A program made the position numbers and the translations under genes. DNA of 64,000 bases, taken from the NCBI GenBank assembly GCA_017506865.1, contig JAFCMP010000136.1, positions 62,001 through 126,000 on the forward strand, read 5' to 3'. The notes under the pieces were generated by a model. It was not told the DNA's origin. It made no database searches and saw nothing but the letters and a program-made list of their open reading frames with translations. This stretch comes from Tribonema minus (taxonomy: Eukaryota; Sar; Xanthophyceae; Tribonematales; Tribonemataceae). Position 1 is the stretch's first letter. Every line of letters starts with the position of its first letter. Shown here piece by piece: positions 1 to 64,000 of the stretch.

Positions 1-569
1 AGCCACCGCCCCTTCCGCTGTAGAGCTGAGGGGTCCTGCCACTGAGCCCATAGGCGCCATGCATTAAATACTCTCTGCTGCAGGCGCCGCAGGTTTAGCC
101 TCCGCACCGTCTGCCAGCGCACCAGATGTTTTCTGGGGGGGTACGTCGATAGCTTCCACCTGGCCCAGGCTTGTTCGAGTGCTGCTTTTTTGCGACGCTT
201 TGTCACTAGACGCCGAAGCCGCACCAATGCATGACACAGCTGTGCGTGCCCACTGGCATAGGATCTTCTGCACGTCCACTTGTCAGCGTAAGCTTCTGCT
301 CTGTAGACGCCATCGTGCGAATGAGCGTTCTCCAGGAAGACTCCTTCATGATTCGCCCCCTGCCGAAGCAGCAGTAACGCTTGAAGAGTGGTGCTGCCGC
401 CTACTGCAATCGTGCTCCCCTGCACTAGAGGCCGTGCGTTCAGAGGGTGGTATAGCCTGTACTGCAGAGCATCGGACCAGTGTGCTGGCGCCACCAGCCT
501 ACCACGCTTCCCCGTCGCATGTTGGCACTGACAGTGTCTCGCTAGATCTGACTGCGGTTGAATCATGCC
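1..569 (-). CDS. Tryptophan/arginine-rich protein, possibly SFI1-like centrin-binding repeats (partial, runs off the left edge)
   Basis: Reading the minus strand from an ATG at 566, the frame stays open for 188 codons to the window edge, with no stop. An in-frame TAG lies just upstream of the ATG, so the frame starts either at this ATG or after a splice acceptor at 570-571 (CCTTAG, pyrimidine-rich upstream). The part nearest the edge has helical blocks such as AALEQAWARWK, HLVRWQTVRRLNLRRL and RVFNAWRLWAQW. Tryptophans spaced in basic, leucine-rich helices are the pattern of SFI1-type centrin-binding repeats found at centrosomes and basal bodies; that identity is inference. A short minus-strand frame starting at 791 (MNPAQDLQSGFDERW..., stop near 597) could be an upstream exon, but I see no good donor. 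The gene would be divergent to the GH63-like gene starting at 852. Confidence 0.4.
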
Positions 570-851
570 CTAAGGCAGTCGAGCTGAAAAAAATCAAAAG
601 ATCATGATCATTTCGGTTTCAAACTTCAAAGTCAAGTTGAACTCTCTGATCCGAGGGAAGTGCCTGTACATGTCAGCTAGGTGTGAGATAGCCTGATGAG
701 CAGCTTTTTTTGATTCGGCGCTTTTCTCAATCAAGCCACAGACAGTCCACCGCTCATCAAAGCCGGACTGGAGATCTTGCGCAGGATTCATGCTCTCAGC
801 GCGCCGGCGGCATCGGCGACTCCGGTAGCGCGTAGTTGTGACTGGCAAGAT

Positions 852-3800
852 ATGCTGCGACGATTGCTTGTACTGGTACTGGCGATAGGATGCCGGTGCG
901 CTGGCGGAGAGGCGAAGGGAGGCTGCTCCTGGGAGTCTATTGAGAGCGCAGCACTGGCCCTGCTTCAGGCTAACTATGACGAAGAACTGCATTCAACAGT
1001 GCCATCCAGCGATGTCGGACGATTCGTCTCCAGCACCGACTCTCTCATGGTGGCATGGTGGGTGCGACATGATGGCCGGCTGCATGACGTGATTTGAGCG
1101 CGCAAGTACCTGGCACACAGTTATGTACAATACCTATGATGCGTAGCAATGGATGCTGATTGTATTCGCTTTCGTAATCAGAGGGACCAAATTGCAACAA
1201 AGCCGCTGCAGCAGCATCGACCGCACCTTCATCATGTACCACTTGATGTTGAGTCCATTCAGTGCGGCTGTCATGCAGCATGTATCGCTGCCTGCCAAAC
1301 GACTTGGGGACGCCTGACAGAGCATTAGCTCAAGCCGGCGACACCTGCGCACTTCTTGCTCAACCATACAGGAGCGTGACCCTTGCTGTTACCGCCGGTT
1401 TCCCAGCACCCCCCTCCCCCCTTGCTCCCCCCCCAAATGCCCCTCGCAAAACCTGCCAGGGCACTCGCTCACAGCGACCAGGCGCGCGCGCAGGCGGAGG
1501 TCGTCGCAGTGCTCAACTCGCAGTGGGACAGCGGCTTCATACCCTCGGCGCGCTTTCCGGCGGAGAGCGCCAACAGCAGCGGCAGCGGCAATAATGATTG
1601 GGTGGAGGGCACGGCGCTACCGGGGCCGCGGTTCTGGCGCGGGTGCGTGGGGCGCAACGGCGACAACACCACCGCGCTCGCGGCGCTGCCGCTGCACGCG
1701 CACGTCGCGCTGCAGGTGAGTACTGAGGGGGGGGGTGGCAGACATGTATCGACTTGCCAGAGGTGATTGAGCACATGTCGTGCGCTGTCGTGAGGTTGCA
1801 CGCGCACGCCGCGCTGCAGGTGAGCACTGGGGGGGGTGGCAGACATGCGTCTACTGGCCGGCGGTGATTGAGCGCATGTTCTTGCGCTGGCGGGAGGCGC
1901 CCGCGCGCGCAACTGTCACGTGCATTGAGGTTCGGGCGAAGAGCAATGAGTAATCACAGCGCTAGCCAGAGGGCTAGTGCTGCAGCTGTGGAGTGCATTC
2001 GAAGTAGCGACGGCACAGACTACCGTGGACAAGCCGCCTGGACACCACAGGCGCCGCCTTGGCAACGTGTTGTCTGCTCTCAGGTCGCAGCACCACCAGG
2101 TGCGGGGACCACGTGCGACCGTGTCAGGCACTGTTGGCAATGAAGGCATGAGCTCGTTGACTTTCGTACATGCTCCGCAGCTGCGTGCACTACTGCGCAC
2201 CCGCTTTGTGACAAATCATGCTGGCCACTTTGCGATGGTGTGCGCGGTAGCGGTACCTTCGTACTCTTTGCCGGGACCAGTACGCACACCTAAGGCCTCT
2301 AACTGGCACACCCAATGCAGCACTGAAGCACCCCTCGCCACCGTCGCCAGACCAGGTGCAGCTAGCTGCCATCGCACCTGCGGCGCTTGCGTTCCCCTTC
2401 TAAGCTCGCGCGCGTTCTAGCTGCGCACTTCAACTTGATGCCACAGTGCTCACCAGTGCTCTAACCTCAACCGCAACCCTAACTCCTGCTCTGGCACTTG
2501 AACTTGATGCCACAGCGCTCATCCAACTCTAACCCCTGTTCTGGCACTTGATCCTGATACCACAGTGCTCATCCAGTGCTCGCCCCCCTTACATGCCAAT
2601 GCGCTCAGTCAGTCAACCCCCCCCGAGCTCACTCTCACAACACTCTGAGGCGCGCGCAGGTCTACGCGCTCTCCGACCGCGGCGCGGACGCACGGCTGTG
2701 GCTGCAGCAGATCTTCCCCGCGCTGTACCGCTGGCACGCGCACCTGCACGCGGTGCGCGCCGCGCGCAGCGTCATCGCTAGCCGCGGCGCCACGAGCGGC
2801 GGCGGCAGCAGTGGCGGCGGCAGCAGCGGCGGCGGCGGCAGCAGCGGCCGCGGCAGCAGCGGCGGCGGCGGCAGCAGCGGCCGCGGCAGCAGCGGCGGCG
2901 GCGGCAGCAGCGGCGGCAGCAGCGGCGGAGGCGGCAGCGGCGGTGGCAGCGTCGGCTCGGCGGTGGTGGTGCTGCACCCCTGGGAGACGGCGCTGCCGCT
3001 GGATGCGGAGGCGTGGCGCGGGGCAGCGCTCAACGGCGCCATCGACGCTGCCGCCAACGCGTCGTACACGCCGCCGCCCATCCCTGCGAGTGTGTTGGGC
3101 CTGGCGGAGTACCCCGGGGATCAGGTACGTGGGCATAGGTACATGTATGCAAGTACAAGTCGAGGGCCTTTGTGGAGATGTGTACAAGCGCAGTTCGTTG
3201 ACTCGCTGACCTGCATTGTACTGGTCAGCGCACTAGCGGGAAAAGGGCGAGTCGGTACGGGGAGATGCGTGCAGGCGTACGCATTGCTGGTCTGCGTAGG
3301 AAAGTACCGGTAGAAGGCACTTGCGGTACAGCGCGAGCCATTGAGTGTGTCAGATGACGTGAGGGCTCAATTGATTCTGCACCTCGGTCAAGACCCCCTC
3401 TATAATTCAATACAGCGAGCTCACTGTTCTCTTTGATGCATGTAGCTATTGCACGAGGAGCGTCGTCGCTGATGAAGGCGGCGGACACGGCTATGCTTCT
3501 CACGCGTGTGCATGCTCACCGCGCGCGCAGCTTCTGCGGCGATGTTGCAGCCGATTGATGCGCATGATGTGCTTGTGCATACGCAGCGCGCCTTGCCATG
3601 GCGCTGTTCCACATGCGGACGCGTTCAACGTTCAGCTCGGAACGACATGTGTGTGGAACTGATGTCCAACCCAAGCGCGCTGCACCTTCCGAGCCGCGCA
3701 GAACGACCTGCGTAAACTCATGCCGTGACTTGAACGCACACCAATACGTCCCCTTGCTGCCGCACCACGCAGGTGTACTCCACTGAACTCTTCCTGGCCG

Positions 3801-6800
3801 GCTTCCTGGGGGCATGGGGGGAACTGCCCGGCCCCCCAGGCCCCCCGCCCGCCACGCCAGCGGCCCCCTTTGGCGTCGTTGATGTTCAGTTTAACGCGGT
3901 GCTGATGCTATCAGACCGCGCGCTGCTGGCCCTGGCGGAGATCCTGGATGCGACGCGGCGCAGCTGGTGAGTCACCACTTGCAGTGTATTAGGAACTGGG
4001 GAGTGGAGCCACCACTTGCGCTGTGGCAGGAACTGGGGAGTCACCACTTGCAGAGTGGCAGGGAGCTAGTGAGTCACCGCTTGCGCTGTAGCAGGAGCTG
4101 GCGAGTCACCGCTCGCAGTGCAGCAGGAGCTGGTCAACACTCTGTAGCAGGCGCTGGTGATTCTCCTCGTGCAGTGTAGTAAGAGCTGATGAGCGTTGTG
4201 GCAGGAGCTGGGTAGTCACCACTTGCGCTGTGGTTGTCCCCTGGGATTCCCCCTTGGACCCCCCTATGCCCGGCGTGTGTCTCCAGCACTTGACGACAAA
4301 GCGTGCATCGCATCGCTGCGCGAGCTCCTGGCAGGCGATCCCCGCAACAGTACCAACGTGAGCAGGTCTTTGCCCCGCCTTCACCGAGCGTGTTTGTGTG
4401 TGAGCTGCGGCACATCGTTTCATTCACTTGCCCTGCAGCACCCGTAGTTGTGCGCGGCGCTACAGTAGCTACCCTGCCGCGTCGCTCAGCAGTATGCAAC
4501 TGTCCGTCAACCGTCAGGCGCATGTAGCTCGCCGTCTAGTGATCTCAAAGTTCAGCATGCGAAGTTGGAAACGTGTAGCACATTCAGCGCAGCGCAGCTC
4601 GTGCAGCACTGCTCAATTGTTGTCATGATCACACATATTACTTGATGTGAAGTAGCTGTGCATTATTCTGTTTCAACACACATACAAATGGGCGTCCCGG
4701 CGCCCGTACACCCGCAGCACATGTAGCCGCGGCCGTCACTCATTGTCACTTGCTGTCACTGCAATACTATGCAGCAGCTCTCACGTGTTGTGGTGTGTAC
4801 GGCTCAGCCCGCCTTGCACGTAAAAAAGCCTTGCACGTAAAACGCCTCGATTTGTTGCTACTCCTTGCAGGCACACACAAGAGTCTGGCAGCACTTGCAG
4901 CCGTGCGCTGCGCTGCTGCCACCGCCGCCATCAATGCCCCCCCCCCCCCCTTTCATCGGTGTCTCCACTCACGCCATAACGATGCACTCAACCACCCCCC
5001 CGTTTACTGTGCGCAGGCAAACGCGCGTCTTCACGGCGGACGACCTGCAGCACATGCAGCGCTGGGCCGCGCCCGGCGCCGCATCAGCAGCGCTCGATGC
5101 CCTCTGGTCCAACGGCACCGGCGCCGTCGCAGATACAGGAGGCCTGCTGAGCCGCTACCTGCCGCCGCAGGGCCCCCTGCCGGCAGGGGGCGTTGACTTC
5201 AACTTGAACTTGGGGGGCCCCCGCGCAGGCGCTTCCGCGCACGCGCAGCCCCAGCTGGGCACCCGAGGGGGCTCTCAAGGGGATGTGCAGACAGAGCCGA
5301 GTCTCGAGCGCGTGCAAGGGCAGCACGATCCCACTAGCCCTAACCCTAGCCCGAACTCTAGCCCTCGTTACGACGCGCTGCCGCCCGTGCTGCCGGCGGC
5401 GTCCGGCGCGTTCGCGGCGCTGCTGGCGGCGGACCTGCCGGCGGCGCGCGCCGCGGCGCTGGCGCGCCTGCTGCTCGGCGGCGGCGCGGCGGGCGTCGCG
5501 GGGCGCGCCTTCCGCTGCGGCGGCGGCCTGCAATACCCGCTGCCGCAGGAGGCGTGCACGCCAGCGGCAGCAGCAGCAGCGCTCGGCAGCAGCAGCCTCA
5601 GGGTGGCGCTGCTCGACGCGGTGCTCGCGCAGCGCGGCGCGGCGGCGCGCGGGTACCCCGGCGTGTCGGGTTGGCTCGTCAACGCGACCACAGAGCTGTT
5701 TTGTCCGCGCGCGGGGGGGCAGGAGGGGCAGGGGGGGGGATATGCGTTCGCGCGCGCTTACCGGGTGGACACGGGCGCGCCGGCGGACGGGGAGTACGGG
5801 GTGAGCTCGAGCCTGGCGGCGGCGGCGGCGATCGTGCTGATGCGCGAGGACGGAGCGCAGGGTCCCAGCGAGTACCCGCCCATCAGCCACGCCGTCATGT
5901 TCGGGCTCATGGTGAGAGTGGATGCGCTTGCGCAGCGCGCGGCCACTACATGTACATATATAGGCACGGTGACGGGGAATGAGGGGGGAGTGAGAGAATT
6001 AGATGGTGGTTTTCGGTAGCACTGATTGTCGAGCAGAGAGTTGCGTTGCAGCACTGGTGCAGCGGTCGCAGTAGGCGCGCTTGTAGGCAGTGGCTGCGGC
6101 GAGGGGAGCGGCGCTTGGGGACCCCTTGACCACTAAGACGCGATAGACATTTGCGAGCCGCTCAGGCTGATATTGAGCTGTGAGCATTGTGAGGGCACAG
6201 CATCGCATCTTCTGTTGCATGGCACGAGTGGAACACGTCAAAGGCGCGTTGCTTCTTGCAGGTCAGCGAAGCAGCGTTTGCCTTTGCGGCAATGTGCCTC
6301 CTACCTGAGCTTTTCCCTTCTACCACTCTTACATGCACGCCTCCAGACTTCACGCACCAACTTCAACTTGAACTCCCCCCGCCGCGCCCCCGCCTTTCGT
6401 GGCCGCCCCGCAGGTCAGCGAGCTGGTCTTCGCCTTCGCGGTGGGCGTCTCGTGCCTCGTCCTCTCCCTGCAGCTCGTGCGCAAGCTGCACGAGGGCGAG
6501 GCCACGGCGCTGCAGCAGCGCCCCTACGCGCCGCCCACCGCCACCCCCAAGCGCGGCCGCTACGCGCCCATGCGCCCCGCTCACGGCGGCAGCCCACGTG
6601 CGCAAAGCGCCTCTGCTGCCGCCGCCGCCGCCGATGTGCGCGCGTCAAACGCGCAGCAGCAGAGCGCGTTTGCAGCGGCGGGCGGCGCGCCCGCGGCGGC
6701 GGCGGACGGCCTCCGCGAGCGGCAGGGGGAGCGGGGGGGGGGCGGCGGCGGCGGCGCGGCGGCGCACGTGCGCGCGGCGCAGGATTTGGAGGGCAGGGGG

Positions 6801-6941
6801 CGTACAGAGTCGGGCGCGCAGTACTACGAGAGCCTGCAGGGGCCGCCTGAGGGGGAGGAGAGCGACGCGGAGGAGGAGCGGGGGGGCTTGGTGGCGTCGT
6901 TCGTGGCGACGCTGACATCGTACGTGCGGTTCTGGGACTGA
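852..6941 (+). CDS. GH63/mannosylglycerate-hydrolase-like glycoside hydrolase with C-terminal membrane segment
   Basis: Six exons join in phase: 852-1057, 1475-1715, 2660-3124, 3773-3966, 5017-5911, 6414-6941 (842 aa). The start is the ATG opening a hydrophobic signal peptide (MLRRLLVLVLAIGC). The order of motifs follows the (alpha/alpha)6 GH63/MGH family: SSTDSLMVAW (family WDS.. aspartate region), QWDSGFIPSARFP, VYALSDRG...ALYRWH, HPWETALP, PFGVVDVQFNAVLMLSDRALLALAE, and GYPGVSGWLVNATTELF. The family would predict hydrolysis of an alpha-glycoside or mannosylglycerate in the secretory pathway; the substrate cannot be read here. Near the C-terminus LVFAFAVGVSCLVLSLQLV is a likely single transmembrane anchor, followed by an Ala/Gly-rich, probably disordered tail. 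Odd points: a Gly/Ser repeat of about 50 residues sits inside exon 3, and the family glutamate in F-x-E-Y-Y..TG is not obvious (here FARAYRVDTG), so activity is uncertain. Confidence 0.72.
1694..1899 (+). repeat. Tandem duplication of exon 2 end plus splice donor (104-bp unit, 2 copies)
   Basis: The last 22 bases of GH63-like exon 2, its donor (CTGCAG|GTGAGT at 1715/1716) and the following G-run and intron sequence recur 104 bp downstream (CTGCAG|GTGAGC at 1819/1820). The second copy still encodes AHAALQ before a good donor. Confidence 0.85.
2425..2582 (+). repeat. Degenerate tandem repeat in GH63-like intron 2
   Basis: Three diverged units begin GCACTTCAACTTGATGCCAC, GCACTTGAACTTGATGCCAC and GCACTTGATCCTGATACCAC, at about 2425, 2492 and 2542, upstream of the exon 3 acceptor. 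They are unequal in length (roughly 67, 50 and 40 bp). Confidence 0.7.
3952..4231 (+). repeat. Minisatellite built on the exon 4 splice donor (about nine 22-37 bp units)
   Basis: Starting at the exon 4 end (GCAGCTG|GTGAGTCACC, junction 3966/3967), the intron carries about nine degenerate units, mostly 32-33 bp, each ending in GGAGCTG-like exon sequence followed by a donor-like GTGAGTCACC, GGGAGTCACC or GCGAGTCACC. At least two downstream units keep a GT after the exon-like end (GAGCTA|GTGAGT and GCGCTG|GTGATT). The array therefore presents several potential 5' splice sites in series. Confidence 0.85.
6252..6310 (+). repeat. Decayed upstream copy of exon 6 acceptor and exon start
   Basis: About 150 bp before the real exon 6 acceptor (GCAG|GTCAGCGAG at 6413/6414) lies TGCAG|GTCAGCGAAGC (6261/6262). 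The following bases translate as VSEAAFAFAAMCLLPEL, against the real VSELVFAFAVGVSCLVL. It looks like a tandem duplicate of the intron end plus exon start, now degenerate. Confidence 0.65.
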
Positions 6942-9049
6942 TGATGTCCGGGGCTGATGATTGGGGGGGGCTGCGGGGGCGGCGCGCGACGGGCAGCAGC
7001 AGTGCTCAGGGGGCGCAAGCGCTGCTTGTTGCTGCCGTCAGCGGGGGGTGTGCCCGGCCGCGTATTGGTCTGGGCAATACTCCGGCGGAGCAGGCGCGCG
7101 ACTTGCGCATTGCGCAGCTGGTGCGGGGGCGGGCGGCAGTTACATAATGCCTTGCTCAGCAACGCGCGACCGGTGCACATCACGGCCGCCACACGCACAA
7201 GTATTGGCAGCAGCGGCTGAACCGGCACCCGCAGCAAAAGGCATGTCGGTGGTAACGGCAGCGGCAGCGCAGGCAGCAGACAGCAGAAAGCCCAAATGGC
7301 ACAGCACAACACTGGCGGCAGCGGCATGCAGCACAATGCACTGCGGCGGCGGCTGCGCGCAGCATCGGCGCCTGGGACGATGAAGGCAGTGCAAGGGATG
7401 CGTACACGCGCATACTGCGCGCTGCACGTGCACTGTGCCGTGCAACTACGACCACGGCACAGCGTCTCCACGGCGCAAACCACAAGCAGCGGCTGGACCT
7501 GCAATGTCAGAGCCGCAAGCGCTGCTTTCCCAAGCATTTGGGGGGGGCAAGATTGGAGCACCAGCGGTGGTGGCAGCAGCTGCGGCAGCGGCGCGGACTG
7601 ACGCTGAGGCCATCATCAGTAGTTTACTGCCTTGCAGGGCTGCTGAAAAGTGACACAGCCGCGGCTGCTTGATTATCAGGTGCAGACCTGTTGCGCCCAT
7701 GATCAACTTGGCCCATCTAGTGCATCAGGGCATGCACAGCCAGTGCAGTTTGTCGCATGGCCATGAGGGACCGCGCTGCTGTCGGACGCCGCTTGTGCTG
7801 TAGATCATCGATGTTGGACGCACCCAAAGTATGGCTTGCACAAGCAGGTCCTGAGCCCCTAATGGGCCCAGTGCCATATGCTGGCACTCCATGACAAAAG
7901 TGCCCTCAGCACTATCAGTCATGCGTTGCATGTACACATTATGGTCATGGCGTTGTCGCAGGCGCTGGGCTTTATCATTGCTGCCTGTTTTATGTTGCTA
8001 TCCCCGTCCTGGCTGCACCAGAGTGCAGGGTAAGCATGCAGTGCGTGCACAGAGCAATATGAATGCCACTCTTGTGGTGCTCTCATTTTTTTCTGTGCTC
8101 TTGAACGATTGAGCAGTAGCTGGGGCCCTCTTCATGACATTAGTAGGCATGCATGACATTTGCGATTGTTGGCCGATGTTACAAGTGAGCTTGCCTTGAA
8201 GTCTGGAATAGAGGTGACAAGAAGCTACCAGTTGCATGATGAGATACTGGTGCTCTTGGGCAATGCAGCGAGCTTGTCAAAACAGGATGGCAATAAAGCA
8301 GTCATCTGTGCATCATTTATGATTGAGGATGAGATCCACCAAGCTTGAGCCAGCGTTCACGCAGAAGCGGAGATACAGCACCATCATTGACCACTGTCAC
8401 CGCCATGCATCAGAGTAAATACTGCATTTGGACCTGTTGCACATACACGTTATCACAAAGTACACCTGCCCTACCCTCGAATTGGAGACCCCCTGAGGCG
8501 GACGCCTACACCTGAAGTGACTGGTGGACGTGCCACTGCCACATCGCTGAACTTGAACTTGGGTGAACCACGTGCCAGCGATTGTGAACTTGAAGCATGA
8601 CGGCCGCATTTGCACATGTGGTCCCCCCCCCCCCCCCCCTTTTTTTGCCGCTTCTTTGAAATACATGCCAACAACAATCTTTGCGTGTGCCTCGTGTACC
8701 ACACCTGCACCATTCCGTCAACATGATAGCAATGCCGTAGTGCTAGTGCAGGTGCTGCTGCAGCATGTCTACAGCTTCAGCAGCAAGCACTCGCTCCCGA
8801 ATGGGCGCAAGGGGCTGCTGCGCGGCCCTGCCGAAGGCTCATGCGCGTGCGTCTCAGACCGGTACCGCTTGCCCCACTTGCGCAACGATGGCGCAACGAT
8901 GGCGAAACGATGGCATTGCGGCGGCGTTCGTGCATGCATTGGCTGCTAGGTTCACCCCTCCCCCCTCCCCTTCACTGCCCGTAAGACACCCCAGCACTTG
9001 CACCTGTCCGCAACCCTGCTCCTCGCCCTGCCTGCGCTTCCGCCGCTCA
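6942..9049. other. Intergenic region between GH63-like gene and RAD52 (convergent)
   Basis: Both flanking genes end here, so it should hold two 3' UTRs. I see only shadow frames, Gly/Ala-type triplet-rich sequence around 7000-7620, and a C17/T7 run at 8624-8647. No protein motif or RNA gene is recognisable. Confidence 0.5.
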
Positions 9050-9782
9050 TCAGCAGCGCTGCCGCTTCGCGCTGCCGCCGCCGCCGCTGCCGCCGCCGCC
9101 GCCGCTGCGCTCCTCCAGGCGCCTCGCCACGATGCGGCTGTCGGACATGTTGCACAGCTGCGCCAGCTCGTCGGGGCCCATCTGCGAGAACGAGTCGTCG
9201 CCGCCGCCGCCGCTGTCTCCGTCGTGCGCCGGCGCGCCCGCAGTGTCCTGAAACGCCGCAGGCTCGCCGGCCGTCGCGGCGCGGCCGCTGCCGTCGGCAG
9301 CAGGCGCGCACATCGCCGCCGCCGACACTATCAGCAGCTGGCGCTGCTGCTGCTGCTGCGGCAGCGGCGGCGGCGCTGCGGAACCCTGTGCCGCTGCTGC
9401 GGAGCCGCATAGCGCGGCGGGAGCGCCCGAGGGTGGCGTGCACATGGGCTCCATGGAGGCAGGGGCTGCCAGTGCGGCCGCGCCGCCGAACAGAGCGGGC
9501 GGCGGCGCGTTGTACGGGCTTGCATTGCCAGCTGCGCCTTGCATGCCGAGCTGCGCGTATGGGGCGTTGGCGAGGGGCGCAGAGTTGGTGCGCGACGCGC
9601 CTTGCTGCTGCAACGGCGCCGGCGGCTTGGAGCCTGAGTTGGTGCATTGCGCGCCCTGCTGCTGCTGCTGCTGTTGCTGACACTGTGCAGCGGTTCTCGG
9701 CACCTGGAACTGCCGCGGCTGCTGGGCTCCCAGTGGATGCCCCTGCTGCTGCTGCTGCTGCGGCTGTAATCGCATTTGTTGC

Positions 9783-9818
<36 letters not shown>

Positions 9819-10251
9819 GGCACCTGCGCCTGGTGCTGCGGTGGGGCCATGTGGAGCTGCTGCTGCTGCACCACTTGTGGCTGCTGCTGTTGCTGCTGCA
9901 TCACTGGCTGCTGCTGCTGCTGCTGCGCTGCGCCCGCCACCATTGCGGCCTGCTGCTGGCGCAGCAGCTCCTGCTGAAACTGCTGCTTCTGCTGCAGCTG
10001 CTGATGCTGGCGCTTGAGCCGCTCGCTCTGCTGCGCAGCGCTCTCGGCGCCCACCGCAGCGCCGTTCAGCTGCTGCAGCGGCGTCGGCGTGTTCACGCGG
10101 CCGCCCGGCAGCGCAGCCCCCCCCGCCGCGCCCCCGCCTCCCTTCCACTGAGCACTGCTGTGCGTCTGCTGCTTCTGTGCCTGCGGCGTCTTGTAGTTGG
10201 TGGCATGCGGCGTGTTGTGCGCTGCGGGGACAGGCGCTGCTGCCGCGCCGC

Positions 10252-10282
<31 letters not shown>

Positions 10283-12107
10283 CGTGGAGGACGTGCTGCT
10301 GTTCCTGCTGACCTGCTGCGTGGCGCGCGAGGTCTTGAGGATGGACTTGTCGCGCAGGTTGTTGCCCAGCTGGTTGCCAAAGAGGCGCAGCGCGCGCTTG
10401 AGGCCGTCGGAGGACGCGGACTTCTTGGCGGTGTCCACGGCGTCGTAGCTGGAAAGTACAGCGAGCAGGGGCAAAAGCGATGAAGAGAGCGTGTTGCTGA
10501 AGCGCTTCGGTGTCGTTTCCGGGCTCAGATGACTGCTTGGGAGGGAAAGCTGTTGCGGGGATCATTGCCTGGTCGCTACAATCGATGCCGCCTCAGTGAG
10601 ACGTGAGCAAGGGTGCCTCAGGGAATGCATGTGGGTCGTGCCGTCACCCCATTTGAATTAAGCTCGTGGTTGCAAGCAAATCAGAACGCGCCGGTACATC
10701 TGCCAGAGTAGCCATGCACTCCTCCGGTAGCATTGCATGCAATGGGCAGGTGCAATGTAGTTGGTGATTAAGTGTCATGTCCAATTCAGTCATAAAAGGT
10801 CAACTCAAATGCTACTGGTTAGTGTGAATGAAGGTCATGGCATCTGGGAGAGCAGTGTCATGCTAACTCCAACACTATATCCAGGCGTTTCAAGGGTCAG
10901 GTTACCAAGCAATGCGCAGCATGTTGGAGCCCCTCTCGAGGCATGCAGGCGCAGATGGACAGCTGTGTTCGTACCGCTGTCTTGAGATGCCCTTTCCACA
11001 GCCGATGTCCTCATGATATGTGCCGCTTGGCAATGTCACGCGCACTTGCGCAGTGTATGATATCTCCCATTTGCTTTGCTCACAGACCTGCAGCAAAGGC
11101 ATTGGCGAAAACACCACCAGTAGTGCAGGTAAGAAACGTAAGGTTAAGGGGTAGGAGAAATGCACCTACACCAGCCGTTGAACGGATTGAACACAGGTAC
11201 ACTTGTGAAATAAACCATATATTGAAATATTGCTCTTCTGGACACGTACGTGCAAGCCAGCTGACTGCAAGCACACATACCTTCGAAGCACTAAAGTGCA
11301 GGTTGATGATGCGCCTCTGTAAACCGAAGGCGCAGCCCAGCAACTCCATGCGAGCTATGTGGTTTGCTTTAAACACTTGATGGCTACCATTACGGATGCA
11401 ATTCAGCTGCACACAGGGATGGAACAGTCGAACTCCCATGCCTTCTACACTGAATATGTTGCATGATCCCAAACCCCAAAACGTGGCATACATTCTACAC
11501 TGAATATGTCGCATGATCCCAAACCCCAAAACATGGCATGCTGCATACTGCTGCTCGCAGGCCCCACACAGCCACGCATCGATCGCCGCCACGTGACAGG
11601 GGCAACGTAGTTGGAAGTAGTTGCACCGGCAACAAATCGCGGACAAGCTCGCGCCAACAGCATGCGCATCGGCATACTGTCCAAATTTGAACAGTGTGGC
11701 TCACGTCGCCTCATAGGCAGCGAGTCATGCGCAAGCCACAGCAACACCAGTGTGCGTGTCGCACCGAAGCGCCAGCAAGTGGAGCGTCCCCTGTTGAACA
11801 TCGGGGCGCGCCGCCGCCTCCTCACCTCATAGTCCCTCTCCATGCGCACGACCGTGGACGACCAGCCGTTGTACCCAAAGATGTCGTTGGCCAGCTCCAC
11901 CGCCTTCTCAATGGGCATGTACGTGATCTTGGCGCCGCCGGGACCGCTGCGCTGCGCGATCTGCTCCTTGCACAGCGACTGCTGCAGCATCTGCTGCACC
12001 CTCATCTCGGCCCCCGGAGAGGCGGGCCTGAGGCCCTGCGCAGAGTCCTCGGGCATTTCTGATTTGACCACACTGCAGAGCTCGCTGGGTGCCTGCCAGT
12101 TCGCCAT
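9050..12107 (-). CDS. RAD52: RAD52 recombination mediator with polyglutamine C-terminal half
   Basis: Three exons join in phase: 12107-11826, 11087-10975, 10448-9050 (597 aa). RAD52 anneals complementary single strands in homologous recombination. The conserved N-terminal core is clear: ITYMPIEKAVELANDIFGYNGWSS (exon 1), SKWEISYTAQVRVTLPSGTYHEDIGCG (exon 2, split here only by the listed introns) and DAVDTAKKSASSDGLKRALRLFGNQLGNNL (exon 3). The start is the first ATG giving a plausible N-terminus (MANWQAPSELCS). The second half is low complexity: a Gly tract, then long glutamine runs encoded by CAG/CTG between about 9660 and 9960, then Ala/Gly/Gln-rich sequence ending AKRQRC. This region replaces the RAD51- and RPA-binding tail of animal and fungal RAD52 and shows no motif I recognise. 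It is divergent to the BTB gene. Confidence 0.88.
11443..11541. repeat. Two 50-bp tandem units in RAD52 intron 1
   Basis: Two nearly identical units begin TTCTACACTGAATATGT at 11443 and 11493. They do not include a splice site. Confidence 0.85.
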
Positions 12108-13050
12108 GGTGGTGGTTTCCTTTGTCACAGCCGCCAAGTGCCGCCGCTGCCGACGAAGCGTTGGCCCACCGCCAAGTTTGCTGAACGCCGGATCTGAAAA
12201 GGGCAAGGCATTGTACAGCACAACTGTCAAAGTGTGCCACACTGAGCAGATGTCTGCTGTTTTTGGGCTGTTGTAGTATGGACCGTTTGGTATTTACGCT
12301 GTAGCAGTGAGGAAGAACTTGCGAGCGAGCAGTGGACAAGCAAAGCGTGGCATGCTGTGATGCATGCCTGGCGCTGTCCGTTCAGGACTCCGGCGAGCTC
12401 ACATGCTCCGAGGGAGCTCGGCATTCGTCCTGGCAGAGAATCTGCGCAAGCAAGCAGATAGAGCATGACGGACTTGAACAGTACACGCGATGCACGCCGT
12501 GCGTATTCTTGCGGCAGAAACTTGAAAGGCCGTGACCAGCACTCACCACACCAACCAGCTCAGCGTGCAACTGCCTCGTGGCATCCTCCTTCGCCTCGCT
12601 TCGCGCGCGCTTCTTCCACCTTCACTTGCACTTCCGCAAGTAGCTGCTGCCGAGGTTGCTGCCGACTCGCCAGCGGCAGCAGTAAAGTCACGACGGATGA
12701 GGAGCCGCAAGGGCAGCGCACACCGTGCGACCACTGGGTCTCTCTTCTCGCACACACACACTCAGAGTAAAAAAGCCGCGAACCCACTCAAAAACTTCAA
12801 CTGCTTTTGGCGTGCAGTTTGCGGGCAGAGAGAGCTGGGAGCACACGTCGTGTCTTGGCGGTCGTTCGAGCGATGTGATTGAGTAAAGGGGCAACTCTCG
12901 CCATGTCACAAGGGAGCAATTCTGCTCTGGAACACAATTGAACAAGTGATTCCTGGCACAGACTGCTCTCATCGCATAGGTGACAAGGAGGCAAGCTAAG
13001 CGCAGCGGATAGCTGCATCCGGCGCACGCGTATTTGTTCCCACATACGAC
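12108..13050. promoter_or_regulatory. Divergent intergenic region between RAD52 and BTB gene
   Basis: Both genes are transcribed outward from this 0.94-kb stretch, so both promoters are expected here. I see no clear TATA box. A minus-strand exon-like stretch near 12540-12660 ends in a good donor (GTTGGTGTG|GTGAGT), but it has no recognisable product and could be an untranslated exon. Confidence 0.35.
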
Positions 13051-16028
13051 ATGCAAAGCGAGGATGACGGGGCGGACCCGGAGTTGCACCAAGCAGATGC
13101 GTCGAACCTTGTACAATTGGGAGGGCAGCCCAGCGACCTGCAGCTACTGTTCGACGACATGAAGAATGCTGCCAGATTGCTCGAGATCAACCCAGTGCAA
13201 AGTCTCCGCACAGTGGATGTTCATGCAGGGGAAGGGCCCTGCAGTCGCGTGATCAGAGCCAACTGGGGCGTCCTTTCGGCCCGTGTGCCGATGCTCTCGG
13301 CCATGGCGCGGGGGAACTGGATCGAGACACAGGGCGAAGGAGCCCTCACGCTGTCCTTCCCAGAGCTCAACCCTAACTCCATTGCCTCCCTGGTGCAGTA
13401 TGCGTACGCAGCGGTGGCCACCGTCAGGCGTGACGGCTCAGCCCTACAGGATCTTTTAGTCGCCGCCAGATACTGGCAGATGGATGCTGTGGAAAGCGGC
13501 ACCGTGACGGCGATCTGCTCCTGCCTCAACCCCGAAAACGCCATGGACATCATCAGCCTGTCACTGCAGCTGGGCTGCGACAAACTCCTGCGCAGCGCGG
13601 GCGCCTTCATCTGCGCCGGCATGGACGGCATACTGCGCGGCAGTGCCTTCTTGTCCTCTGATGAGCCTGCATTTAGATGGCTGCTGCAGCAGCCCGGGCT
13701 GGCAGTGGACGAAGGGCTGCTGGCGGCGCGCGCGCTCGACTGGCTCGCATGCCACACGCCCTCCGCCAGCGGCAGCAGCGGCAGCAGCGGCAGCGGCGGC
13801 CGCAGCTGCAGCAGCGACGCCGCCGCGTTCATCACCGCCAACATCACGTGGTGCGAGCTCTCGCCGTGGAGCCTCATGAACCTGCACCTGCACAGCAGCC
13901 TGGCGCAGGACAGCGCGTGCGCGATCTCGTCCTGCATAGCGCGCGCGCTGGCGGCGGCGACGGACGGCGCAGCAGCTGGCGACGATGCGTTCGCGGCGGA
14001 GTGCGCGCTGTCGCAGCTGCGGCGGCGGCGCAGCCCGGTGCTGCAGTTCTGGGCGGGGACGGGGTTTGTGTGGGAGCGGCAGGTGTGCGCGAACACGCGC
14101 GACGGGACGCACACGCCGCTCTTGGGTCCAGACGGGGTGCTCGACTTGCGTCGCCCAGGGTCTATCGTCAAGGTGAGGGAGGGGGACCGTATGAGAGCGC
14201 GGTGACTGGGTAATGTGCATGGAGCCGCTGCATGACACAGTCGCTGGCGCTTGACTTGCGAAACCATTTGAGTGCTGGCGGCTAGCTCTTTGGACCATTT
14301 GAGAGCATTAGCGAAGGCGGCCGCCTGTTATATGCGGCCTCCATCCTTCTGTGAAGAGCAGAGCAGTGCTCAGCACTGGATGGCACCGATGCGCATGCAT
14401 GTATGCAGCTGCTGGTTGCTTGATTGGGGCAGAGGCGAGCCTGCAAGTGCGAGGGACGAGTGCGTAGCTGCATGCTGTGACTGGTGCATGCTGTGGCCGC
14501 GACAGCACAACATCCACTTGTCATCCTGATGTGTCATTGTGCGAGGCGGACTGTACACGACGCCAGTTGACAATTGACTCTGCCTTTGTGATCTGATGAT
14601 GCCACTCTCTCAGGTCAGTCACGGGTACCACGCTACCGCATCCTGCTGCATGACGGCGGAGGTCTGGCTGAGCCTGTTCCCTGCGGCTGATGGAGGGGAC
14701 CCGCATGGGGCTATATTCTGCTGTCAGGGGGGCAGAAGGGGGTGGGAGCTGCGCTGTGTACGCGGTGGTTACTTTGAAGTGAGTTGATAGTCTGCATCTT
14801 GATTGCACTGCGGTTCATTCAAGAGATGTCATGCACTGGCACAGTGCGCGTCGCTTGTCGCATCTGTCACGTGTGTAAGTGCAAGCGACAAATTTGTCAG
14901 CAGTGTCAACATGTCAGCGATGTGGATGACGCGTGCGCATGGAAGAGCAATAAGCTATCAGTAGTGATGAATATTGCCTGCATCTTTGACCACCACTGCC
15001 AATTCTGGTCGTACCATTTTGGTCTGTAGTGAACTTCTCATATGGTATTAGGGCATATCATGCATTGTGACTTAGACAACGATTTGGAACTGTCTGGCAG
15101 TTTTTCGTTGCTGTCTACGGGGTTTGATGCCATCCGTGATTTTAGTCATGCTGTGGGTCACACATTGTGGTTTCTCATGATTCAATAAGCTTTGAGACTG
15201 TCCTGATCATGTGTTGCTTGCAGCGAGAGGCGATGCCGTTCCTGCCTCAAGTATTTGCATGCGACACAGCAAGTTATTAGAAACTCATTACCCACACTTG
15301 TGAACTGCTTGTGTCACCCATGCCGTGCGCAATTGGTGTGACCTACATGTATATGCAGCAACCTCTGCAGCGTCCACAGTTGTTGTTCCACTGTGACTGC
15401 ATGCGCCACCACACAACCATTGCCGGACCTTAAACATCTGTACCTTGCAGCACCTTGAAGTGACAGCAGAACTGGCTTCTGATCCTCCAAGCATGACTCA
15501 AAGTACTACGAAGCATGCCTCCCAGCCGTCAACGTATGATGACACACTTGCAGTGTTGCGAGATGCTTTTGGTTCTTATAATTTGTTGCCTCTGAAGCAT
15601 GCCAGACTGCGCTGACTCCCTTTTCACCGTGCCGTCTACCCTGCCTCTTGCAGTTCATGGTGACGCTCCGCAGGCAAGGCCACACGTGGCAGCACACTGT
15701 GCGCAGCGCTCAGTTCGCTGGCTACCCCTCGCCTGCGCTCACGCACGTCGCGGGCACGTTCGACGGCACCACGCTACGAATCTACGTCAACTCTGCGTGC
15801 AGCACGCGGGTCGTCCCTGACTGGGGCAACGAGGGCCTGTCCCGCGCGCACGCGCCAGACAGCGAGGTCCTGCCATTCGACGGGGACTTCTGCATCAGCG
15901 ACAACGCCACGGCGGTGGGCCAGAAGGTTCCGTGCGTCATTGCCGCGCTGAGCCTGAGGCTGAACAGGGTTCTGCAGCCGGCGCAGTTTCTGCAGTGCCC
16001 CCCTGTGAATGCCACTCTTCCAGCATAG
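13051..16028 (+). CDS. BTB-BACK protein with C-terminal LamG/concanavalin-like domain
   Basis: Exons 13051-14172, 14614-14778 and 15654-16028 all join in phase 0 (553 aa). Residues about 30-140 fit a BTB/POZ fold (VDVHAGEGPCSRVIRANWGV, then LSARVPMLSAMARGNW). A BACK-like helical region follows (NPENAMDIISLSLQLGCDKLL, DEPAFRWLLQQPGLAVDEGLLAARALDWL) with a Ser/Gly insertion. Exons 2-3 encode a LamG-like jelly roll: AEVWLSLFPAADGGDPHGAIF, GWELRCVRGGYFE, then HVAGTFDGTTLRIYVNS and a C-terminal ALSLRLNRVLQPAQF. BTB-BACK proteins are commonly CUL3 ubiquitin-ligase adaptors in which the C-terminal domain binds substrate. Here the usual kelch repeats are replaced by a jelly roll, so a carbohydrate- or protein-binding adaptor role is inferred. 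The intron 2 donor is GAA|GTGAGT. Confidence 0.75.
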
Positions 16029-16488
16029 CTGTGTGCTTGTGGCCAGTTTTTGTATAACGTGCTGTGGCTGGTGTGGTGTGTGCGCTTTGGGAATGATGCC
16101 ATGCTGTAGCAGATTTCTGGCTTCTTCTGTGCATTGCCGCAGGCAGGGGTTGCATGCCATTGCCAAGAAGGTGACCAACTCAGGTCCTCCTTCGTGCTGT
16201 ACTTATGATGGTACTTACATGCCCGTTCACTGCCTGGAGTGCAAACATTCCACTATGCTGAGTTCAACAGCAACCATGTTCAACGTCTACTTCAACCATT
16301 TCTTGAAGTTTACTCTTGATCGGAGCAACTGCGACTACAGAGCCTGGAGGGCAGTCAGTTGTTGAAGGCCAACGCCTATATCAGCAAGAAGCTGCCTGCG
16401 TACGTGCGGTGGCGACAGGCGGCAGTGATTAACGACAGCACAAAGGACTACTTAACTGAGTTAGTTCGCAGCAGCAGCGCGACGCACC
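16029..16488. other. Short intergenic region, BTB gene 3' side to KIN17 5' side
   Basis: Holds the BTB 3' UTR and KIN17 promoter/5' UTR. No TATA box or other site was identified with confidence. Confidence 0.4.
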
Positions 16489-17769
16489 ATGCCGAAGCAC
16501 GATGCCCTGACGCCCAAGGCAATAGGCAACCGCATCAAAGCCAAGGGCTTGCAGAAGCTGCGATGGTACTGCCAGATGTGCGCCAAGCAGTGCAGGGATG
16601 AGAACGGCTTCAAGTGCCACACGACCAGCGAGAGTCACCTCCGGCAGATGCGGGTCTTCTCTGAAAACCCCGACTCGGTCATGGAGGAGTTCTCCCAGGA
16701 GTTCGAGGAGGACTTTATAGAGGTGCTCAGCAGGCGGTTTGGCACGAAGAGGACCCACGCCAACCAGGTCTACAACGAGTTCATCGCCCACAAGTCCCAC
16801 ACCCACATGAACGCCACCAAGTGGGAGACCCTCACCAACTTCGTCAAGTACCTCGGCAAGACGGGCCAGTGCATCGTCGACGAGACCGAGAAGGGCTGGT
16901 ACATACAGTGGATCAACCGCGACCCCGCGCTCCTCGCGCGCCAGGCCGCCGCCGACAAGAAGCGCAAGGCCGACCTCGATGACGACGAGCGGCAGCGCCG
17001 CGCCCTCGACGCGCAGGTGGCGGCGGCGCACGCGCAGGCGCCCGCCGCCGCCGCGCCCGCCGCCGCCGCGTCAGCGCTCAACCGCCTCGACGACGCGCCT
17101 GCGATATCGCTTGCGGTGACGGGGGGCGGCGGCGGTGGCGCCGAGGCGCGCAGCGCTGCCAAGCGCGCGCGTCCCGCAGTCCCCGCATTCGATGACGGCG
17201 ATGACGGCGGCGGCGGTGACAGCGGCGGCGGCGGCGGCGCGGGTGGGCGGAAGAAGACGGCCATGGAGCTGGTGATGGAGCAGGAGGAGCGGAAAAAAGC
17301 GGCGGCGGCTGCGGCGGCGTCCGCGGCGGCAGCGGCGACAGCGGCGGCGGCGGCTGCTGCGGCGGCAGATGCGCAAGCGGCGAAACGGAGAGGGGTCGAC
17401 GACGCCAAGCTGCCCAACTGGCTGCACGCGGGGATAGTGGTGAAGGTGATGAATAAGCAAGTGGGGGGCGGCAAGTACTACAAGGCCAAGGGCGTGGTGC
17501 GGCGCGTGATTGAGGACTTCATCGCGGAGGTCAAGATGGTGGACGGCGGCGACAGGCTGCGCGTCGACCAGGACGACCTCGAGACGGTCATACCCGCGCT
17601 TGGCAAGGACGTGCTGATAGTGAACGGGCGGTGTAGGGGGTCTATAGCGGAGCTGCTCGCGCTGGACGTGGACAACTTCTGCGCGCGCGTGCGCGTCGTG
17701 GACGGGCCGCAGAAGGGCACCGAGCTGCCAAAAGTTGACTATGAAAACATCAGCAAGCTGGCGGAATAG
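16489..17769 (+). CDS. KIN17: KIN17-like DNA/RNA-binding zinc-finger protein
   Basis: Single uninterrupted exon of 426 codons. KIN17 is a conserved nuclear protein that binds curved DNA and RNA and acts in replication, repair and mRNA processing. The N-terminus is diagnostic: MPKHDALTPKAIGNRIKAKG, a C2H2 finger (WYCQMCAKQCRDENGFKCH, with the second His in SESH), then the winged-helix-like block (EEFSQEFEEDFIEVLSRRFG; VYNEFIAHKSHTHMNATKW; GWYIQWINRDP). A KOW-containing C-terminal tandem SH3-like region is visible (WLHAGIVVKVMNK...YYKAKGVVRRVIED; GKDVLIVNGRCRGSIAELL). The linker between them is an alga-specific Ala/Gly-rich, low-complexity stretch with charged coiled segments. Length is close to the family norm. 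It lies head-to-tail after the BTB gene. Confidence 0.95.
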   Translation: MPKHDALTPKAIGNRIKAKGLQKLRWYCQMCAKQCRDENGFKCHTTSESHLRQMRVFSENPDSVMEEFSQEFEEDFIEVLSRRFGTKRTHANQVYNEFIAHKSHTHMNATKWETLTNFVKYLGKTGQCIVDETEKGWYIQWINRDPALLARQAAADKKRKADLDDDERQRRALDAQVAAAHAQAPAAAAPAAAASALNRLDDAPAISLAVTGGGGGGAEARSAAKRARPAVPAFDDGDDGGGGDSGGGGGAGGRKKTAMELVMEQEERKKAAAAAAASAAAAATAAAAAAAAADAQAAKRRGVDDAKLPNWLHAGIVVKVMNKQVGGGKYYKAKGVVRRVIEDFIAEVKMVDGGDRLRVDQDDLETVIPALGKDVLIVNGRCRGSIAELLALDVDNFCARVRVVDGPQKGTELPKVDYENISKLAE

Positions 17770-18365
17770 CGGCGCATTCCGTGTACATACACTTTACACA
17801 CGTTGGAAGGGATTGAGTGCAAGGGCCTGTGCGCAACCTGTGCTGCTCTCTCACGTCGTGCGTGAATTGCGGCTATGTACATTGTCGCGCGTGCATGCAT
17901 GTCACAGCCTGGCAGTTGCTATCTGCGGCTAAGTGCAGACCATTCTAGCTCGCTGCATTGCGCAACGCACACACTGCTAGCAGTGCTGCTGGTGGTGAGC
18001 GGCAGGCCGCAAACTCAGACTCAGACTCTGAGCTGTCCCACACTTGGAGAACCATGACGTCACCCGCTGATCTGGGCTATGCTGTGCGCACGTGTGTTGC
18101 GTGTTTTGCACATAGCGCCTGTCACAATGCAGGCCATGCTTGTTGTGTGCTACTTGCAGGCCAGATGGCACACTCAGTGGTGTCACCAAGCCGCCAAGCA
18201 TGCTGCACAATTAGATGTCTAGTGTTTACTTTTATGTGCACTGTGCTGTGCGGTGCACCATGGCGTCATACATGTGATGCGTTGAGTAGAACGCCTGTAT
18301 GTCAGCAAGCGACATGCAAGGTTCCTGTGCTCCTGACCTTCCCAGATAATCGTGTACGATTGTGT
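17770..18365. other. Intergenic region between KIN17 and the sulfatase inverted repeat
   Basis: No recognisable gene. It contains the KIN17 3' UTR and ends where homology to the right arm of the inverted repeat begins. Confidence 0.5.
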
Positions 18366-21300
18366 CATTTCAATTTTCATCAACTGCAAGAACTCATGGT
18401 TTGGGTTGCGGGTACAGTGTAGCCAGAGTGCAATGAGCTGTGCCTATGACAGCTCCTGGCAAGAGTGGTCGTGAAACTTCTGTTGTGACGAGGAACATTC
18501 TCGATATTTACCTGCCCTTCGACAAGTTCAAGTTTTTGTTGTTTTTCTCGTTTTGACATCGTGTTCGCCTGTGGCTCTTGCATGGTGAGTGTGATGGACT
18601 GGCTGCGTGTGCGCGATTCACCAGGTAAACATGTCGAGCACGCGGAGAGAGTTGAAAAAAGCGCTCGGTGAATTTCCCCAAAGTTGCCCTGCCCAGCTCG
18701 GTGATTTTGCACCCGCTGCACTGTTGCTGTACAATTTATATGCTCGTGCAGTTCGAGATGCGTGCAGGAGCAGGACCATCAGCCTTGCTCAGCCTGCTGA
18801 CGCGCCTGTCTCCCTCTCTGTCTACCTCGGCGGCACGCGTTAGTGTGGAGTGCACGGCCGCTTGGCCGACGACTTCTCCTGCTCACAGTGCTGCTGGCTC
18901 AGCACTGCGCCGATGCCGCCACGTCAATACAGCCCCATATTGTCACCATCATACTGGACGACTGGGGATGGGCAAATTGGGGCTACCACGACCGGCTCGT
19001 CAACAACCAGCAATTGCAGGAGGAGGTGCAGACACCCGTCATGGATGCGCTGGCACAGGATGGCATCGTACTGGACCGGCTCTACGTGCACAATGTGTGT
19101 TCCCCATCGCGTTCTGCGTTTGTCACTGGGAGGAACCACCGGCATGTGAACCTGATCAACGGGCCATCGACATTGTACGACCCTAGTCTCCCTCTTCTTG
19201 GCACCTGGGGCGTGCCAGCCCAAATGACGGGGATCGCAGGTGACCTTTATGACCAGTATGAAGTCCTCCCACCGAGAAGTATGATTGCCTTGTTGCTTGC
19301 CTGCAGCAGTCCCAGTCCAGTTAACAAAGTGTCATTGCAAGTCCAAGCATTTGTGCCAGGGCCTGAGGCATCCTTCAACTAGAAGTTGCTGTTGGAAGGT
19401 TGCCGCAAAGGACACGCTTTTTACACATCACCCAGGCCAGCACACGGTGCACGGAAATGTAGTAGTAGCCCTGAGGTGCAGGTTTCAAGCTAGGCATTCC
19501 ATGAGGCATGCTGGGCAGACCCATAATGATTGTAGACCCTAGTAGGTACACCAGATAGCTAAGGCTACATGCACTCCGGAGTCCACTGGCATGATCATGA
19601 TGCATTGACGCCTTAAGTTGTAATTGGGCCATCGTATGGCAAGCTTCATCAGGTTCTCATTGTAGCTCCAGTGTTGTTGCCCCCCCGCCGCTGCAGCTGG
19701 CCTCACTGGAGTCCAAGGTTGCTGCTTATCAACAGCACCTGCTCTACACTTCCGAATCGTCCTTAGGAATTGGAACCGCAACCCTAAGGCTTGTCATACT
19801 ACTTCTATTAGTTGTAACATCCACGGAAGGCACCAAGTCTGACCCCCAGGAGTCTAGCAAGAGCGCTGGTATTTGTAATGCAGCTGCCACTTGCATAATA
19901 TGCGGGCTTTGGTTAAAGGGCTCCCTGTCTGCTTGCGTTTCAAATTCTGTGCGTGCAGAACAGCTCGGGTCAGCTGGGTACGCCACACAGCACGTCGGCA
20001 AGTGGCATCTGGGGTATGCGTCAGTCCATCAATGCCTGCAGGTACTCACGTTCACACGCTGAAGTCGGGGAACGTTCAACGTTAGTTATCATAGCTTGTG
20101 TATTGGCAATGACACATCTTCGTATCAAAGTGACCAAGTGTGGCTGGCATAGTACCCGATGTTGATGGCACCCTGCATTCGATGATTGAGCTTGATACTC
20201 TAGCTGTGAGCTGTTGGCGGGAAATGACCTTAAATGTCTTATGCATTGACGTAGACGTGAAAACAAGGTGTTGCGCCTCTCAACTCAGCAACAGTACACA
20301 CCTGCTTTGCGAAATGCGCCACCGGCTGACTCAGATGTCACCAACGCCATTCATTGCCTACAGCACCGTGTGACACTGCTTGATGCGAGTATGATGGCTG
20401 CGCAGAATCTGGGAGAGGTAGAGACTGACTGCATGTATTGGCTACTGTGCAGCCAGTCACATCTGTAATCACTTCGCTGTCGCGATGATGTCACTGCATT
20501 CGTGATGTGTCAGAGATCCTCAGGGGCGCTCTTGTGGGGGTTCTATGCGCAACCCCTGGTGTCACCATGTATTATAATATAGGCAACATCTCCACCTATG
20601 GCTTGCACCGCCTGTGCCATTGATTGCGTTGTGGGAAGGGTTCTCACTACAAGCTCAACTCCGAGCTGCTGTACTTGCTGTTGCGCCGTTTTGCATCAGA
20701 CGCACTTTGGCCCGGGCTGTCGTTGCCAAGCGTATGCAACCCTCTGGATGCAGGCTGCTGAAAATATAGAGACCGATGCAGCCACATAAGCATGGGGTTT
20801 TTGCAGTACAATGTGCTGCATCAGAGTGACATCTTTGCGGTCGAGCAGCAATAGTGACTAAATTTCAGACGTCATTGCGCTTACGGTTGCAGTAGGCGCT
20901 CGCAGGACACACTCCTATGACGGTCTCACACAGTAGTTGCGCCACCTGACGGCTGTGTATATTGGCGTGCTTCACAGCTGAGCCTGGCAGTCAACAATGT
21001 GCATCAGTTGCACTTGTTGTAGCAGCATCCCCTACCATGTGTACGCTACAGCATGTGACCACCTCTTGCACCTCTGCATGCTGTGCAGCAGCGCCTGGCG
21101 GTGGCGCCTTTTTTTGAAGAAATGCTTCGAAGTACACATAACTTAGTTCAATGATTCTCTTGAAGCTCAACACTCGAGACTGCCTCTGCCATTGTTACCT
21201 TGAGATCACCGGCAAAATGAAGTGTCCAATGCAACAACTCAGGTATACCAGTCTTCGATGCGACCATGATGCCAGTTACCTAATAGACAACTTTGTCTTC

Positions 21301-24300
21301 TGCACACCGCTCATCTCGGTTGTGTGCACGGCTACAATTGATGAAGCCGCGGGGGCGTACAACAGCCGTATGTATACGCTCTTCCCCGACTGAGTTGGAA
21401 CTCTGAGTGTGTTCATTCCACAAGTACGTTTATTCAACTTTCAATGTGTGATGAAGAAGAGTGTATAATCAAGCCCCCTGTCCATCCCACCGCTATCCTC
21501 CGCTGTGACCATGTTTCCCCCCCTTCCCCCCCGGGGGCCCTCCCGCCCCCCCCCCCGTTCAGCTGCCTTGTAAACTGTCGCCACTGGCACTTTTGCTACC
21601 CACTTGGCCAAACATACCAGTCATTTGCTGGCTTGATTGACCTGATCATATGTGGCGTCAGTCTGGCAGCAGCATATGCACGCTTTGCCGGATGAAACAC
21701 CCGATGTAGCTCTGCACCTGACAGCGTGCTGATGACTCGAACACACTGTTGCTGCCGCCTGCCACAGCGCGCGGCTACGACCACTTCTTTGGCTACATCG
21801 GCGGCGGCAACGACCACTGGACGTACAAAATCAGTAAGCCGAGCAACGGCTGCTGCGGCAGGGCCAGCGTTGACCTGCGGGATGACGGCGCCCCCGCCGC
21901 CGACAACAAGCCAGCCCATGCCTGCGGCGTCGCTTCGCAGGACGGGTGCTTGTTTGAGGATGCGCTGTTTGAGCGGCAGGTCACTGGCGCCATCAATGAC
22001 CACGCCGACTTGAACACTACGCAGCAGCTGTTCCTCACCTGGGCGCCACACGCTGTGCACGTGCCGCTGCAGCCGATCGCGGCGCAGGAGGCGAGGTTTG
22101 ACTTCATAGACTTTCCTCTGCGCCGGAAGTATGCAGCGGTCGTCAACGACATTGACAGGTGAACCCTGTGCACCACTCACGTATAGGTTAAATGTATTGC
22201 AAATGTAGCCGTTGTCGCACTTGGTCATCATCGATCACCAGGTCAAACAGCAGTTGCAAACGTTGCTACGTTATCATGGTAATGTACTGCAGTGTACTGT
22301 GCACACCCTTGAGATTAAGCGTTGAGCAAGCATACTGCTGCCCACAGCTTGTATTGTAAGATTCGGCGTTGTAACGCCCAAACATAGCTGCGCAAAAAGC
22401 ACCTGCACCTGCCATTCTGATGAGTACTGCACCATGTTTGTACGATTCTTGTGCATTTATGTTTACGGCAAAGTAAAGTAGATGTGTATTCACGTCTGTG
22501 CCTAGAGTGATATTTAACTTTAGGACCATCTTTGAGTTCAACAATACATGTCTTTCATGATAGGACTCCCTGTTTGTGCAGGCATTGGCATTGCCACAGC
22601 CACACACGTAGGTTGTGCTTGGATCAAGTCAGCATCCTGCGACACTTTCTGCCATCAAGTGTCATTCATATACTTTTGAAGTATGGAAGCGGTCTCCGGA
22701 AGCGCGTTCAACCAGCACCGTTGCTGTTATTGGCATTACTATCAGCCTGGAATAGGATAGCCGCAACTGGTCTCGTGAGTGACACCAAGTGCTCATGCTG
22801 ATCGTTGCTGATATTATATGTTGCCGCCACTGCCTGCTGCAGGCGCATCGGCCGCGTCGTCAGCACTCTCAAGCGCCGCGGCCTGTGGGACACCACACTG
22901 CTCGTCGTGATCTCGGACAACGGCGGCCCAAGCCTCTTTGATGGTGGCGCCAACAACTACCCTCTCCGTGGCGAGAAGGGCTTCAACACGGAGGGTGGTG
23001 TGCGCTCGAACGCGTTCATGGCTGGTGGCTTTGTGCCGCAAGCCCAGAGGGGCTCCGTGGCCGATGGGCTAATGGGCATAGAGGACTTCTATGCTACCTT
23101 CTGCGGGGTGGGGGGGGTGGTTACGCTAGGGGGCGCGAAGGCAGCAGCGGCTGGCCTGCCCCCCGTTGACTCCCTCAACATGTGGCCGTATTTGTCAGGG
23201 GCGGTGGAGGCGTCTCCGAGGGATCTGGTGGTGGTGTCCGATGGGCATCAGCCGCAGGCGGTCATCGATCGGCTTGGGTACAAGCTGATCCTTGGCGAAA
23301 CATCAAGCAAAGTTTTCCAGCAGATCGAGCCAGTGCAGTCCTCCGAGTCACGAAAGCAGGTCAGATCCTCTGGAAAAAAAGCCCATAATCGGAGGAACTT
23401 TGAATGCAGCGCTTGCCATGCACGTCGAACACAAGACTGATCCATGCCCTGTTAAGACAGATAAGACAGCGCCTGCTAGGAGCTCTACATGCGTGTAGGT
23501 CAATCATGTTTAATCAACCACTGATAAAATTTGTACTAAAAGAGTAGTACTCATTGCGGTCAAATGATTGTACACAATGAAGGCACCGCCTTTGCGGTTG
23601 GTGTGCAGGGGCATTCAGCAGCCCCTCTGTGCCATCATTGGTGAGCCGGTCAACAAGGGCAAAGGCTTAGTGACAGTGATCATACATTATGCATAATTAT
23701 GATGAGTGCAGCCTGAGGCAGGTGCCCCGGCAGCTGCTGTAGCCTAGTGCAGGGAACTTGAGCTGAAGCTTCTGTAGTGTCGATTGCAAAGCAAGCTATT
23801 CAAGTCACTATTTATGGAAGCATTGTAGTTGCTGCGCTAGCCCACCCTGTACTCTACTGCGGTGCCATTTATCTTTGCTACCCTATCATATTCAGTACAT
23901 TTTCTTGTCAATGATAACCATTGACCTCCTGCCTCAGTTGCAACAAAAGTTATCAAGTTAGAGTGACCACTTTTGTATTACCTTCATTTAGAGGGCACAA
24001 CAACTTCCACTCTACCCAATGCATCATATGTGTCACCATCATTTTGCTTTCAGAGGCATGAAGGTCACTGGCGGTCTTGGCACTTGCCAACAGTGCTGCT
24101 GGCTTCCTCTGGGGCAGCGCTTGCCAGCAGTATCAACCTGCGTTGGTAAAGTCAGCTTTTAGTTTGTCTGGCTTTTTGCTGGCATCTCATGTAGTGGCTC
24201 AGTGACCTGGGCTGTGATACCAGCTGTATCAGTTGTGCCAGCTCATTGGGAATTCATCAGCTACGCCGCATCACTGCATGCATGCAGCGTGCGCCACCTG

Positions 24301-25375
24301 ACGACGGGTTAGCAAACTACATAAACAACACAGTGACGAAGACCGTTAAAACAAAAAGTTCATGAAGAGAAGAATGCTGTACTACATCATGTGCAGGCAT
24401 CGATTCTGCCAGCTTTGCAGCCATATAGCGCATGGTGACCTCAACAAAGTCCTAATCGACCTCTAAACCGCCGTGCTAATGTTACTGAACCGCCTGCGTT
24501 TTTGCATGTGCACAGGGGCAGGACCTTCTCCACTGCGGGTCACAGCACCCCCCGTACACCGGAGCCTGCCTGTTCAACGTCTTTGCGGATCCATCAGAGA
24601 GCCGCAACATTGCTGACGCACACCCTGACGTAATCCAGCGCTTGACCAAGAGCCTGTGTGAAGCGCAGCGAGACACACTGAGGAGGCGGTATGGTCCAGA
24701 GCCGACGGCACATCAGGCTCGGACATCGCGTGCCTGTCGGGTCAGCAAACGTGAATGGGGAGGATTCGAAGGGCCCTGGATAGAGTTCAGTTAATTGCCA
24801 GTGCAGCGGCATGTAGTCACGTTCAACTTGTGTGCACTTCTGGTCGAATGGGAGCGCTGAAATGCTGCACACTGCATTGCAGTCGCATGTGCTGTTTTAC
24901 CTCCGCGTGCCGCATTTTTTGTTGCTGTGTGACATACACACAATCACCGTCGTGCCGTCCATAGTGTGGTGCCGGCTTCACCCCCCCGCCTGCTGCCTGT
25001 GCCTGGAGCCCCATAGTGATTTGGACATGTTGACATGTTGACCATACAAACTGATGGAACAGCCTCTGAGAGCGCAGCACAGTTGGGGTTGGTCCTTGGT
25101 GAGCATCGACGTGCCACCTCAGACAGGGTTCGCATTGTGTTCCTAATTCACTTCGTTCTGCAGCAACACATGCTCTCGTGAGTCGTGTTTGCTTGGCTGC
25201 TTGGTTGTCCACCTCTGGCACGGTGGTGGCGCTATGCGCTGTCAGGTTATCATGATGATGCCTTGGAGTAGCAAAAACTTCTTGAAGTAGCAATGCAATA
25301 CTTCACAAGTAGTTGTAGTAACGCGCTCAGCAGGTTGCCCAGTGACATCTTCTAAGCAACTGCTAGCACAGTAAA
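18366..25375 (+). repeat. Left arm of a roughly 7-kb inverted repeat carrying sulfatase copy 1
   Basis: From about 18366 the sequence matches the reverse complement of the region ending near 40196. The match continues past the gene to about 25375, facing 33395. Exons are highly similar; introns are diverged but alignable at the ends. The roughly 8-kb spacer between the arms holds sulfatase copy 2. Confidence 0.8.
18582..24794 (+). pseudogene. Arylsulfatase copy 1, probably inactivated (frameshift and lost splice acceptor)
   Basis: Homologous exons: ATG at 18582-18584, second exon ending 19239, 19959-20041, 21768-22158, 22843-23359, 24516-24794. Sulfatase motifs are present: PHIVTIILDDWGWANWG, CSPSRSAFVTGR (formylglycine site), GKWHLG, WAPHAVHVPLQ, DNGGPS and ANNYPLRGEKGF. 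Two lesions are seen against copies 2 and 3. (i) The third exon is 83 nt instead of 84: CATCAATGCC replaces CATCAAATGCC just before the donor, and the next exon is then read out of frame to a stop at 22011-22013. (ii) The acceptor of the second exon, CTGCAG|CAG in the others, reads TGCACGG here. No alternative donor in the third exon restores phase. An assembly error is possible for the frameshift but less likely for both. A cryptic start through a 5' exon near 18630 (MSSTRRELKKAL) spliced at 18843 would bypass only lesion (ii). Confidence 0.7.
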
Positions 25376-25470
25376 CATTGGAAAGCCTCAAAGTGTTGGT
25401 AGTACATGCTGTTCACGGTTAGGACCATTTTGGCAGAGACACGGGAGGCCTCAAAGTGGGTCTGGTCGTG

Positions 25471-25890
25471 TAGAGGCAGTAGCTTAGGCACTCTGGTGCA
25501 GCATGATAGTGGGGACCGATCGGGGTTTGGGTGGGGTTTGTTGGGGTTGGGTCAGACTCTTCGTAGCAACAGCATTGATACCCTTAGCACCAGTGCCCGG
25601 TGCCCAGTGATCATTTTGCCTAGAGGCGTGACTCAGACGTGTCAGCATGGTCCTCAGTTCTGGGCGCTGTCAAAGGCAACCCAGGCCTGCATAAATCTTT
25701 TTCAAGACGGGACAAGTGTGCCTCACGGCTGGGCAACCCTAAGTAGGGTTTGGTTGTGGGGTGTTGGTGGTAGTGTGAAGAGGGGGAAGCCTGATTGCGT
25801 TTGAGTCTCTCTTCGGAGAAGGAACGTTGCATTGCGTGCACATCCAAAGAGAGGGCTTTTCGCGCCCCTTGCAAAGCGAAATTAATAAAA
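25471..25890 (+). mobile_element. SINE-like non-autonomous element, copy A (420 bp)
   Basis: It is nearly identical, and exactly equal in length, to 40260-40679. It begins TAGAGGCAGTAGCTTAGGCA and ends with a hairpin (TTTCGC...GCGAAA) followed by ATTAATAAAA, then flanking GTACA. The tail resembles the 3' end of the resident LINE, suggesting mobilisation by it. No long target-site duplication is seen; GTA flanks both ends. I cannot identify a clear pol III promoter, so a defined short LINE relative is an alternative. Confidence 0.6.
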
Positions 25891-26949
25891 GTACATGCAC
25901 TCAATTGCACTGGCGGTAATACGTTTTGTGTGCGCGCACTAATGTTTTCTCAACATTGATGTGATATATCTATAGACAATGACTTCGGCGCTTAGCTAGC
26001 GCAGGCTGTTGACCATTACTCAGCTCCAAACACCCCTGTGTCGATCGTGTTGCAGACAATTACTGCATGCAGCTCTTGATGCCCCTGTGGCGGGCAAGTC
26101 GACAAAATAGCCAAGTAGTCACGCTCCGCGAAATCCCAATGGTATATACGACCTGCAAGGCACTGCGGCAGACCGGGCCGACACAGTGACTAGGTGAGTG
26201 TGTACACATGCTGTGCACATGGGCGTTCCTCGGTACTGCATTGCACTGGCAGCTGCATGCGTTGCTTGCATCACCCATGTCGCTGCAATTTTTTCGAAAT
26301 CCTCAAGGTTGCACACAAGAGGGTTCCAGCAGCTGCCACACTGCCAGCCGCAGTGGACAGACTGAGCCATCAACGGTTGAGTCGAAACGCATCGCCTCTG
26401 TCAGCTGTGGCCAGAAGTCATCTTCAGGCTAGGCTGTCAGTGAGGGGCGGCGGTGGCATCAGAGCATCAGCAGTCACCTGACGGTGGTGGTCAAACGTGA
26501 GCTGGCTGCAGCGCCACTCTACGATCTCCGGCTGTTGCCGAGAAAGGCGGACGCAACTTGCGCACATACACGCCAACTTGCAGAGCCGGACGCGCACACG
26601 GTGCGCAAACTTGCTTTGGCGTATAGCCAAGGAGAGATGTGCCAGAGCCACAAGAACCCTAAACGGTCCGCCGTTGTGAACGGTTGTGTGCTGTACGGAC
26701 GTACATGGTTCGCCCCACAAAGAATCAACTTTTGCTTATTGCGGAGAGTCATGGCCGCGCATGACCGCAGAGTATGGTGGGGGTTTCCTGCCTCTCCCTG
26801 GCCCTGTTGTTTATTTTCTTCGCGAACGAGCCCAAACTGCAGATCGAACTGCAGTCGCCGTCAAGAACCGGGGGGCCATCATCGAGCTTCCCACTTGAGG
26901 CGCCTTCAGGAGCTCGTTCATTTCCCCTTCTTCACAGTTCGGCTGTTAT
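25891..26949. other. Region upstream of sulfatase copy 2
   Basis: No established gene. An ATG at 26774 opens a 60-codon frame with a hydrophobic stretch (VSCLSLALLFIFFAN) that runs to the copy 2 first donor. It could be an alternative membrane-anchoring N-terminus, if spliced to an acceptor at 27229, or chance. Confidence 0.4.
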
Positions 26950-27096
26950 ATGGTGAGTGCGATGAGTGATTGCGTGCTGCACGATTTATCCAGCCAAACA
27001 CGATGTGCAGCATGCGAGAGGTCAACAACCACAGTTCCTAACAGTTGTGGCTTTTTGAGCTGAACTTCAGGTGATCTGCGTGGCGCTACAGCCATT

Positions 27097-27174
<78 letters not shown>

Positions 27175-30100
27175 GCTATGGGGGTGCTGACGCTGCTCGT
27201 GCAACAGTCAGAGTTGAAGGCAACTTCAGTATGCTGAGCGCTATCCTTTCTCTCTCCCTCTCTATGTTACTGCAGCAGCAGCTTGGCCAACGACTTCTTC
27301 TGGTGACAGCACTGCTGCTGGCGCAGCGCTGCGCCGATGCTGCACCGCTACAGCCCCATATCGTCACAATCGTACTGGACGACTGGGGATGGGCCAATTG
27401 GGGTCACCACGCCCGGCTTGTGAAGAACCAGCAGTTGCAGAAGGAGGTGCAGACACCCTACATGGACTCGCTGGCACAAAATGGCATCGTACTGGATCGG
27501 CTCTACGTGCACAACGTGTGCTCCCCATCGCGGTCTGCATTTCTGACTGGGAGGAACCCTCGGCATGTAAACCTGATCAACAGGCCGTCGGATATGTACG
27601 ACCCTAGTCTCTCGCTTGACGGCATCTGGGGGGTGCCAGCCCAGATGACGGGGATCGCAGGTGCGCGTGCAGTGTAACTTCAACAACGCTCAATGCGCTC
27701 AAATATAAGATTTCGCTGTGACAGCTGTCTCCCAGATGTGCACACTTGTCATCATAGTACTATTGGAAACAGCGCTGCGCTTCTGCCAGAGTGTGGCATC
27801 GGACTTGCGACCTTGTCATACCATCCACGGAAGGCGCCAAGTATCTCAAGAGTCCTGGTGTTAGTAGTTCAGTTGCCATTTGCGTAGGGTGTGCGCTCTG
27901 GCTCATTGTCTTGTTGTCTTGTTGCCATTCAAACTGTTGTGCGTGCAGAAAAGCTCAAGTCAGCTGGGTACGCCACACAGCACGTTGGCAAGTGGCATCT
28001 GGGTTATGCATCAGATCATCAAATGCCTTCAGGTACTTAATATTCAGCACACTGAAATCGCGGAACGTTATCATAGCTTGTACGATGGCAACGACACATT
28101 CCTGACTCGCCATGAAAGTGATCCATTGAAATTCATTTTCATCACAGTGATCCATTGTGGCTCGCTTGCCTAATATCAGCGGCATCCCGTATCAGTCATT
28201 TGAGCTTCATGCTCTAGCAGTGAAGGCCTGTTGGGGGGAATTGACGTTCTCTTATGCATTGATGTAGACGTGACATTCTCGCACCACGCGCATTTACCTT
28301 TCGACTTGGTAATATACACACCTGAATATTCACAAACTGGTCGAAACATGAGCAAAGCCATTGGTCACAGCAACGTGTGACCCTACTTACGATGCAAGTA
28401 TAATGGCTGCACAGGTGCTCGGAGATATTGACAAAAAACAAAACCCCATGTGTATGTGTTGGCCACTGCTGCCAGTCCCATCTGTAGTTGCGCTGCTACT
28501 ACAATGGTGTTTTACATGGCTGCAGGCGTGATGTGTCAGAGGTCCTCAGGGGCTCTTCGTGCAACAGGCCAATGTCACCTTGCACTACAGTAATACTGCG
28601 AAGTACATCTTCTCGTTTCTGCAATAGCTGCACCTGTGGCTTGTGTCATCTGCGTCACTGGGTGCATTGTGGGGAGGTGCAATGTATGCTGAACTCGGGG
28701 CTGCTATTTAGTGCTTTGCGAAATATGTCATGGCAGAATGCTGGGTGTCATTGTCGGGGATACGCGGGATATGTGATCCTCTGGATGCAGGCTGCTGATA
28801 CTCCACAATCTGATGAAGCTGTGTCAACATATGTAGGGATTTTGCAGCACAGCATGTTGCATGAGAGAGACGCTGCTGTGATAGCGGCAGCAACTCATGA
28901 ATAGACGTCAGATGTGTTCAAATGATTGTAGTAGGCGCTGGCGACTTGAATGCACCAGTAGATTGACACATGCCTATCTCCTGGAGGCCTTATACACCAG
29001 TTGCGCTCCCTCACGGCGGTGTGTGTTGTTCTGTGCAGCTACAGCATTAGCAGCATCACCTGATACGTGTACACTTACCTCTCACTACCTCAGCATGCTG
29101 TCACTGCCTTGCTGTGACATTTGTATCGAAGAAATACATGCGCCTTAGTTCTCTTGCAGCTCAACCCAACATTCACTCAAGACTGGCTCTGCCGTTGGCC
29201 ACTTGCGCTCAACAGCGCTGAACTACAAAGCTTGGATTCAATGAAGTCACACGACACAAGCACTCAGGTGTACGATTCTTTGATGCAATCATGATGTCAG
29301 GTAGCTTCTAGCTTTGTGCTTTTTTGTGTACGCAGCTCATCATGGTTGTGTGCACTACTGCTTTCATATAGGCCGCAGGGGCATACGAAGCTATACGAAC
29401 GCTGTTTACCAACTGAATTAGACATCTGCTAGTGCTTGGGTGTTCACTCCAATGTATGTGACTTCGACTTTCACTGTCTGACGTATAACATTACATGAAC
29501 CCCATCCGCCCCCACCACCGTCCTCCACTGTGACCATGTCCGGTGATCCCCACCCGCTTAGCTGCCTCATGACTGCTTTTACTACATGCTACCACCTTGA
29601 CCAACCATACCAAGTCATCTGCTGGACTTTGGTTTGACGCAAACACTCGTGCTACACCTGTGGCACCTCTTAGGGCAGCAGCATGCACAATCTTTGCCAT
29701 ATCAAGTACCAATGCATCTGTGCACCCGGTTCTGCTTACAACTTGTGAACACGTTGTTCCCATCGCCTGCCACAGCGCGCGGCTATGACCACTTCTTCGG
29801 CTATCTCGGCGGCGGCAACGACCACTGGACGTATAAGATCAATAAACTGAGCAAGGGCAGCTGCGGCAGGTCCAGCCTCGACCTCTGGCATGACGCTGCC
29901 CCCGCTGCCGACAAAGTGCCCCCCCACGCCTGCAGCTACGCTTCGCAAGACGGGTGCACCTACGAGGACGCGCTATTTGAGCGGCAGGTCACCGGCGCCA
30001 TCGACCGTCACGCCGAGTCGAACGCCACGCAGCCGCTGTTCCTGTCGTGGGCGCCGCACGCCGTGCACGCGCCGCTGCAGCCGATCGCGGCGCAGGAGGC

Positions 30101-32915
30101 CAAGTTCGACTTCATCGACTTTCCCGCTCGCCGCAAGTACGCGGCTGTTCTCAACGACATGGACAGGTGAGCACCGTGCACCACTCATGTACACGTCAAA
30201 TGTTTCGCAGATGTAGTCGCGTTGTCGCCCGTGCTGATGGTCATCGAGCACCACCACTGGTGGTCTGTCATGCACCAATGCGCCTAAACGCACATGCTTA
30301 CCCTAGCCCTAGTTAGGGCTGGGGCTAGGTTTAGGATATTGCGGCAAACTAGGGGATTGCCGCCATTAGCCGTCATTACCCAGAAACCTGCATACTTGCG
30401 TCATGCGTACCTACGTCGCTACCCGTACTTATGTCATCAACATCACTGACCACCAGGAGTAGATAAAGTTGCTGCATTGTCATTACAATGCAGTACACTG
30501 TACACCCCCGTGACCCCCCCCCCCCCCCCCCCCCCCCCCCCGGCCACACGTGCATGACACAGCCGCTCGTGCCAACGGCAAAGCTTATGAGCGCCGAGCA
30601 AGCATGCTGCTGCCCCAACTTGTGTTGTAAGACGTGACATTGTAATGTCCATACTTCGAAGTACACCACAACACATGCGCAAAAAGAGCTGCAGCTGCCA
30701 TTCTGATGAGAACTGCACCATGTCTGTACGATACCCAAGCTCACTAGCCAGCAAGGTACTGATAGATGCGTGTCCATGTCTACATCCAGAGTTGACTGTA
30801 GGGCAAGTCACCTTTGAAATCAACAAGTAGAGGTCCTCTAAATCAGGCCTCCCTGCATGTGTGCTGGCATTGACACTGTCAGCGGCGAACACGTAGGTTG
30901 TGCTTGGACTCTTCAAGTCAGCATGCTGCAACACCTTCTGTTATCATGGATTATGCCTACATGGCAGCAGACTTGCATTCAGCCAGCACCTTTGCTGTCG
31001 TTGGCATCGCTGTCAGCCTGGACTAAAATACCCACAACTGATGCAAAGCATGCACGAGCTCAGTAGGGGCATACGTATTGTATACCATACACGGTCATAG
31101 GGTTTCCGCCGTCCAAGCAGAAGTAAATCAAGTACAACGTCTCATGAGCGACTCCAAGTGCTCATGCTCTTATTGTTGCTGATCACATGATGCCGCTGCC
31201 GCCGCTGCCCGCTGCAGGCGCGTCGGCCGCGTTGTCAGCACCCTCAAACGCAACGGCATGTGGGACGACACGCTGCTCGTCGTCATGGCAGACAATGGCG
31301 GCCCCAGCCTCAACGAAGGGGGTGCCAACAACTACCCCCTGCGCGGTGAAAAGGGTTTCAACACAGACGGCGGCGTGCGCGCGAACGCCTTCATCGCTGG
31401 TGGTTTCGTGCCACAAGCCCAGAGGGGTTCGGTGGCCGAAGGGCTGATCGGCGTGGAAGACTTCTATGCCACTTTCTGCACGTTGGCAGGGGTCACGCCG
31501 GGGGACAAGAAGGCAGCAGCAGCTGGCCTGCCGCCCGTTGACTCGCTGGACATGTGGCCGTATTTGTCAGGGGCGGTGGAGGCGTCGCCGCGGGATCTGG
31601 TGGTGGTGTCCGATGGGCATCGGCCGCAGGCGGTCATCGATCGGCTCGGGTACAAGCTGATTGTCGGCGAGACATCGAGCAGAGTGTTCCAGCAGATCGA
31701 GCCAGTGGCGGCATCGCTAAAGCAGGTGAGATTGTCTGCTGGACAAACCGTACTTAATGGAATGCATTGCTTGTTATGCATTGCCATGCGCAGCAAACAT
31801 GAGACTGATGATCTGTGCCCTGTCAAGACAGATCAGGCAGCGCATATTGGGAGTTCTGCATGCGTGATGATCAATCACTGATACTAGTAAAGTTATACTC
31901 ATTTTGGCCATGATGGTTCACATCGGAGGCAGTGCCCCTAGTTGTCGTGTAAGGGTATCCAAGTGTCTTTTCTTGTGCCTCGTTATCTTACCACAGTATC
32001 ATTAAGGGTCGCAGTTGGTTAGCCAGGTGCCACGACGCAATGCGCACCTTCACACGTGCATCAATTGGCTTAACTGCTTTGAGCCGCCACAATTTGCTGA
32101 GGCATCTCATCTTCACTACTGCGGCACTGAATCAGCACAGCAGCACCACGATAGCAGGGTGCTATTTGATCAAGTTTGTGGCTTTGACTGTAGCCTGGTG
32201 GCAGTTGTTGCTGCCTACCGCAGTAATATCTGCATTGGTACCTTCTGTTGTTGTATGGGCACAGGTACAGTCAACCTGGGGGCTTGTCTTCTCACATGAA
32301 TGTCAGCTACTCATCAAGGTTGAATGCATATGAGTCACCGTCGTTTCGCCTCAAGAAGCATGACAGTGTTGGCAGTTGCCAGTGCTGCGTAATTAGTGCA
32401 TGCATGCAGTGTGCACCATTTGACGGTGTGCATTTATTACACGGCGGGTAACGCAAAGTCAGTGTAGAATGCTGTACATAACCAGGCACCTCCAGCCACA
32501 CATCACATGCTGACCTCAACAACGCCCTGATCGATCTATAAGCCCCCATGCTAATGGTTTAATGAACCGCCTGTGTTGTTGCGCACAGTGGCAGCAGGTG
32601 CTCCGCTGCGGTTCACAGTACCCCCCGTACACCGGAGCCTGCCTGTTCAACGTCTTCGAAGATCCATCCGAGAGCAACAACATTGCCCACGCACACCCTG
32701 AAGTAATCAAGCGGTTGGCCAAGAGCCTGGACGAAGCTCAACGAGACACGCTGCAGCGGCAGTATGGTGCAGAGCCGACAGCACCCCTCAAGTCGCCTGC
32801 CTGCCTGGTCAGCGAACGCGAATGGGGGGGATTCGAAGGGCCCTGGATCGAGTACAAGAACAGTACAAACCCTGGGAACACGCAAGATGCCCGGCCTTCC
32901 TTGCTAGGGCTGTGA
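26950..32915 (+). CDS. Arylsulfatase (ARSB-like, S1 family), copy 2, intact
   Basis: Proposed exons: initiator ATG 26950-26952, then about 27286-27660, 27949-28032, 29776-30166, 31218-31725, 32589-32915; all joins keep phase. An unspliced start at ATG 27231 is an alternative and would give 579 aa. A signal peptide (RLLLVTALLLAQRCADA) indicates secretion, consistent with periplasmic or cell-wall sulfate scavenging known for algal arylsulfatases. Motifs in order: PHIVTIVLDDWGWANWG (metal ligands), CSPSRSAFLTGR (Cys to formylglycine), AGYATQHVGKWHLG, GYDHFFGYLGGGNDHWTY, WAPHAVHAPLQ, DNGGPS, ANNYPLRGEKGFNTDGG, and a C-terminal LFNVFEDPSESNNIA block with GFEGPW. The C-terminus is about 16 residues longer than in copies 1 and 3. 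A CTG tract lies in the first intron. Confidence 0.85.
27100..27171 (+). repeat. (CTG)24 microsatellite in the 5' intron of sulfatase copy 2
   Basis: Twenty-four uninterrupted CTG units lie between the initiator exon and exon 2. The tract is non-coding in either start model. Confidence 0.95.
30514..30541 (+). repeat. Poly-C run (28 nt) in sulfatase copy 2 intron
   Basis: An uninterrupted run of C lies between exons 4 and 5. It has G-quadruplex potential on the minus strand. Confidence 0.9.
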
Positions 32916-32931
32916 AATTCTTTGGTGCTAT

Positions 32932-32936
32932 TGTAA
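32932..32936 (+). terminator. TGTAA polyadenylation signal of sulfatase copy 2
   Basis: TGTAA, the usual chlorophyte poly(A) signal, occurs 16 nt after the stop codon, a short but possible 3' UTR. Confidence 0.4.
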
Positions 32937-33349
32937 ATATCTTGTGGCCTTTGTGAATGCCTTGGAGCCTGTGTACATACAAGTCCATGAGTATAATACA
33001 ACAACAGTCACATCTTGTGAATGGGAGTGCTGGCGCGCTCCACATAACACTGCCGTGTCATGTAATGTCCTGCCTCCCTGTGGTGCGCACTTTTGTTGTT
33101 TTGCGACATGATGCATACGATCACCGTGGTGCCCTCTGCAGTGTCGTGAGGTCTTACCCCTCGCTTACCTCCTGCTTTCGGAGCCCTAGTCTTGTGGTTT
33201 CAGAAAGTAAACCATGCATGGTAACAATGCGCCACTGCAGACAAGTGGTTGTGAGACGCTCATCAAAGTGACACCAAGTACTTTGAGAAGGTGACCATGC
33301 ATAGTAGCAATGCACCATTTCAGAAGTAGTACTTCTACATAAAATCAGG
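32937..33349. other. Spacer between sulfatase copy 2 and the right repeat arm
   Basis: No gene is visible. It includes a local near-repeat (ACCATGCATGGTAACAATGC at 33211 and ACCATGCATAGTAGCAATGC at 33292). Confidence 0.5.
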
Positions 33350-33396
33350 ATTTGAGTGGGGTCTGTTGGGGTTGGGTCAGACTCTTCGTAGCAGCT
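33350..33396 (+). mobile_element. 47-bp fragment of the SINE-like element
   Basis: Includes GTTGGGGTTGGGTCAGACTC and TTCGTAGCA, matching internal positions of the 420-bp elements. It abuts the inner end of the right inverted-repeat arm. Confidence 0.6.
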
Positions 33397-33921
33397 GCTG
33401 CGTTTCTTTGAAGATGTTACTGGTGTCAACCTGCTGAGCACGTTGCTACAACTACTTGTGAAGTATTGCTACCTCAAGGGGTTTTCGCTCACCCAGGCAT
33501 CACAACCTGACAGCGCATAGCGCCACCACCATGCCAGAGGTGGACAAGCAGACACGACTCACGAGAGCATGTGTTGCTACAGAACGCAGTGAATTAGGAA
33601 CACAATGCGAACCCTGTCTGAGGTGGCACGTCAGTGCTCACCAAGCACCCAACTTCAACATGTGCTGAGCTGCTGAGCTCTGCTCCATCAGTTTGTATGG
33701 TCAACATGTGAAGATGTCCAGATCACTATGGGGCTCCAGGCTCAGGCAGCAGGCGGGTGGTCAAGACGGCACAACACTACGGCGACGGTGATAGCATGCA
33801 TGTCACACAGCACAAAGAACAGCACGCGGGGGCAAAACAGCAGATGCAACTGCGATGCAGTGCGCAGCGCTTCAGCGCTCCCATTCAATTAAAAGTTCAA
33901 GCAACGTGACTGCACTGGTAA

Positions 33922-36900
33922 TTAACTGAACTCTATCCAGGGCCCTTCGAATCCTCCCCATTTGCGTTTGCTGACCCGGCAGGCAGGCGACGTGAGAGCC
34001 TGATGTGCCGTTGGCTCTGGACCATACCGCCTCCTCAGTGTGTCTCGCTGCGCTTCTTCCAGGCTCTTGGTCAAGCGCTGGATTACGTCAGGGTGTGCAT
34101 CAGCAATGTTGGTGCTCTCTGATGGATCTGCAAAGACGTTGAACAGGCAGGCTCCGGCATACGGGGGGTGCTCTGACCCGCAGTGCAGAAGCTCCTGCCA
34201 CTGTGCACATGCAAAAACACAGGCGGTTCAGTAACATTAGCACAGCAGTTTAGAGGTCGATTGAGACTTTGATGACCTAGGCCACCATGTGCAATGTGGC
34301 TGCAAAACTTTCTCTTCATGAAGTTGGTAAACCTGCCGTCACAGTGTCGTTCATGCAGTTTGCTAATCCGCCGTCAGGTTGCGCACTCTGCATGCATGCA
34401 GTGATGCGGCGTAGCTGATAAATCCGCAATGAGCTGGCGCAACTGATACAGCTGGTATCACAGCCCAGGTCACTGAGCCACTACATGAGATGCTGCCAGC
34501 AAAAAGCCTGACAAACTTGAGGCCGGCTTTACCAACTACTAGTCCGCTGGCCAGCACTGCCCGAGAGGGAAGCCAGCAGCACTGTTGGCAAGTGCCAAGA
34601 CCGCCAGTGACTGTCATGTCTCTGAAAGCAAAATGAAGGTGACACATATGATGCATTGGGTAGAGTGGAAGTTGTTGTGCCCTCTAAATGAAGGCAGTAC
34701 AAAAGTGGTCACTCTAACTTGATAACTTTTGTTGCAACTGAGGCAGGAGGTCAATGGTTATCATTGACAAGAAAATGTACTGAATATGATAGGGTAGCAA
34801 AGATAAATGGCACCGCAGTAGAGTACAGGGTGGGCTAGCACAGCAACTACAACGCTTCCATAAATGGTGACTTGAATAGCTTGCTTTGCAATCAACATTA
34901 CAGAAGCTTCAGCACAAGTTCCCTGCACTAGGCCACAGCAGCTGCTGGGGCACCTGCCTCAGGCTGCACCAATCATGATTATGCATAATGGATTATCAAT
35001 GTCGCTAAGCCTTTGCTCTTGCCAGCCGGCTCAACAATGATGGCACAGAGAGGCTGCGGAATGCCCCTGCACACCAACCGCAAAGGCGGTGCCTTCATTG
35101 TGTACAATCATTTGACCACAAGTGAAAAATCTAAACAGTGGTTGATCTACACACAAGTAACACTCCTAGCAGGCCCTGCCTTATCTGGGTTGACAGGGCA
35201 TGGACCACTCTTATGTCATTATTACTACTATTACTATTATGTGCTTTTTATCAGAGGATCTGACCTGTTTTTGCGACTCGGAGGACTGCACTGGCTCGAT
35301 CTGCTGGAAAACTTTGCTTGATGTCTCGCCAACGATCAGCTTGTACCCAAGCCGATCGATGACCGCCTGCGGCTGATGCCCATCGGACACCACCACCAGA
35401 TCCCTCGGCGACATCTCCACCGCCCCTGACAGATACGGCCACATGTTGAGGGAGTCAACGGGGGGCAGGCCAGCTGCTGCTGCCTTCGCGTCCCGTAGCG
35501 TGACCACCCCCCCCACCCCGCAGAAAGTAGCATAGAAGTCCTCTATGCCCATTAGCCCATTGGCCACGGAGCCCCTCTGGGCTTCCGGCACGAAGCCACC
35601 AGCCATGAACGCATTTGAGCGCACACCACCCTCCGAGTTGAAGCCCTTCTCGCCACGGAGGGGGTAGTTGTTGGCGCCGCCGTCAACGAGGCTTGGGCCG
35701 CCGTTGTCCGACATCACGACGAGGAGTGTGGTGTCCCACAGCCCGCGGCGTTTGAGAGTGCTGACGACGCGGCCGATGCGCCTGCAGCAGGCAGCGGCGG
35801 CGGCATCAGCAACAATCGGCATGAGACCTTGGTGTCACGCATGAGACCAGTTGCGGCTATTCTACTCCGGGCTGACAGCGATGCCGATGACAGCAAGCTT
35901 TAGGTGCAAGTTGAACGCGCTTCCGCAGTCCGCTTTCACTGAAAATATTTGTATCTTCCATGATGGCAAAAGGTATTGCAGGATGATGCTTGAAATTAAG
36001 CACAACCTACGTGTGTGCCTTGGCAGTGTCAATGCCTGCACACACAGGGAGTCCTATTATGAAAGATATGTGTCGTTGAACTCAAGGATGACCTGTTCAA
36101 AACTTAAGAAGTACTCTTGACACAGACATGCATGCACATCTACATTACTTTGCCATAAACATTCATAATTGCACACGTATCGTACAAACATGGTGCAGTG
36201 CTCATCAGAATGGCAGTTGACACTTTTTGTGCATGTTGTTGTTGCTCTGTATGGACATTACAATCTCAAATCTGCCACTGCGGCAAAACAGCTGTGGGCA
36301 GCAGCATGCTTGCTCAACGCCTCATCTCAAGGGTGTGCACAGTGTCACACGGTACTGCATCACCATGATAACGCAGCAACGTTTGCGACTGCTGACAAGG
36401 TGTTCGATGATAATTAAGGGCGACAACAACGAGATTTGCGACAAATTTGACGTTAGTGGTGCACAGGGTTCACCTGTCCATGTCGTTGACGACCGCCGCA
36501 TACTTCCGGCGCGAAGGAAAGTCTATGAAGTCAAACTTGGCCTCCTGCGCCGCGATCGGCTGCAGCGGTACGTGCACAGCGTGCGGTGCCCAGGTGAGGA
36601 ACAGCGGCTGCGTAGTGTTCAAGTCGGCATGGTCATTGATGGCGCCAGTGACTTGCTGCTCAAAGAGTGCATCCTCATACCAGCACCCGTCCTGCGAAGC
36701 GACGCCGCAGGTGTGGTGTGGCACTTTGTCGGTGGCGGGTGCGCCGTTGTGCCACAGGTCGAGGCTCGGCCTGCCGCAGCTGCCCTTGCTCAGTTTATTG
36801 ATCTTATACGTCCAGTGGTCGTTGCCGCCGCCGAGATAGCCGAAGAAGCGGTCATAGCCGCGCGCTGTGGCAGGCGATGGGAACAATGTGTTCACAAGTT

Positions 36901-37740
36901 GTTAGCAGAACCGGGTGCGCAGATGCATTGGCACTTGATATGGCAAAGCTTGCGCATGCTGCTGCCTTAAGTGGTGCGACAGGTGTAAAACATGTGTTTG
37001 CGTCAACCTCAAGTCCAGCAGATGATCTTGCTTGGCATGGTCGCTCAAGGGGCTAGCAAGAAGTGAAACCAGTAATAAGGCAGCTAAGCGGGGGGGGATC
37101 ACCGGACATGGTCACAGTGGAGGACGGTGGTGGGGGCGGATGGGGTTCATGTAAATTAGATTTTATGCGTCAGACGGTGAAAGTCGAAGAAACATACATT
37201 ACTATTAGAGTAAACTTTGAACATGCAAGCACTATTTGAGTTCCAAATCAGTTGGTCAACAGCATAAGCACGGCTTCGTACGCTTTCGCGGCTTCATCAA
37301 ATGCAGCCGTGCTGGGCGGTGTACACAAAACACACAAAGCTAGAAGTTACCTGACGCCATGATTGCATCAAAGAACTGTACACCTGAGTTGTTGTTTCGT
37401 GTGACTTCATGAAATCCAAGCTTTGTAGTTCAGCTCTGGTGAGCTCAAGTTGACAACGGCAGAGCCAGTTTCGAGTGGATGTTGGCTTTGTGCGCCCAGA
37501 TGGTCAATGCAACGCATTTCGACCTGTACGACAATCGTACGACAATCGTATAGGTCAATATTCGTGCGTATGACAATCGTACAGGTCGAAATGCATTGCA
37601 TTGACCACCTGGGCGCGCAGCTTGAGCTGCAAGAGAACTAAGTCGCATGTATTTCTTCGATACAAAGCAAGGCAGTGACAGCATGCTGAGGTATTGAGAG
37701 GTAATTGCATGCTGTAGTGTTACAGTACACGTGTTAGGTG

Positions 37741-37804
<64 letters not shown>

Positions 37805-39971
37805 ACACAACAACACACACCGCCGTTAGGGAGCGCATTTATTTTATAGAATCTCCAATGAGATGGGCGTGTGTCAATCCACAGGTGCATTCAAGCCGCC
37901 AGCGCCTACTACAATCATTTGAACACATCTGACGTCTGGTCATGAGTTGCTGCCCCTATCACAGCAGCGTCTCTCTCATGCAACATGCTGTGCTGCAAAA
38001 TCCCTATGCTTGCAGAGCTTCATCACTTTGTGGAGTATAAGCGGCCTGCATCCAGAGGATTGCGCACATCCCGCGTATCCCCGATAATGACACACAGCAT
38101 TGTGCTACGACACAAGTTACAGAGCAGTTATAGCAGCTCCTCGTTGAGCTTGCATTGCACCTTGAAGTTCCCGCCATGCATCCAATGACGCAGATGATAC
38201 GGGCCACAGGTGCTGCAGCTGTTGCAGAATACTCTATAGACAGAAGTATACTGCGATGCAAGCTGACCGCGGCCTGTTGCAAGCAGACTGCGCCCCTGAG
38301 GACCTCCGACACATCATACGTAGTACAGCCACATCCAAGTGGTAGCAGAGCGGCAACAGATGTGACTGGCAGCACAGTGGCCACAACATGGAAGGATTTT
38401 TCTCATCTCTCCCATAACCTGCTCAACCAGGGGCAACAATAAGATACTTGCACCGAATTAGTGTCGGACGGTGCTGTGGCCAATGGCTTTGCTGGTATTT
38501 TGAAGTAGCGCATGTTCAGGTTGTGCAGGTGTATCATTGCTGAGTTAAAGGTGAAGCACCTCGTTGAAAGTCGCACAACTACATCAATGCAGAAGATAAC
38601 ACTATGTTCCACCAAGAAACTTCACTTCTAGAGCATATACTATATTTATACAGCTAAGATAGCGATGTCGCCGACATGAGACCACAAACAATCAATTTGG
38701 TTAGTCAGTGATGTGTTGTTGCCATTACACAAGCTATGATGACATTCCCGGACTTCAGTGTGTTGAATATTAAGCACCTGAAGGCATTTGATGATGTGAT
38801 GCATATCCCAGATGCCACTTGCCAACATGCTGTGTGGCGTAGCCAGCTGACTTGAGCTTTTCTGCACGCACAACGAATTCAAGGAGCAACAAGACAACAA
38901 GAGTATCAGCCAGAGCACGCACACTACGCAAATGGCAGCTGAATTAAAAACACCAGGACTGTTGAGATACCTACGTGGCGCCTTCTGTGGATCATGATGC
39001 CATTGGTATGACAAGGTCGCGAGTGAATCAGATGCGACAGAATTGACCTGTACCTACAAGTAATACCACACTGTGCGGCCATAGAACTGCACAGCAGGGG
39101 TAGCAAGAGAAAGTGACGTGTATACATGGGACGGAATCCGATGCTTCACAACTGCGCAGCACACGTGTTCCAAGCGACTCTGGCAGACTCTCCGGAAGCG
39201 CAGCGCTGTTTACATTGGTGATATGCTGACGAGCATGCACATCTGGGAGACAGCTGTCGAAGCAATGCCATATATGTGGACGCATTGAGCGTTGTTGATG
39301 TTACACTGCATGCACGCGCACCTGCGATCCCCGTCATCTGGGCTGGCACCCCCCAGATGCCGTCAAGCGGGAGACTAGGGTCGTACATATCGGACGGCCT
39401 GTTGATCAGGTTCACATGCCGGGGGTTCCTGCCAGTGACAAAAGCTGACCGCGATGGAGAACACACGTTGTGCACGTAGAGCCGATCCAATACGATGCCA
39501 TGCTGTGCCAGCGCATCCATGACGGGTGTCTGCACCTCCTTCTGCAATTGCTGGTTGTTTACGAGCCGGTCGTGGTAGCCCCAATTTGCCCATCCCCAGT
39601 CGTCCAGTATGATGGTGACAATATGGGGCTGTATCGACGTGGTAGCATCGGCGCAGTGCTGAGCCAGCAGCACTGTGAGCAGGAGAAGTCGTCGGCCAAG
39701 CGGCTGCTGCAGTCCGCACTAAACGCGTGCCGCCGAGGTAGACGGATAGGGAGAGAGGCATGTCAGCACACAGGCTGAGCAAGGCTGAAGGTCCTGCACA
39801 AATCTCGAACTGCCCGAGCATACAAGCTGTGCAGCAGGTGGGTGCAAAATCACCGAGCTGGGGCGGGCAACTTTGGCACATTCACCGAGCGCTCTTTTCA
39901 ACTCTCTCCGCGTGCTCATCATGTTTGGGTGGTGAATCGCGCACACGCAGCCAGTCCATCACACTCACCAT
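33922..39971 (-). CDS. Arylsulfatase (ARSB-like, S1 family), copy 3, intact mosaic
   Basis: Exons: 39971-39969 (ATG only), 39706-39322, 38861-38778, 36864-36474, 35781-35265, 34200-33922; every join is in phase (552 aa). The signal peptide starts MQPLGRRLLLLTVLLAQHCA. The catalytic set is complete: LDDWGWANWG, CSPSRSAFVTGR, GKWHLG, WAPHAVHVPLQ, DNGG, and the lysine in PLRGEKGF. A secreted sulfate-ester hydrolase is expected. The first half of exon 2, the second half of exon 4, and exons 5-6 match copy 1. The end of exon 2 (NRPSDMYDPSLPLDGIWG), exon 3, the start of exon 4 (INKLSKGSCGR) and the introns between match copy 2. Intron 3 carries a MITE and an expanded CAG tract absent from copy 2. 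Confidence 0.85.
37492..37616. mobile_element. Fold-back/MITE element in sulfatase copy 3 intron
   Basis: Terminal inverted repeats of about 45 bp start GCGCCCAGATGGTCAATGCA, read inward to a GACCTGTACGACAAT-type end, and surround a short AT-rich centre. Sulfatase copy 2 has the empty site (CAGCTCAACCCAACATTC near 29160), which proves insertion. A possible 3-bp AAG duplication flanks it. Confidence 0.8.
37744..37803 (+). repeat. (CTG)20 microsatellite (CAG on the sense strand of copy 3)
   Basis: Twenty uninterrupted units in intron 3. The aligned position in copy 2 (near 29040) has only a short interrupted seed, CAGCATTAGCAGCATCACC. Confidence 0.9.
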
Positions 39972-40259
39972 GCAAGAGCCTCAGGCGAACACGATGAGGA
40001 GTGATGGGATTGTCAAACATCAAAAACTTCAACTTGAAGGGTTTGTTGAGGGCCAGGAAAAAGTCGAGAATGTTCCTCGTCATAACGGTCAAAGCTCGTT
40101 TGAGAGTGTCACAGGCTCAGGCACAGCTCATTGCACTCTTCGCTACACTGTACCCGCAAACTCAAACCATAAGGGGCAGTTGACGAAGATTGAAATCTCA
40201 CTAGTAGGACACACCTACAACATGGCATTTCCACAGCCACAAGTAGAATATAACACAAG

Positions 40260-40679
40260 TAGAGGCAGTAGCTTAGGCACTTTGGTGCAGCATGATAGTG
40301 GGGACCGATCGGGGTTTGGGTGGGGTTTGGTGGGGTTGGGTCAGACTCTTCGTAGCAACAGCATTGATACCCTTAGCACCAGTGCCCGGTGCCCAGTGAT
40401 CATTTTGCCTAGAGGCGTGATTCAGACGTGTCAGCATGGTCCTCAGTTCTGGGCGCTGTCAAAGGCAACCCAGGCCTGCATAAATCTTTTTCAAGACGGG
40501 ACAAGTGTGCCTCACGGCTGGGCAACCCTAAGTAGGGTTTGGTTGTGGGGTGTTGGTGGTAGTGTGAAGAGGGGGAAGCCTGTTTGCGGTTGCGTCTCTC
40601 TTCGGAGAAGGAATGTTGCATTGAGTGCACATCCAAAGAGAGGGCTTTTCGCGCCCCTTGCGAAGCGAAATTAATAAAA
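40260..40679 (+). mobile_element. SINE-like non-autonomous element, copy B (420 bp)
   Basis: Same orientation and length as the element at 25471-25890, with only scattered substitutions. It sits 64 bp beyond the outer end of the right inverted-repeat arm. The tail is TTTTCGCGCCCC...GCGAAATTAATAAAA, followed by GTACACAC. Confidence 0.6.
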
Positions 40680-40897
40680 GTACACACTTTACAGGCAGGT
40701 CACTGACAGGAGCATGCACACCTCAGGAGCATGCACCTTGCATGGCATATGTATGTCGCTTGCTGGCAAAAAGCCGTTTCACTCAACGCATCATGTATGA
40801 CGCCACCGCACTGCACAGTGCACACATGCAAGTAAACACTAGACATCTGAATTGTGAAGCATGCTTGGCGGCCCGGGCTTGGTGTCGGACACAGTGT

Positions 40898-41014
40898 GCG
40901 CCCAGGTGGTCAATGCAACGCATTTCGACCTGTACAACAATACAACGCATTGACCACCTGGGCGCACAACATTTTGACCTGTACGACAATGCAACGCATT
41001 GACCACCTGGGCGC
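40898..41014. mobile_element. Second fold-back/MITE copy with duplicated right terminus
   Basis: One left terminus (GCGCCCAGGTGGTCAATGCA) faces two successive right termini (TGACCACCTGGGCGC ending at 40965 and 41014). It is the same family as the copy in sulfatase intron 3. Confidence 0.75.
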
Positions 41015-41089
41015 ACAACAGCCGCCGGCGAGTGTGCCATCTGGCCTGCAACTTCAAGTTGAAATAGCACACACTGTCAGCAAGCATGG

Positions 41090-41235
41090 CCCGCATCAGA
41101 GCTGAGCGTATGCGTGCCAGTGCACTGGCACGCATACGTGCACTGGTACGCTCAGCTCTGCTGGCGCTCCGCGTGGCGTTCTCTTTGCGTGTTGTGACGC
41201 ACTTGACGGAGTCGGGGGCGGGGAGGGGGGCCCCG
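41090..41235 (+). mobile_element. Diverged LINE C-terminus remnant with palindrome
   Basis: The plus strand encodes ALARIRALVRSALLALRVAF then SLRVVTHLTESG, aligning with ALARLRSALSAALHMAYSGR and VMTHMAESRGG near the end of the resident LINE ORF. It also contains a perfect 32-nt palindrome at 41107-41138 nested in a longer inverted repeat (41097-41110 with 41147-41160), followed by a 23-nt G run at 41235-41257. Confidence 0.5.
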
Positions 41236-41257
41236 GGGGGGGGGGGGGGGGGGGGAG

Positions 41258-42200
41258 ATGGACGAGAACTTTGTGGGCCCCAGGGCCCCGGGGGGGGGCT
41301 GGTCTGCACCGTTGTTCATTTACATCAACACAGATGCGTGCAGTTCCTCTTGTAGCTGGAGTCAGCGGGGGTTCATCCATGGGGAGCACTGCTGTAGCAC
41401 ACTGTGGCAACTGCACTGCACGTAGTGTACACCATAACGTCATCCCCCTGGCCGTGTGTGCTGCGACAATTGAACTGTACACGCCACGTTGCAACGTCGC
41501 AATTAGCCGTTGCGACCTTCGCACAGACAACCCTGCAGTCATAACACGTGCGCGGCGTTGTGCACGGTGAGCTGCAAGCAGCGCACACGGGGACTAGCGG
41601 CTCACCCCTTGCCTCTTACAGCAGCACGGTCATATGAATCAAAAACGAAAAACATGGGCTAAGGATGTAACTGCAATCAGCTTGGTTCACAAGGCAGAAA
41701 CGATGCTGCGTTTACGCATGGCGGCATGTCACCGGGGTGCCTAACGATCCACCCATTTCAACAAGGCGCTAGATGCCACACAAGCAACACAAACGCGCGA
41801 TGGGCAATTGAAGTGTTTGTAACTCCCTCAGGCCACTGACTGATGTCAAGTGGACTGACTGAGCGTTGTGATGTTAGGTATAATTTGAAGTTGACCTTGT
41901 GCTGCAGGTTGCCCGTGGCTGCAGTAGGCGCACCACAGTATGTCATCTTTCCCCCTGCTGCGTTGCGAACAGTGGCAGCGGAGACAAAAATCAGCAAGAA
42001 TCCCAGTTGCGGTATGACAATGAAACCCCTCATGCAGACAATGAAGTGCCGAGTGAATACAAACTTGTGCCACGATACACGTTAGATCGGCGAGTGTGAA
42101 CACAGTGTGGCAACCGCATGCTAGATATGGCGACGGTAATATGAAGCATCATAGCAAAACAATGCACGCCTAGCAAGCACATGTATAGTATCAGCAGCTT
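41258..42200. other. Intergenic transposon-rich stretch without recognised gene
   Basis: Only short frames without motifs are seen. Confidence 0.4.
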
Positions 42201-42274
42201 CACACCGGCAGGAATTGAACCCGCATCTCCAGGGCACATATTGCGCTGGTGTGCTTCCATTGCACCACGGTGTG
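42201..42274 (-). tRNA. tRNA-like sequence with an overlong anticodon arm (possible pseudo-tRNA)
   Basis: On the minus strand the 74 nt form a 7-bp acceptor stem (CACACCG with CGGTGTG), a perfect 4-bp D stem (GTGC/GCAC) with loop AATGGAA, and a T arm GCGGG-TTCAATT-CCTGC, with A at the discriminator position. The A box (TGGTGCAATGG) and B box (GGTTCAATTCC) are good. The anticodon arm does not fit: CCAG/CTGG pairs enclose 13 nt (CGCAATATGTGCC), which refold into GCA/TGC with a 5-nt loop. I cannot assign an anticodon. It could be a decayed tRNA or a tRNA-derived SINE head. Confidence 0.5.
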
Positions 42275-43146
42275 TAAGATTGATGCAAGCGAACTAAATG
42301 CAATTGTCGATTCTGTCAAAGCAGCTGCATGCGCTCTTGCGGTGCACACATTCTCAAATACGCACGAAGTCTCTCTTGGTGGATCTGAGACGGCAAGGCT
42401 CAGTTCCAAGCCCCCGCACCACGACAAGGTGGAGACCGCATTCGCGGGGGAACTGCCTACACAAGCGATGCAGCACGCCAAGCAACAACAAGCCTGCGGA
42501 ACATCAAATCCCAGCACAATCTGCACGCTTTGCGTCAGCCTCCCTGATTGCGACGCGGGCAGATTGATAGGAGATGAGATGTACGCAGCCTTACTGGTGT
42601 TTGACGCACTGCGACCAGGCAGTACGACCAGACAAGAGCATGCTGCTGAACACAGGCACGGCCTAGGAAGACAGAGGGCGGCAGTCCCCCTCTCTTCCAG
42701 AGGAGGGCACCCATCGGTGGCTGGGTAACCTCCCGCGGATCTTAGACCCTCTCATTGCTGCTTAGAGTGCCGGCCGTGGCTAGACAGGCCCGTCGCCTCG
42801 AGTAAATCATGTCAGCACGAACATACCACGCCAGCCCTGCTGCGCTGCCGCAACAGCAGGGCCTCCCAGGCAGCCAACAAGTGGGTGACTTGATGCAGCC
42901 TGGGTATCCTGTGTTCTAGCAGCAGCTCTTGTGTGGCCTTTACCTGTTGTTTCGTGGTGCCGCCAGGTCGTGTGCCCAGGCCAAAAACCGCTGCGCCCGT
43001 TCAAGTGGAAAATGCGTGACAGTGTGGTACCTCCAGGCACGCGCCCGCCACAGACCAAGCGCGCCTACGCCACCAGGCACGGCCTGAGCACAGCAGCAAG
43101 TGACTGCGCTTGCCCCAAAGGAAAGCAGCAATGCTTTCGTTGCGAT
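42275..43146. other. Unassigned region upstream of truncated LINE copy
   Basis: A 160-codon plus frame at 42249-42728 and a frame from 42931 that runs into the LINE copy (with a short cysteine cluster, CACPKGKQQCFRC, before the junction) have no recognised family. The second may be a host or other-element exon interrupted by the LINE. Confidence 0.3.
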
Positions 43147-45249
43147 CAGTATGTGGCGGGCACGTTGCAAGCGCTGCAACCAGCACTCTCTGGATGGGCG
43201 GGGGTGCTGCAGCAGGCGGCTCCTCAAGCGGCTGCAGACAACGCTGCTGAGGATGCGGCAACACAAGCGGCACCGGCAGCAGCGGCAGCAGCACCAGCAT
43301 CAGCAGCATCAGCAGCGGCAACTGTTACAGCGGCAGCGGCGGTTGCCAGTGGAGGCGCGACCGCTCCGGCAGCGGCAACTGCATCAGCGGCTGGCCGCGC
43401 TTATGGCGCAGCCATTCCGGCAACACACGACGCAGCTGCCGCTGGATCAGGGGCCGCGGCGGCAGCACAGGCGGCACCAGCGGCAGCAGCAGCAGCGGCG
43501 GCGCACGGCGCAACTACTCCGGCGGCAGCAGCAGCGGCGGCAGCAGCAGCTGCTCCAGCATCAGAGGCTGCTGCAGCAGCGGCAGCACATGTTGCACCTC
43601 AAGTGGCCTCGGCGGCATCACTAACTGCAGCATCAACAGCAGCGGCTGCGGGCATAGGCAGCACAGCTGCTACAGGCCCTACTAGCCTAAGGGCTGCTGC
43701 AGCACCTGAAACAGGAGCAGCGTCGGCAGGCGGCGCCGCAAACGTGCCGGCTGCGACAGCGGCAATGGCGGTGGCAGCGGCCAATGCGGCAGGTGCTGCA
43801 CCAACACCTGCGGCAGCAGCAACACCACTGGCAGCAGCAGCAACGGCAGGCGGCACAGCTGCAGCACCAGCGCACGCAGCAGCGGCAGCCGTCAATGCAG
43901 GCGCTGCACGTTCCACACCAGCAATGCTACAAGGCGCAGCAGCAGCAGAGGTGGCGCGCCTGCCCCTCATGCGGACGATCGCCACAGCTGCCACATCTCT
44001 ACGTGCAGCAACAGGTGACAAGCTGGAACATATACTGCCACCAGCGCTAACGCCACTGCAGCAGCAACCACCTACGCAGCAGCCGCCGCTGCGGCCGACA
44101 GCAGGTGGTGGCACTGGTGCAGATGCTGCTTGCGTACTTGACGCCAGTGCTCTGCAGTTGCAGTGTAGCCTGAAGCCCCCCAATCAGAGTGCGCTTGCAG
44201 ATGCCGTCGCTACCGAGCTTGCAGATAAGGTGGAGGCGGACCTGCAACAGCTGCCGCAGGGCACGCAACGCACGCAAGCACTTGCTCGATTCCGGTCGCA
44301 GCGCCACATGCACTCGATCGGCATGGCATTCCTCAACGAGCCCATGTACTCCACAACGGCTTCGTTCGATGGCCTATCCTGGCAGCTGGCCGTCAAACGC
44401 GCCATCGGAGTAGAGGAGCAGACGGCAGGCTGCAAGCTGTGCGGGAAGTCGCCGGGCGGCACCCTGCATGCACGGCTGTGTCAAGCGCCACGCGTCAAGG
44501 CGCACGACACCATTGTCCACAATAGCGTCAAGAGGGCCACGCAGCGCCTCCTGCGGCAATACCTCAAAACGGGACTGGTGGACGAGGACTACACGCCGTT
44601 TCTGGGGTCCGCCGGGCCGCCGGGGAGTCGCAGGATGGACATCGTGCTGCCTGCCGACGCCTTCCCGGTGACCGGCTACGACGACCCGACACGCCACCTA
44701 CCGCTCATGGTGGACGTTACCTGCTTCGAGGCACAGGTGGCGTCGCGGGCGGCGAAGACTGCAGCAGACCCCGAGCGATGCTGCCGCGACCAAGAGGCCG
44801 CCAAGACTACCCACTATTCTGGTCATTATGATCAGAATTGCTACAAACTTGCCACTTTGGCAATACGGTCATTTGGCAGCATCGGGGAGCAGGGGCGGAA
44901 GCTGCTGGAGGCTGTGGCGACGGGGTATGCCAGCAGGATGTCAGTGCCCGGAGGAGCGCGCCCTAAAGCTCTCAAGGGCATCGCCCTGGCGCGCTTACGC
45001 TCGGCACTGTCGGCAGCGCTCCACATGGCGTACTCTGGCCGTGTCATGACACACATGGCAGAATCCAGGGGGGGGGGGCACATGGAGGAGGACGTAGGGG
45101 AGGACCCCGAGATGCCATTTGGCGGCGGCGGCGTTTGAGTGGTTGTCGTTGCGACACTTTTTTTAGACTGTCATACGACATGTAGATTCCTTACAGCTAG
45201 ATGCCAATCATCTGGGCTTTTTCGCGCCCTGAGCGAGAATTAATAAGAA
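43147..45249 (+). mobile_element. 5'-truncated LINE copy (Ala-rich linker, nuclease domain, 3' UTR)
   Basis: Almost base-for-base identical to 53410-55509 of the full-length element, with scattered substitutions over 2.1 kb, starting at TATGTGGCGGGCACGTTGCA. The reverse transcriptase is missing. The remaining frame is open to the stop at 45138 and keeps the alanine-rich linker, the CKLCG...HARLC zinc knuckle and the nuclease motifs. The 3' tail ends AATTAATAAGAA followed by GTACAT. No target-site duplication is evident at the 5' junction, so the 5' end may have been rearranged. High identity implies a recent insertion from this or a sister element. Confidence 0.9.
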
Positions 45250-47058
45250 GTACATATTCATTCATGTACTTCGAGTATGCAATATTGTGGGGCAGAAACT
45301 GAGCCATCTGTTGCACTGCATTGGTATTGTCCAGCGTTGTCACATGCCCTGCATAACCTATAGGTACACTTAAGGGCATCGCCCTGGCGCGCTTACGCTC
45401 GGCACTGTCGGCAGCGCTCCACATGGCGTACTCTGGCCGTGTCATGACACACATGGCAGAGTCCAGGGGGGGGGGGGCACATGGAGGAGGACGTAGGGGA
45501 GGATCCCGAGATGCCATTTGGCGGCGGCGGCGTTTGAGTGGTTGTCGTTGAGACACTTTCAGAAGTCACACGACATGCAGATTCCGTACAGCAGCATCAA
45601 GTTAGACCATCATCTGGGCTTTATCGCGCCCTGAGCGAGAATTAATAAAAAGTACACTTCGCTACCACCAGGAAGGCGATGCACTTTCATCATGAGCAAA
45701 TATAAGCATATGCATAGCCGCTCCAGATATGTGAGCTCGGACAGTTCAGGGGGACATCGGTCAAGGACCAAATGATTCTCAATGCTGAAGACTGGTGGCA
45801 TAACAGCACTCAGTGTGCGCTGACGGTAGGCGTCGCATGGACCTATGCATTCGCTACAGATGAAAACTGCAAGACCAACGAAAGGAGCATTGTTGTGCAT
45901 AGCTTGCTGGCACTCGTCATAGGTCTCCTGCGGCCAAGCTTCATGACACATGTGGCAAGATTTGACTTCGTAGATTTGACTTCGTAGGAATACAAACTGT
46001 CATAGCACTCCTTTGCCAACCCTAGAACATGAGGACTTTCAAGCAAATCTGCATGTGGTGGCAGCCCATCCAGTGATCCTCCTGTACAACAGTGCTGGTT
46101 GCCCTGAGGCAACTGCACATGTGCAATTTGAGGCTCCGCACGTGACTGAATGCGTCCTCAGGTGAGGCATTCACGCTAGAATTCATGTCATCTATGTTGC
46201 GATGACTCGCAATGGTTGCAGCTCTTTGATTGGATTGCCTCTGGCGTTCAGCCGCCACCCTCTGTGCGCGTTGGTCCAGAGAAGCATTGTTAACTCTACG
46301 AGCAGCCGCCCTGTCACGATGTGCAGCAAGTCGCTGCTCACACGAGCATCAGACTGGCTAGCACGATTCGCACGCAAGTCCGATCAGTGCTCACGTTGCT
46401 CTAGTGTCGATCGCACAGTCCGCCTAGCACGGCCAACAGCAAGCCGATGCTCACGTTGCTCTGGTGTCTCTCGCACAGACCGCCTAGCACGGGCAACAGT
46501 AAGCTGGTTCTCACGCTGCTCTATCGCGTGTCCACTCTTTGCACCTGTTCGCTTACGACCTTGCTGCTGTGATGCGTTGGCCGATGAAGTGCTACTGCTG
46601 CTTGCTGCGGCTGCTGTATCGGTGCTGCCACTGTCGCCGACACTGCGCCTCGCTCGCTTCTGTGGGTGGGTGGGGTGTGTGGGCAGGTGTTCGGTTTTCG
46701 AAGTTCAAGTTTTGATGACAAACATACTTGAACTTTGAACATATCCCTCCTCGCACACGAAGTAGAAGGCGTGCGCACGGCGCGCGCTCGCTTGCGCTCG
46801 CTCGCGACCGTTGACGCCCGCGACAACTAACTTTGATGTAGCGCAGGCTGCACAGCGCTTGGCGATGTCATTTAGAAGTGATCTCAATGCGCTGTGAGAT
46901 ACTTGCAAGTTCTCACACTGTACAGGCAATTTTTGGCAGCAAGCTGGACATCTACCATCAGCATTTTTTTGCTCCCTATGCTGTGAGGCCGCAACAGACC
47001 CAAAAGTGCTGCTGCAGAGGTCAACAAACAGCTTAGGCTGCCAAACAGGCACATTCAC
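45250..47058 (-). pseudogene. Helitron-like element protein remnant, interrupted by a LINE fragment
   Basis: Minus-strand pieces in order. A Cys-rich N-terminal piece at 47058-46740 (GRCPACCQKLPVQC, then KRCAACATSKLVVAGVNGRE). A spliced or broken piece at about 46650-46030 with tandem 20-residue repeats (VRETPEQREHRLAVGRARR), the repeat type found in front of Helitron replication proteins. A piece at 45951-45660 with FICSECIGPCDAYRQ, VFSIENHLVLDRCPPELSEL and a KVHRLPGG end, matching the N-terminal region of Helitron Rep/helicase proteins. After the inserted LINE fragment comes PIGYAGHVTTLDNTNAVQQM, the next Helitron block. A frameshift around 46310 and one at the LINE target show it is dead. 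The Rep HUH and helicase domains are absent. Confidence 0.6.
45372..45651 (+). mobile_element. 280-bp 5'-truncated LINE fragment with 8-bp TSD
   Basis: Begins AAGGGCATCGCCCTGGCGCG, matching the last part of the LINE ORF, and ends AATTAATAAAAA. It is flanked by GTACACTT on both sides (45364-45371 and 45652-45659). It is inserted inside the Helitron-like remnant. Confidence 0.9.
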
Positions 47059-47109
47059 TATTACCAGCGTCTGCTATGTACTTGCCACTATGGCACTTGA
47101 CTAAGTTGG

Positions 47110-47995
47110 CTGTAAACATACCGGCTGTGTGCACCAGCATCATCATCAGTTGAAAATGCTCACAAACCATGTGTAACGTGCTGCGTGATTGAAGCACCAT
47201 GTCCCATGCATCAATTCATCGCCGCATGCCAAGGACGGAAGCACGAGTCTCAGTGACATGTCATGTGTTCATGCATTGATGACTGCGCATGCATGCACTC
47301 AGCATGCGCCCTCTCACCCAACCTGTGTGTGTTCTGCTCCGCTATCACATGCAATGCACAGCCTCTGCGACCGTGCGTCTGACTGAAAGTATCAGTCCAG
47401 GGCCTGCACTGGCTGGCACAGGCCCCCTAGCCCGTCATGATGGAGTGCTGCTGCCACAAACAGCACTGCAGTTCCTCTGCCCTGCTCGCATGCAGGGAGC
47501 TTCATTGGGGGGTTGCATGGCCCTGTGCAGCGCCGCACCCATAGGCATGGCAGATGCTGCACTGACGGCTTGCGGGGGTTAGGGTTCCACTGTGGATCAT
47601 GTTCATGAATGAACTCTAGTCTGAGTCAGATGGATACCCTCAACTGGCATCAGCTCATGGTCTCTCCCTCCAAATAAGTCTCAAGGTCTGAAGCGAGACC
47701 GCCACCCCTGAGGAGATTCCACCTTCGCATCATCCAGCATTGAGTGTCAAGGAGTACCAGCCTCCATCTCTGAGCCACACCAACACCACCCACTCCAGCA
47801 GGTGCTATAGCTGTTCAAGCCTGTCTCCCAACTCATTGATACCTTAAGTCTGTGTGCTCACAGGACAGAGCACTCAAACGTACAGCAGCACAGCAGGTAC
47901 AGGCAGTGGTAAGTATGATGTAGTAGTGAAAACTTCAGCTGGACAGTGCCATCATCAGGATGGATTAGCCATGCACTGTGCGTGGTACTGCAACG
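47110..47995 (+). repeat. Segmental duplicate of 56215-57305 (copy 1)
   Basis: Shared blocks include GTGACATGT-ATGTGTTCATGCATT, AGGCCCCCTAGC and GGGAGCTTCATTGG, through to CAGCTGG-CAGTGCCATCA. The copies differ by indels: about 250 bp extra here at 47580-47870 and about 480 bp extra in the partner at 56340-56820. No protein is recognised in either. Confidence 0.75.
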
Positions 47996-48624
47996 AACGT
48001 CATTTCACGCCCGCGGGCGAAAAGAACATAAGGAAAAGGACCAGAAACTCAGAGCTAGTGGCTGTGCTGCCGTCTACTGTACAGTAATGCTGGAAGACTT
48101 GGATGGTGCAGGCGCTCCCATGTACTATGAGTTGCAAGCGTATCTGGGTGCCGTGGGTTCGCCTGTGGGAGGCACACTCTCGGAGGTTGGCAGGTTGTAC
48201 GCGAAGTACGGCAAGGCTTGAAGTTGTATCCTTGAAGTTCACTATCAGAGAGAGAGGGGGCAAGGGCAGGCAGGCAGGCAGGCAGCGCAGCAGCAGCAGC
48301 AGCAGCTGCCGTCGTTGACGTAGAAGCTCGCGCCCAAAGCGTTGAAAAGACGACAACAGCAAAGCAATATACTCCCCGGGTAAGCGGCTCTGTCCAACAT
48401 GCAGATGCTTTCCATGTGAGGTCTTGCTATAAAAGCAAATCTTTTTTTGTATAAAATCTACATAGGTAGTTGTTTTGACTGTGTTTTTTACTGTTCACAT
48501 TGTGCTCCCCATAGGAATTGGACTCGCTTTCAAGGCCTTATCAGCCCCACAAGTGCGCAGCTTGTCTTCGGTCATTGCCGAATTGCCTTTCTTGCTGCCG
48601 TGATGCCGTGACAGAGGCCGGCCG
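47996..48624. other. Region upstream of the membrane-protein gene
   Basis: A short frame ending at 48221 (...MYYELQAYLGAVGSPVGGT...) may be an upstream exon. TATAAAAG at 48430 is a candidate TATA box for the gene starting at 48625. Confidence 0.35.
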
Positions 48625-49767
48625 ATGAGCGCCGATGAGTGGATGCCCGAGTGGTCTATTAGCTGGTGGTTGCTGGTCCTCCTTCCGGTGCCGTTGATTC
48701 TGGAGTACGCTCAATTCCTGATCGATATCCATCACGCAAGGACACACACGAAGCGTGCTGAGCCCGGCACAAAGATGTCAAATCCGAAGCCTGGGCAGCC
48801 AGCAGGCATGGAGGCAGCGGAGGCCAAGACTCAGACAGGCCAGCCTGATCAGTCGACAAAAGTTCTCGAATCCACACACTTTTATCCTGTCGCTTACGAG
48901 CACCGGGGGACATGGGGATGTACAGCAGCAGCCGTCATTGCCTCCTTGATCATTTCAATACTTCAGGCGACAGTGTACTGGAATCTCATGATTGATGGTT
49001 TCCCTTCCTTAAATGGCAGCATCACCACAGTTGACGAGGCCAAAGGCCCTAAGCCGCTGGCCTTGCTTCCGTTGCAATGCGTGGCGATTATTCACATGGC
49101 TGCCCGCGGTACAAGCGACTTTTCAGAAGTAGCTGAGGTCGCATTGCGCCTCAGCAGTAAATTAGGTGCCTGTTGAGTACTTTGTGGAGCAGTCGTATCC
49201 ATTTGCGGATTTCTGGCGACTAGTTTTTCATTGGTCGTATACGTCAGTTTCATACGCACCAACAGTGATCCAATCACCTTGGCAAGCAACTTTATTGCGC
49301 TGTCAGTGTTGAACGATTTGGACAATGTTGTGGCCCAAGCACTATACCTCAAAGGGAAGGCACCTGAATCAGTTGTCACAGTGCTTCAAGTTGAACTTGT
49401 CACACCACAGACTCCGGGCTGGTTTTTGCCAGTGCTTCTATGCGTTGTCATGACAAGTGCTTTCATCCCTGCTGATGTGTTGGGCATTGTCGCACCTGCA
49501 GTTATAATTGAAACAGTGGTGTTACTACATCACTGTTGGATTCTGCAAATCCGGAAAGGATTACAGTCACAGAGACCTTGGGTTCTCCTTTTTCTAGCTT
49601 ATTTCAACACGTTTTGTTACGGGTTTGTCGAATTGCTTGGCGGCTCACTTTTGATCCATACCAGGACCTGGTCGGCTGCGCTCTTAGCAGTGCTGGGGTG
49701 CGCAGGTGCGCTGATGAACATTCCGGGCTGGATTTGCAGTATGAGGCCTCGTAGTTCTCCGCGTTGA
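48625..49767 (+). CDS. Polytopic membrane protein of unknown function, interrupted by one in-frame TGA
   Basis: One reading frame runs from ATG 48625 to the stop at 49767, broken only by TGA at 49174-49176; about 380 codons in all. Hydrophobic segments include ISWWLLVLLPVPLILEY, CTAAAVIASLIISILQATVY, VLCGAVVSICGFLATSFSLV, WFLPVLLCVVMTSAFIPADV, PWVLLFLAYFNTFCYGFVEL and SAALLAVLGCAGALMNIPGW. The block SFIRTNSDPITLASNFIALS-VLNDLD resembles a motif I associate with large families of protist membrane proteins, in which an N and two D lie between helices; that link is weak. The TGA sits at the start of a transmembrane segment (LGAC-stop-VLCGAVV), where TGG (Trp) would fit. It may be a one-hit pseudogene, a read-through or selenocysteine gene, or a sequencing error. 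No splice solution removing the TGA is obvious. Confidence 0.55.
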
Positions 49768-50000
49768 TGTATGAATGCACTGCGATGTGTCCCATGCCCC
49801 GATGTCAGTTGTTTGCCTTGCTGCTCTGCTGTTCTCTGTTTGTGCAACATTAGGTTTGTGCAAGTGCCTTAATCTCAGTTTGGCGTGCTGGTGCATCATT
49901 GCGTAGACTACTAGACACCACTGCAGTTTTCGACAATTATGACTGGCGCAGTGTTCCTGCCCTACTAATGTCACATCATTCAATCATGTACAACAGAACT
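49768..50000. other. Spacer ending in the LINE target-site duplication (49988-50000)
   Basis: The last 13 bases, GTACAACAGAACT, recur immediately after the LINE at 55510-55522. No gene is seen. Confidence 0.9.
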
Positions 50001-53000
50001 GACAAGTACTTGCGGATAGGTATGTAGCTGTAGCATGTAGCACCATGGCGTAGCAGAGATCATGAAAAGAATATCATGGCGGCGGCGGGAGGCCCGTATT
50101 GCCAACTCTGAATCAGCGCAGAAATGCAAGGAATCCGATCTAGCGTGCGCACAAGCGCAGGATATTAGCACCAGTGCTGCAGATGGCAATGGCGCTTGTC
50201 AACAGGACGATGGCACGAGTGGCAGCAGCAGAGCAACTGGAGACGGACGCGCAGCGCACAAACGCAAGAGGGTACAGAATGACGGTTGGTCAATTTCCGA
50301 TCAAACAGGCGAAGGGGAGCACACGGGCGGGCAAAGTGCAGTCAAGCGCTCTAGAACAGGTCATAACAGTCTGGAACAGCAACCTCTGATGCTAGACGAC
50401 GAAGCTGGAGGTGGAGGCAGTGCGGACCCGGAGTACAAGTGCAACTTATGCGACCTCGTGGTGAAGAAGGGCATGTCGCTGCTCTCGTTACAGCAGAGGT
50501 TAAACGCCCACATCGCGGCGAAGCACCAGCGCAAACACCACAGTGGGACAGCAACAACGTTCCTGGAGCGCTCCGACCTCAGCACGTCGCACTTGCAAAC
50601 CATCTACACCGAGTGTGCCTTGTGCAAAAACCTGTTTCATGCCAACAAGACATTCAGAGTGGACAGCAGCGATGCCAGCGCGGGCAAGCACTGCCGCAAA
50701 TGCAGGCCTATCACTTCACCCGCTGCAGTGGCGGCAACATTGTCAACAACAGCATCAGCAGCACCGCTAGCACCTGATGCATCGACGGCAACAGCTACCA
50801 CGTCGCTGCCACAGCAGCAACCGGCGTGCACACCCATCGGCAACCCCTACGCAAAGGGACCAGCGCACGCGCAGCAGGCACCTGCTGCTCAGGCTGGTGG
50901 CAGCAGCTCCTCCGGCAGCTCGAAGAGGCCGGAACGTGGGGGCAGCAGTGCTACACGAGGGGGTCGGGGTCGCAGTGGAGGGCGCGGACGTGGCAATGGA
51001 GGACGCGTTCGCAGCGGCAGCAATGATGCAGACATCAGCAGTAGCAGAGCGACTAGCGGCAGCAGAACCGGAGGCGGCAGCAGCAGCGGTGCCGGCGGCG
51101 GCAGTGCAGCCGGTACTAAGGACAGCGGCGCTGGCAACGGCCGCAGCAGTGATGCCAGCAGCCGCAGCGGCGGTGCTAGCAACAGCGGCAGTGGCGCGCG
51201 AACTCAAAACGGCCGCGGTGGCCGTGGCAGCGGTCGCAGCAGCGACAGCGGCGGACGAGGCTGTGGTCGTGGCGGCCGCGGCGGCGGCGGAGGGGGCCCC
51301 AGAGCGGCAGGTGCGGCGACAGCAGCGGCAGCGCCAGGCCCTGCAGGCGCAGCAGGTGGGGCAGGTGGGCTTTTCACGTGGACCATCTCAACCCCCGCAG
51401 TCGCAGCAGTGCTTGACAGCATCAGCCTCGATGAGCTGTGCAAGCTGCAGTTCGCGACAACTAGAAGCCTTGCTAGACCACGCAATCGTCGCTATGTGGG
51501 AGCTGCACTGGAGAACGCAGCAACACATCTGTTGGCACACACAATGACGATGTTCGTCAATGCGGCGCGGGAGCCAGATTCCGCAGGGCGGGTGCAGCGA
51601 CTGCAAAGATCCACGATTCTACACCACCTCATGCCATCACTCATCACCTCCACCGATGGCGCACCTGGCATCACTCGCTCCGACAGAATCAGAATGTTGG
51701 CACGCGGTGAGCTTGACCGGTTGGTGCCAGCGCTCCTCGCACACGCGCGTGCGCACCGGCGCTGGCGCGCGCGCCAGCAAACGGAGGCAGCGATCAACGC
51801 CTACGTCCTACAGTGCATGGGCACACGGGGGGGGCTACAGCAGGCAGCGCGTTTCCTTCAGCCCAAAACGGTGGCGATACCTGATGATGACTGCTTTGCC
51901 GCCATGCAGTCCAAACACCCCCCCGCTGCGCCAGGGGAACAACTCCATGAGCTATCCGGCATGGTTGATCAGCTTGTGGCGAAAGCAGCCGACATGCCAG
52001 CAGAACTCAGCCTGTTACAGGGGGAGGGAATTGAGCCAGAGACGGTTGCCAAGCTCATCCAGCGAGCAAGCCCTTACAGTGGAGCAGGCCCATCGGGGCT
52101 GCGCTACAGCCACCTGCAGGATGCGCTACGCACAAGCTGGGGACGGCATGAGTTTGCTGCTGTCCTCACACGGTGGCTTCAGACCGTTATGCGGGAGGCT
52201 GCGCGGCTGCCGGATGCCTTCTGGCAGTTGCATGGCGCGGGGCGCCTGACGCCACTTGCAGAACAACAGGAAGATGGTACAGCTAAGCAGCGGCCCATCG
52301 TTTGCGGCGAGGTGCTGCAGCGACTATGCACTTCGGTGTACGTGGCAGACCGCAAAGACTTCCTGGCGGAGCTCCTTGAGCCAGACGGGCAGTATGGGGT
52401 AGCCGTCTCAGCAGGAGCGGAGAAAGCGGCCATGGCCGGCAAACTCGCGTATGAGCTCGGTCACTGGCAGTTCATGCTGGACCTCAAGAATGCCTTCAAC
52501 ATGGTGTTCGTCCTGGCGGCAGCGGAATGGGTAGCAGCACAGCTGCCGGACTTCCTCGACTACTTCATCGGCACATACGTTCGCACTCGGCCACGCCTGC
52601 TGTTCCAGCACGTTGACGGCTCCACGCGCATCATCATGTCTCAGCGCGGGTTTAAGCAGGGGGACCCCGCGGCACCGATGCTCTTCTGCGGCGCCATTGC
52701 TCAGTGCTTGAAACGGTTCAATGAGGCGGCGGCTGCGCAGCGCGCGCGGAGGCGGATGGGCGCCTACATGGACGATGCCAACGTCCGAACAGGCGCTTGC
52801 ACGCTGACTCAGGATGACATACAGGCGGTGGCGCAGCTCAAACAACACTTTGCGGAGGTGGGGCTGGAGCTAAACCTCACCAAGTCACGCGCGCTGCCTG
52901 GCAGGGGGCATGTGGTGACAGACCACGAGCGGCAACTGCTGCAGCAGCTGGGCGTTCAGCTAGTGGGGGATACGGATGAAAATCAGAACCGTGGAGCTGT

Positions 53001-55509
53001 GTTGCTGGGGGTGCCGGTGGGCCACAGCAGCTTTGTGGACGCATGGCTGCGCAGGGAAGCGGGTGCAGGCGGGGCAGGGGCTCGATTTGCAGAGCGATGC
53101 GCGCGCCTGACATCTCCGAGGGCTATGTTCAGGTTACTGCGCTACTGCGTGGTGCCTCGCATGACGTACTGCCTGCGCACCATTCCCACTACGCAGACAG
53201 CGCCAGCCGCCAAGGAGTGGGATCGGGTCACGCAGTGGGTGCTTGAGCACTCAATGGGCCTGCAGCCACCAGGCCAGACCTGGCGCCAGTTTGAGCAAAG
53301 TGGGGCCCACTTCCATCTGGCAGCGCACGGCCCAGCCTTACAGCAAGCGCGACTCCCAACACGGCATGGCGGCCTTGGCATTACCAGCGCCTGCGACATC
53401 GCTGATGCTGCGTATGTGGCGGGCACGTTGCAAGCGCTGCAACCAGCACTCTCTGGATGGGCGGGGGTGCTGCAGCAGGCGGCTCCTCAAGCGGCTGCAG
53501 ACAACGCTGCTGAGGATGCGGCAACACAAGCGGCACCGGCAGCAGCGGCAGCAGCACCAGCACCAGCAGCATCAGCAGCGGCAACTGTTACAGCGGCAGC
53601 GGCGGTTGCCAGTGGAGGCGCGACCGCCCCGGCAGCGGCAACTGCATCAGCGGCTGGCCGCGCTTATGGCGCAGCCATTCCGGCAACACACGACGCAGCT
53701 GCCGCTGGATCAGGGGCCGCGGCGGCAGCACAGGCGGCACCAGCGGCAGCAGCAGCAGCGGCGGCGCACGGCGCAACTACTCCGGCGGCAGCAGCAGCGG
53801 CGGCAGCAGCAGCTGCTCCAGCATCAGAGGCTGCTGCAGCAGCGGCAGCACATGTTGCACCTCAAGTGGCCTCGGCGGCATCACTAACTGCAGCATCAAC
53901 AGCAGCGGCTGCGGGCATAGGCAATACAGCTGCTACAGGCCCTACTAGCCTAAGGGCTGCTGCAGCACCTGCAACAGGAGCAGCGTCGGCAGGCGGCGCC
54001 GCAACCGTGCCGGCTGCGACAGCGGCAATGGCGGTGGCAGCGGCCAATGCGGCAGGTGCTGCACCAACACCTGCGGCAGCAGCAACACCACTGGCAGCAG
54101 CAGCAACGGCAGGCGGCACAGCTGCAGCACCAGCGCACGCAGCAGCGGCAGCCGTCAATTCAGGCGCTGCGCGTTCCACACCAGCAATGCTACAAGGCGC
54201 AGCAGCAGCAGAGGTGGCGCGCCTGCCCCTCATGCAGACGATCGCCACAGCTGCCACATCTCTACGTGCAGCAACAGGTGACAAGCTGGAACATATACTG
54301 CCACCAGCGCTAACGCCACTGCAGCAGCAACCACCTACGCAGCAGCCGCCGCTGCGGCCGACAGCAGGTGGTGGCACTGGTGCGGATGCTGCTTGCGTAC
54401 TTGACGCCAGTGCTCTGCAGTTGCAGTGTAGCCTGAAGCGCCCCAATCAGAGTGCGCTTGCAGATGCCGTCGCTACCGAGCTTGCAGATAAGGTGGAGGC
54501 GGACCTGCAACAGCTGCCGCAGGGCACGCAACGCACGCAAGCACTTGCTCGATTCCGGTCGCAGCGCCACATGCACTCGATCGGCATGGCATTCCTCAAC
54601 GAGCCCATGTACTCCACAACGGCTTCGTTCGATGGCCTATCCTGGCAGCTGGCCGTCAAACGCGCCATCGGAGTAGAGGAGCAGACGGCAGGCTGCAAGC
54701 TGTGCGGGAAGTCGCCGGGCGGCACCCTGCATGCACGGCTGTGTCAAGCGCCACGCGTCAAGGCGCACGACACCATTGTCCACAATAGCGTCAAGAGGGC
54801 CACGCAGCGCCTCCTGCGGCAATACCTCAAAACGGGACTGGTGGACGAGGACTACACGCCGTTTCTGGGGTCCGCCGGGCCGCCGGGGAGTCGCAGGATG
54901 GACATCGTGCTGCCTGCCGACGCCTTCCCGGTGACCGGCTACGACGACCCGACACGCCACCTACCGCTCATGGTGGACGTTACCTGCTTCGAGGCACAGG
55001 TGGCGTCGCGGGCGGCGAAGACTGCAGCAGACCCCGAGCGATGCTGCCGCGACCAAGAGGCCGCCAAAACTACCCACTATTCTGGTCATTATGATCAGAA
55101 TTGCTACAAACTTGCCACATTGGCAATAGGGTCATTTGGCAGCATCGGGGAGCAGGGGCGGAAGCTGCTGGAGGCTGTGGCGACGGAGTATGCCAGCAGG
55201 ATGTCAGTGCCCGGAGGAGCGCGCCCTAAAGCTCTCAAGGGCATCGCCCTGGCGCGCTTACGCTCGGCACTGTCGGCAGCGCTCCACATGGCGTACTCTG
55301 GCCGTGTCATGACACACATGGCAGAATCCAGGGGGGGGGGGCACATGGAGGAGGACGTAGGGGAGGACCCCGAGATGCCATTTGGCGGCGGCGGCGTTTG
55401 AGTGGTTGTCGTTGCGACACTTTCAGACTGTCATACGACATGTAGATTCCTTACAGCTAGATGCCAATCATCTGGGCTTTTTCGCGCCCTGAGCGAGAAT
55501 TAATAAAAA
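50001..55509 (+). mobile_element. Full-length non-LTR retrotransposon (RLE-type, Utopia-like)
   Basis: A 5.5-kb element bounded by perfect 13-bp target-site duplications, with a 61-bp 5' leader, one 1779-codon ORF, and a short 3' UTR of about 108 bp ending in a hairpin (TTTTTCGCGCCCTGAGCGAG) and AATTAATAAAAA. No AP-type endonuclease is present; a C-terminal restriction-like nuclease is inferred. The uninterrupted ORF and intact duplications suggest a young, possibly active copy. It is inserted 220 bp downstream of the membrane-protein gene. Confidence 0.92.
50062..55401 (+). CDS. LINE polyprotein: zinc fingers, RGG region, reverse transcriptase, poly-Ala linker, restriction-like endonuclease
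   Basis: 1779 aa. Residues about 125-156: C2H2-like finger (YKCNLCDLVV ... HIAAKH). About 185-214: CX2C...CX2C (ECALCKNLFH ... CRKC). About 285-435: Gly/Arg/Ser-rich RGG-type nucleic-acid-binding region. About 670-1000: reverse transcriptase, with PYSGAGPSGLRYSHLQDAL, FMLDLKNAF (Asp 807), QRGFKQGDPAAPMLFCGAI and the catalytic GAYMDDANV (YMDD at 902-905). About 1120-1430: strongly alanine-rich linker. About 1545: CCHC-type knuckle (CKLCGKSPGGTLHARLC). Then RRMDIVLP (Asp 1614), LMVDVTCFEAQ (Asp 1639) and AAKTTHYSGHY (Lys 1669), a PD-(D/E)XK-like arrangement typical of Utopia-class C-termini. It would carry out target-primed reverse transcription. The start is the first ATG after the 5' junction. 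Confidence 0.9.
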   Translation: MKRISWRRREARIANSESAQKCKESDLACAQAQDISTSAADGNGACQQDDGTSGSSRATGDGRAAHKRKRVQNDGWSISDQTGEGEHTGGQSAVKRSRTGHNSLEQQPLMLDDEAGGGGSADPEYKCNLCDLVVKKGMSLLSLQQRLNAHIAAKHQRKHHSGTATTFLERSDLSTSHLQTIYTECALCKNLFHANKTFRVDSSDASAGKHCRKCRPITSPAAVAATLSTTASAAPLAPDASTATATTSLPQQQPACTPIGNPYAKGPAHAQQAPAAQAGGSSSSGSSKRPERGGSSATRGGRGRSGGRGRGNGGRVRSGSNDADISSSRATSGSRTGGGSSSGAGGGSAAGTKDSGAGNGRSSDASSRSGGASNSGSGARTQNGRGGRGSGRSSDSGGRGCGRGGRGGGGGGPRAAGAATAAAAPGPAGAAGGAGGLFTWTISTPAVAAVLDSISLDELCKLQFATTRSLARPRNRRYVGAALENAATHLLAHTMTMFVNAAREPDSAGRVQRLQRSTILHHLMPSLITSTDGAPGITRSDRIRMLARGELDRLVPALLAHARAHRRWRARQQTEAAINAYVLQCMGTRGGLQQAARFLQPKTVAIPDDDCFAAMQSKHPPAAPGEQLHELSGMVDQLVAKAADMPAELSLLQGEGIEPETVAKLIQRASPYSGAGPSGLRYSHLQDALRTSWGRHEFAAVLTRWLQTVMREAARLPDAFWQLHGAGRLTPLAEQQEDGTAKQRPIVCGEVLQRLCTSVYVADRKDFLAELLEPDGQYGVAVSAGAEKAAMAGKLAYELGHWQFMLDLKNAFNMVFVLAAAEWVAAQLPDFLDYFIGTYVRTRPRLLFQHVDGSTRIIMSQRGFKQGDPAAPMLFCGAIAQCLKRFNEAAAAQRARRRMGAYMDDANVRTGACTLTQDDIQAVAQLKQHFAEVGLELNLTKSRALPGRGHVVTDHERQLLQQLGVQLVGDTDENQNRGAVLLGVPVGHSSFVDAWLRREAGAGGAGARFAERCARLTSPRAMFRLLRYCVVPRMTYCLRTIPTTQTAPAAKEWDRVTQWVLEHSMGLQPPGQTWRQFEQSGAHFHLAAHGPALQQARLPTRHGGLGITSACDIADAAYVAGTLQALQPALSGWAGVLQQAAPQAAADNAAEDAATQAAPAAAAAAPAPAASAAATVTAAAAVASGGATAPAAATASAAGRAYGAAIPATHDAAAAGSGAAAAAQAAPAAAAAAAAHGATTPAAAAAAAAAAAPASEAAAAAAAHVAPQVASAASLTAASTAAAAGIGNTAATGPTSLRAAAAPATGAASAGGAATVPAATAAMAVAAANAAGAAPTPAAAATPLAAAATAGGTAAAPAHAAAAAVNSGAARSTPAMLQGAAAAEVARLPLMQTIATAATSLRAATGDKLEHILPPALTPLQQQPPTQQPPLRPTAGGGTGADAACVLDASALQLQCSLKRPNQSALADAVATELADKVEADLQQLPQGTQRTQALARFRSQRHMHSIGMAFLNEPMYSTTASFDGLSWQLAVKRAIGVEEQTAGCKLCGKSPGGTLHARLCQAPRVKAHDTIVHNSVKRATQRLLRQYLKTGLVDEDYTPFLGSAGPPGSRRMDIVLPADAFPVTGYDDPTRHLPLMVDVTCFEAQVASRAAKTAADPERCCRDQEAAKTTHYSGHYDQNCYKLATLAIGSFGSIGEQGRKLLEAVATEYASRMSVPGGARPKALKGIALARLRSALSAALHMAYSGRVMTHMAESRGGGHMEEDVGEDPEMPFGGGGV

Positions 55510-55522
55510 GTACAACAGAACT

Positions 55523-57985
55523 CAGAGGAAGCTTTCAGATGTTTGCAAGTAAGAGCCCAACTGAACAGTTGATGGAGCATCTAATTAGGATGTTGTTGAT
55601 ATGCATTGCGTTCTGCCAGGGTGTCTGGTTTGCAGCTCTGCCTAGGTTGAATCCTGAATCAGTTGTCAAACATGGAGTGGAACCTGCCAGTGATGTCACC
55701 AATGACTCAGGTACATGTGGACTTGTAAGTATTTATAAAGGCCCAAGGGAGGCCGGGTTGCCTATGCAATCGAAAAGCTTGCGTCAACGCAGCAGCCTAG
55801 TCTGCGCTGTGCCCTAGGAGCCTGGATACCGGCGCTGCAACACAGGTACTTGAAGCCAATGGCAAAGCAGCAATATCCAGGTGATGAGGGCTGGCTTTAC
55901 CAGACCAAGGGCTAGCTCTCAAGTGTGCATTGGGCACCATGGTGCATGAACCAACTTGAATGAGGCAGCCGAGGTAGGGCAAATGAGATCCGAATACGGT
56001 GGAGTTCAGGTGGTGCTGGCTTTGTTCAGTGCCACGCACGCTGTGGCACTCTTGCATGTGCACTGGATCATACACGTCAATGTACAAAATGTGGACCTCA
56101 GCTTGTCGAGCATTGTTGCCGCACTCTGAGACACTCATGTTCAATGACTTTGGCCGTCGGTACAAGCCATCATGCACACAGCATCAGCGATTGTGCACAG
56201 TAATCAGGCTGTGTGTACCGGCTGTGTGCTCCAGCATCAACATCATTTGGTGATACTTGCTACCAACGTTCAATACGCGGCAAAAATTAAAGCACCATGT
56301 CACATGCATCACTTCATCGAACGCGCAGCGGGCAGCGGAATACCCTCGGCGCTAAGGTCAGCACGCCAGTCCACCACTATTCGTGCCACTTTGTTGTACC
56401 CTTGCCACAGCGGCATCTGGTCATTGGTGTGATTGGCGATGAAGCCAGCGCCCTCATTACCGCCATGGCTGAGGACTATGCAGCGCGCGACTTTGGCTAG
56501 GCGGAGGCGACACTTGAGGGAATTGCAGTTGCTAGGATCAGGGCTGCGCTTTCTACTGCACTGCAAATGGGTCGTCTCAGGTGATGGCATATCGGGCGGC
56601 GCCAACTCGCAGGGGCAGTAGTGGGTAGTGGGGGTTCTGAGGCGGACGAGGTCCTCCTGGCAGCCCACATGTAGTTGGCTTGGCAAAGGTGCCCGTTTGA
56701 CCGTGTAGATAGGGCATGTCCTACACGTTTGATACAGCACATGTGTACATGAGTTGCATCTTTGGTTTCTCACAGGGTTTCCGCCCCTCAAGCGGAAGTA
56801 AATGAGGTACAGGCATCAAGCAGGCCGTGGCAGACAGAAGCTTGTCTCGGTGACATGTTATGTGTTCATGCATTTATGACTGCGCACGCATGCGCTCGGC
56901 ATGCGCCCTCCCGCCCACCCTGTGTGTGTTCTCTGTCCCGCTATCACATGCAATACACAGCCTCTGCGACCCTGCCTCTGGCCAAAAGCGATGGTCCTGC
57001 ACTAACTGGCGCAGGCCCCCTAGCACGTCGTGATGAAGTGCCGCTGCCACATACAGCACTGCAGTCCCACTGCCTTCCTCGCGCGCTGGCGCAATGGAGG
57101 GAGCTTCATTGGTGGGTTGCATGGCCCTGTTCAGCGCTGTGCCCACAGGCGTGGCAATTGCCGCACTGACCCCTTGCGGCGGAACGCACAATAGCACAGC
57201 AGGTCAAGGCCGTGGTAAGTATGAGTTAGTACATGGTGAAACATCAGCTGGGCAGTGCCATCACAAGAATGGACCAGAGCCATGCAATGTGTGTGGTGCT
57301 GCAGTGAACATCATGTTGTGCCGTGGCACCATGCAACGATGGACCTTCAGCATGTGCAGCGCACTGCCATACAAGATATGAGCTCAGTCCAAGCTCCATA
57401 CAAGCCACAAAAGACAAACCTGGACACATGGACAAGACCTTGCAGACAAAGCGATTTGCACAGGCAGCTCAGCGACATCAGGCAAGGCCGCACGTCTCAC
57501 CATTGCTCATCCATCTGCGCATCGTGCGCTGATGTCAACAGCAGTGCTCCACCCCCTCACGTGACCGGCCAGGACGGCGAATATGCTGGTGTTGCGCCCC
57601 TCATGTGGCCGGCGACGATGGCGAATATGCTGGTGTTGCAGGCGAGTAGCCAGGCGGTTCTGCCGGAGATGGCCCTCTTCCTGCACCACCTCCCGTCACG
57701 TCCGCAGGGCTGCACAGGCGCGCGGCAAGCGAGTGCGGATGAGGTGAGCACTGACATCATAATTTAGCACTGTGTGATGCAACGTTCAGCGCTGTAGAAC
57801 GATCAAGGAGGATGGTCGCATTATTGTGTCATTGCTCAGCTGAGGAACGAACATTGAGCACTGTGGTTTCACTGAGCAGCAGGTTCGCGCACTGGTCGTG
57901 CCAACTGCTTGAACATGAGCGCCTACTGTAGCAGCAGCTGCGCGCCCAGTGGCACAAGACTCCCACCAACGTTGACTTTGGCATG
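55523..57985. other. Gene-poor region between LINE and RPB1
   Basis: Begins with a plus-strand frame (SPTEQLMEHLIRMLLICIAF, then CQGVWFAALPRLNPES) ending at a good donor (55722|GTAAGT), which may be an exon of another membrane-protein gene or of the gene cut by the LINE. A 42-bp near-tandem repeat lies at about 57560-57645 (GGCGAATATGCTGGTGTTGC twice). The RPB1 3' UTR lies at the right end. Confidence 0.4.
56215..57305 (+). repeat. Segmental duplicate of 47110-47995 (copy 2)
   Basis: Alignable blocks are listed under the partner. Together the two copies bracket the membrane-protein gene and the full-length LINE in direct orientation. Confidence 0.75.
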
Positions 57986-60900
57986 TCAGGCTAGACTCCG
58001 CATGACAAAGGAATGATGGTATGGCAACAGCGCTCCACTGGCGCGCTGAGCTTTAGCCAGGCCGTACCTGTACGCTGGAGTACTCGGGCTGTACGCCGAC
58101 GTGTTGGACGGGCTGTAAGCCGGTGACGTGGGGCTGTAAGCCGGTGACGTCGGGCTGTATGCAGGGGACGTAGGGCTGTAGGCCGGAGAGGTGGGGCTGT
58201 AAGCCGGAGATGTCGGGCTGTAAGCCGGTGACGTCGGACTATAGGCAGGCGACGTCGGGCTGTAAGCCGGGGAGGTTGGGCTGTATGCCGGCGATGTCGG
58301 GCTGTAAGCCGGAGAAGTGGGGCTGTAAGCCGGAGAGGTGGGGCTGTAGGCCGGCGACGTCGGACTGTAGGCAGGCGACGTGGGGCTGTAAGCCGGAGAG
58401 GTGGGGCTATAGGCCGGTGACGTGGGGCTGTAAGCCGGCGAAGTAGGGCTGTAAGCGGGCGACGTAGGGCTATAGGCTGGCGAGGTCGGGCTGTAAGCTG
58501 GCGATGTCGGGCTGTAAGCTGGTGATGTGGGGCTATAGGCCGGTGACGTCGGGCTGTAGGCCGGTGATGTCGGGCTGTAGGCTGGTGACGTCGGGCTGTA
58601 AGCCGGAGAGGTGGGGCTGCACGCCAAAGAAGTCATCACAAGCACATCACAGAGTCAGGACCATTAGCGCCGCTGTAGATCATAGCAACAAGCTGCTGTC
58701 TAGTATTCTGTAAAGCACGCACCATCGAGCCACAACAACTATGCAGGGTCTGTGTCATAACCCCTCGCAGGCGGCACAAAAACACGATGTGTTCAATGAA
58801 GCTGACCTCTCAGGACTTGAGGGCCTTCTGTGGCTGAAGCGGAGACAGAGGTATCTGTCTGAACAGAACAGCAATGCGAAGGTACTTGCAGTTGCACTGC
58901 AGAGCTCACAGCCACTTGCATGCTCAGACAGCATTGAACGAAGCATGCGTGAGGTCCTGTGACACGCCCACAGTTGTCGACTTTGCGCTACCGTACGCAG
59001 AGAAGACTGGTGCGTGATGCCTGCGGTAAGCCAGCATCTCTGTCCATGCGCATCACAACCTGACAGCACCACTGCTGCTGCAACAACCAGCAATGCAGCA
59101 CAGGGCATGCCCCATGATACTTGGGAGTATAAAGCTCTCAAGTATGAAAACTTCAACAAGCAGTTGTGTACCTGTACGACGGACTCGTGGGGCTGAAGCT
59201 GGGGCTGTTGGGACTGAACACGCCCATGCGCGGGCTGTTGGGACTGAATGACGCCCCCCCAATGGGGCTCTGGAAGGGGGACATGGCCGGTGAGAATGCA
59301 GCGCCACCGAAGGGGGTCATGGACCCCTGCGCTGGGCTCATGCCGGGGGACATCCAGGGGGTCATGTGGGGGGTGGCAAGGCCTGCACAGACAGCAGAGG
59401 AGTAATAAGGGGGTCGTTGATTGTGTGCTGCAAAGGGGGGTGAGTGTGGCAGTGTGTAGTGACGGATTACTGCTGAGGCATGACTCAGCCATTACTGTAC
59501 ATCTAGTTTAACTGTTGAGCGGCAAGTTTGAGTTGGAGGGAGTCAGGCGAGAGCAGCTGTCAACACACCTTATCACGGCTGTTTCTCATCAACAGTTAAA
59601 CAATTAGGCGTGCCTCTGCTCTCACCGATGTTGGCATTGTGTGAATGCTGCACTGCAGTAATTCAGCCTACTGATCTACATACCTGACAAGTCTGACTGT
59701 CGTAGCAGCTTGCCAATAGAGTGCGACAATCACCATTTCTTTGCATCAGTGCATAACTGACATCCATGCAGCAGAACCTCGCCTCGTACTGCCGCGGATA
59801 CAAGCAGATGCTGTAAAATACATCATTCGCCATGCATATAAGCTGTGCTTCGCCGCCACCAAAACCAGCCCAGGGAGCACTGCACATAGCCAGCTCTCAC
59901 ACTCAAAGGTGCATACCAAGAATGGTGACACAGGCTGCCTCATCACCTCAAGCAAGCTAGTCACACTACTGACCACATGCGCATGCGTACATACTTTGAA
60001 GTATCTCTCTACAGACGAAAGACTTGATGGTGTGTAGCTTCATCTGATGCTTCATGTAGCTTCATCTGATGCTTCATCAAATACACTACTGCCATTTAAA
60101 AGCGGAGGAATATGTACCTGCTCCCAGGGCGCTGCCGACGTTGATGCCCACTTTGCTGAGCGCTGCGTCGAGTTCCTTCGTGTTCACCGCATCCTTCAGC
60201 CGCTCTTCGTCCAGCAGCAGATCCATGCAGCCGGTGCCGACCTAATATGACATGCACAACGGTTCATGATATGGATGAATGTGTTGTCTGCATGCTACAG
60301 CATCCAACGGTGCAATGATTTGTGGAAAAGGTACATGTGCTGCTGTGGATGCTATCCTGGAAGGTACTCAGAGCGTGCGACATGCTGTAAGCTTGTAATG
60401 GGGTGTGAACGGAACATGTGCGACGTGGCAACAGAACTTCAACATATCTTCAAGTTGAAGCAAAGGACACCATGGAAGCTTTCGATGGCATGCCATGGCA
60501 CAAAGCAGGGCATGAGGCGATGATACGCAACTTGACAGCATGAGGCAACGCCAGGTTGTTGCGCCACCATCATGGGTTCTCCGCCACTTGAATCAAACGC
60601 GAGGTGTTAGCCGCACGGCCTTGCAGCCCGCTCTAAAAGAATGAGTGTTGACAACGGCTGGCATTCAACAGTGCGCCAATGCAGAGACGGTGACCATCCA
60701 TAAGCCAACATGATGCCGTCACTGTCACGCCGTTGAAATTCTGGGTCTCCAATGACAGCGCCGCCATCGCAATGACGACATACACAGAAGGCGCCAGTGC
60801 AGAACCCATCAACCCGGGCGCTGCGACAGACCACACAAAGGCATCACACGCTAGGAGCGCATGTACGCTCCACAGCAACAGTCGTTGTGACTGACAGTTG

Positions 60901-63900
60901 AGCACCGTGGCAACAGCGCTGACGCGCACGGTTCACACCACACCGAGGAGGAAGGCATGCGCAGACGCCACACCTGCGCGCGCTGCCCCAGCATGATGTT
61001 GCCCTTGAGTTTATCGCTCTCGGCAAACATATAGATGCACCACAGCAGTCGCTAGGGCAACCAAGTACACGCTTTCCATACCAACCTGTTCTGAGTAGAA
61101 CACTCCACAAGATATAGTAAAGTAACATCCCGGTTTGGGCCATCAACCCGCGCGCTGCGGCAGACTGCACAGAGGCAAACAAACGCGTGCGCAGAGCGGA
61201 CGCCGCACCTGCGCGAGCTGCCCCAGCATAATGCTGTCGGTTACGCCCTTGAGGTCATTGCTCTCCGCAAACATATAGATGCACCACAGCAGTCGCTAGG
61301 GCAACCAAGTACACACTTTCCATGCCAACCGTTTCCGAGTAGAACACTCTACATGATATAGTAAAGTAACATTCCGGTTTGGGCCATCAACCCGCGCGCT
61401 GCGGCAGACTGCACAGAGGCAAACAAACGCGTGCGCAGAGCGGACGCCGCACCTGCGCGAGCTGCCCCAGCATAATGCTGTCGGTTACGCCCTTGAGGTC
61501 ATTGCTCTCCGCAAACATATAGATGCACCACAGCAGTCGCTAGGGCAACCAAGTACACACTTTCCATGCCAACCGTTTTCGAGTAGAACACTCTACATGA
61601 TATAGTAAAGTAACATCCCGATTCGGGCCCATCAACCCGCGCGCAGCGACAATCTGCACGAAGGCAAAACTGCGTGCGCAGAGCAGACGCCGCACCTGCG
61701 CGAGCTGCCCCAGCATGATGTTGTCGGTTACGCCCTTGAGGTTGTCGCTTTCGGCAAACATGGCGGCCTCCATGAGGATCTCCACCGTCTCCTCAAAGGA
61801 CGAGCGCAGCATGGGGCCGTTGTCGACGCGGTTGATGCCGTGCCGCGTGATGGCCATGAGGTAGCCCTGTTGCGTGGCAGCGAAGCGGAGTCACGTGGGG
61901 GGAGATCAGCTGCGGATACGACAGTTTGATAGAGTGCGCATGTGGCAGTGCGCAGCGGCAGTGTTGACTACATGCATACCGTATTATGTTCAACACGCGG
62001 CGCACGTAGAGTGGCCATGAGGTAGCCCGGTTGGGTGCAAGCGCAGCGGTTGCAGCGCGCATGCGGAATTGCATGAGGGGAGATCAGCTGCGGACACGAC
62101 AGTTCATTGATTCCGAAGTAATTTCACCATGGTAGATGATTGAAGTTCCATGACCGTCAGGAGTCTCATCTCAATGCAGTAGAGTGTGCATGTGGCAGTG
62201 CACAGTGGCTGCGTCTGCGTACGTGCCGTATGCACACCATGCGGCACACACTCAGCTGCATAACTAGTGCGGCAGCAGAGTGACGAGCTGCAATGCTCAG
62301 TGCGCATGTGGCAGCACGCTCCATGTAGTCAGCATCAACACCTGAAATGATCTGCCCACCCCCACTTCCAAAATTGCTGTGAGTGGTCGTCATGACGTCT
62401 GTGAGCGTCTCAACATAGTAGTTCCTGATGCACATACATCACCACATTCAAACCCCAAGAGCTTCCTCTTCGCGCTTCGCCAGAGCAGCGCGCAGCAGCG
62501 TGCGCGCTCCAAACAAACCCGCTATGTAGACGATACTCACCCTGAAGGTCATGACGTCGACGAGCGTCCCCAGGTGGCTGTAGTCTCAAGGTAGAAGTAG
62601 CTCATATACACATCATCGCAATGGAGCGCCTAGGAACTCAACCTGAACGTTTGCCATGACGCGCGCTTGAAACAAACGAATTCACTGGGTAGACGACACT
62701 CACCCTGAACGTCATGGCGTCCACCAGCGTCCCCAGATGGCGGTAGTCTCAAGGTAGTGGTAGCTCATATACACATCTTCGCAATGGAGCGCCTACATGC
62801 AGTACCTCGCATTTCAAACAAAAACCCACTAGACTATGTAGACGACACTCACCCTGGAGGTCATGACATCGACCAGCGTCCCGAGGTGCCTGTAGTTGAC
62901 GTACGAGCCGTCGCGCTCCACCACCGCGCGGAACTCTATTTCGCACTTCAAACAAACCCGCTATGTAGATGACACTCACCCTGAAGGTCATGACGTCGAC
63001 CAGCGTCCCCAGGTGGCGGTAGTTGACGTACGAGCCGTCGCGCTCCACGACCGCGCGGAACTCGCGCAGCAGCGACATGCGCGCGCCCTCGATGCCAAAC
63101 ACCGACAGGCACTCCACCACGTCGTTGCTGACGGTGCGCCGGTGGTCGACGTTGGGGCAGCAGAGCACCGCCATGAGGTTGGTGCCGTCCGTCTCGAGGA
63201 GCCACTCGGTCTCGCGCTGGAAGCCCTTGTCGGGGTCGAAGACGGGCCGCGTGCCCTCCTGCATGTACACCTGAGGGAGGAGGTGAGAGGGGTAGGGGGG
63301 GGGGGGCGGGGGCATTCAGCAATACTTCAATGCGACATCGCAGGTAGGACAATGGGCAGGGCGCAAGTCGCCGTGTCCGTGAAGGTTGAAGAGCATGCAG
63401 GCAGCCAATTACAATGTTGCAGGGGCAATCCAGAGGGGGAGGGGGGGGGGGGGGGGGGGTAGGGCACTCAGCAAAATTTCAATGTGGCATTGTAGCAGGC
63501 TGGCTCAGGTCAATATGTCAGTGAATGTTGAAGATTCTGTCACAACGAAGACAGGCAGCTTTCACGAATATGCAGCGGCGACCCAGAGGAGGGGACGGTG
63601 GGGGAGGGGGAGAGGCATGCAGCAAAACTTCAATGCGGCGTTGTAGGTCAATCGATGGGCGGGCGCAAGTCGCGCACGTCAGTGGCAGTTACAAATCATG
63701 AGGAGGGACATTATCGTGTCGCATTAAAGACCTGTAGGCCTTGACAATTATGCAGGAGCAACCCAGGCGTCCAAATGGCGCTACAGTACCACGTGCGAAG
63801 TACTGACTTACCTCGTTGCTGCTGTTACGTGCGCACAACTGACCTAGTCATGCTCACGTGCACACTGCTGACCGTGTGAACGCTGTCACATTTGAACTGC

Positions 63901-64000
63901 TGGCCTTGTTTTAAACATCGTCACGTGCGAACTACTGACTGACCTTGTTGATTATGTCACGTTTGAACCACTGACTTGCCTTGTTGATGTTGTCGATGCC
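57986..64000 (-). CDS. RPB1: RNA polymerase II largest subunit, C-terminal part (partial, 5' end beyond the window)
   Basis: Exons, all in phase: 64000-63980, 63270-62980, 61866-61696, 60241-60118, 59382-59172, 58616-57986 (482 aa seen). RPB1 is the catalytic core subunit of Pol II. Diagnostic blocks: GIDNINK, then [109 protein letters not shown]. After a degenerate linker of SPNSP/SPTSPS units, the CTD has 24 perfect YSPTSPA heptads, then [15 protein letters not shown] and a basic 28-residue tip ([13 protein letters not shown]...). Ser2 and Ser5 are kept in every repeat, while position 7 is always Ala. The first intron in view starts with GC (AAG|GCAAGT). Three introns carry tandem copies of the preceding exon end. 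Confidence 0.96.
58118..58616 (-). repeat. Coding 21-bp minisatellite of the RPB1 CTD
   Basis: Twenty-four consecutive heptad codon blocks encode YSPTSPA; the first is split by the intron. Synonymous differences are frequent, so the protein is more uniform than the DNA. Confidence 0.95.
60974..61768 (-). repeat. RPB1 exon end plus donor duplicated in the intron (about 244-bp unit, three partial copies)
   Basis: The real exon ends at 61696 (CTCGCGCAG|GTGCGGC). Copies of its last 66 bases with the donor end at 61453, 61209 and 60974, spaced 243, 244 and 235 bp. The first two still translate [20 protein letters not shown]; the third has lost 9 nt. Each copy is joined to the same intron sequence (GTACTTGGTTGCCCTAGCGA on the minus strand) and has no proper acceptor. 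Confidence 0.9.
62541..62980 (-). repeat. RPB1 exon end plus donor duplicated in the next intron (three partial copies)
   Basis: The real exon ends at 62980 (ACCTTCAGG|GTGAGTGTC). Copies with the same donor end at 62853, 62704 and 62541. The first keeps about 85 bases of exon ([20 protein letters not shown]); the others keep about 42. Spacings are 127, 149 and 163 bp. Confidence 0.88.
63288..63660. repeat. About 150-bp tandem repeat with G-runs in RPB1 intron
   Basis: Three units, each with a long G-rich run (C-rich on the sense strand, next to the exon acceptor), then GCA-TCAGCAA-A-TTCAATG-G at about 63315, 63466 and 63617. The first unit includes the polypyrimidine tract of the exon starting at 63270. 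Confidence 0.75.
63788..64000 (-). repeat. Minisatellite on the GC-type donor of an RPB1 exon (six units of about 34 bp)
   Basis: The real junction is CAACAAG|GCAAGTCAGTGG at 63980/63979. Five degenerate copies follow in the intron, including CAACAAG|GTCAGTCAGTAG (63942) and AACGAG|GTAAGTCAGTAC (63815). The other units keep a G|GTCAG or similar core. Confidence 0.75.

What the first reader, a model, noticed from the sequence alone, without database searches (positions are those of the whole stretch)
1694..64000. Recurrent tandem duplication of exon-intron junctions in two unrelated genes
In at least five introns on both strands (after the exons ending at 1715, 3966, 61696, 62980 and 63980), the end of the exon plus its 5' splice site has been copied downstream into the intron, from one extra copy to about nine. 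Two further cases copy the acceptor plus exon start (6252-6310; 62012-62028). KIN17, RAD52, BTB and sulfatase introns do not show it. Unit lengths (33, 34, 104, about 150, 244 bp) differ, so this is not one satellite; what is shared is the location across a splice junction. The result is a series of decoy or alternative donors after a real exon. It might be a by-product of a replication or repair process that starts at exon-intron boundaries, a route of intron growth, or a regulatory design. I know of intron gain by tandem duplication, but not of this repeated pattern as a described system.
Basis: seen in the sequence. Interest (0 to 1): 0.88.

Follow-up and report, generated by a model that had tools for sequence, protein, structure and literature searches.

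The report
Splice junctions copied into neighbouring introns
In this photosynthetic eukaryote's genome, the ends of exons together with their splice signals are often found copied into the neighbouring intron, and the copies look like slowly decaying leftovers of local tandem duplication rather than a designed control system.

Summary
All seven cases in the finding were recovered. In eight conserved genes with curated exons, 34 of 51 introns carry copies of their own donor or acceptor junction (43 of 102 junctions, 94 copies), against 0 of 872 probe searches in introns of other genes. In 19 sampled stretches from five contigs, 11 of 93 junctions have a copy, against 0 of 169 cross-locus controls. 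No inverted local pair was found beside 339 direct ones (ten loci). Joining RPB1 exons at the outermost junctions gives a protein colinear with solved RPB1. Decoy splice dinucleotides decay at about the neutral rate, and codon-position divergence mostly fits neutral copies; two weak signals disagree. Families with at most two pairs span junctions as often as geometry predicts (13 of 55; simulation about 28%). Families with three or more pairs do so in 22 of 29 cases, against 5 to 16 expected, which I cannot fully explain. Several genes show none. Best reading: frequent local tandem duplication, tolerated at intron edges, which lengthens introns. A junction-prone amplification step remains possible.

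The parts
1475..1715 (+). exon of an unnamed gene (gene1); donor at 1716
   Evidence: gene model, AG/GT ends; no Pfam match for three ORFs of this gene
1782..1862 (+). copy of exon end plus donor of exon 1475-1715, unit about 101-104 bp
2474..2586 (+). intron-only tandem duplication, period 50, in the same gene (comparison case)
3962..4233 (+). array of 32-37 bp units starting at the exon end 3966 and its donor
   Evidence: exon share short (about 5 bases strongly matched)
6258..6318 (+). diverged copy of acceptor plus start of exon 6414
   Evidence: score 37.5 versus shuffle maximum 36
60947..61518 (-). three intronic copies of the donor junction of RPB1 exon 61696-61866, unit 244 bp
61696..61866 (-). 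RPB1 exon ([10 protein letters not shown]...GQLAQ)
62012..62049 (-). copy of the acceptor and start of RPB1 exon 61696-61866
62503..62936 (-). three intronic copies of the donor junction of RPB1 exon 62980-63270
62980..63270 (-). RPB1 exon, RNA_pol_Rpb1_5
63287..63673 (-). intron-only repeat of about 151 bp in RPB1 (comparison case)
63805..63958 (-). two copies of the junction of the RPB1 exon ending at 63980 (GC donor)

Best explanation
Short direct duplications (family offset median about 127 bp) arise often in and near introns. When a duplicated unit happens to cross a splice junction, the outermost junction can still be used, so the event is tolerated and the copy becomes intron. Repeated events, templated by the exon or by earlier copies, build arrays of decaying pseudo-junctions and lengthen the intron. 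Shown: the copies, the absence of inverted pairs, their presence in many genes, a colinear RPB1 protein when outer junctions are joined, near-neutral decay, and a rise of copy number with intron length. Inferred: that the cell uses the outer junctions (no RNA was seen) and that the events are ordinary tandem duplications by replication slippage or unequal exchange. Not explained: why multi-copy families include junctions more than geometry predicts.
For: Junction copies at 27 of 51 donors and 16 of 51 acceptors, 0 of 872 searches in other genes' introns (the earlier control gave 0.375 and 0.125 expected). 11 of 93 junctions in the sampled stretches, 0 of 169 controls. No inverted pairs beside 339 direct in 91.4 kb, ten loci; the inverted scan found 10 of 10 planted repeats. 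RPB1 exons joined at outer junctions align colinearly to residues 847-1464 of solved RPB1. Original-copy divergence 0.095, 0.085, 0.169 at codon positions 1, 2, 3 and 0.165 in the intron part (0.096, 0.086, 0.171, 0.165), the pattern of a constrained exon and a neutral copy. Donor dinucleotide unchanged 52 of 65, AG 30 of 38. Families with at most two pairs 13 of 55 spanning, as simulated. Copy-copy distances are 0.79 (0.68-0.88) of the sum of exon-copy distances over 20 families; a random-template model gives 0.77 and exon-only templating 1.0.
Against: Families with three or more pairs span junctions in 22 of 29 cases, above all my nulls. Junction probes have copies more often than probes 240 bp into the flank (40 of 113 against 10 of 101; 11 of 93 against 2 of 77), although in the curated genes probes at +80 and +160 (28 of 111, 28 of 107) are not far below, and deeper probes have less flank left to search. 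In-frame stops in copies are rarer than expected (3 against 10.1), and copy-private changes are fewer at codon positions 1-2 (ratio 0.61, 0.39-0.87); misordered copies could cause the latter.
Confidence: 0.62

Rival explanations
1. A mutational process is aimed at exon-intron boundaries (for example replication or repair trouble at the base-composition step, R-loops or positioned nucleosomes there), so amplification starts preferentially at junctions.
For: Families with three or more pairs span junctions in 22 of 29 cases, those with six or more in 12 of 13; simulated null 29-30%, binomial P 2.7e-7 for 22 of 29. The nearest copy is on average less diverged than the farthest (0.102 against 0.156, 28 families), 55 concordant against 28 discordant pairs.
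Against: Families with at most two pairs show no excess (13 of 55). Detection resting on intron sequence alone gave 11 of 70 spanning, expected 7.7 to 21.4 (its criterion misses families split by indels). If ancestral introns were short the expectation for arrays rises to 16.2 of 29 (P 0.003). Polarity per family is not significant (17 of 25, P 0.11), and a random-template model fits the copy distances.
Confidence: 0.22
2. The copies are functional decoy, alternative or recursive splice sites that tune splicing.
For: Many copies keep a donor next to an exon end, the AG|GT layout of recursive sites as I recall it; stops in copies are fewer than expected.
Against: Donor and acceptor dinucleotides in copies decay at about the neutral rate. 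Copy number and unit differ between introns, and several conserved genes lack copies.
Confidence: 0.07
3. Some copies are real tandem or alternative exons under coding selection, as suggested by the four near-identical translated copies after the Cpn60 exon 5530-5829 of L036.
For: Translated copies there stay intact; across families, changes private to the nearest copy lean synonymous (29 of 59 against 13.8 expected; conservative ratio 0.61).
Against: A donor-side copy carries the donor but no copied acceptor, and the reverse (inferred from the anatomy, not tested copy by copy). RPB1 is colinear with solved RPB1 without the copies. Changes in the exon lineage between copying events mimic a synonymous excess.
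Confidence: 0.07
4. Assembly artefact (stuttered long reads or collapsed haplotypes).
For: No raw reads could be examined.
Against: Copies differ from the original by 13% on average in the exon part and 21% in the intron part, with different units, and occur in many contigs.
Confidence: 0.02

Closest known systems
[quoted passage not shown] potato RdRp case, PMC4974935, abstract and passages seen)
   Same: A tandem duplication crosses an intron-exon boundary and copies splice signals; [quoted passage not shown]
   Different: Here the copies lie inside existing introns and no new intron was seen in RPB1; events recur several times per intron and across many genes.
Internal gene duplication (Gao and Lynch 2009; not held; known only as cited in PMC4974935 and PMC3443670 and from recall)
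   Same: Frequent duplication within genes as a source of splice-site change.
   Different: Here the duplicated pieces are junction fragments that decay in the intron rather than whole exons or new introns.
Intronic minisatellites (recalled)
   Same: Direct tandem units of tens to a few hundred bases.
   Different: Units are gene-specific, and 22 of 29 families with three or more pairs include a splice junction.
Introner elements (PMC9860276, search listing only)
   Same: Both change intron content in bulk.
   Different: No dispersed family: the RPB1 region finds itself and seven short matches of 75-100% identity elsewhere.

Membership tests
[quoted passage not shown]
[quoted passage not shown]
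   In RPB1 the copies sit inside existing introns; joining outer junctions gives the colinear protein. Other genes were not tested for this, and no RNA was available.
Minisatellite array | Head-to-tail direct repeats | tested here: met
   no inverted pair beside 339 direct. Not all copies are contiguous.
Minisatellite array | Copy-number polymorphism | not testable with these tools
   No second RPB1 copy in the assembly; no population data
Introner elements | Near-identical copies dispersed through the genome | tested here: not met
   for the RPB1 region only
Tandem or mutually exclusive exons | Copies bounded by both splice sites and under coding selection | tested here: inconclusive
   Weak synonymous lean; both-site structure not tested copy by copy
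Recursive or decoy splice sites | Splice sites conserved above neutral | tested here: not met
   Donor dinucleotide unchanged 52 of 65, AG 30 of 38, against about 48-51 and 29 expected from exon-part divergence

The most novel reading that the evidence does not exclude
Exon-intron boundaries in this lineage are hot spots for stepwise tandem amplification: junction-spanning units are re-duplicated again and again while older copies are pushed deeper into the intron, so introns grow from their edges and carry a dated record of past exon sequence.
Probability: 0.2. Interest if true: 0.8.

Novelty: new variant of a known kind. Interest (0 to 1): 0.55.

Why it matters
How introns lengthen is usually told through transposons and deletion bias (recalled). 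Here 34 of 51 introns in conserved genes carry fossils of their own splice junctions, and copy number rises with intron length. Because one copy is held fixed by coding selection, each array can serve as a clock for intron growth and as a test of how the spliceosome picks the right site among near-perfect decoys.

Tried and rejected
The first gene-finder run drifted to tiny exons and was replaced by a stricter one. Coverage per base does not peak sharply at the junction; I judged it uninformative about founding events because arrays fill introns. Exon-masked detection gave 11 of 70 spanning, no excess; its criterion misses families split by indels, so I report it as a result against junction bias but do not rest on it. 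Repeated copying only from the exon was dropped as unneeded: distances fit a random-template model. Polarity in my simulation did not separate the models. Duplicated Pfam segments within a gene, judged by eye from the listings: in PF00118 three genes show them (C51, C5, C135); PF00270, PF00504, PF00012 and PF00562 show no clear case and PF00227 one doubtful case (C434). This test is weak because the exon part of a copy has a median of 47 nt. G+C at third positions does not explain which genes have copies (L030 0.70 with many, L032 0.945 with few). Light-harvesting paralogs were fetched to compare arrays and have no local duplications. Two exon ends used were off by 1 and 4 bases (L036 exon at 3123; RPB1 exon ending 63980, GC donor); one search repeats the copy counts, dinucleotide counts and codon-position counts with them mended, and those numbers are given; the family tests were not rerun. 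Rows dropped: exons under 60 nt or with low coding score, retroelement and CTD stretches, junctions lacking GT/AG or with short flanks; one family whose exon had no open frame (gene1 acceptor). L030 and L033 were left out of the curated tests because the gene finder called no exons there (L030 has 77 local pairs, L033 none).

Full report
The window is part of a 158-Mb, 554-contig assembly. Matches to the chlorophyll a/b-binding family (92) in an intron-bearing genome mark a photosynthetic eukaryote; the label green alga is my inference. The minus-strand gene from about 58 kb onward is RPB1: exons joined at the junctions used here align to residues 847-1464 of solved RPB1 chains (best E 8e-174). 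The plus-strand gene at 1.5-6.9 kb gave no Pfam match for the three ORFs tested.

Tandem Repeats Finder and self-BLAST recover the donor-side arrays, and self-BLAST also the acceptor copy at 62012. An ungapped scan agrees, and the copy at 6258 needed a directed alignment. In 264 kb the scan found 898 local direct pairs against 6 in one Markov-resampled null. The exon ending at 63980 has a GC donor, as the sequence and the protein alignment suggest.

To see how general it is I built an ab initio gene finder and read 19 stretches of 10 kb at round positions in five large contigs, the 10 kb upstream of RPB1, and eight of ten chaperonin genes located by Pfam. With curated exons in eight genes (RPB1, gene1 and six chaperonin loci; 51 introns), probes of 40 exon and 24 intron bases find a copy in the adjoining intron at 27 of 51 donors and 16 of 51 acceptors, in 34 of 51 introns, 94 copies in all; the same probes in introns of the other genes gave 0 of 872. 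Probes of 60 and 60 bases find 37 of 51 introns and 103 copies with 9 of 872 in the control; asking for 10 matched bases on each side leaves 31 of 51 and 87 copies, control 7 of 872. Per gene, in the set: 8/13 RPB1, 2/4 gene1, 4/5 L029, 3/3 L032, 8/9 L034, 4/5 L035, 6/6 L036, 1/6 L031 (36 of 51). In the sampled stretches 11 of 93 junctions have a copy and 0 of 169 cross-locus controls; three of the 19 stretches had no called exon. Negative genes: window middle 0 of 29 junctions, L033 without a local pair and L031 with two, four light-harvesting loci without any.

Is the junction special? Of 84 families of local duplications in the curated genes, 35 span a junction and 49 do not. The expected number is 12 if units are as long as the matched segment and 26 if they are as long as the offset. 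A simulation with uniform tandem duplication and a constrained exon gives 27-29% spanning among detected families; families with at most two pairs match it (13 of 55), families with three or more do not (22 of 29). For the latter the expectation is 5.0 with present intron lengths, 8.4 after removing the array itself and 16.2 after removing all arrays, and 29% in a multi-copy simulation (binomial P 2.7e-7). Unit sizes are underestimated for a few arrays, which by my estimate raises the expectation slightly. A test resting on intron sequence alone shows no excess (11 of 70, expected 7.7-21.4), with the flaw noted in Tried and rejected. Probes at +80, +160 and +240 bp have copies in 28 of 111, 28 of 107 and 10 of 101 cases in the curated genes, against 40 of 113 at junctions; in the sampled stretches 8 of 87, 2 of 81 and 2 of 77 against 11 of 93. 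Deeper probes have less flank left to search. So duplication is concentrated near exon ends in these genes; a founding bias to the junction itself is unproven, but the larger families are junction-anchored.

What are the copies? Inverted local pairs were not found (0 beside 339 direct in 91.4 kb, ten loci; the scan recovers 10 of 10 planted ones), which fits slippage or unequal exchange. Offsets between nearest copies are broad: 360 of 474 lie between 20 and 199 bp. Exon-copy divergence is 0.095 and 0.085 at codon positions 1 and 2, 0.169 at position 3 and 0.165 in intron-derived sequence: the twofold step expected if the exon is constrained and the copy is not. The donor dinucleotide is unchanged in 52 of 65 donor copies and AG in 30 of 38 acceptor copies; exon-part divergence predicts about 48-51 and 29. 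Against full neutrality: 3 in-frame stops against 10.1 expected, changes private to the nearest copy lean synonymous (29 of 59 against 13.8), and in a conservative version copy-private changes are rarer at positions 1-2 (ratio 0.61, 95% 0.39-0.87, 29 families). Misordering of copies can produce the last two; the first is unexplained.

How do arrays grow? Copy-to-copy distances at codon positions 1-2 are 0.79 (0.68-0.88) of the sum of exon-to-copy distances (20 families); a model in which any copy may be the template gives 0.77, exon-only templating 1.0. Copies nearer the exon tend to be less diverged (55 against 28 pairs, 15 ties; families 17 of 25, P 0.11). Introns with copies are longer (median 823.5 of 36 against 648 of 15, P 0.028) and copy number correlates with length (0.54, P 4e-5); longer introns also offer more room, so cause is not proven.

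Literature: among the papers listed (14 of 14, 20 of 131, 3 of 3, 20 of 27, 12 of 51 and 12 of 15; one search found none) I saw no title or abstract start that describes genome-wide junction-copy arrays. The closest is a potato gene in which a tandem duplication crosses an acceptor and makes a new intron (PMC4974935, passages), and a review that lists 188 intron gains by tandem duplication (PMC3443670, passages). PMC5966456 (passages) gives intron lengths for other green algae and nothing on this pattern in the passages seen; the terms asked of PMC3629103 were not in its text. The library lacks most subscription papers.

Limits: exons rest on a homemade gene finder checked by Pfam frames for the chaperonins and by alignment to a solved protein for RPB1; no RNA, no relatives and no raw reads were available; the curated genes are conserved housekeeping genes, so 34 of 51 should not be read as a genome average.

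Noticed in passing
58109-58619: RPB1 C-terminal domain on the minus strand is about 24 tandem heptads, mostly YSPTSPA rather than the usual YSPTSPS (the usual form is recalled).
   Followed up: no
50041-55401 and 42889-45138: A 1786-residue open frame that looks to me like a retroelement polyprotein (recalled resemblance, not searched), with a second open frame sharing its C-terminal part.
   Followed up: no
   Followed up: partly
2497, 5203, 8552 (+), 18523 (-): The word CTTGAACTTG occurs 4 times against 0.2 expected, once in an exon; TTCAACTTGAA occurs in 7 of 40 fetched loci.
   Followed up: partly
L025:492-7858: Predicted exons with equal coding scores mirror each other on the two strands, which suggests a large inverted repeat (not aligned).
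   Followed up: no
63979: Likely GC-AG intron in RPB1 (AAG|GCAAGT), suggested by the sequence and the protein alignment.
   Followed up: partly
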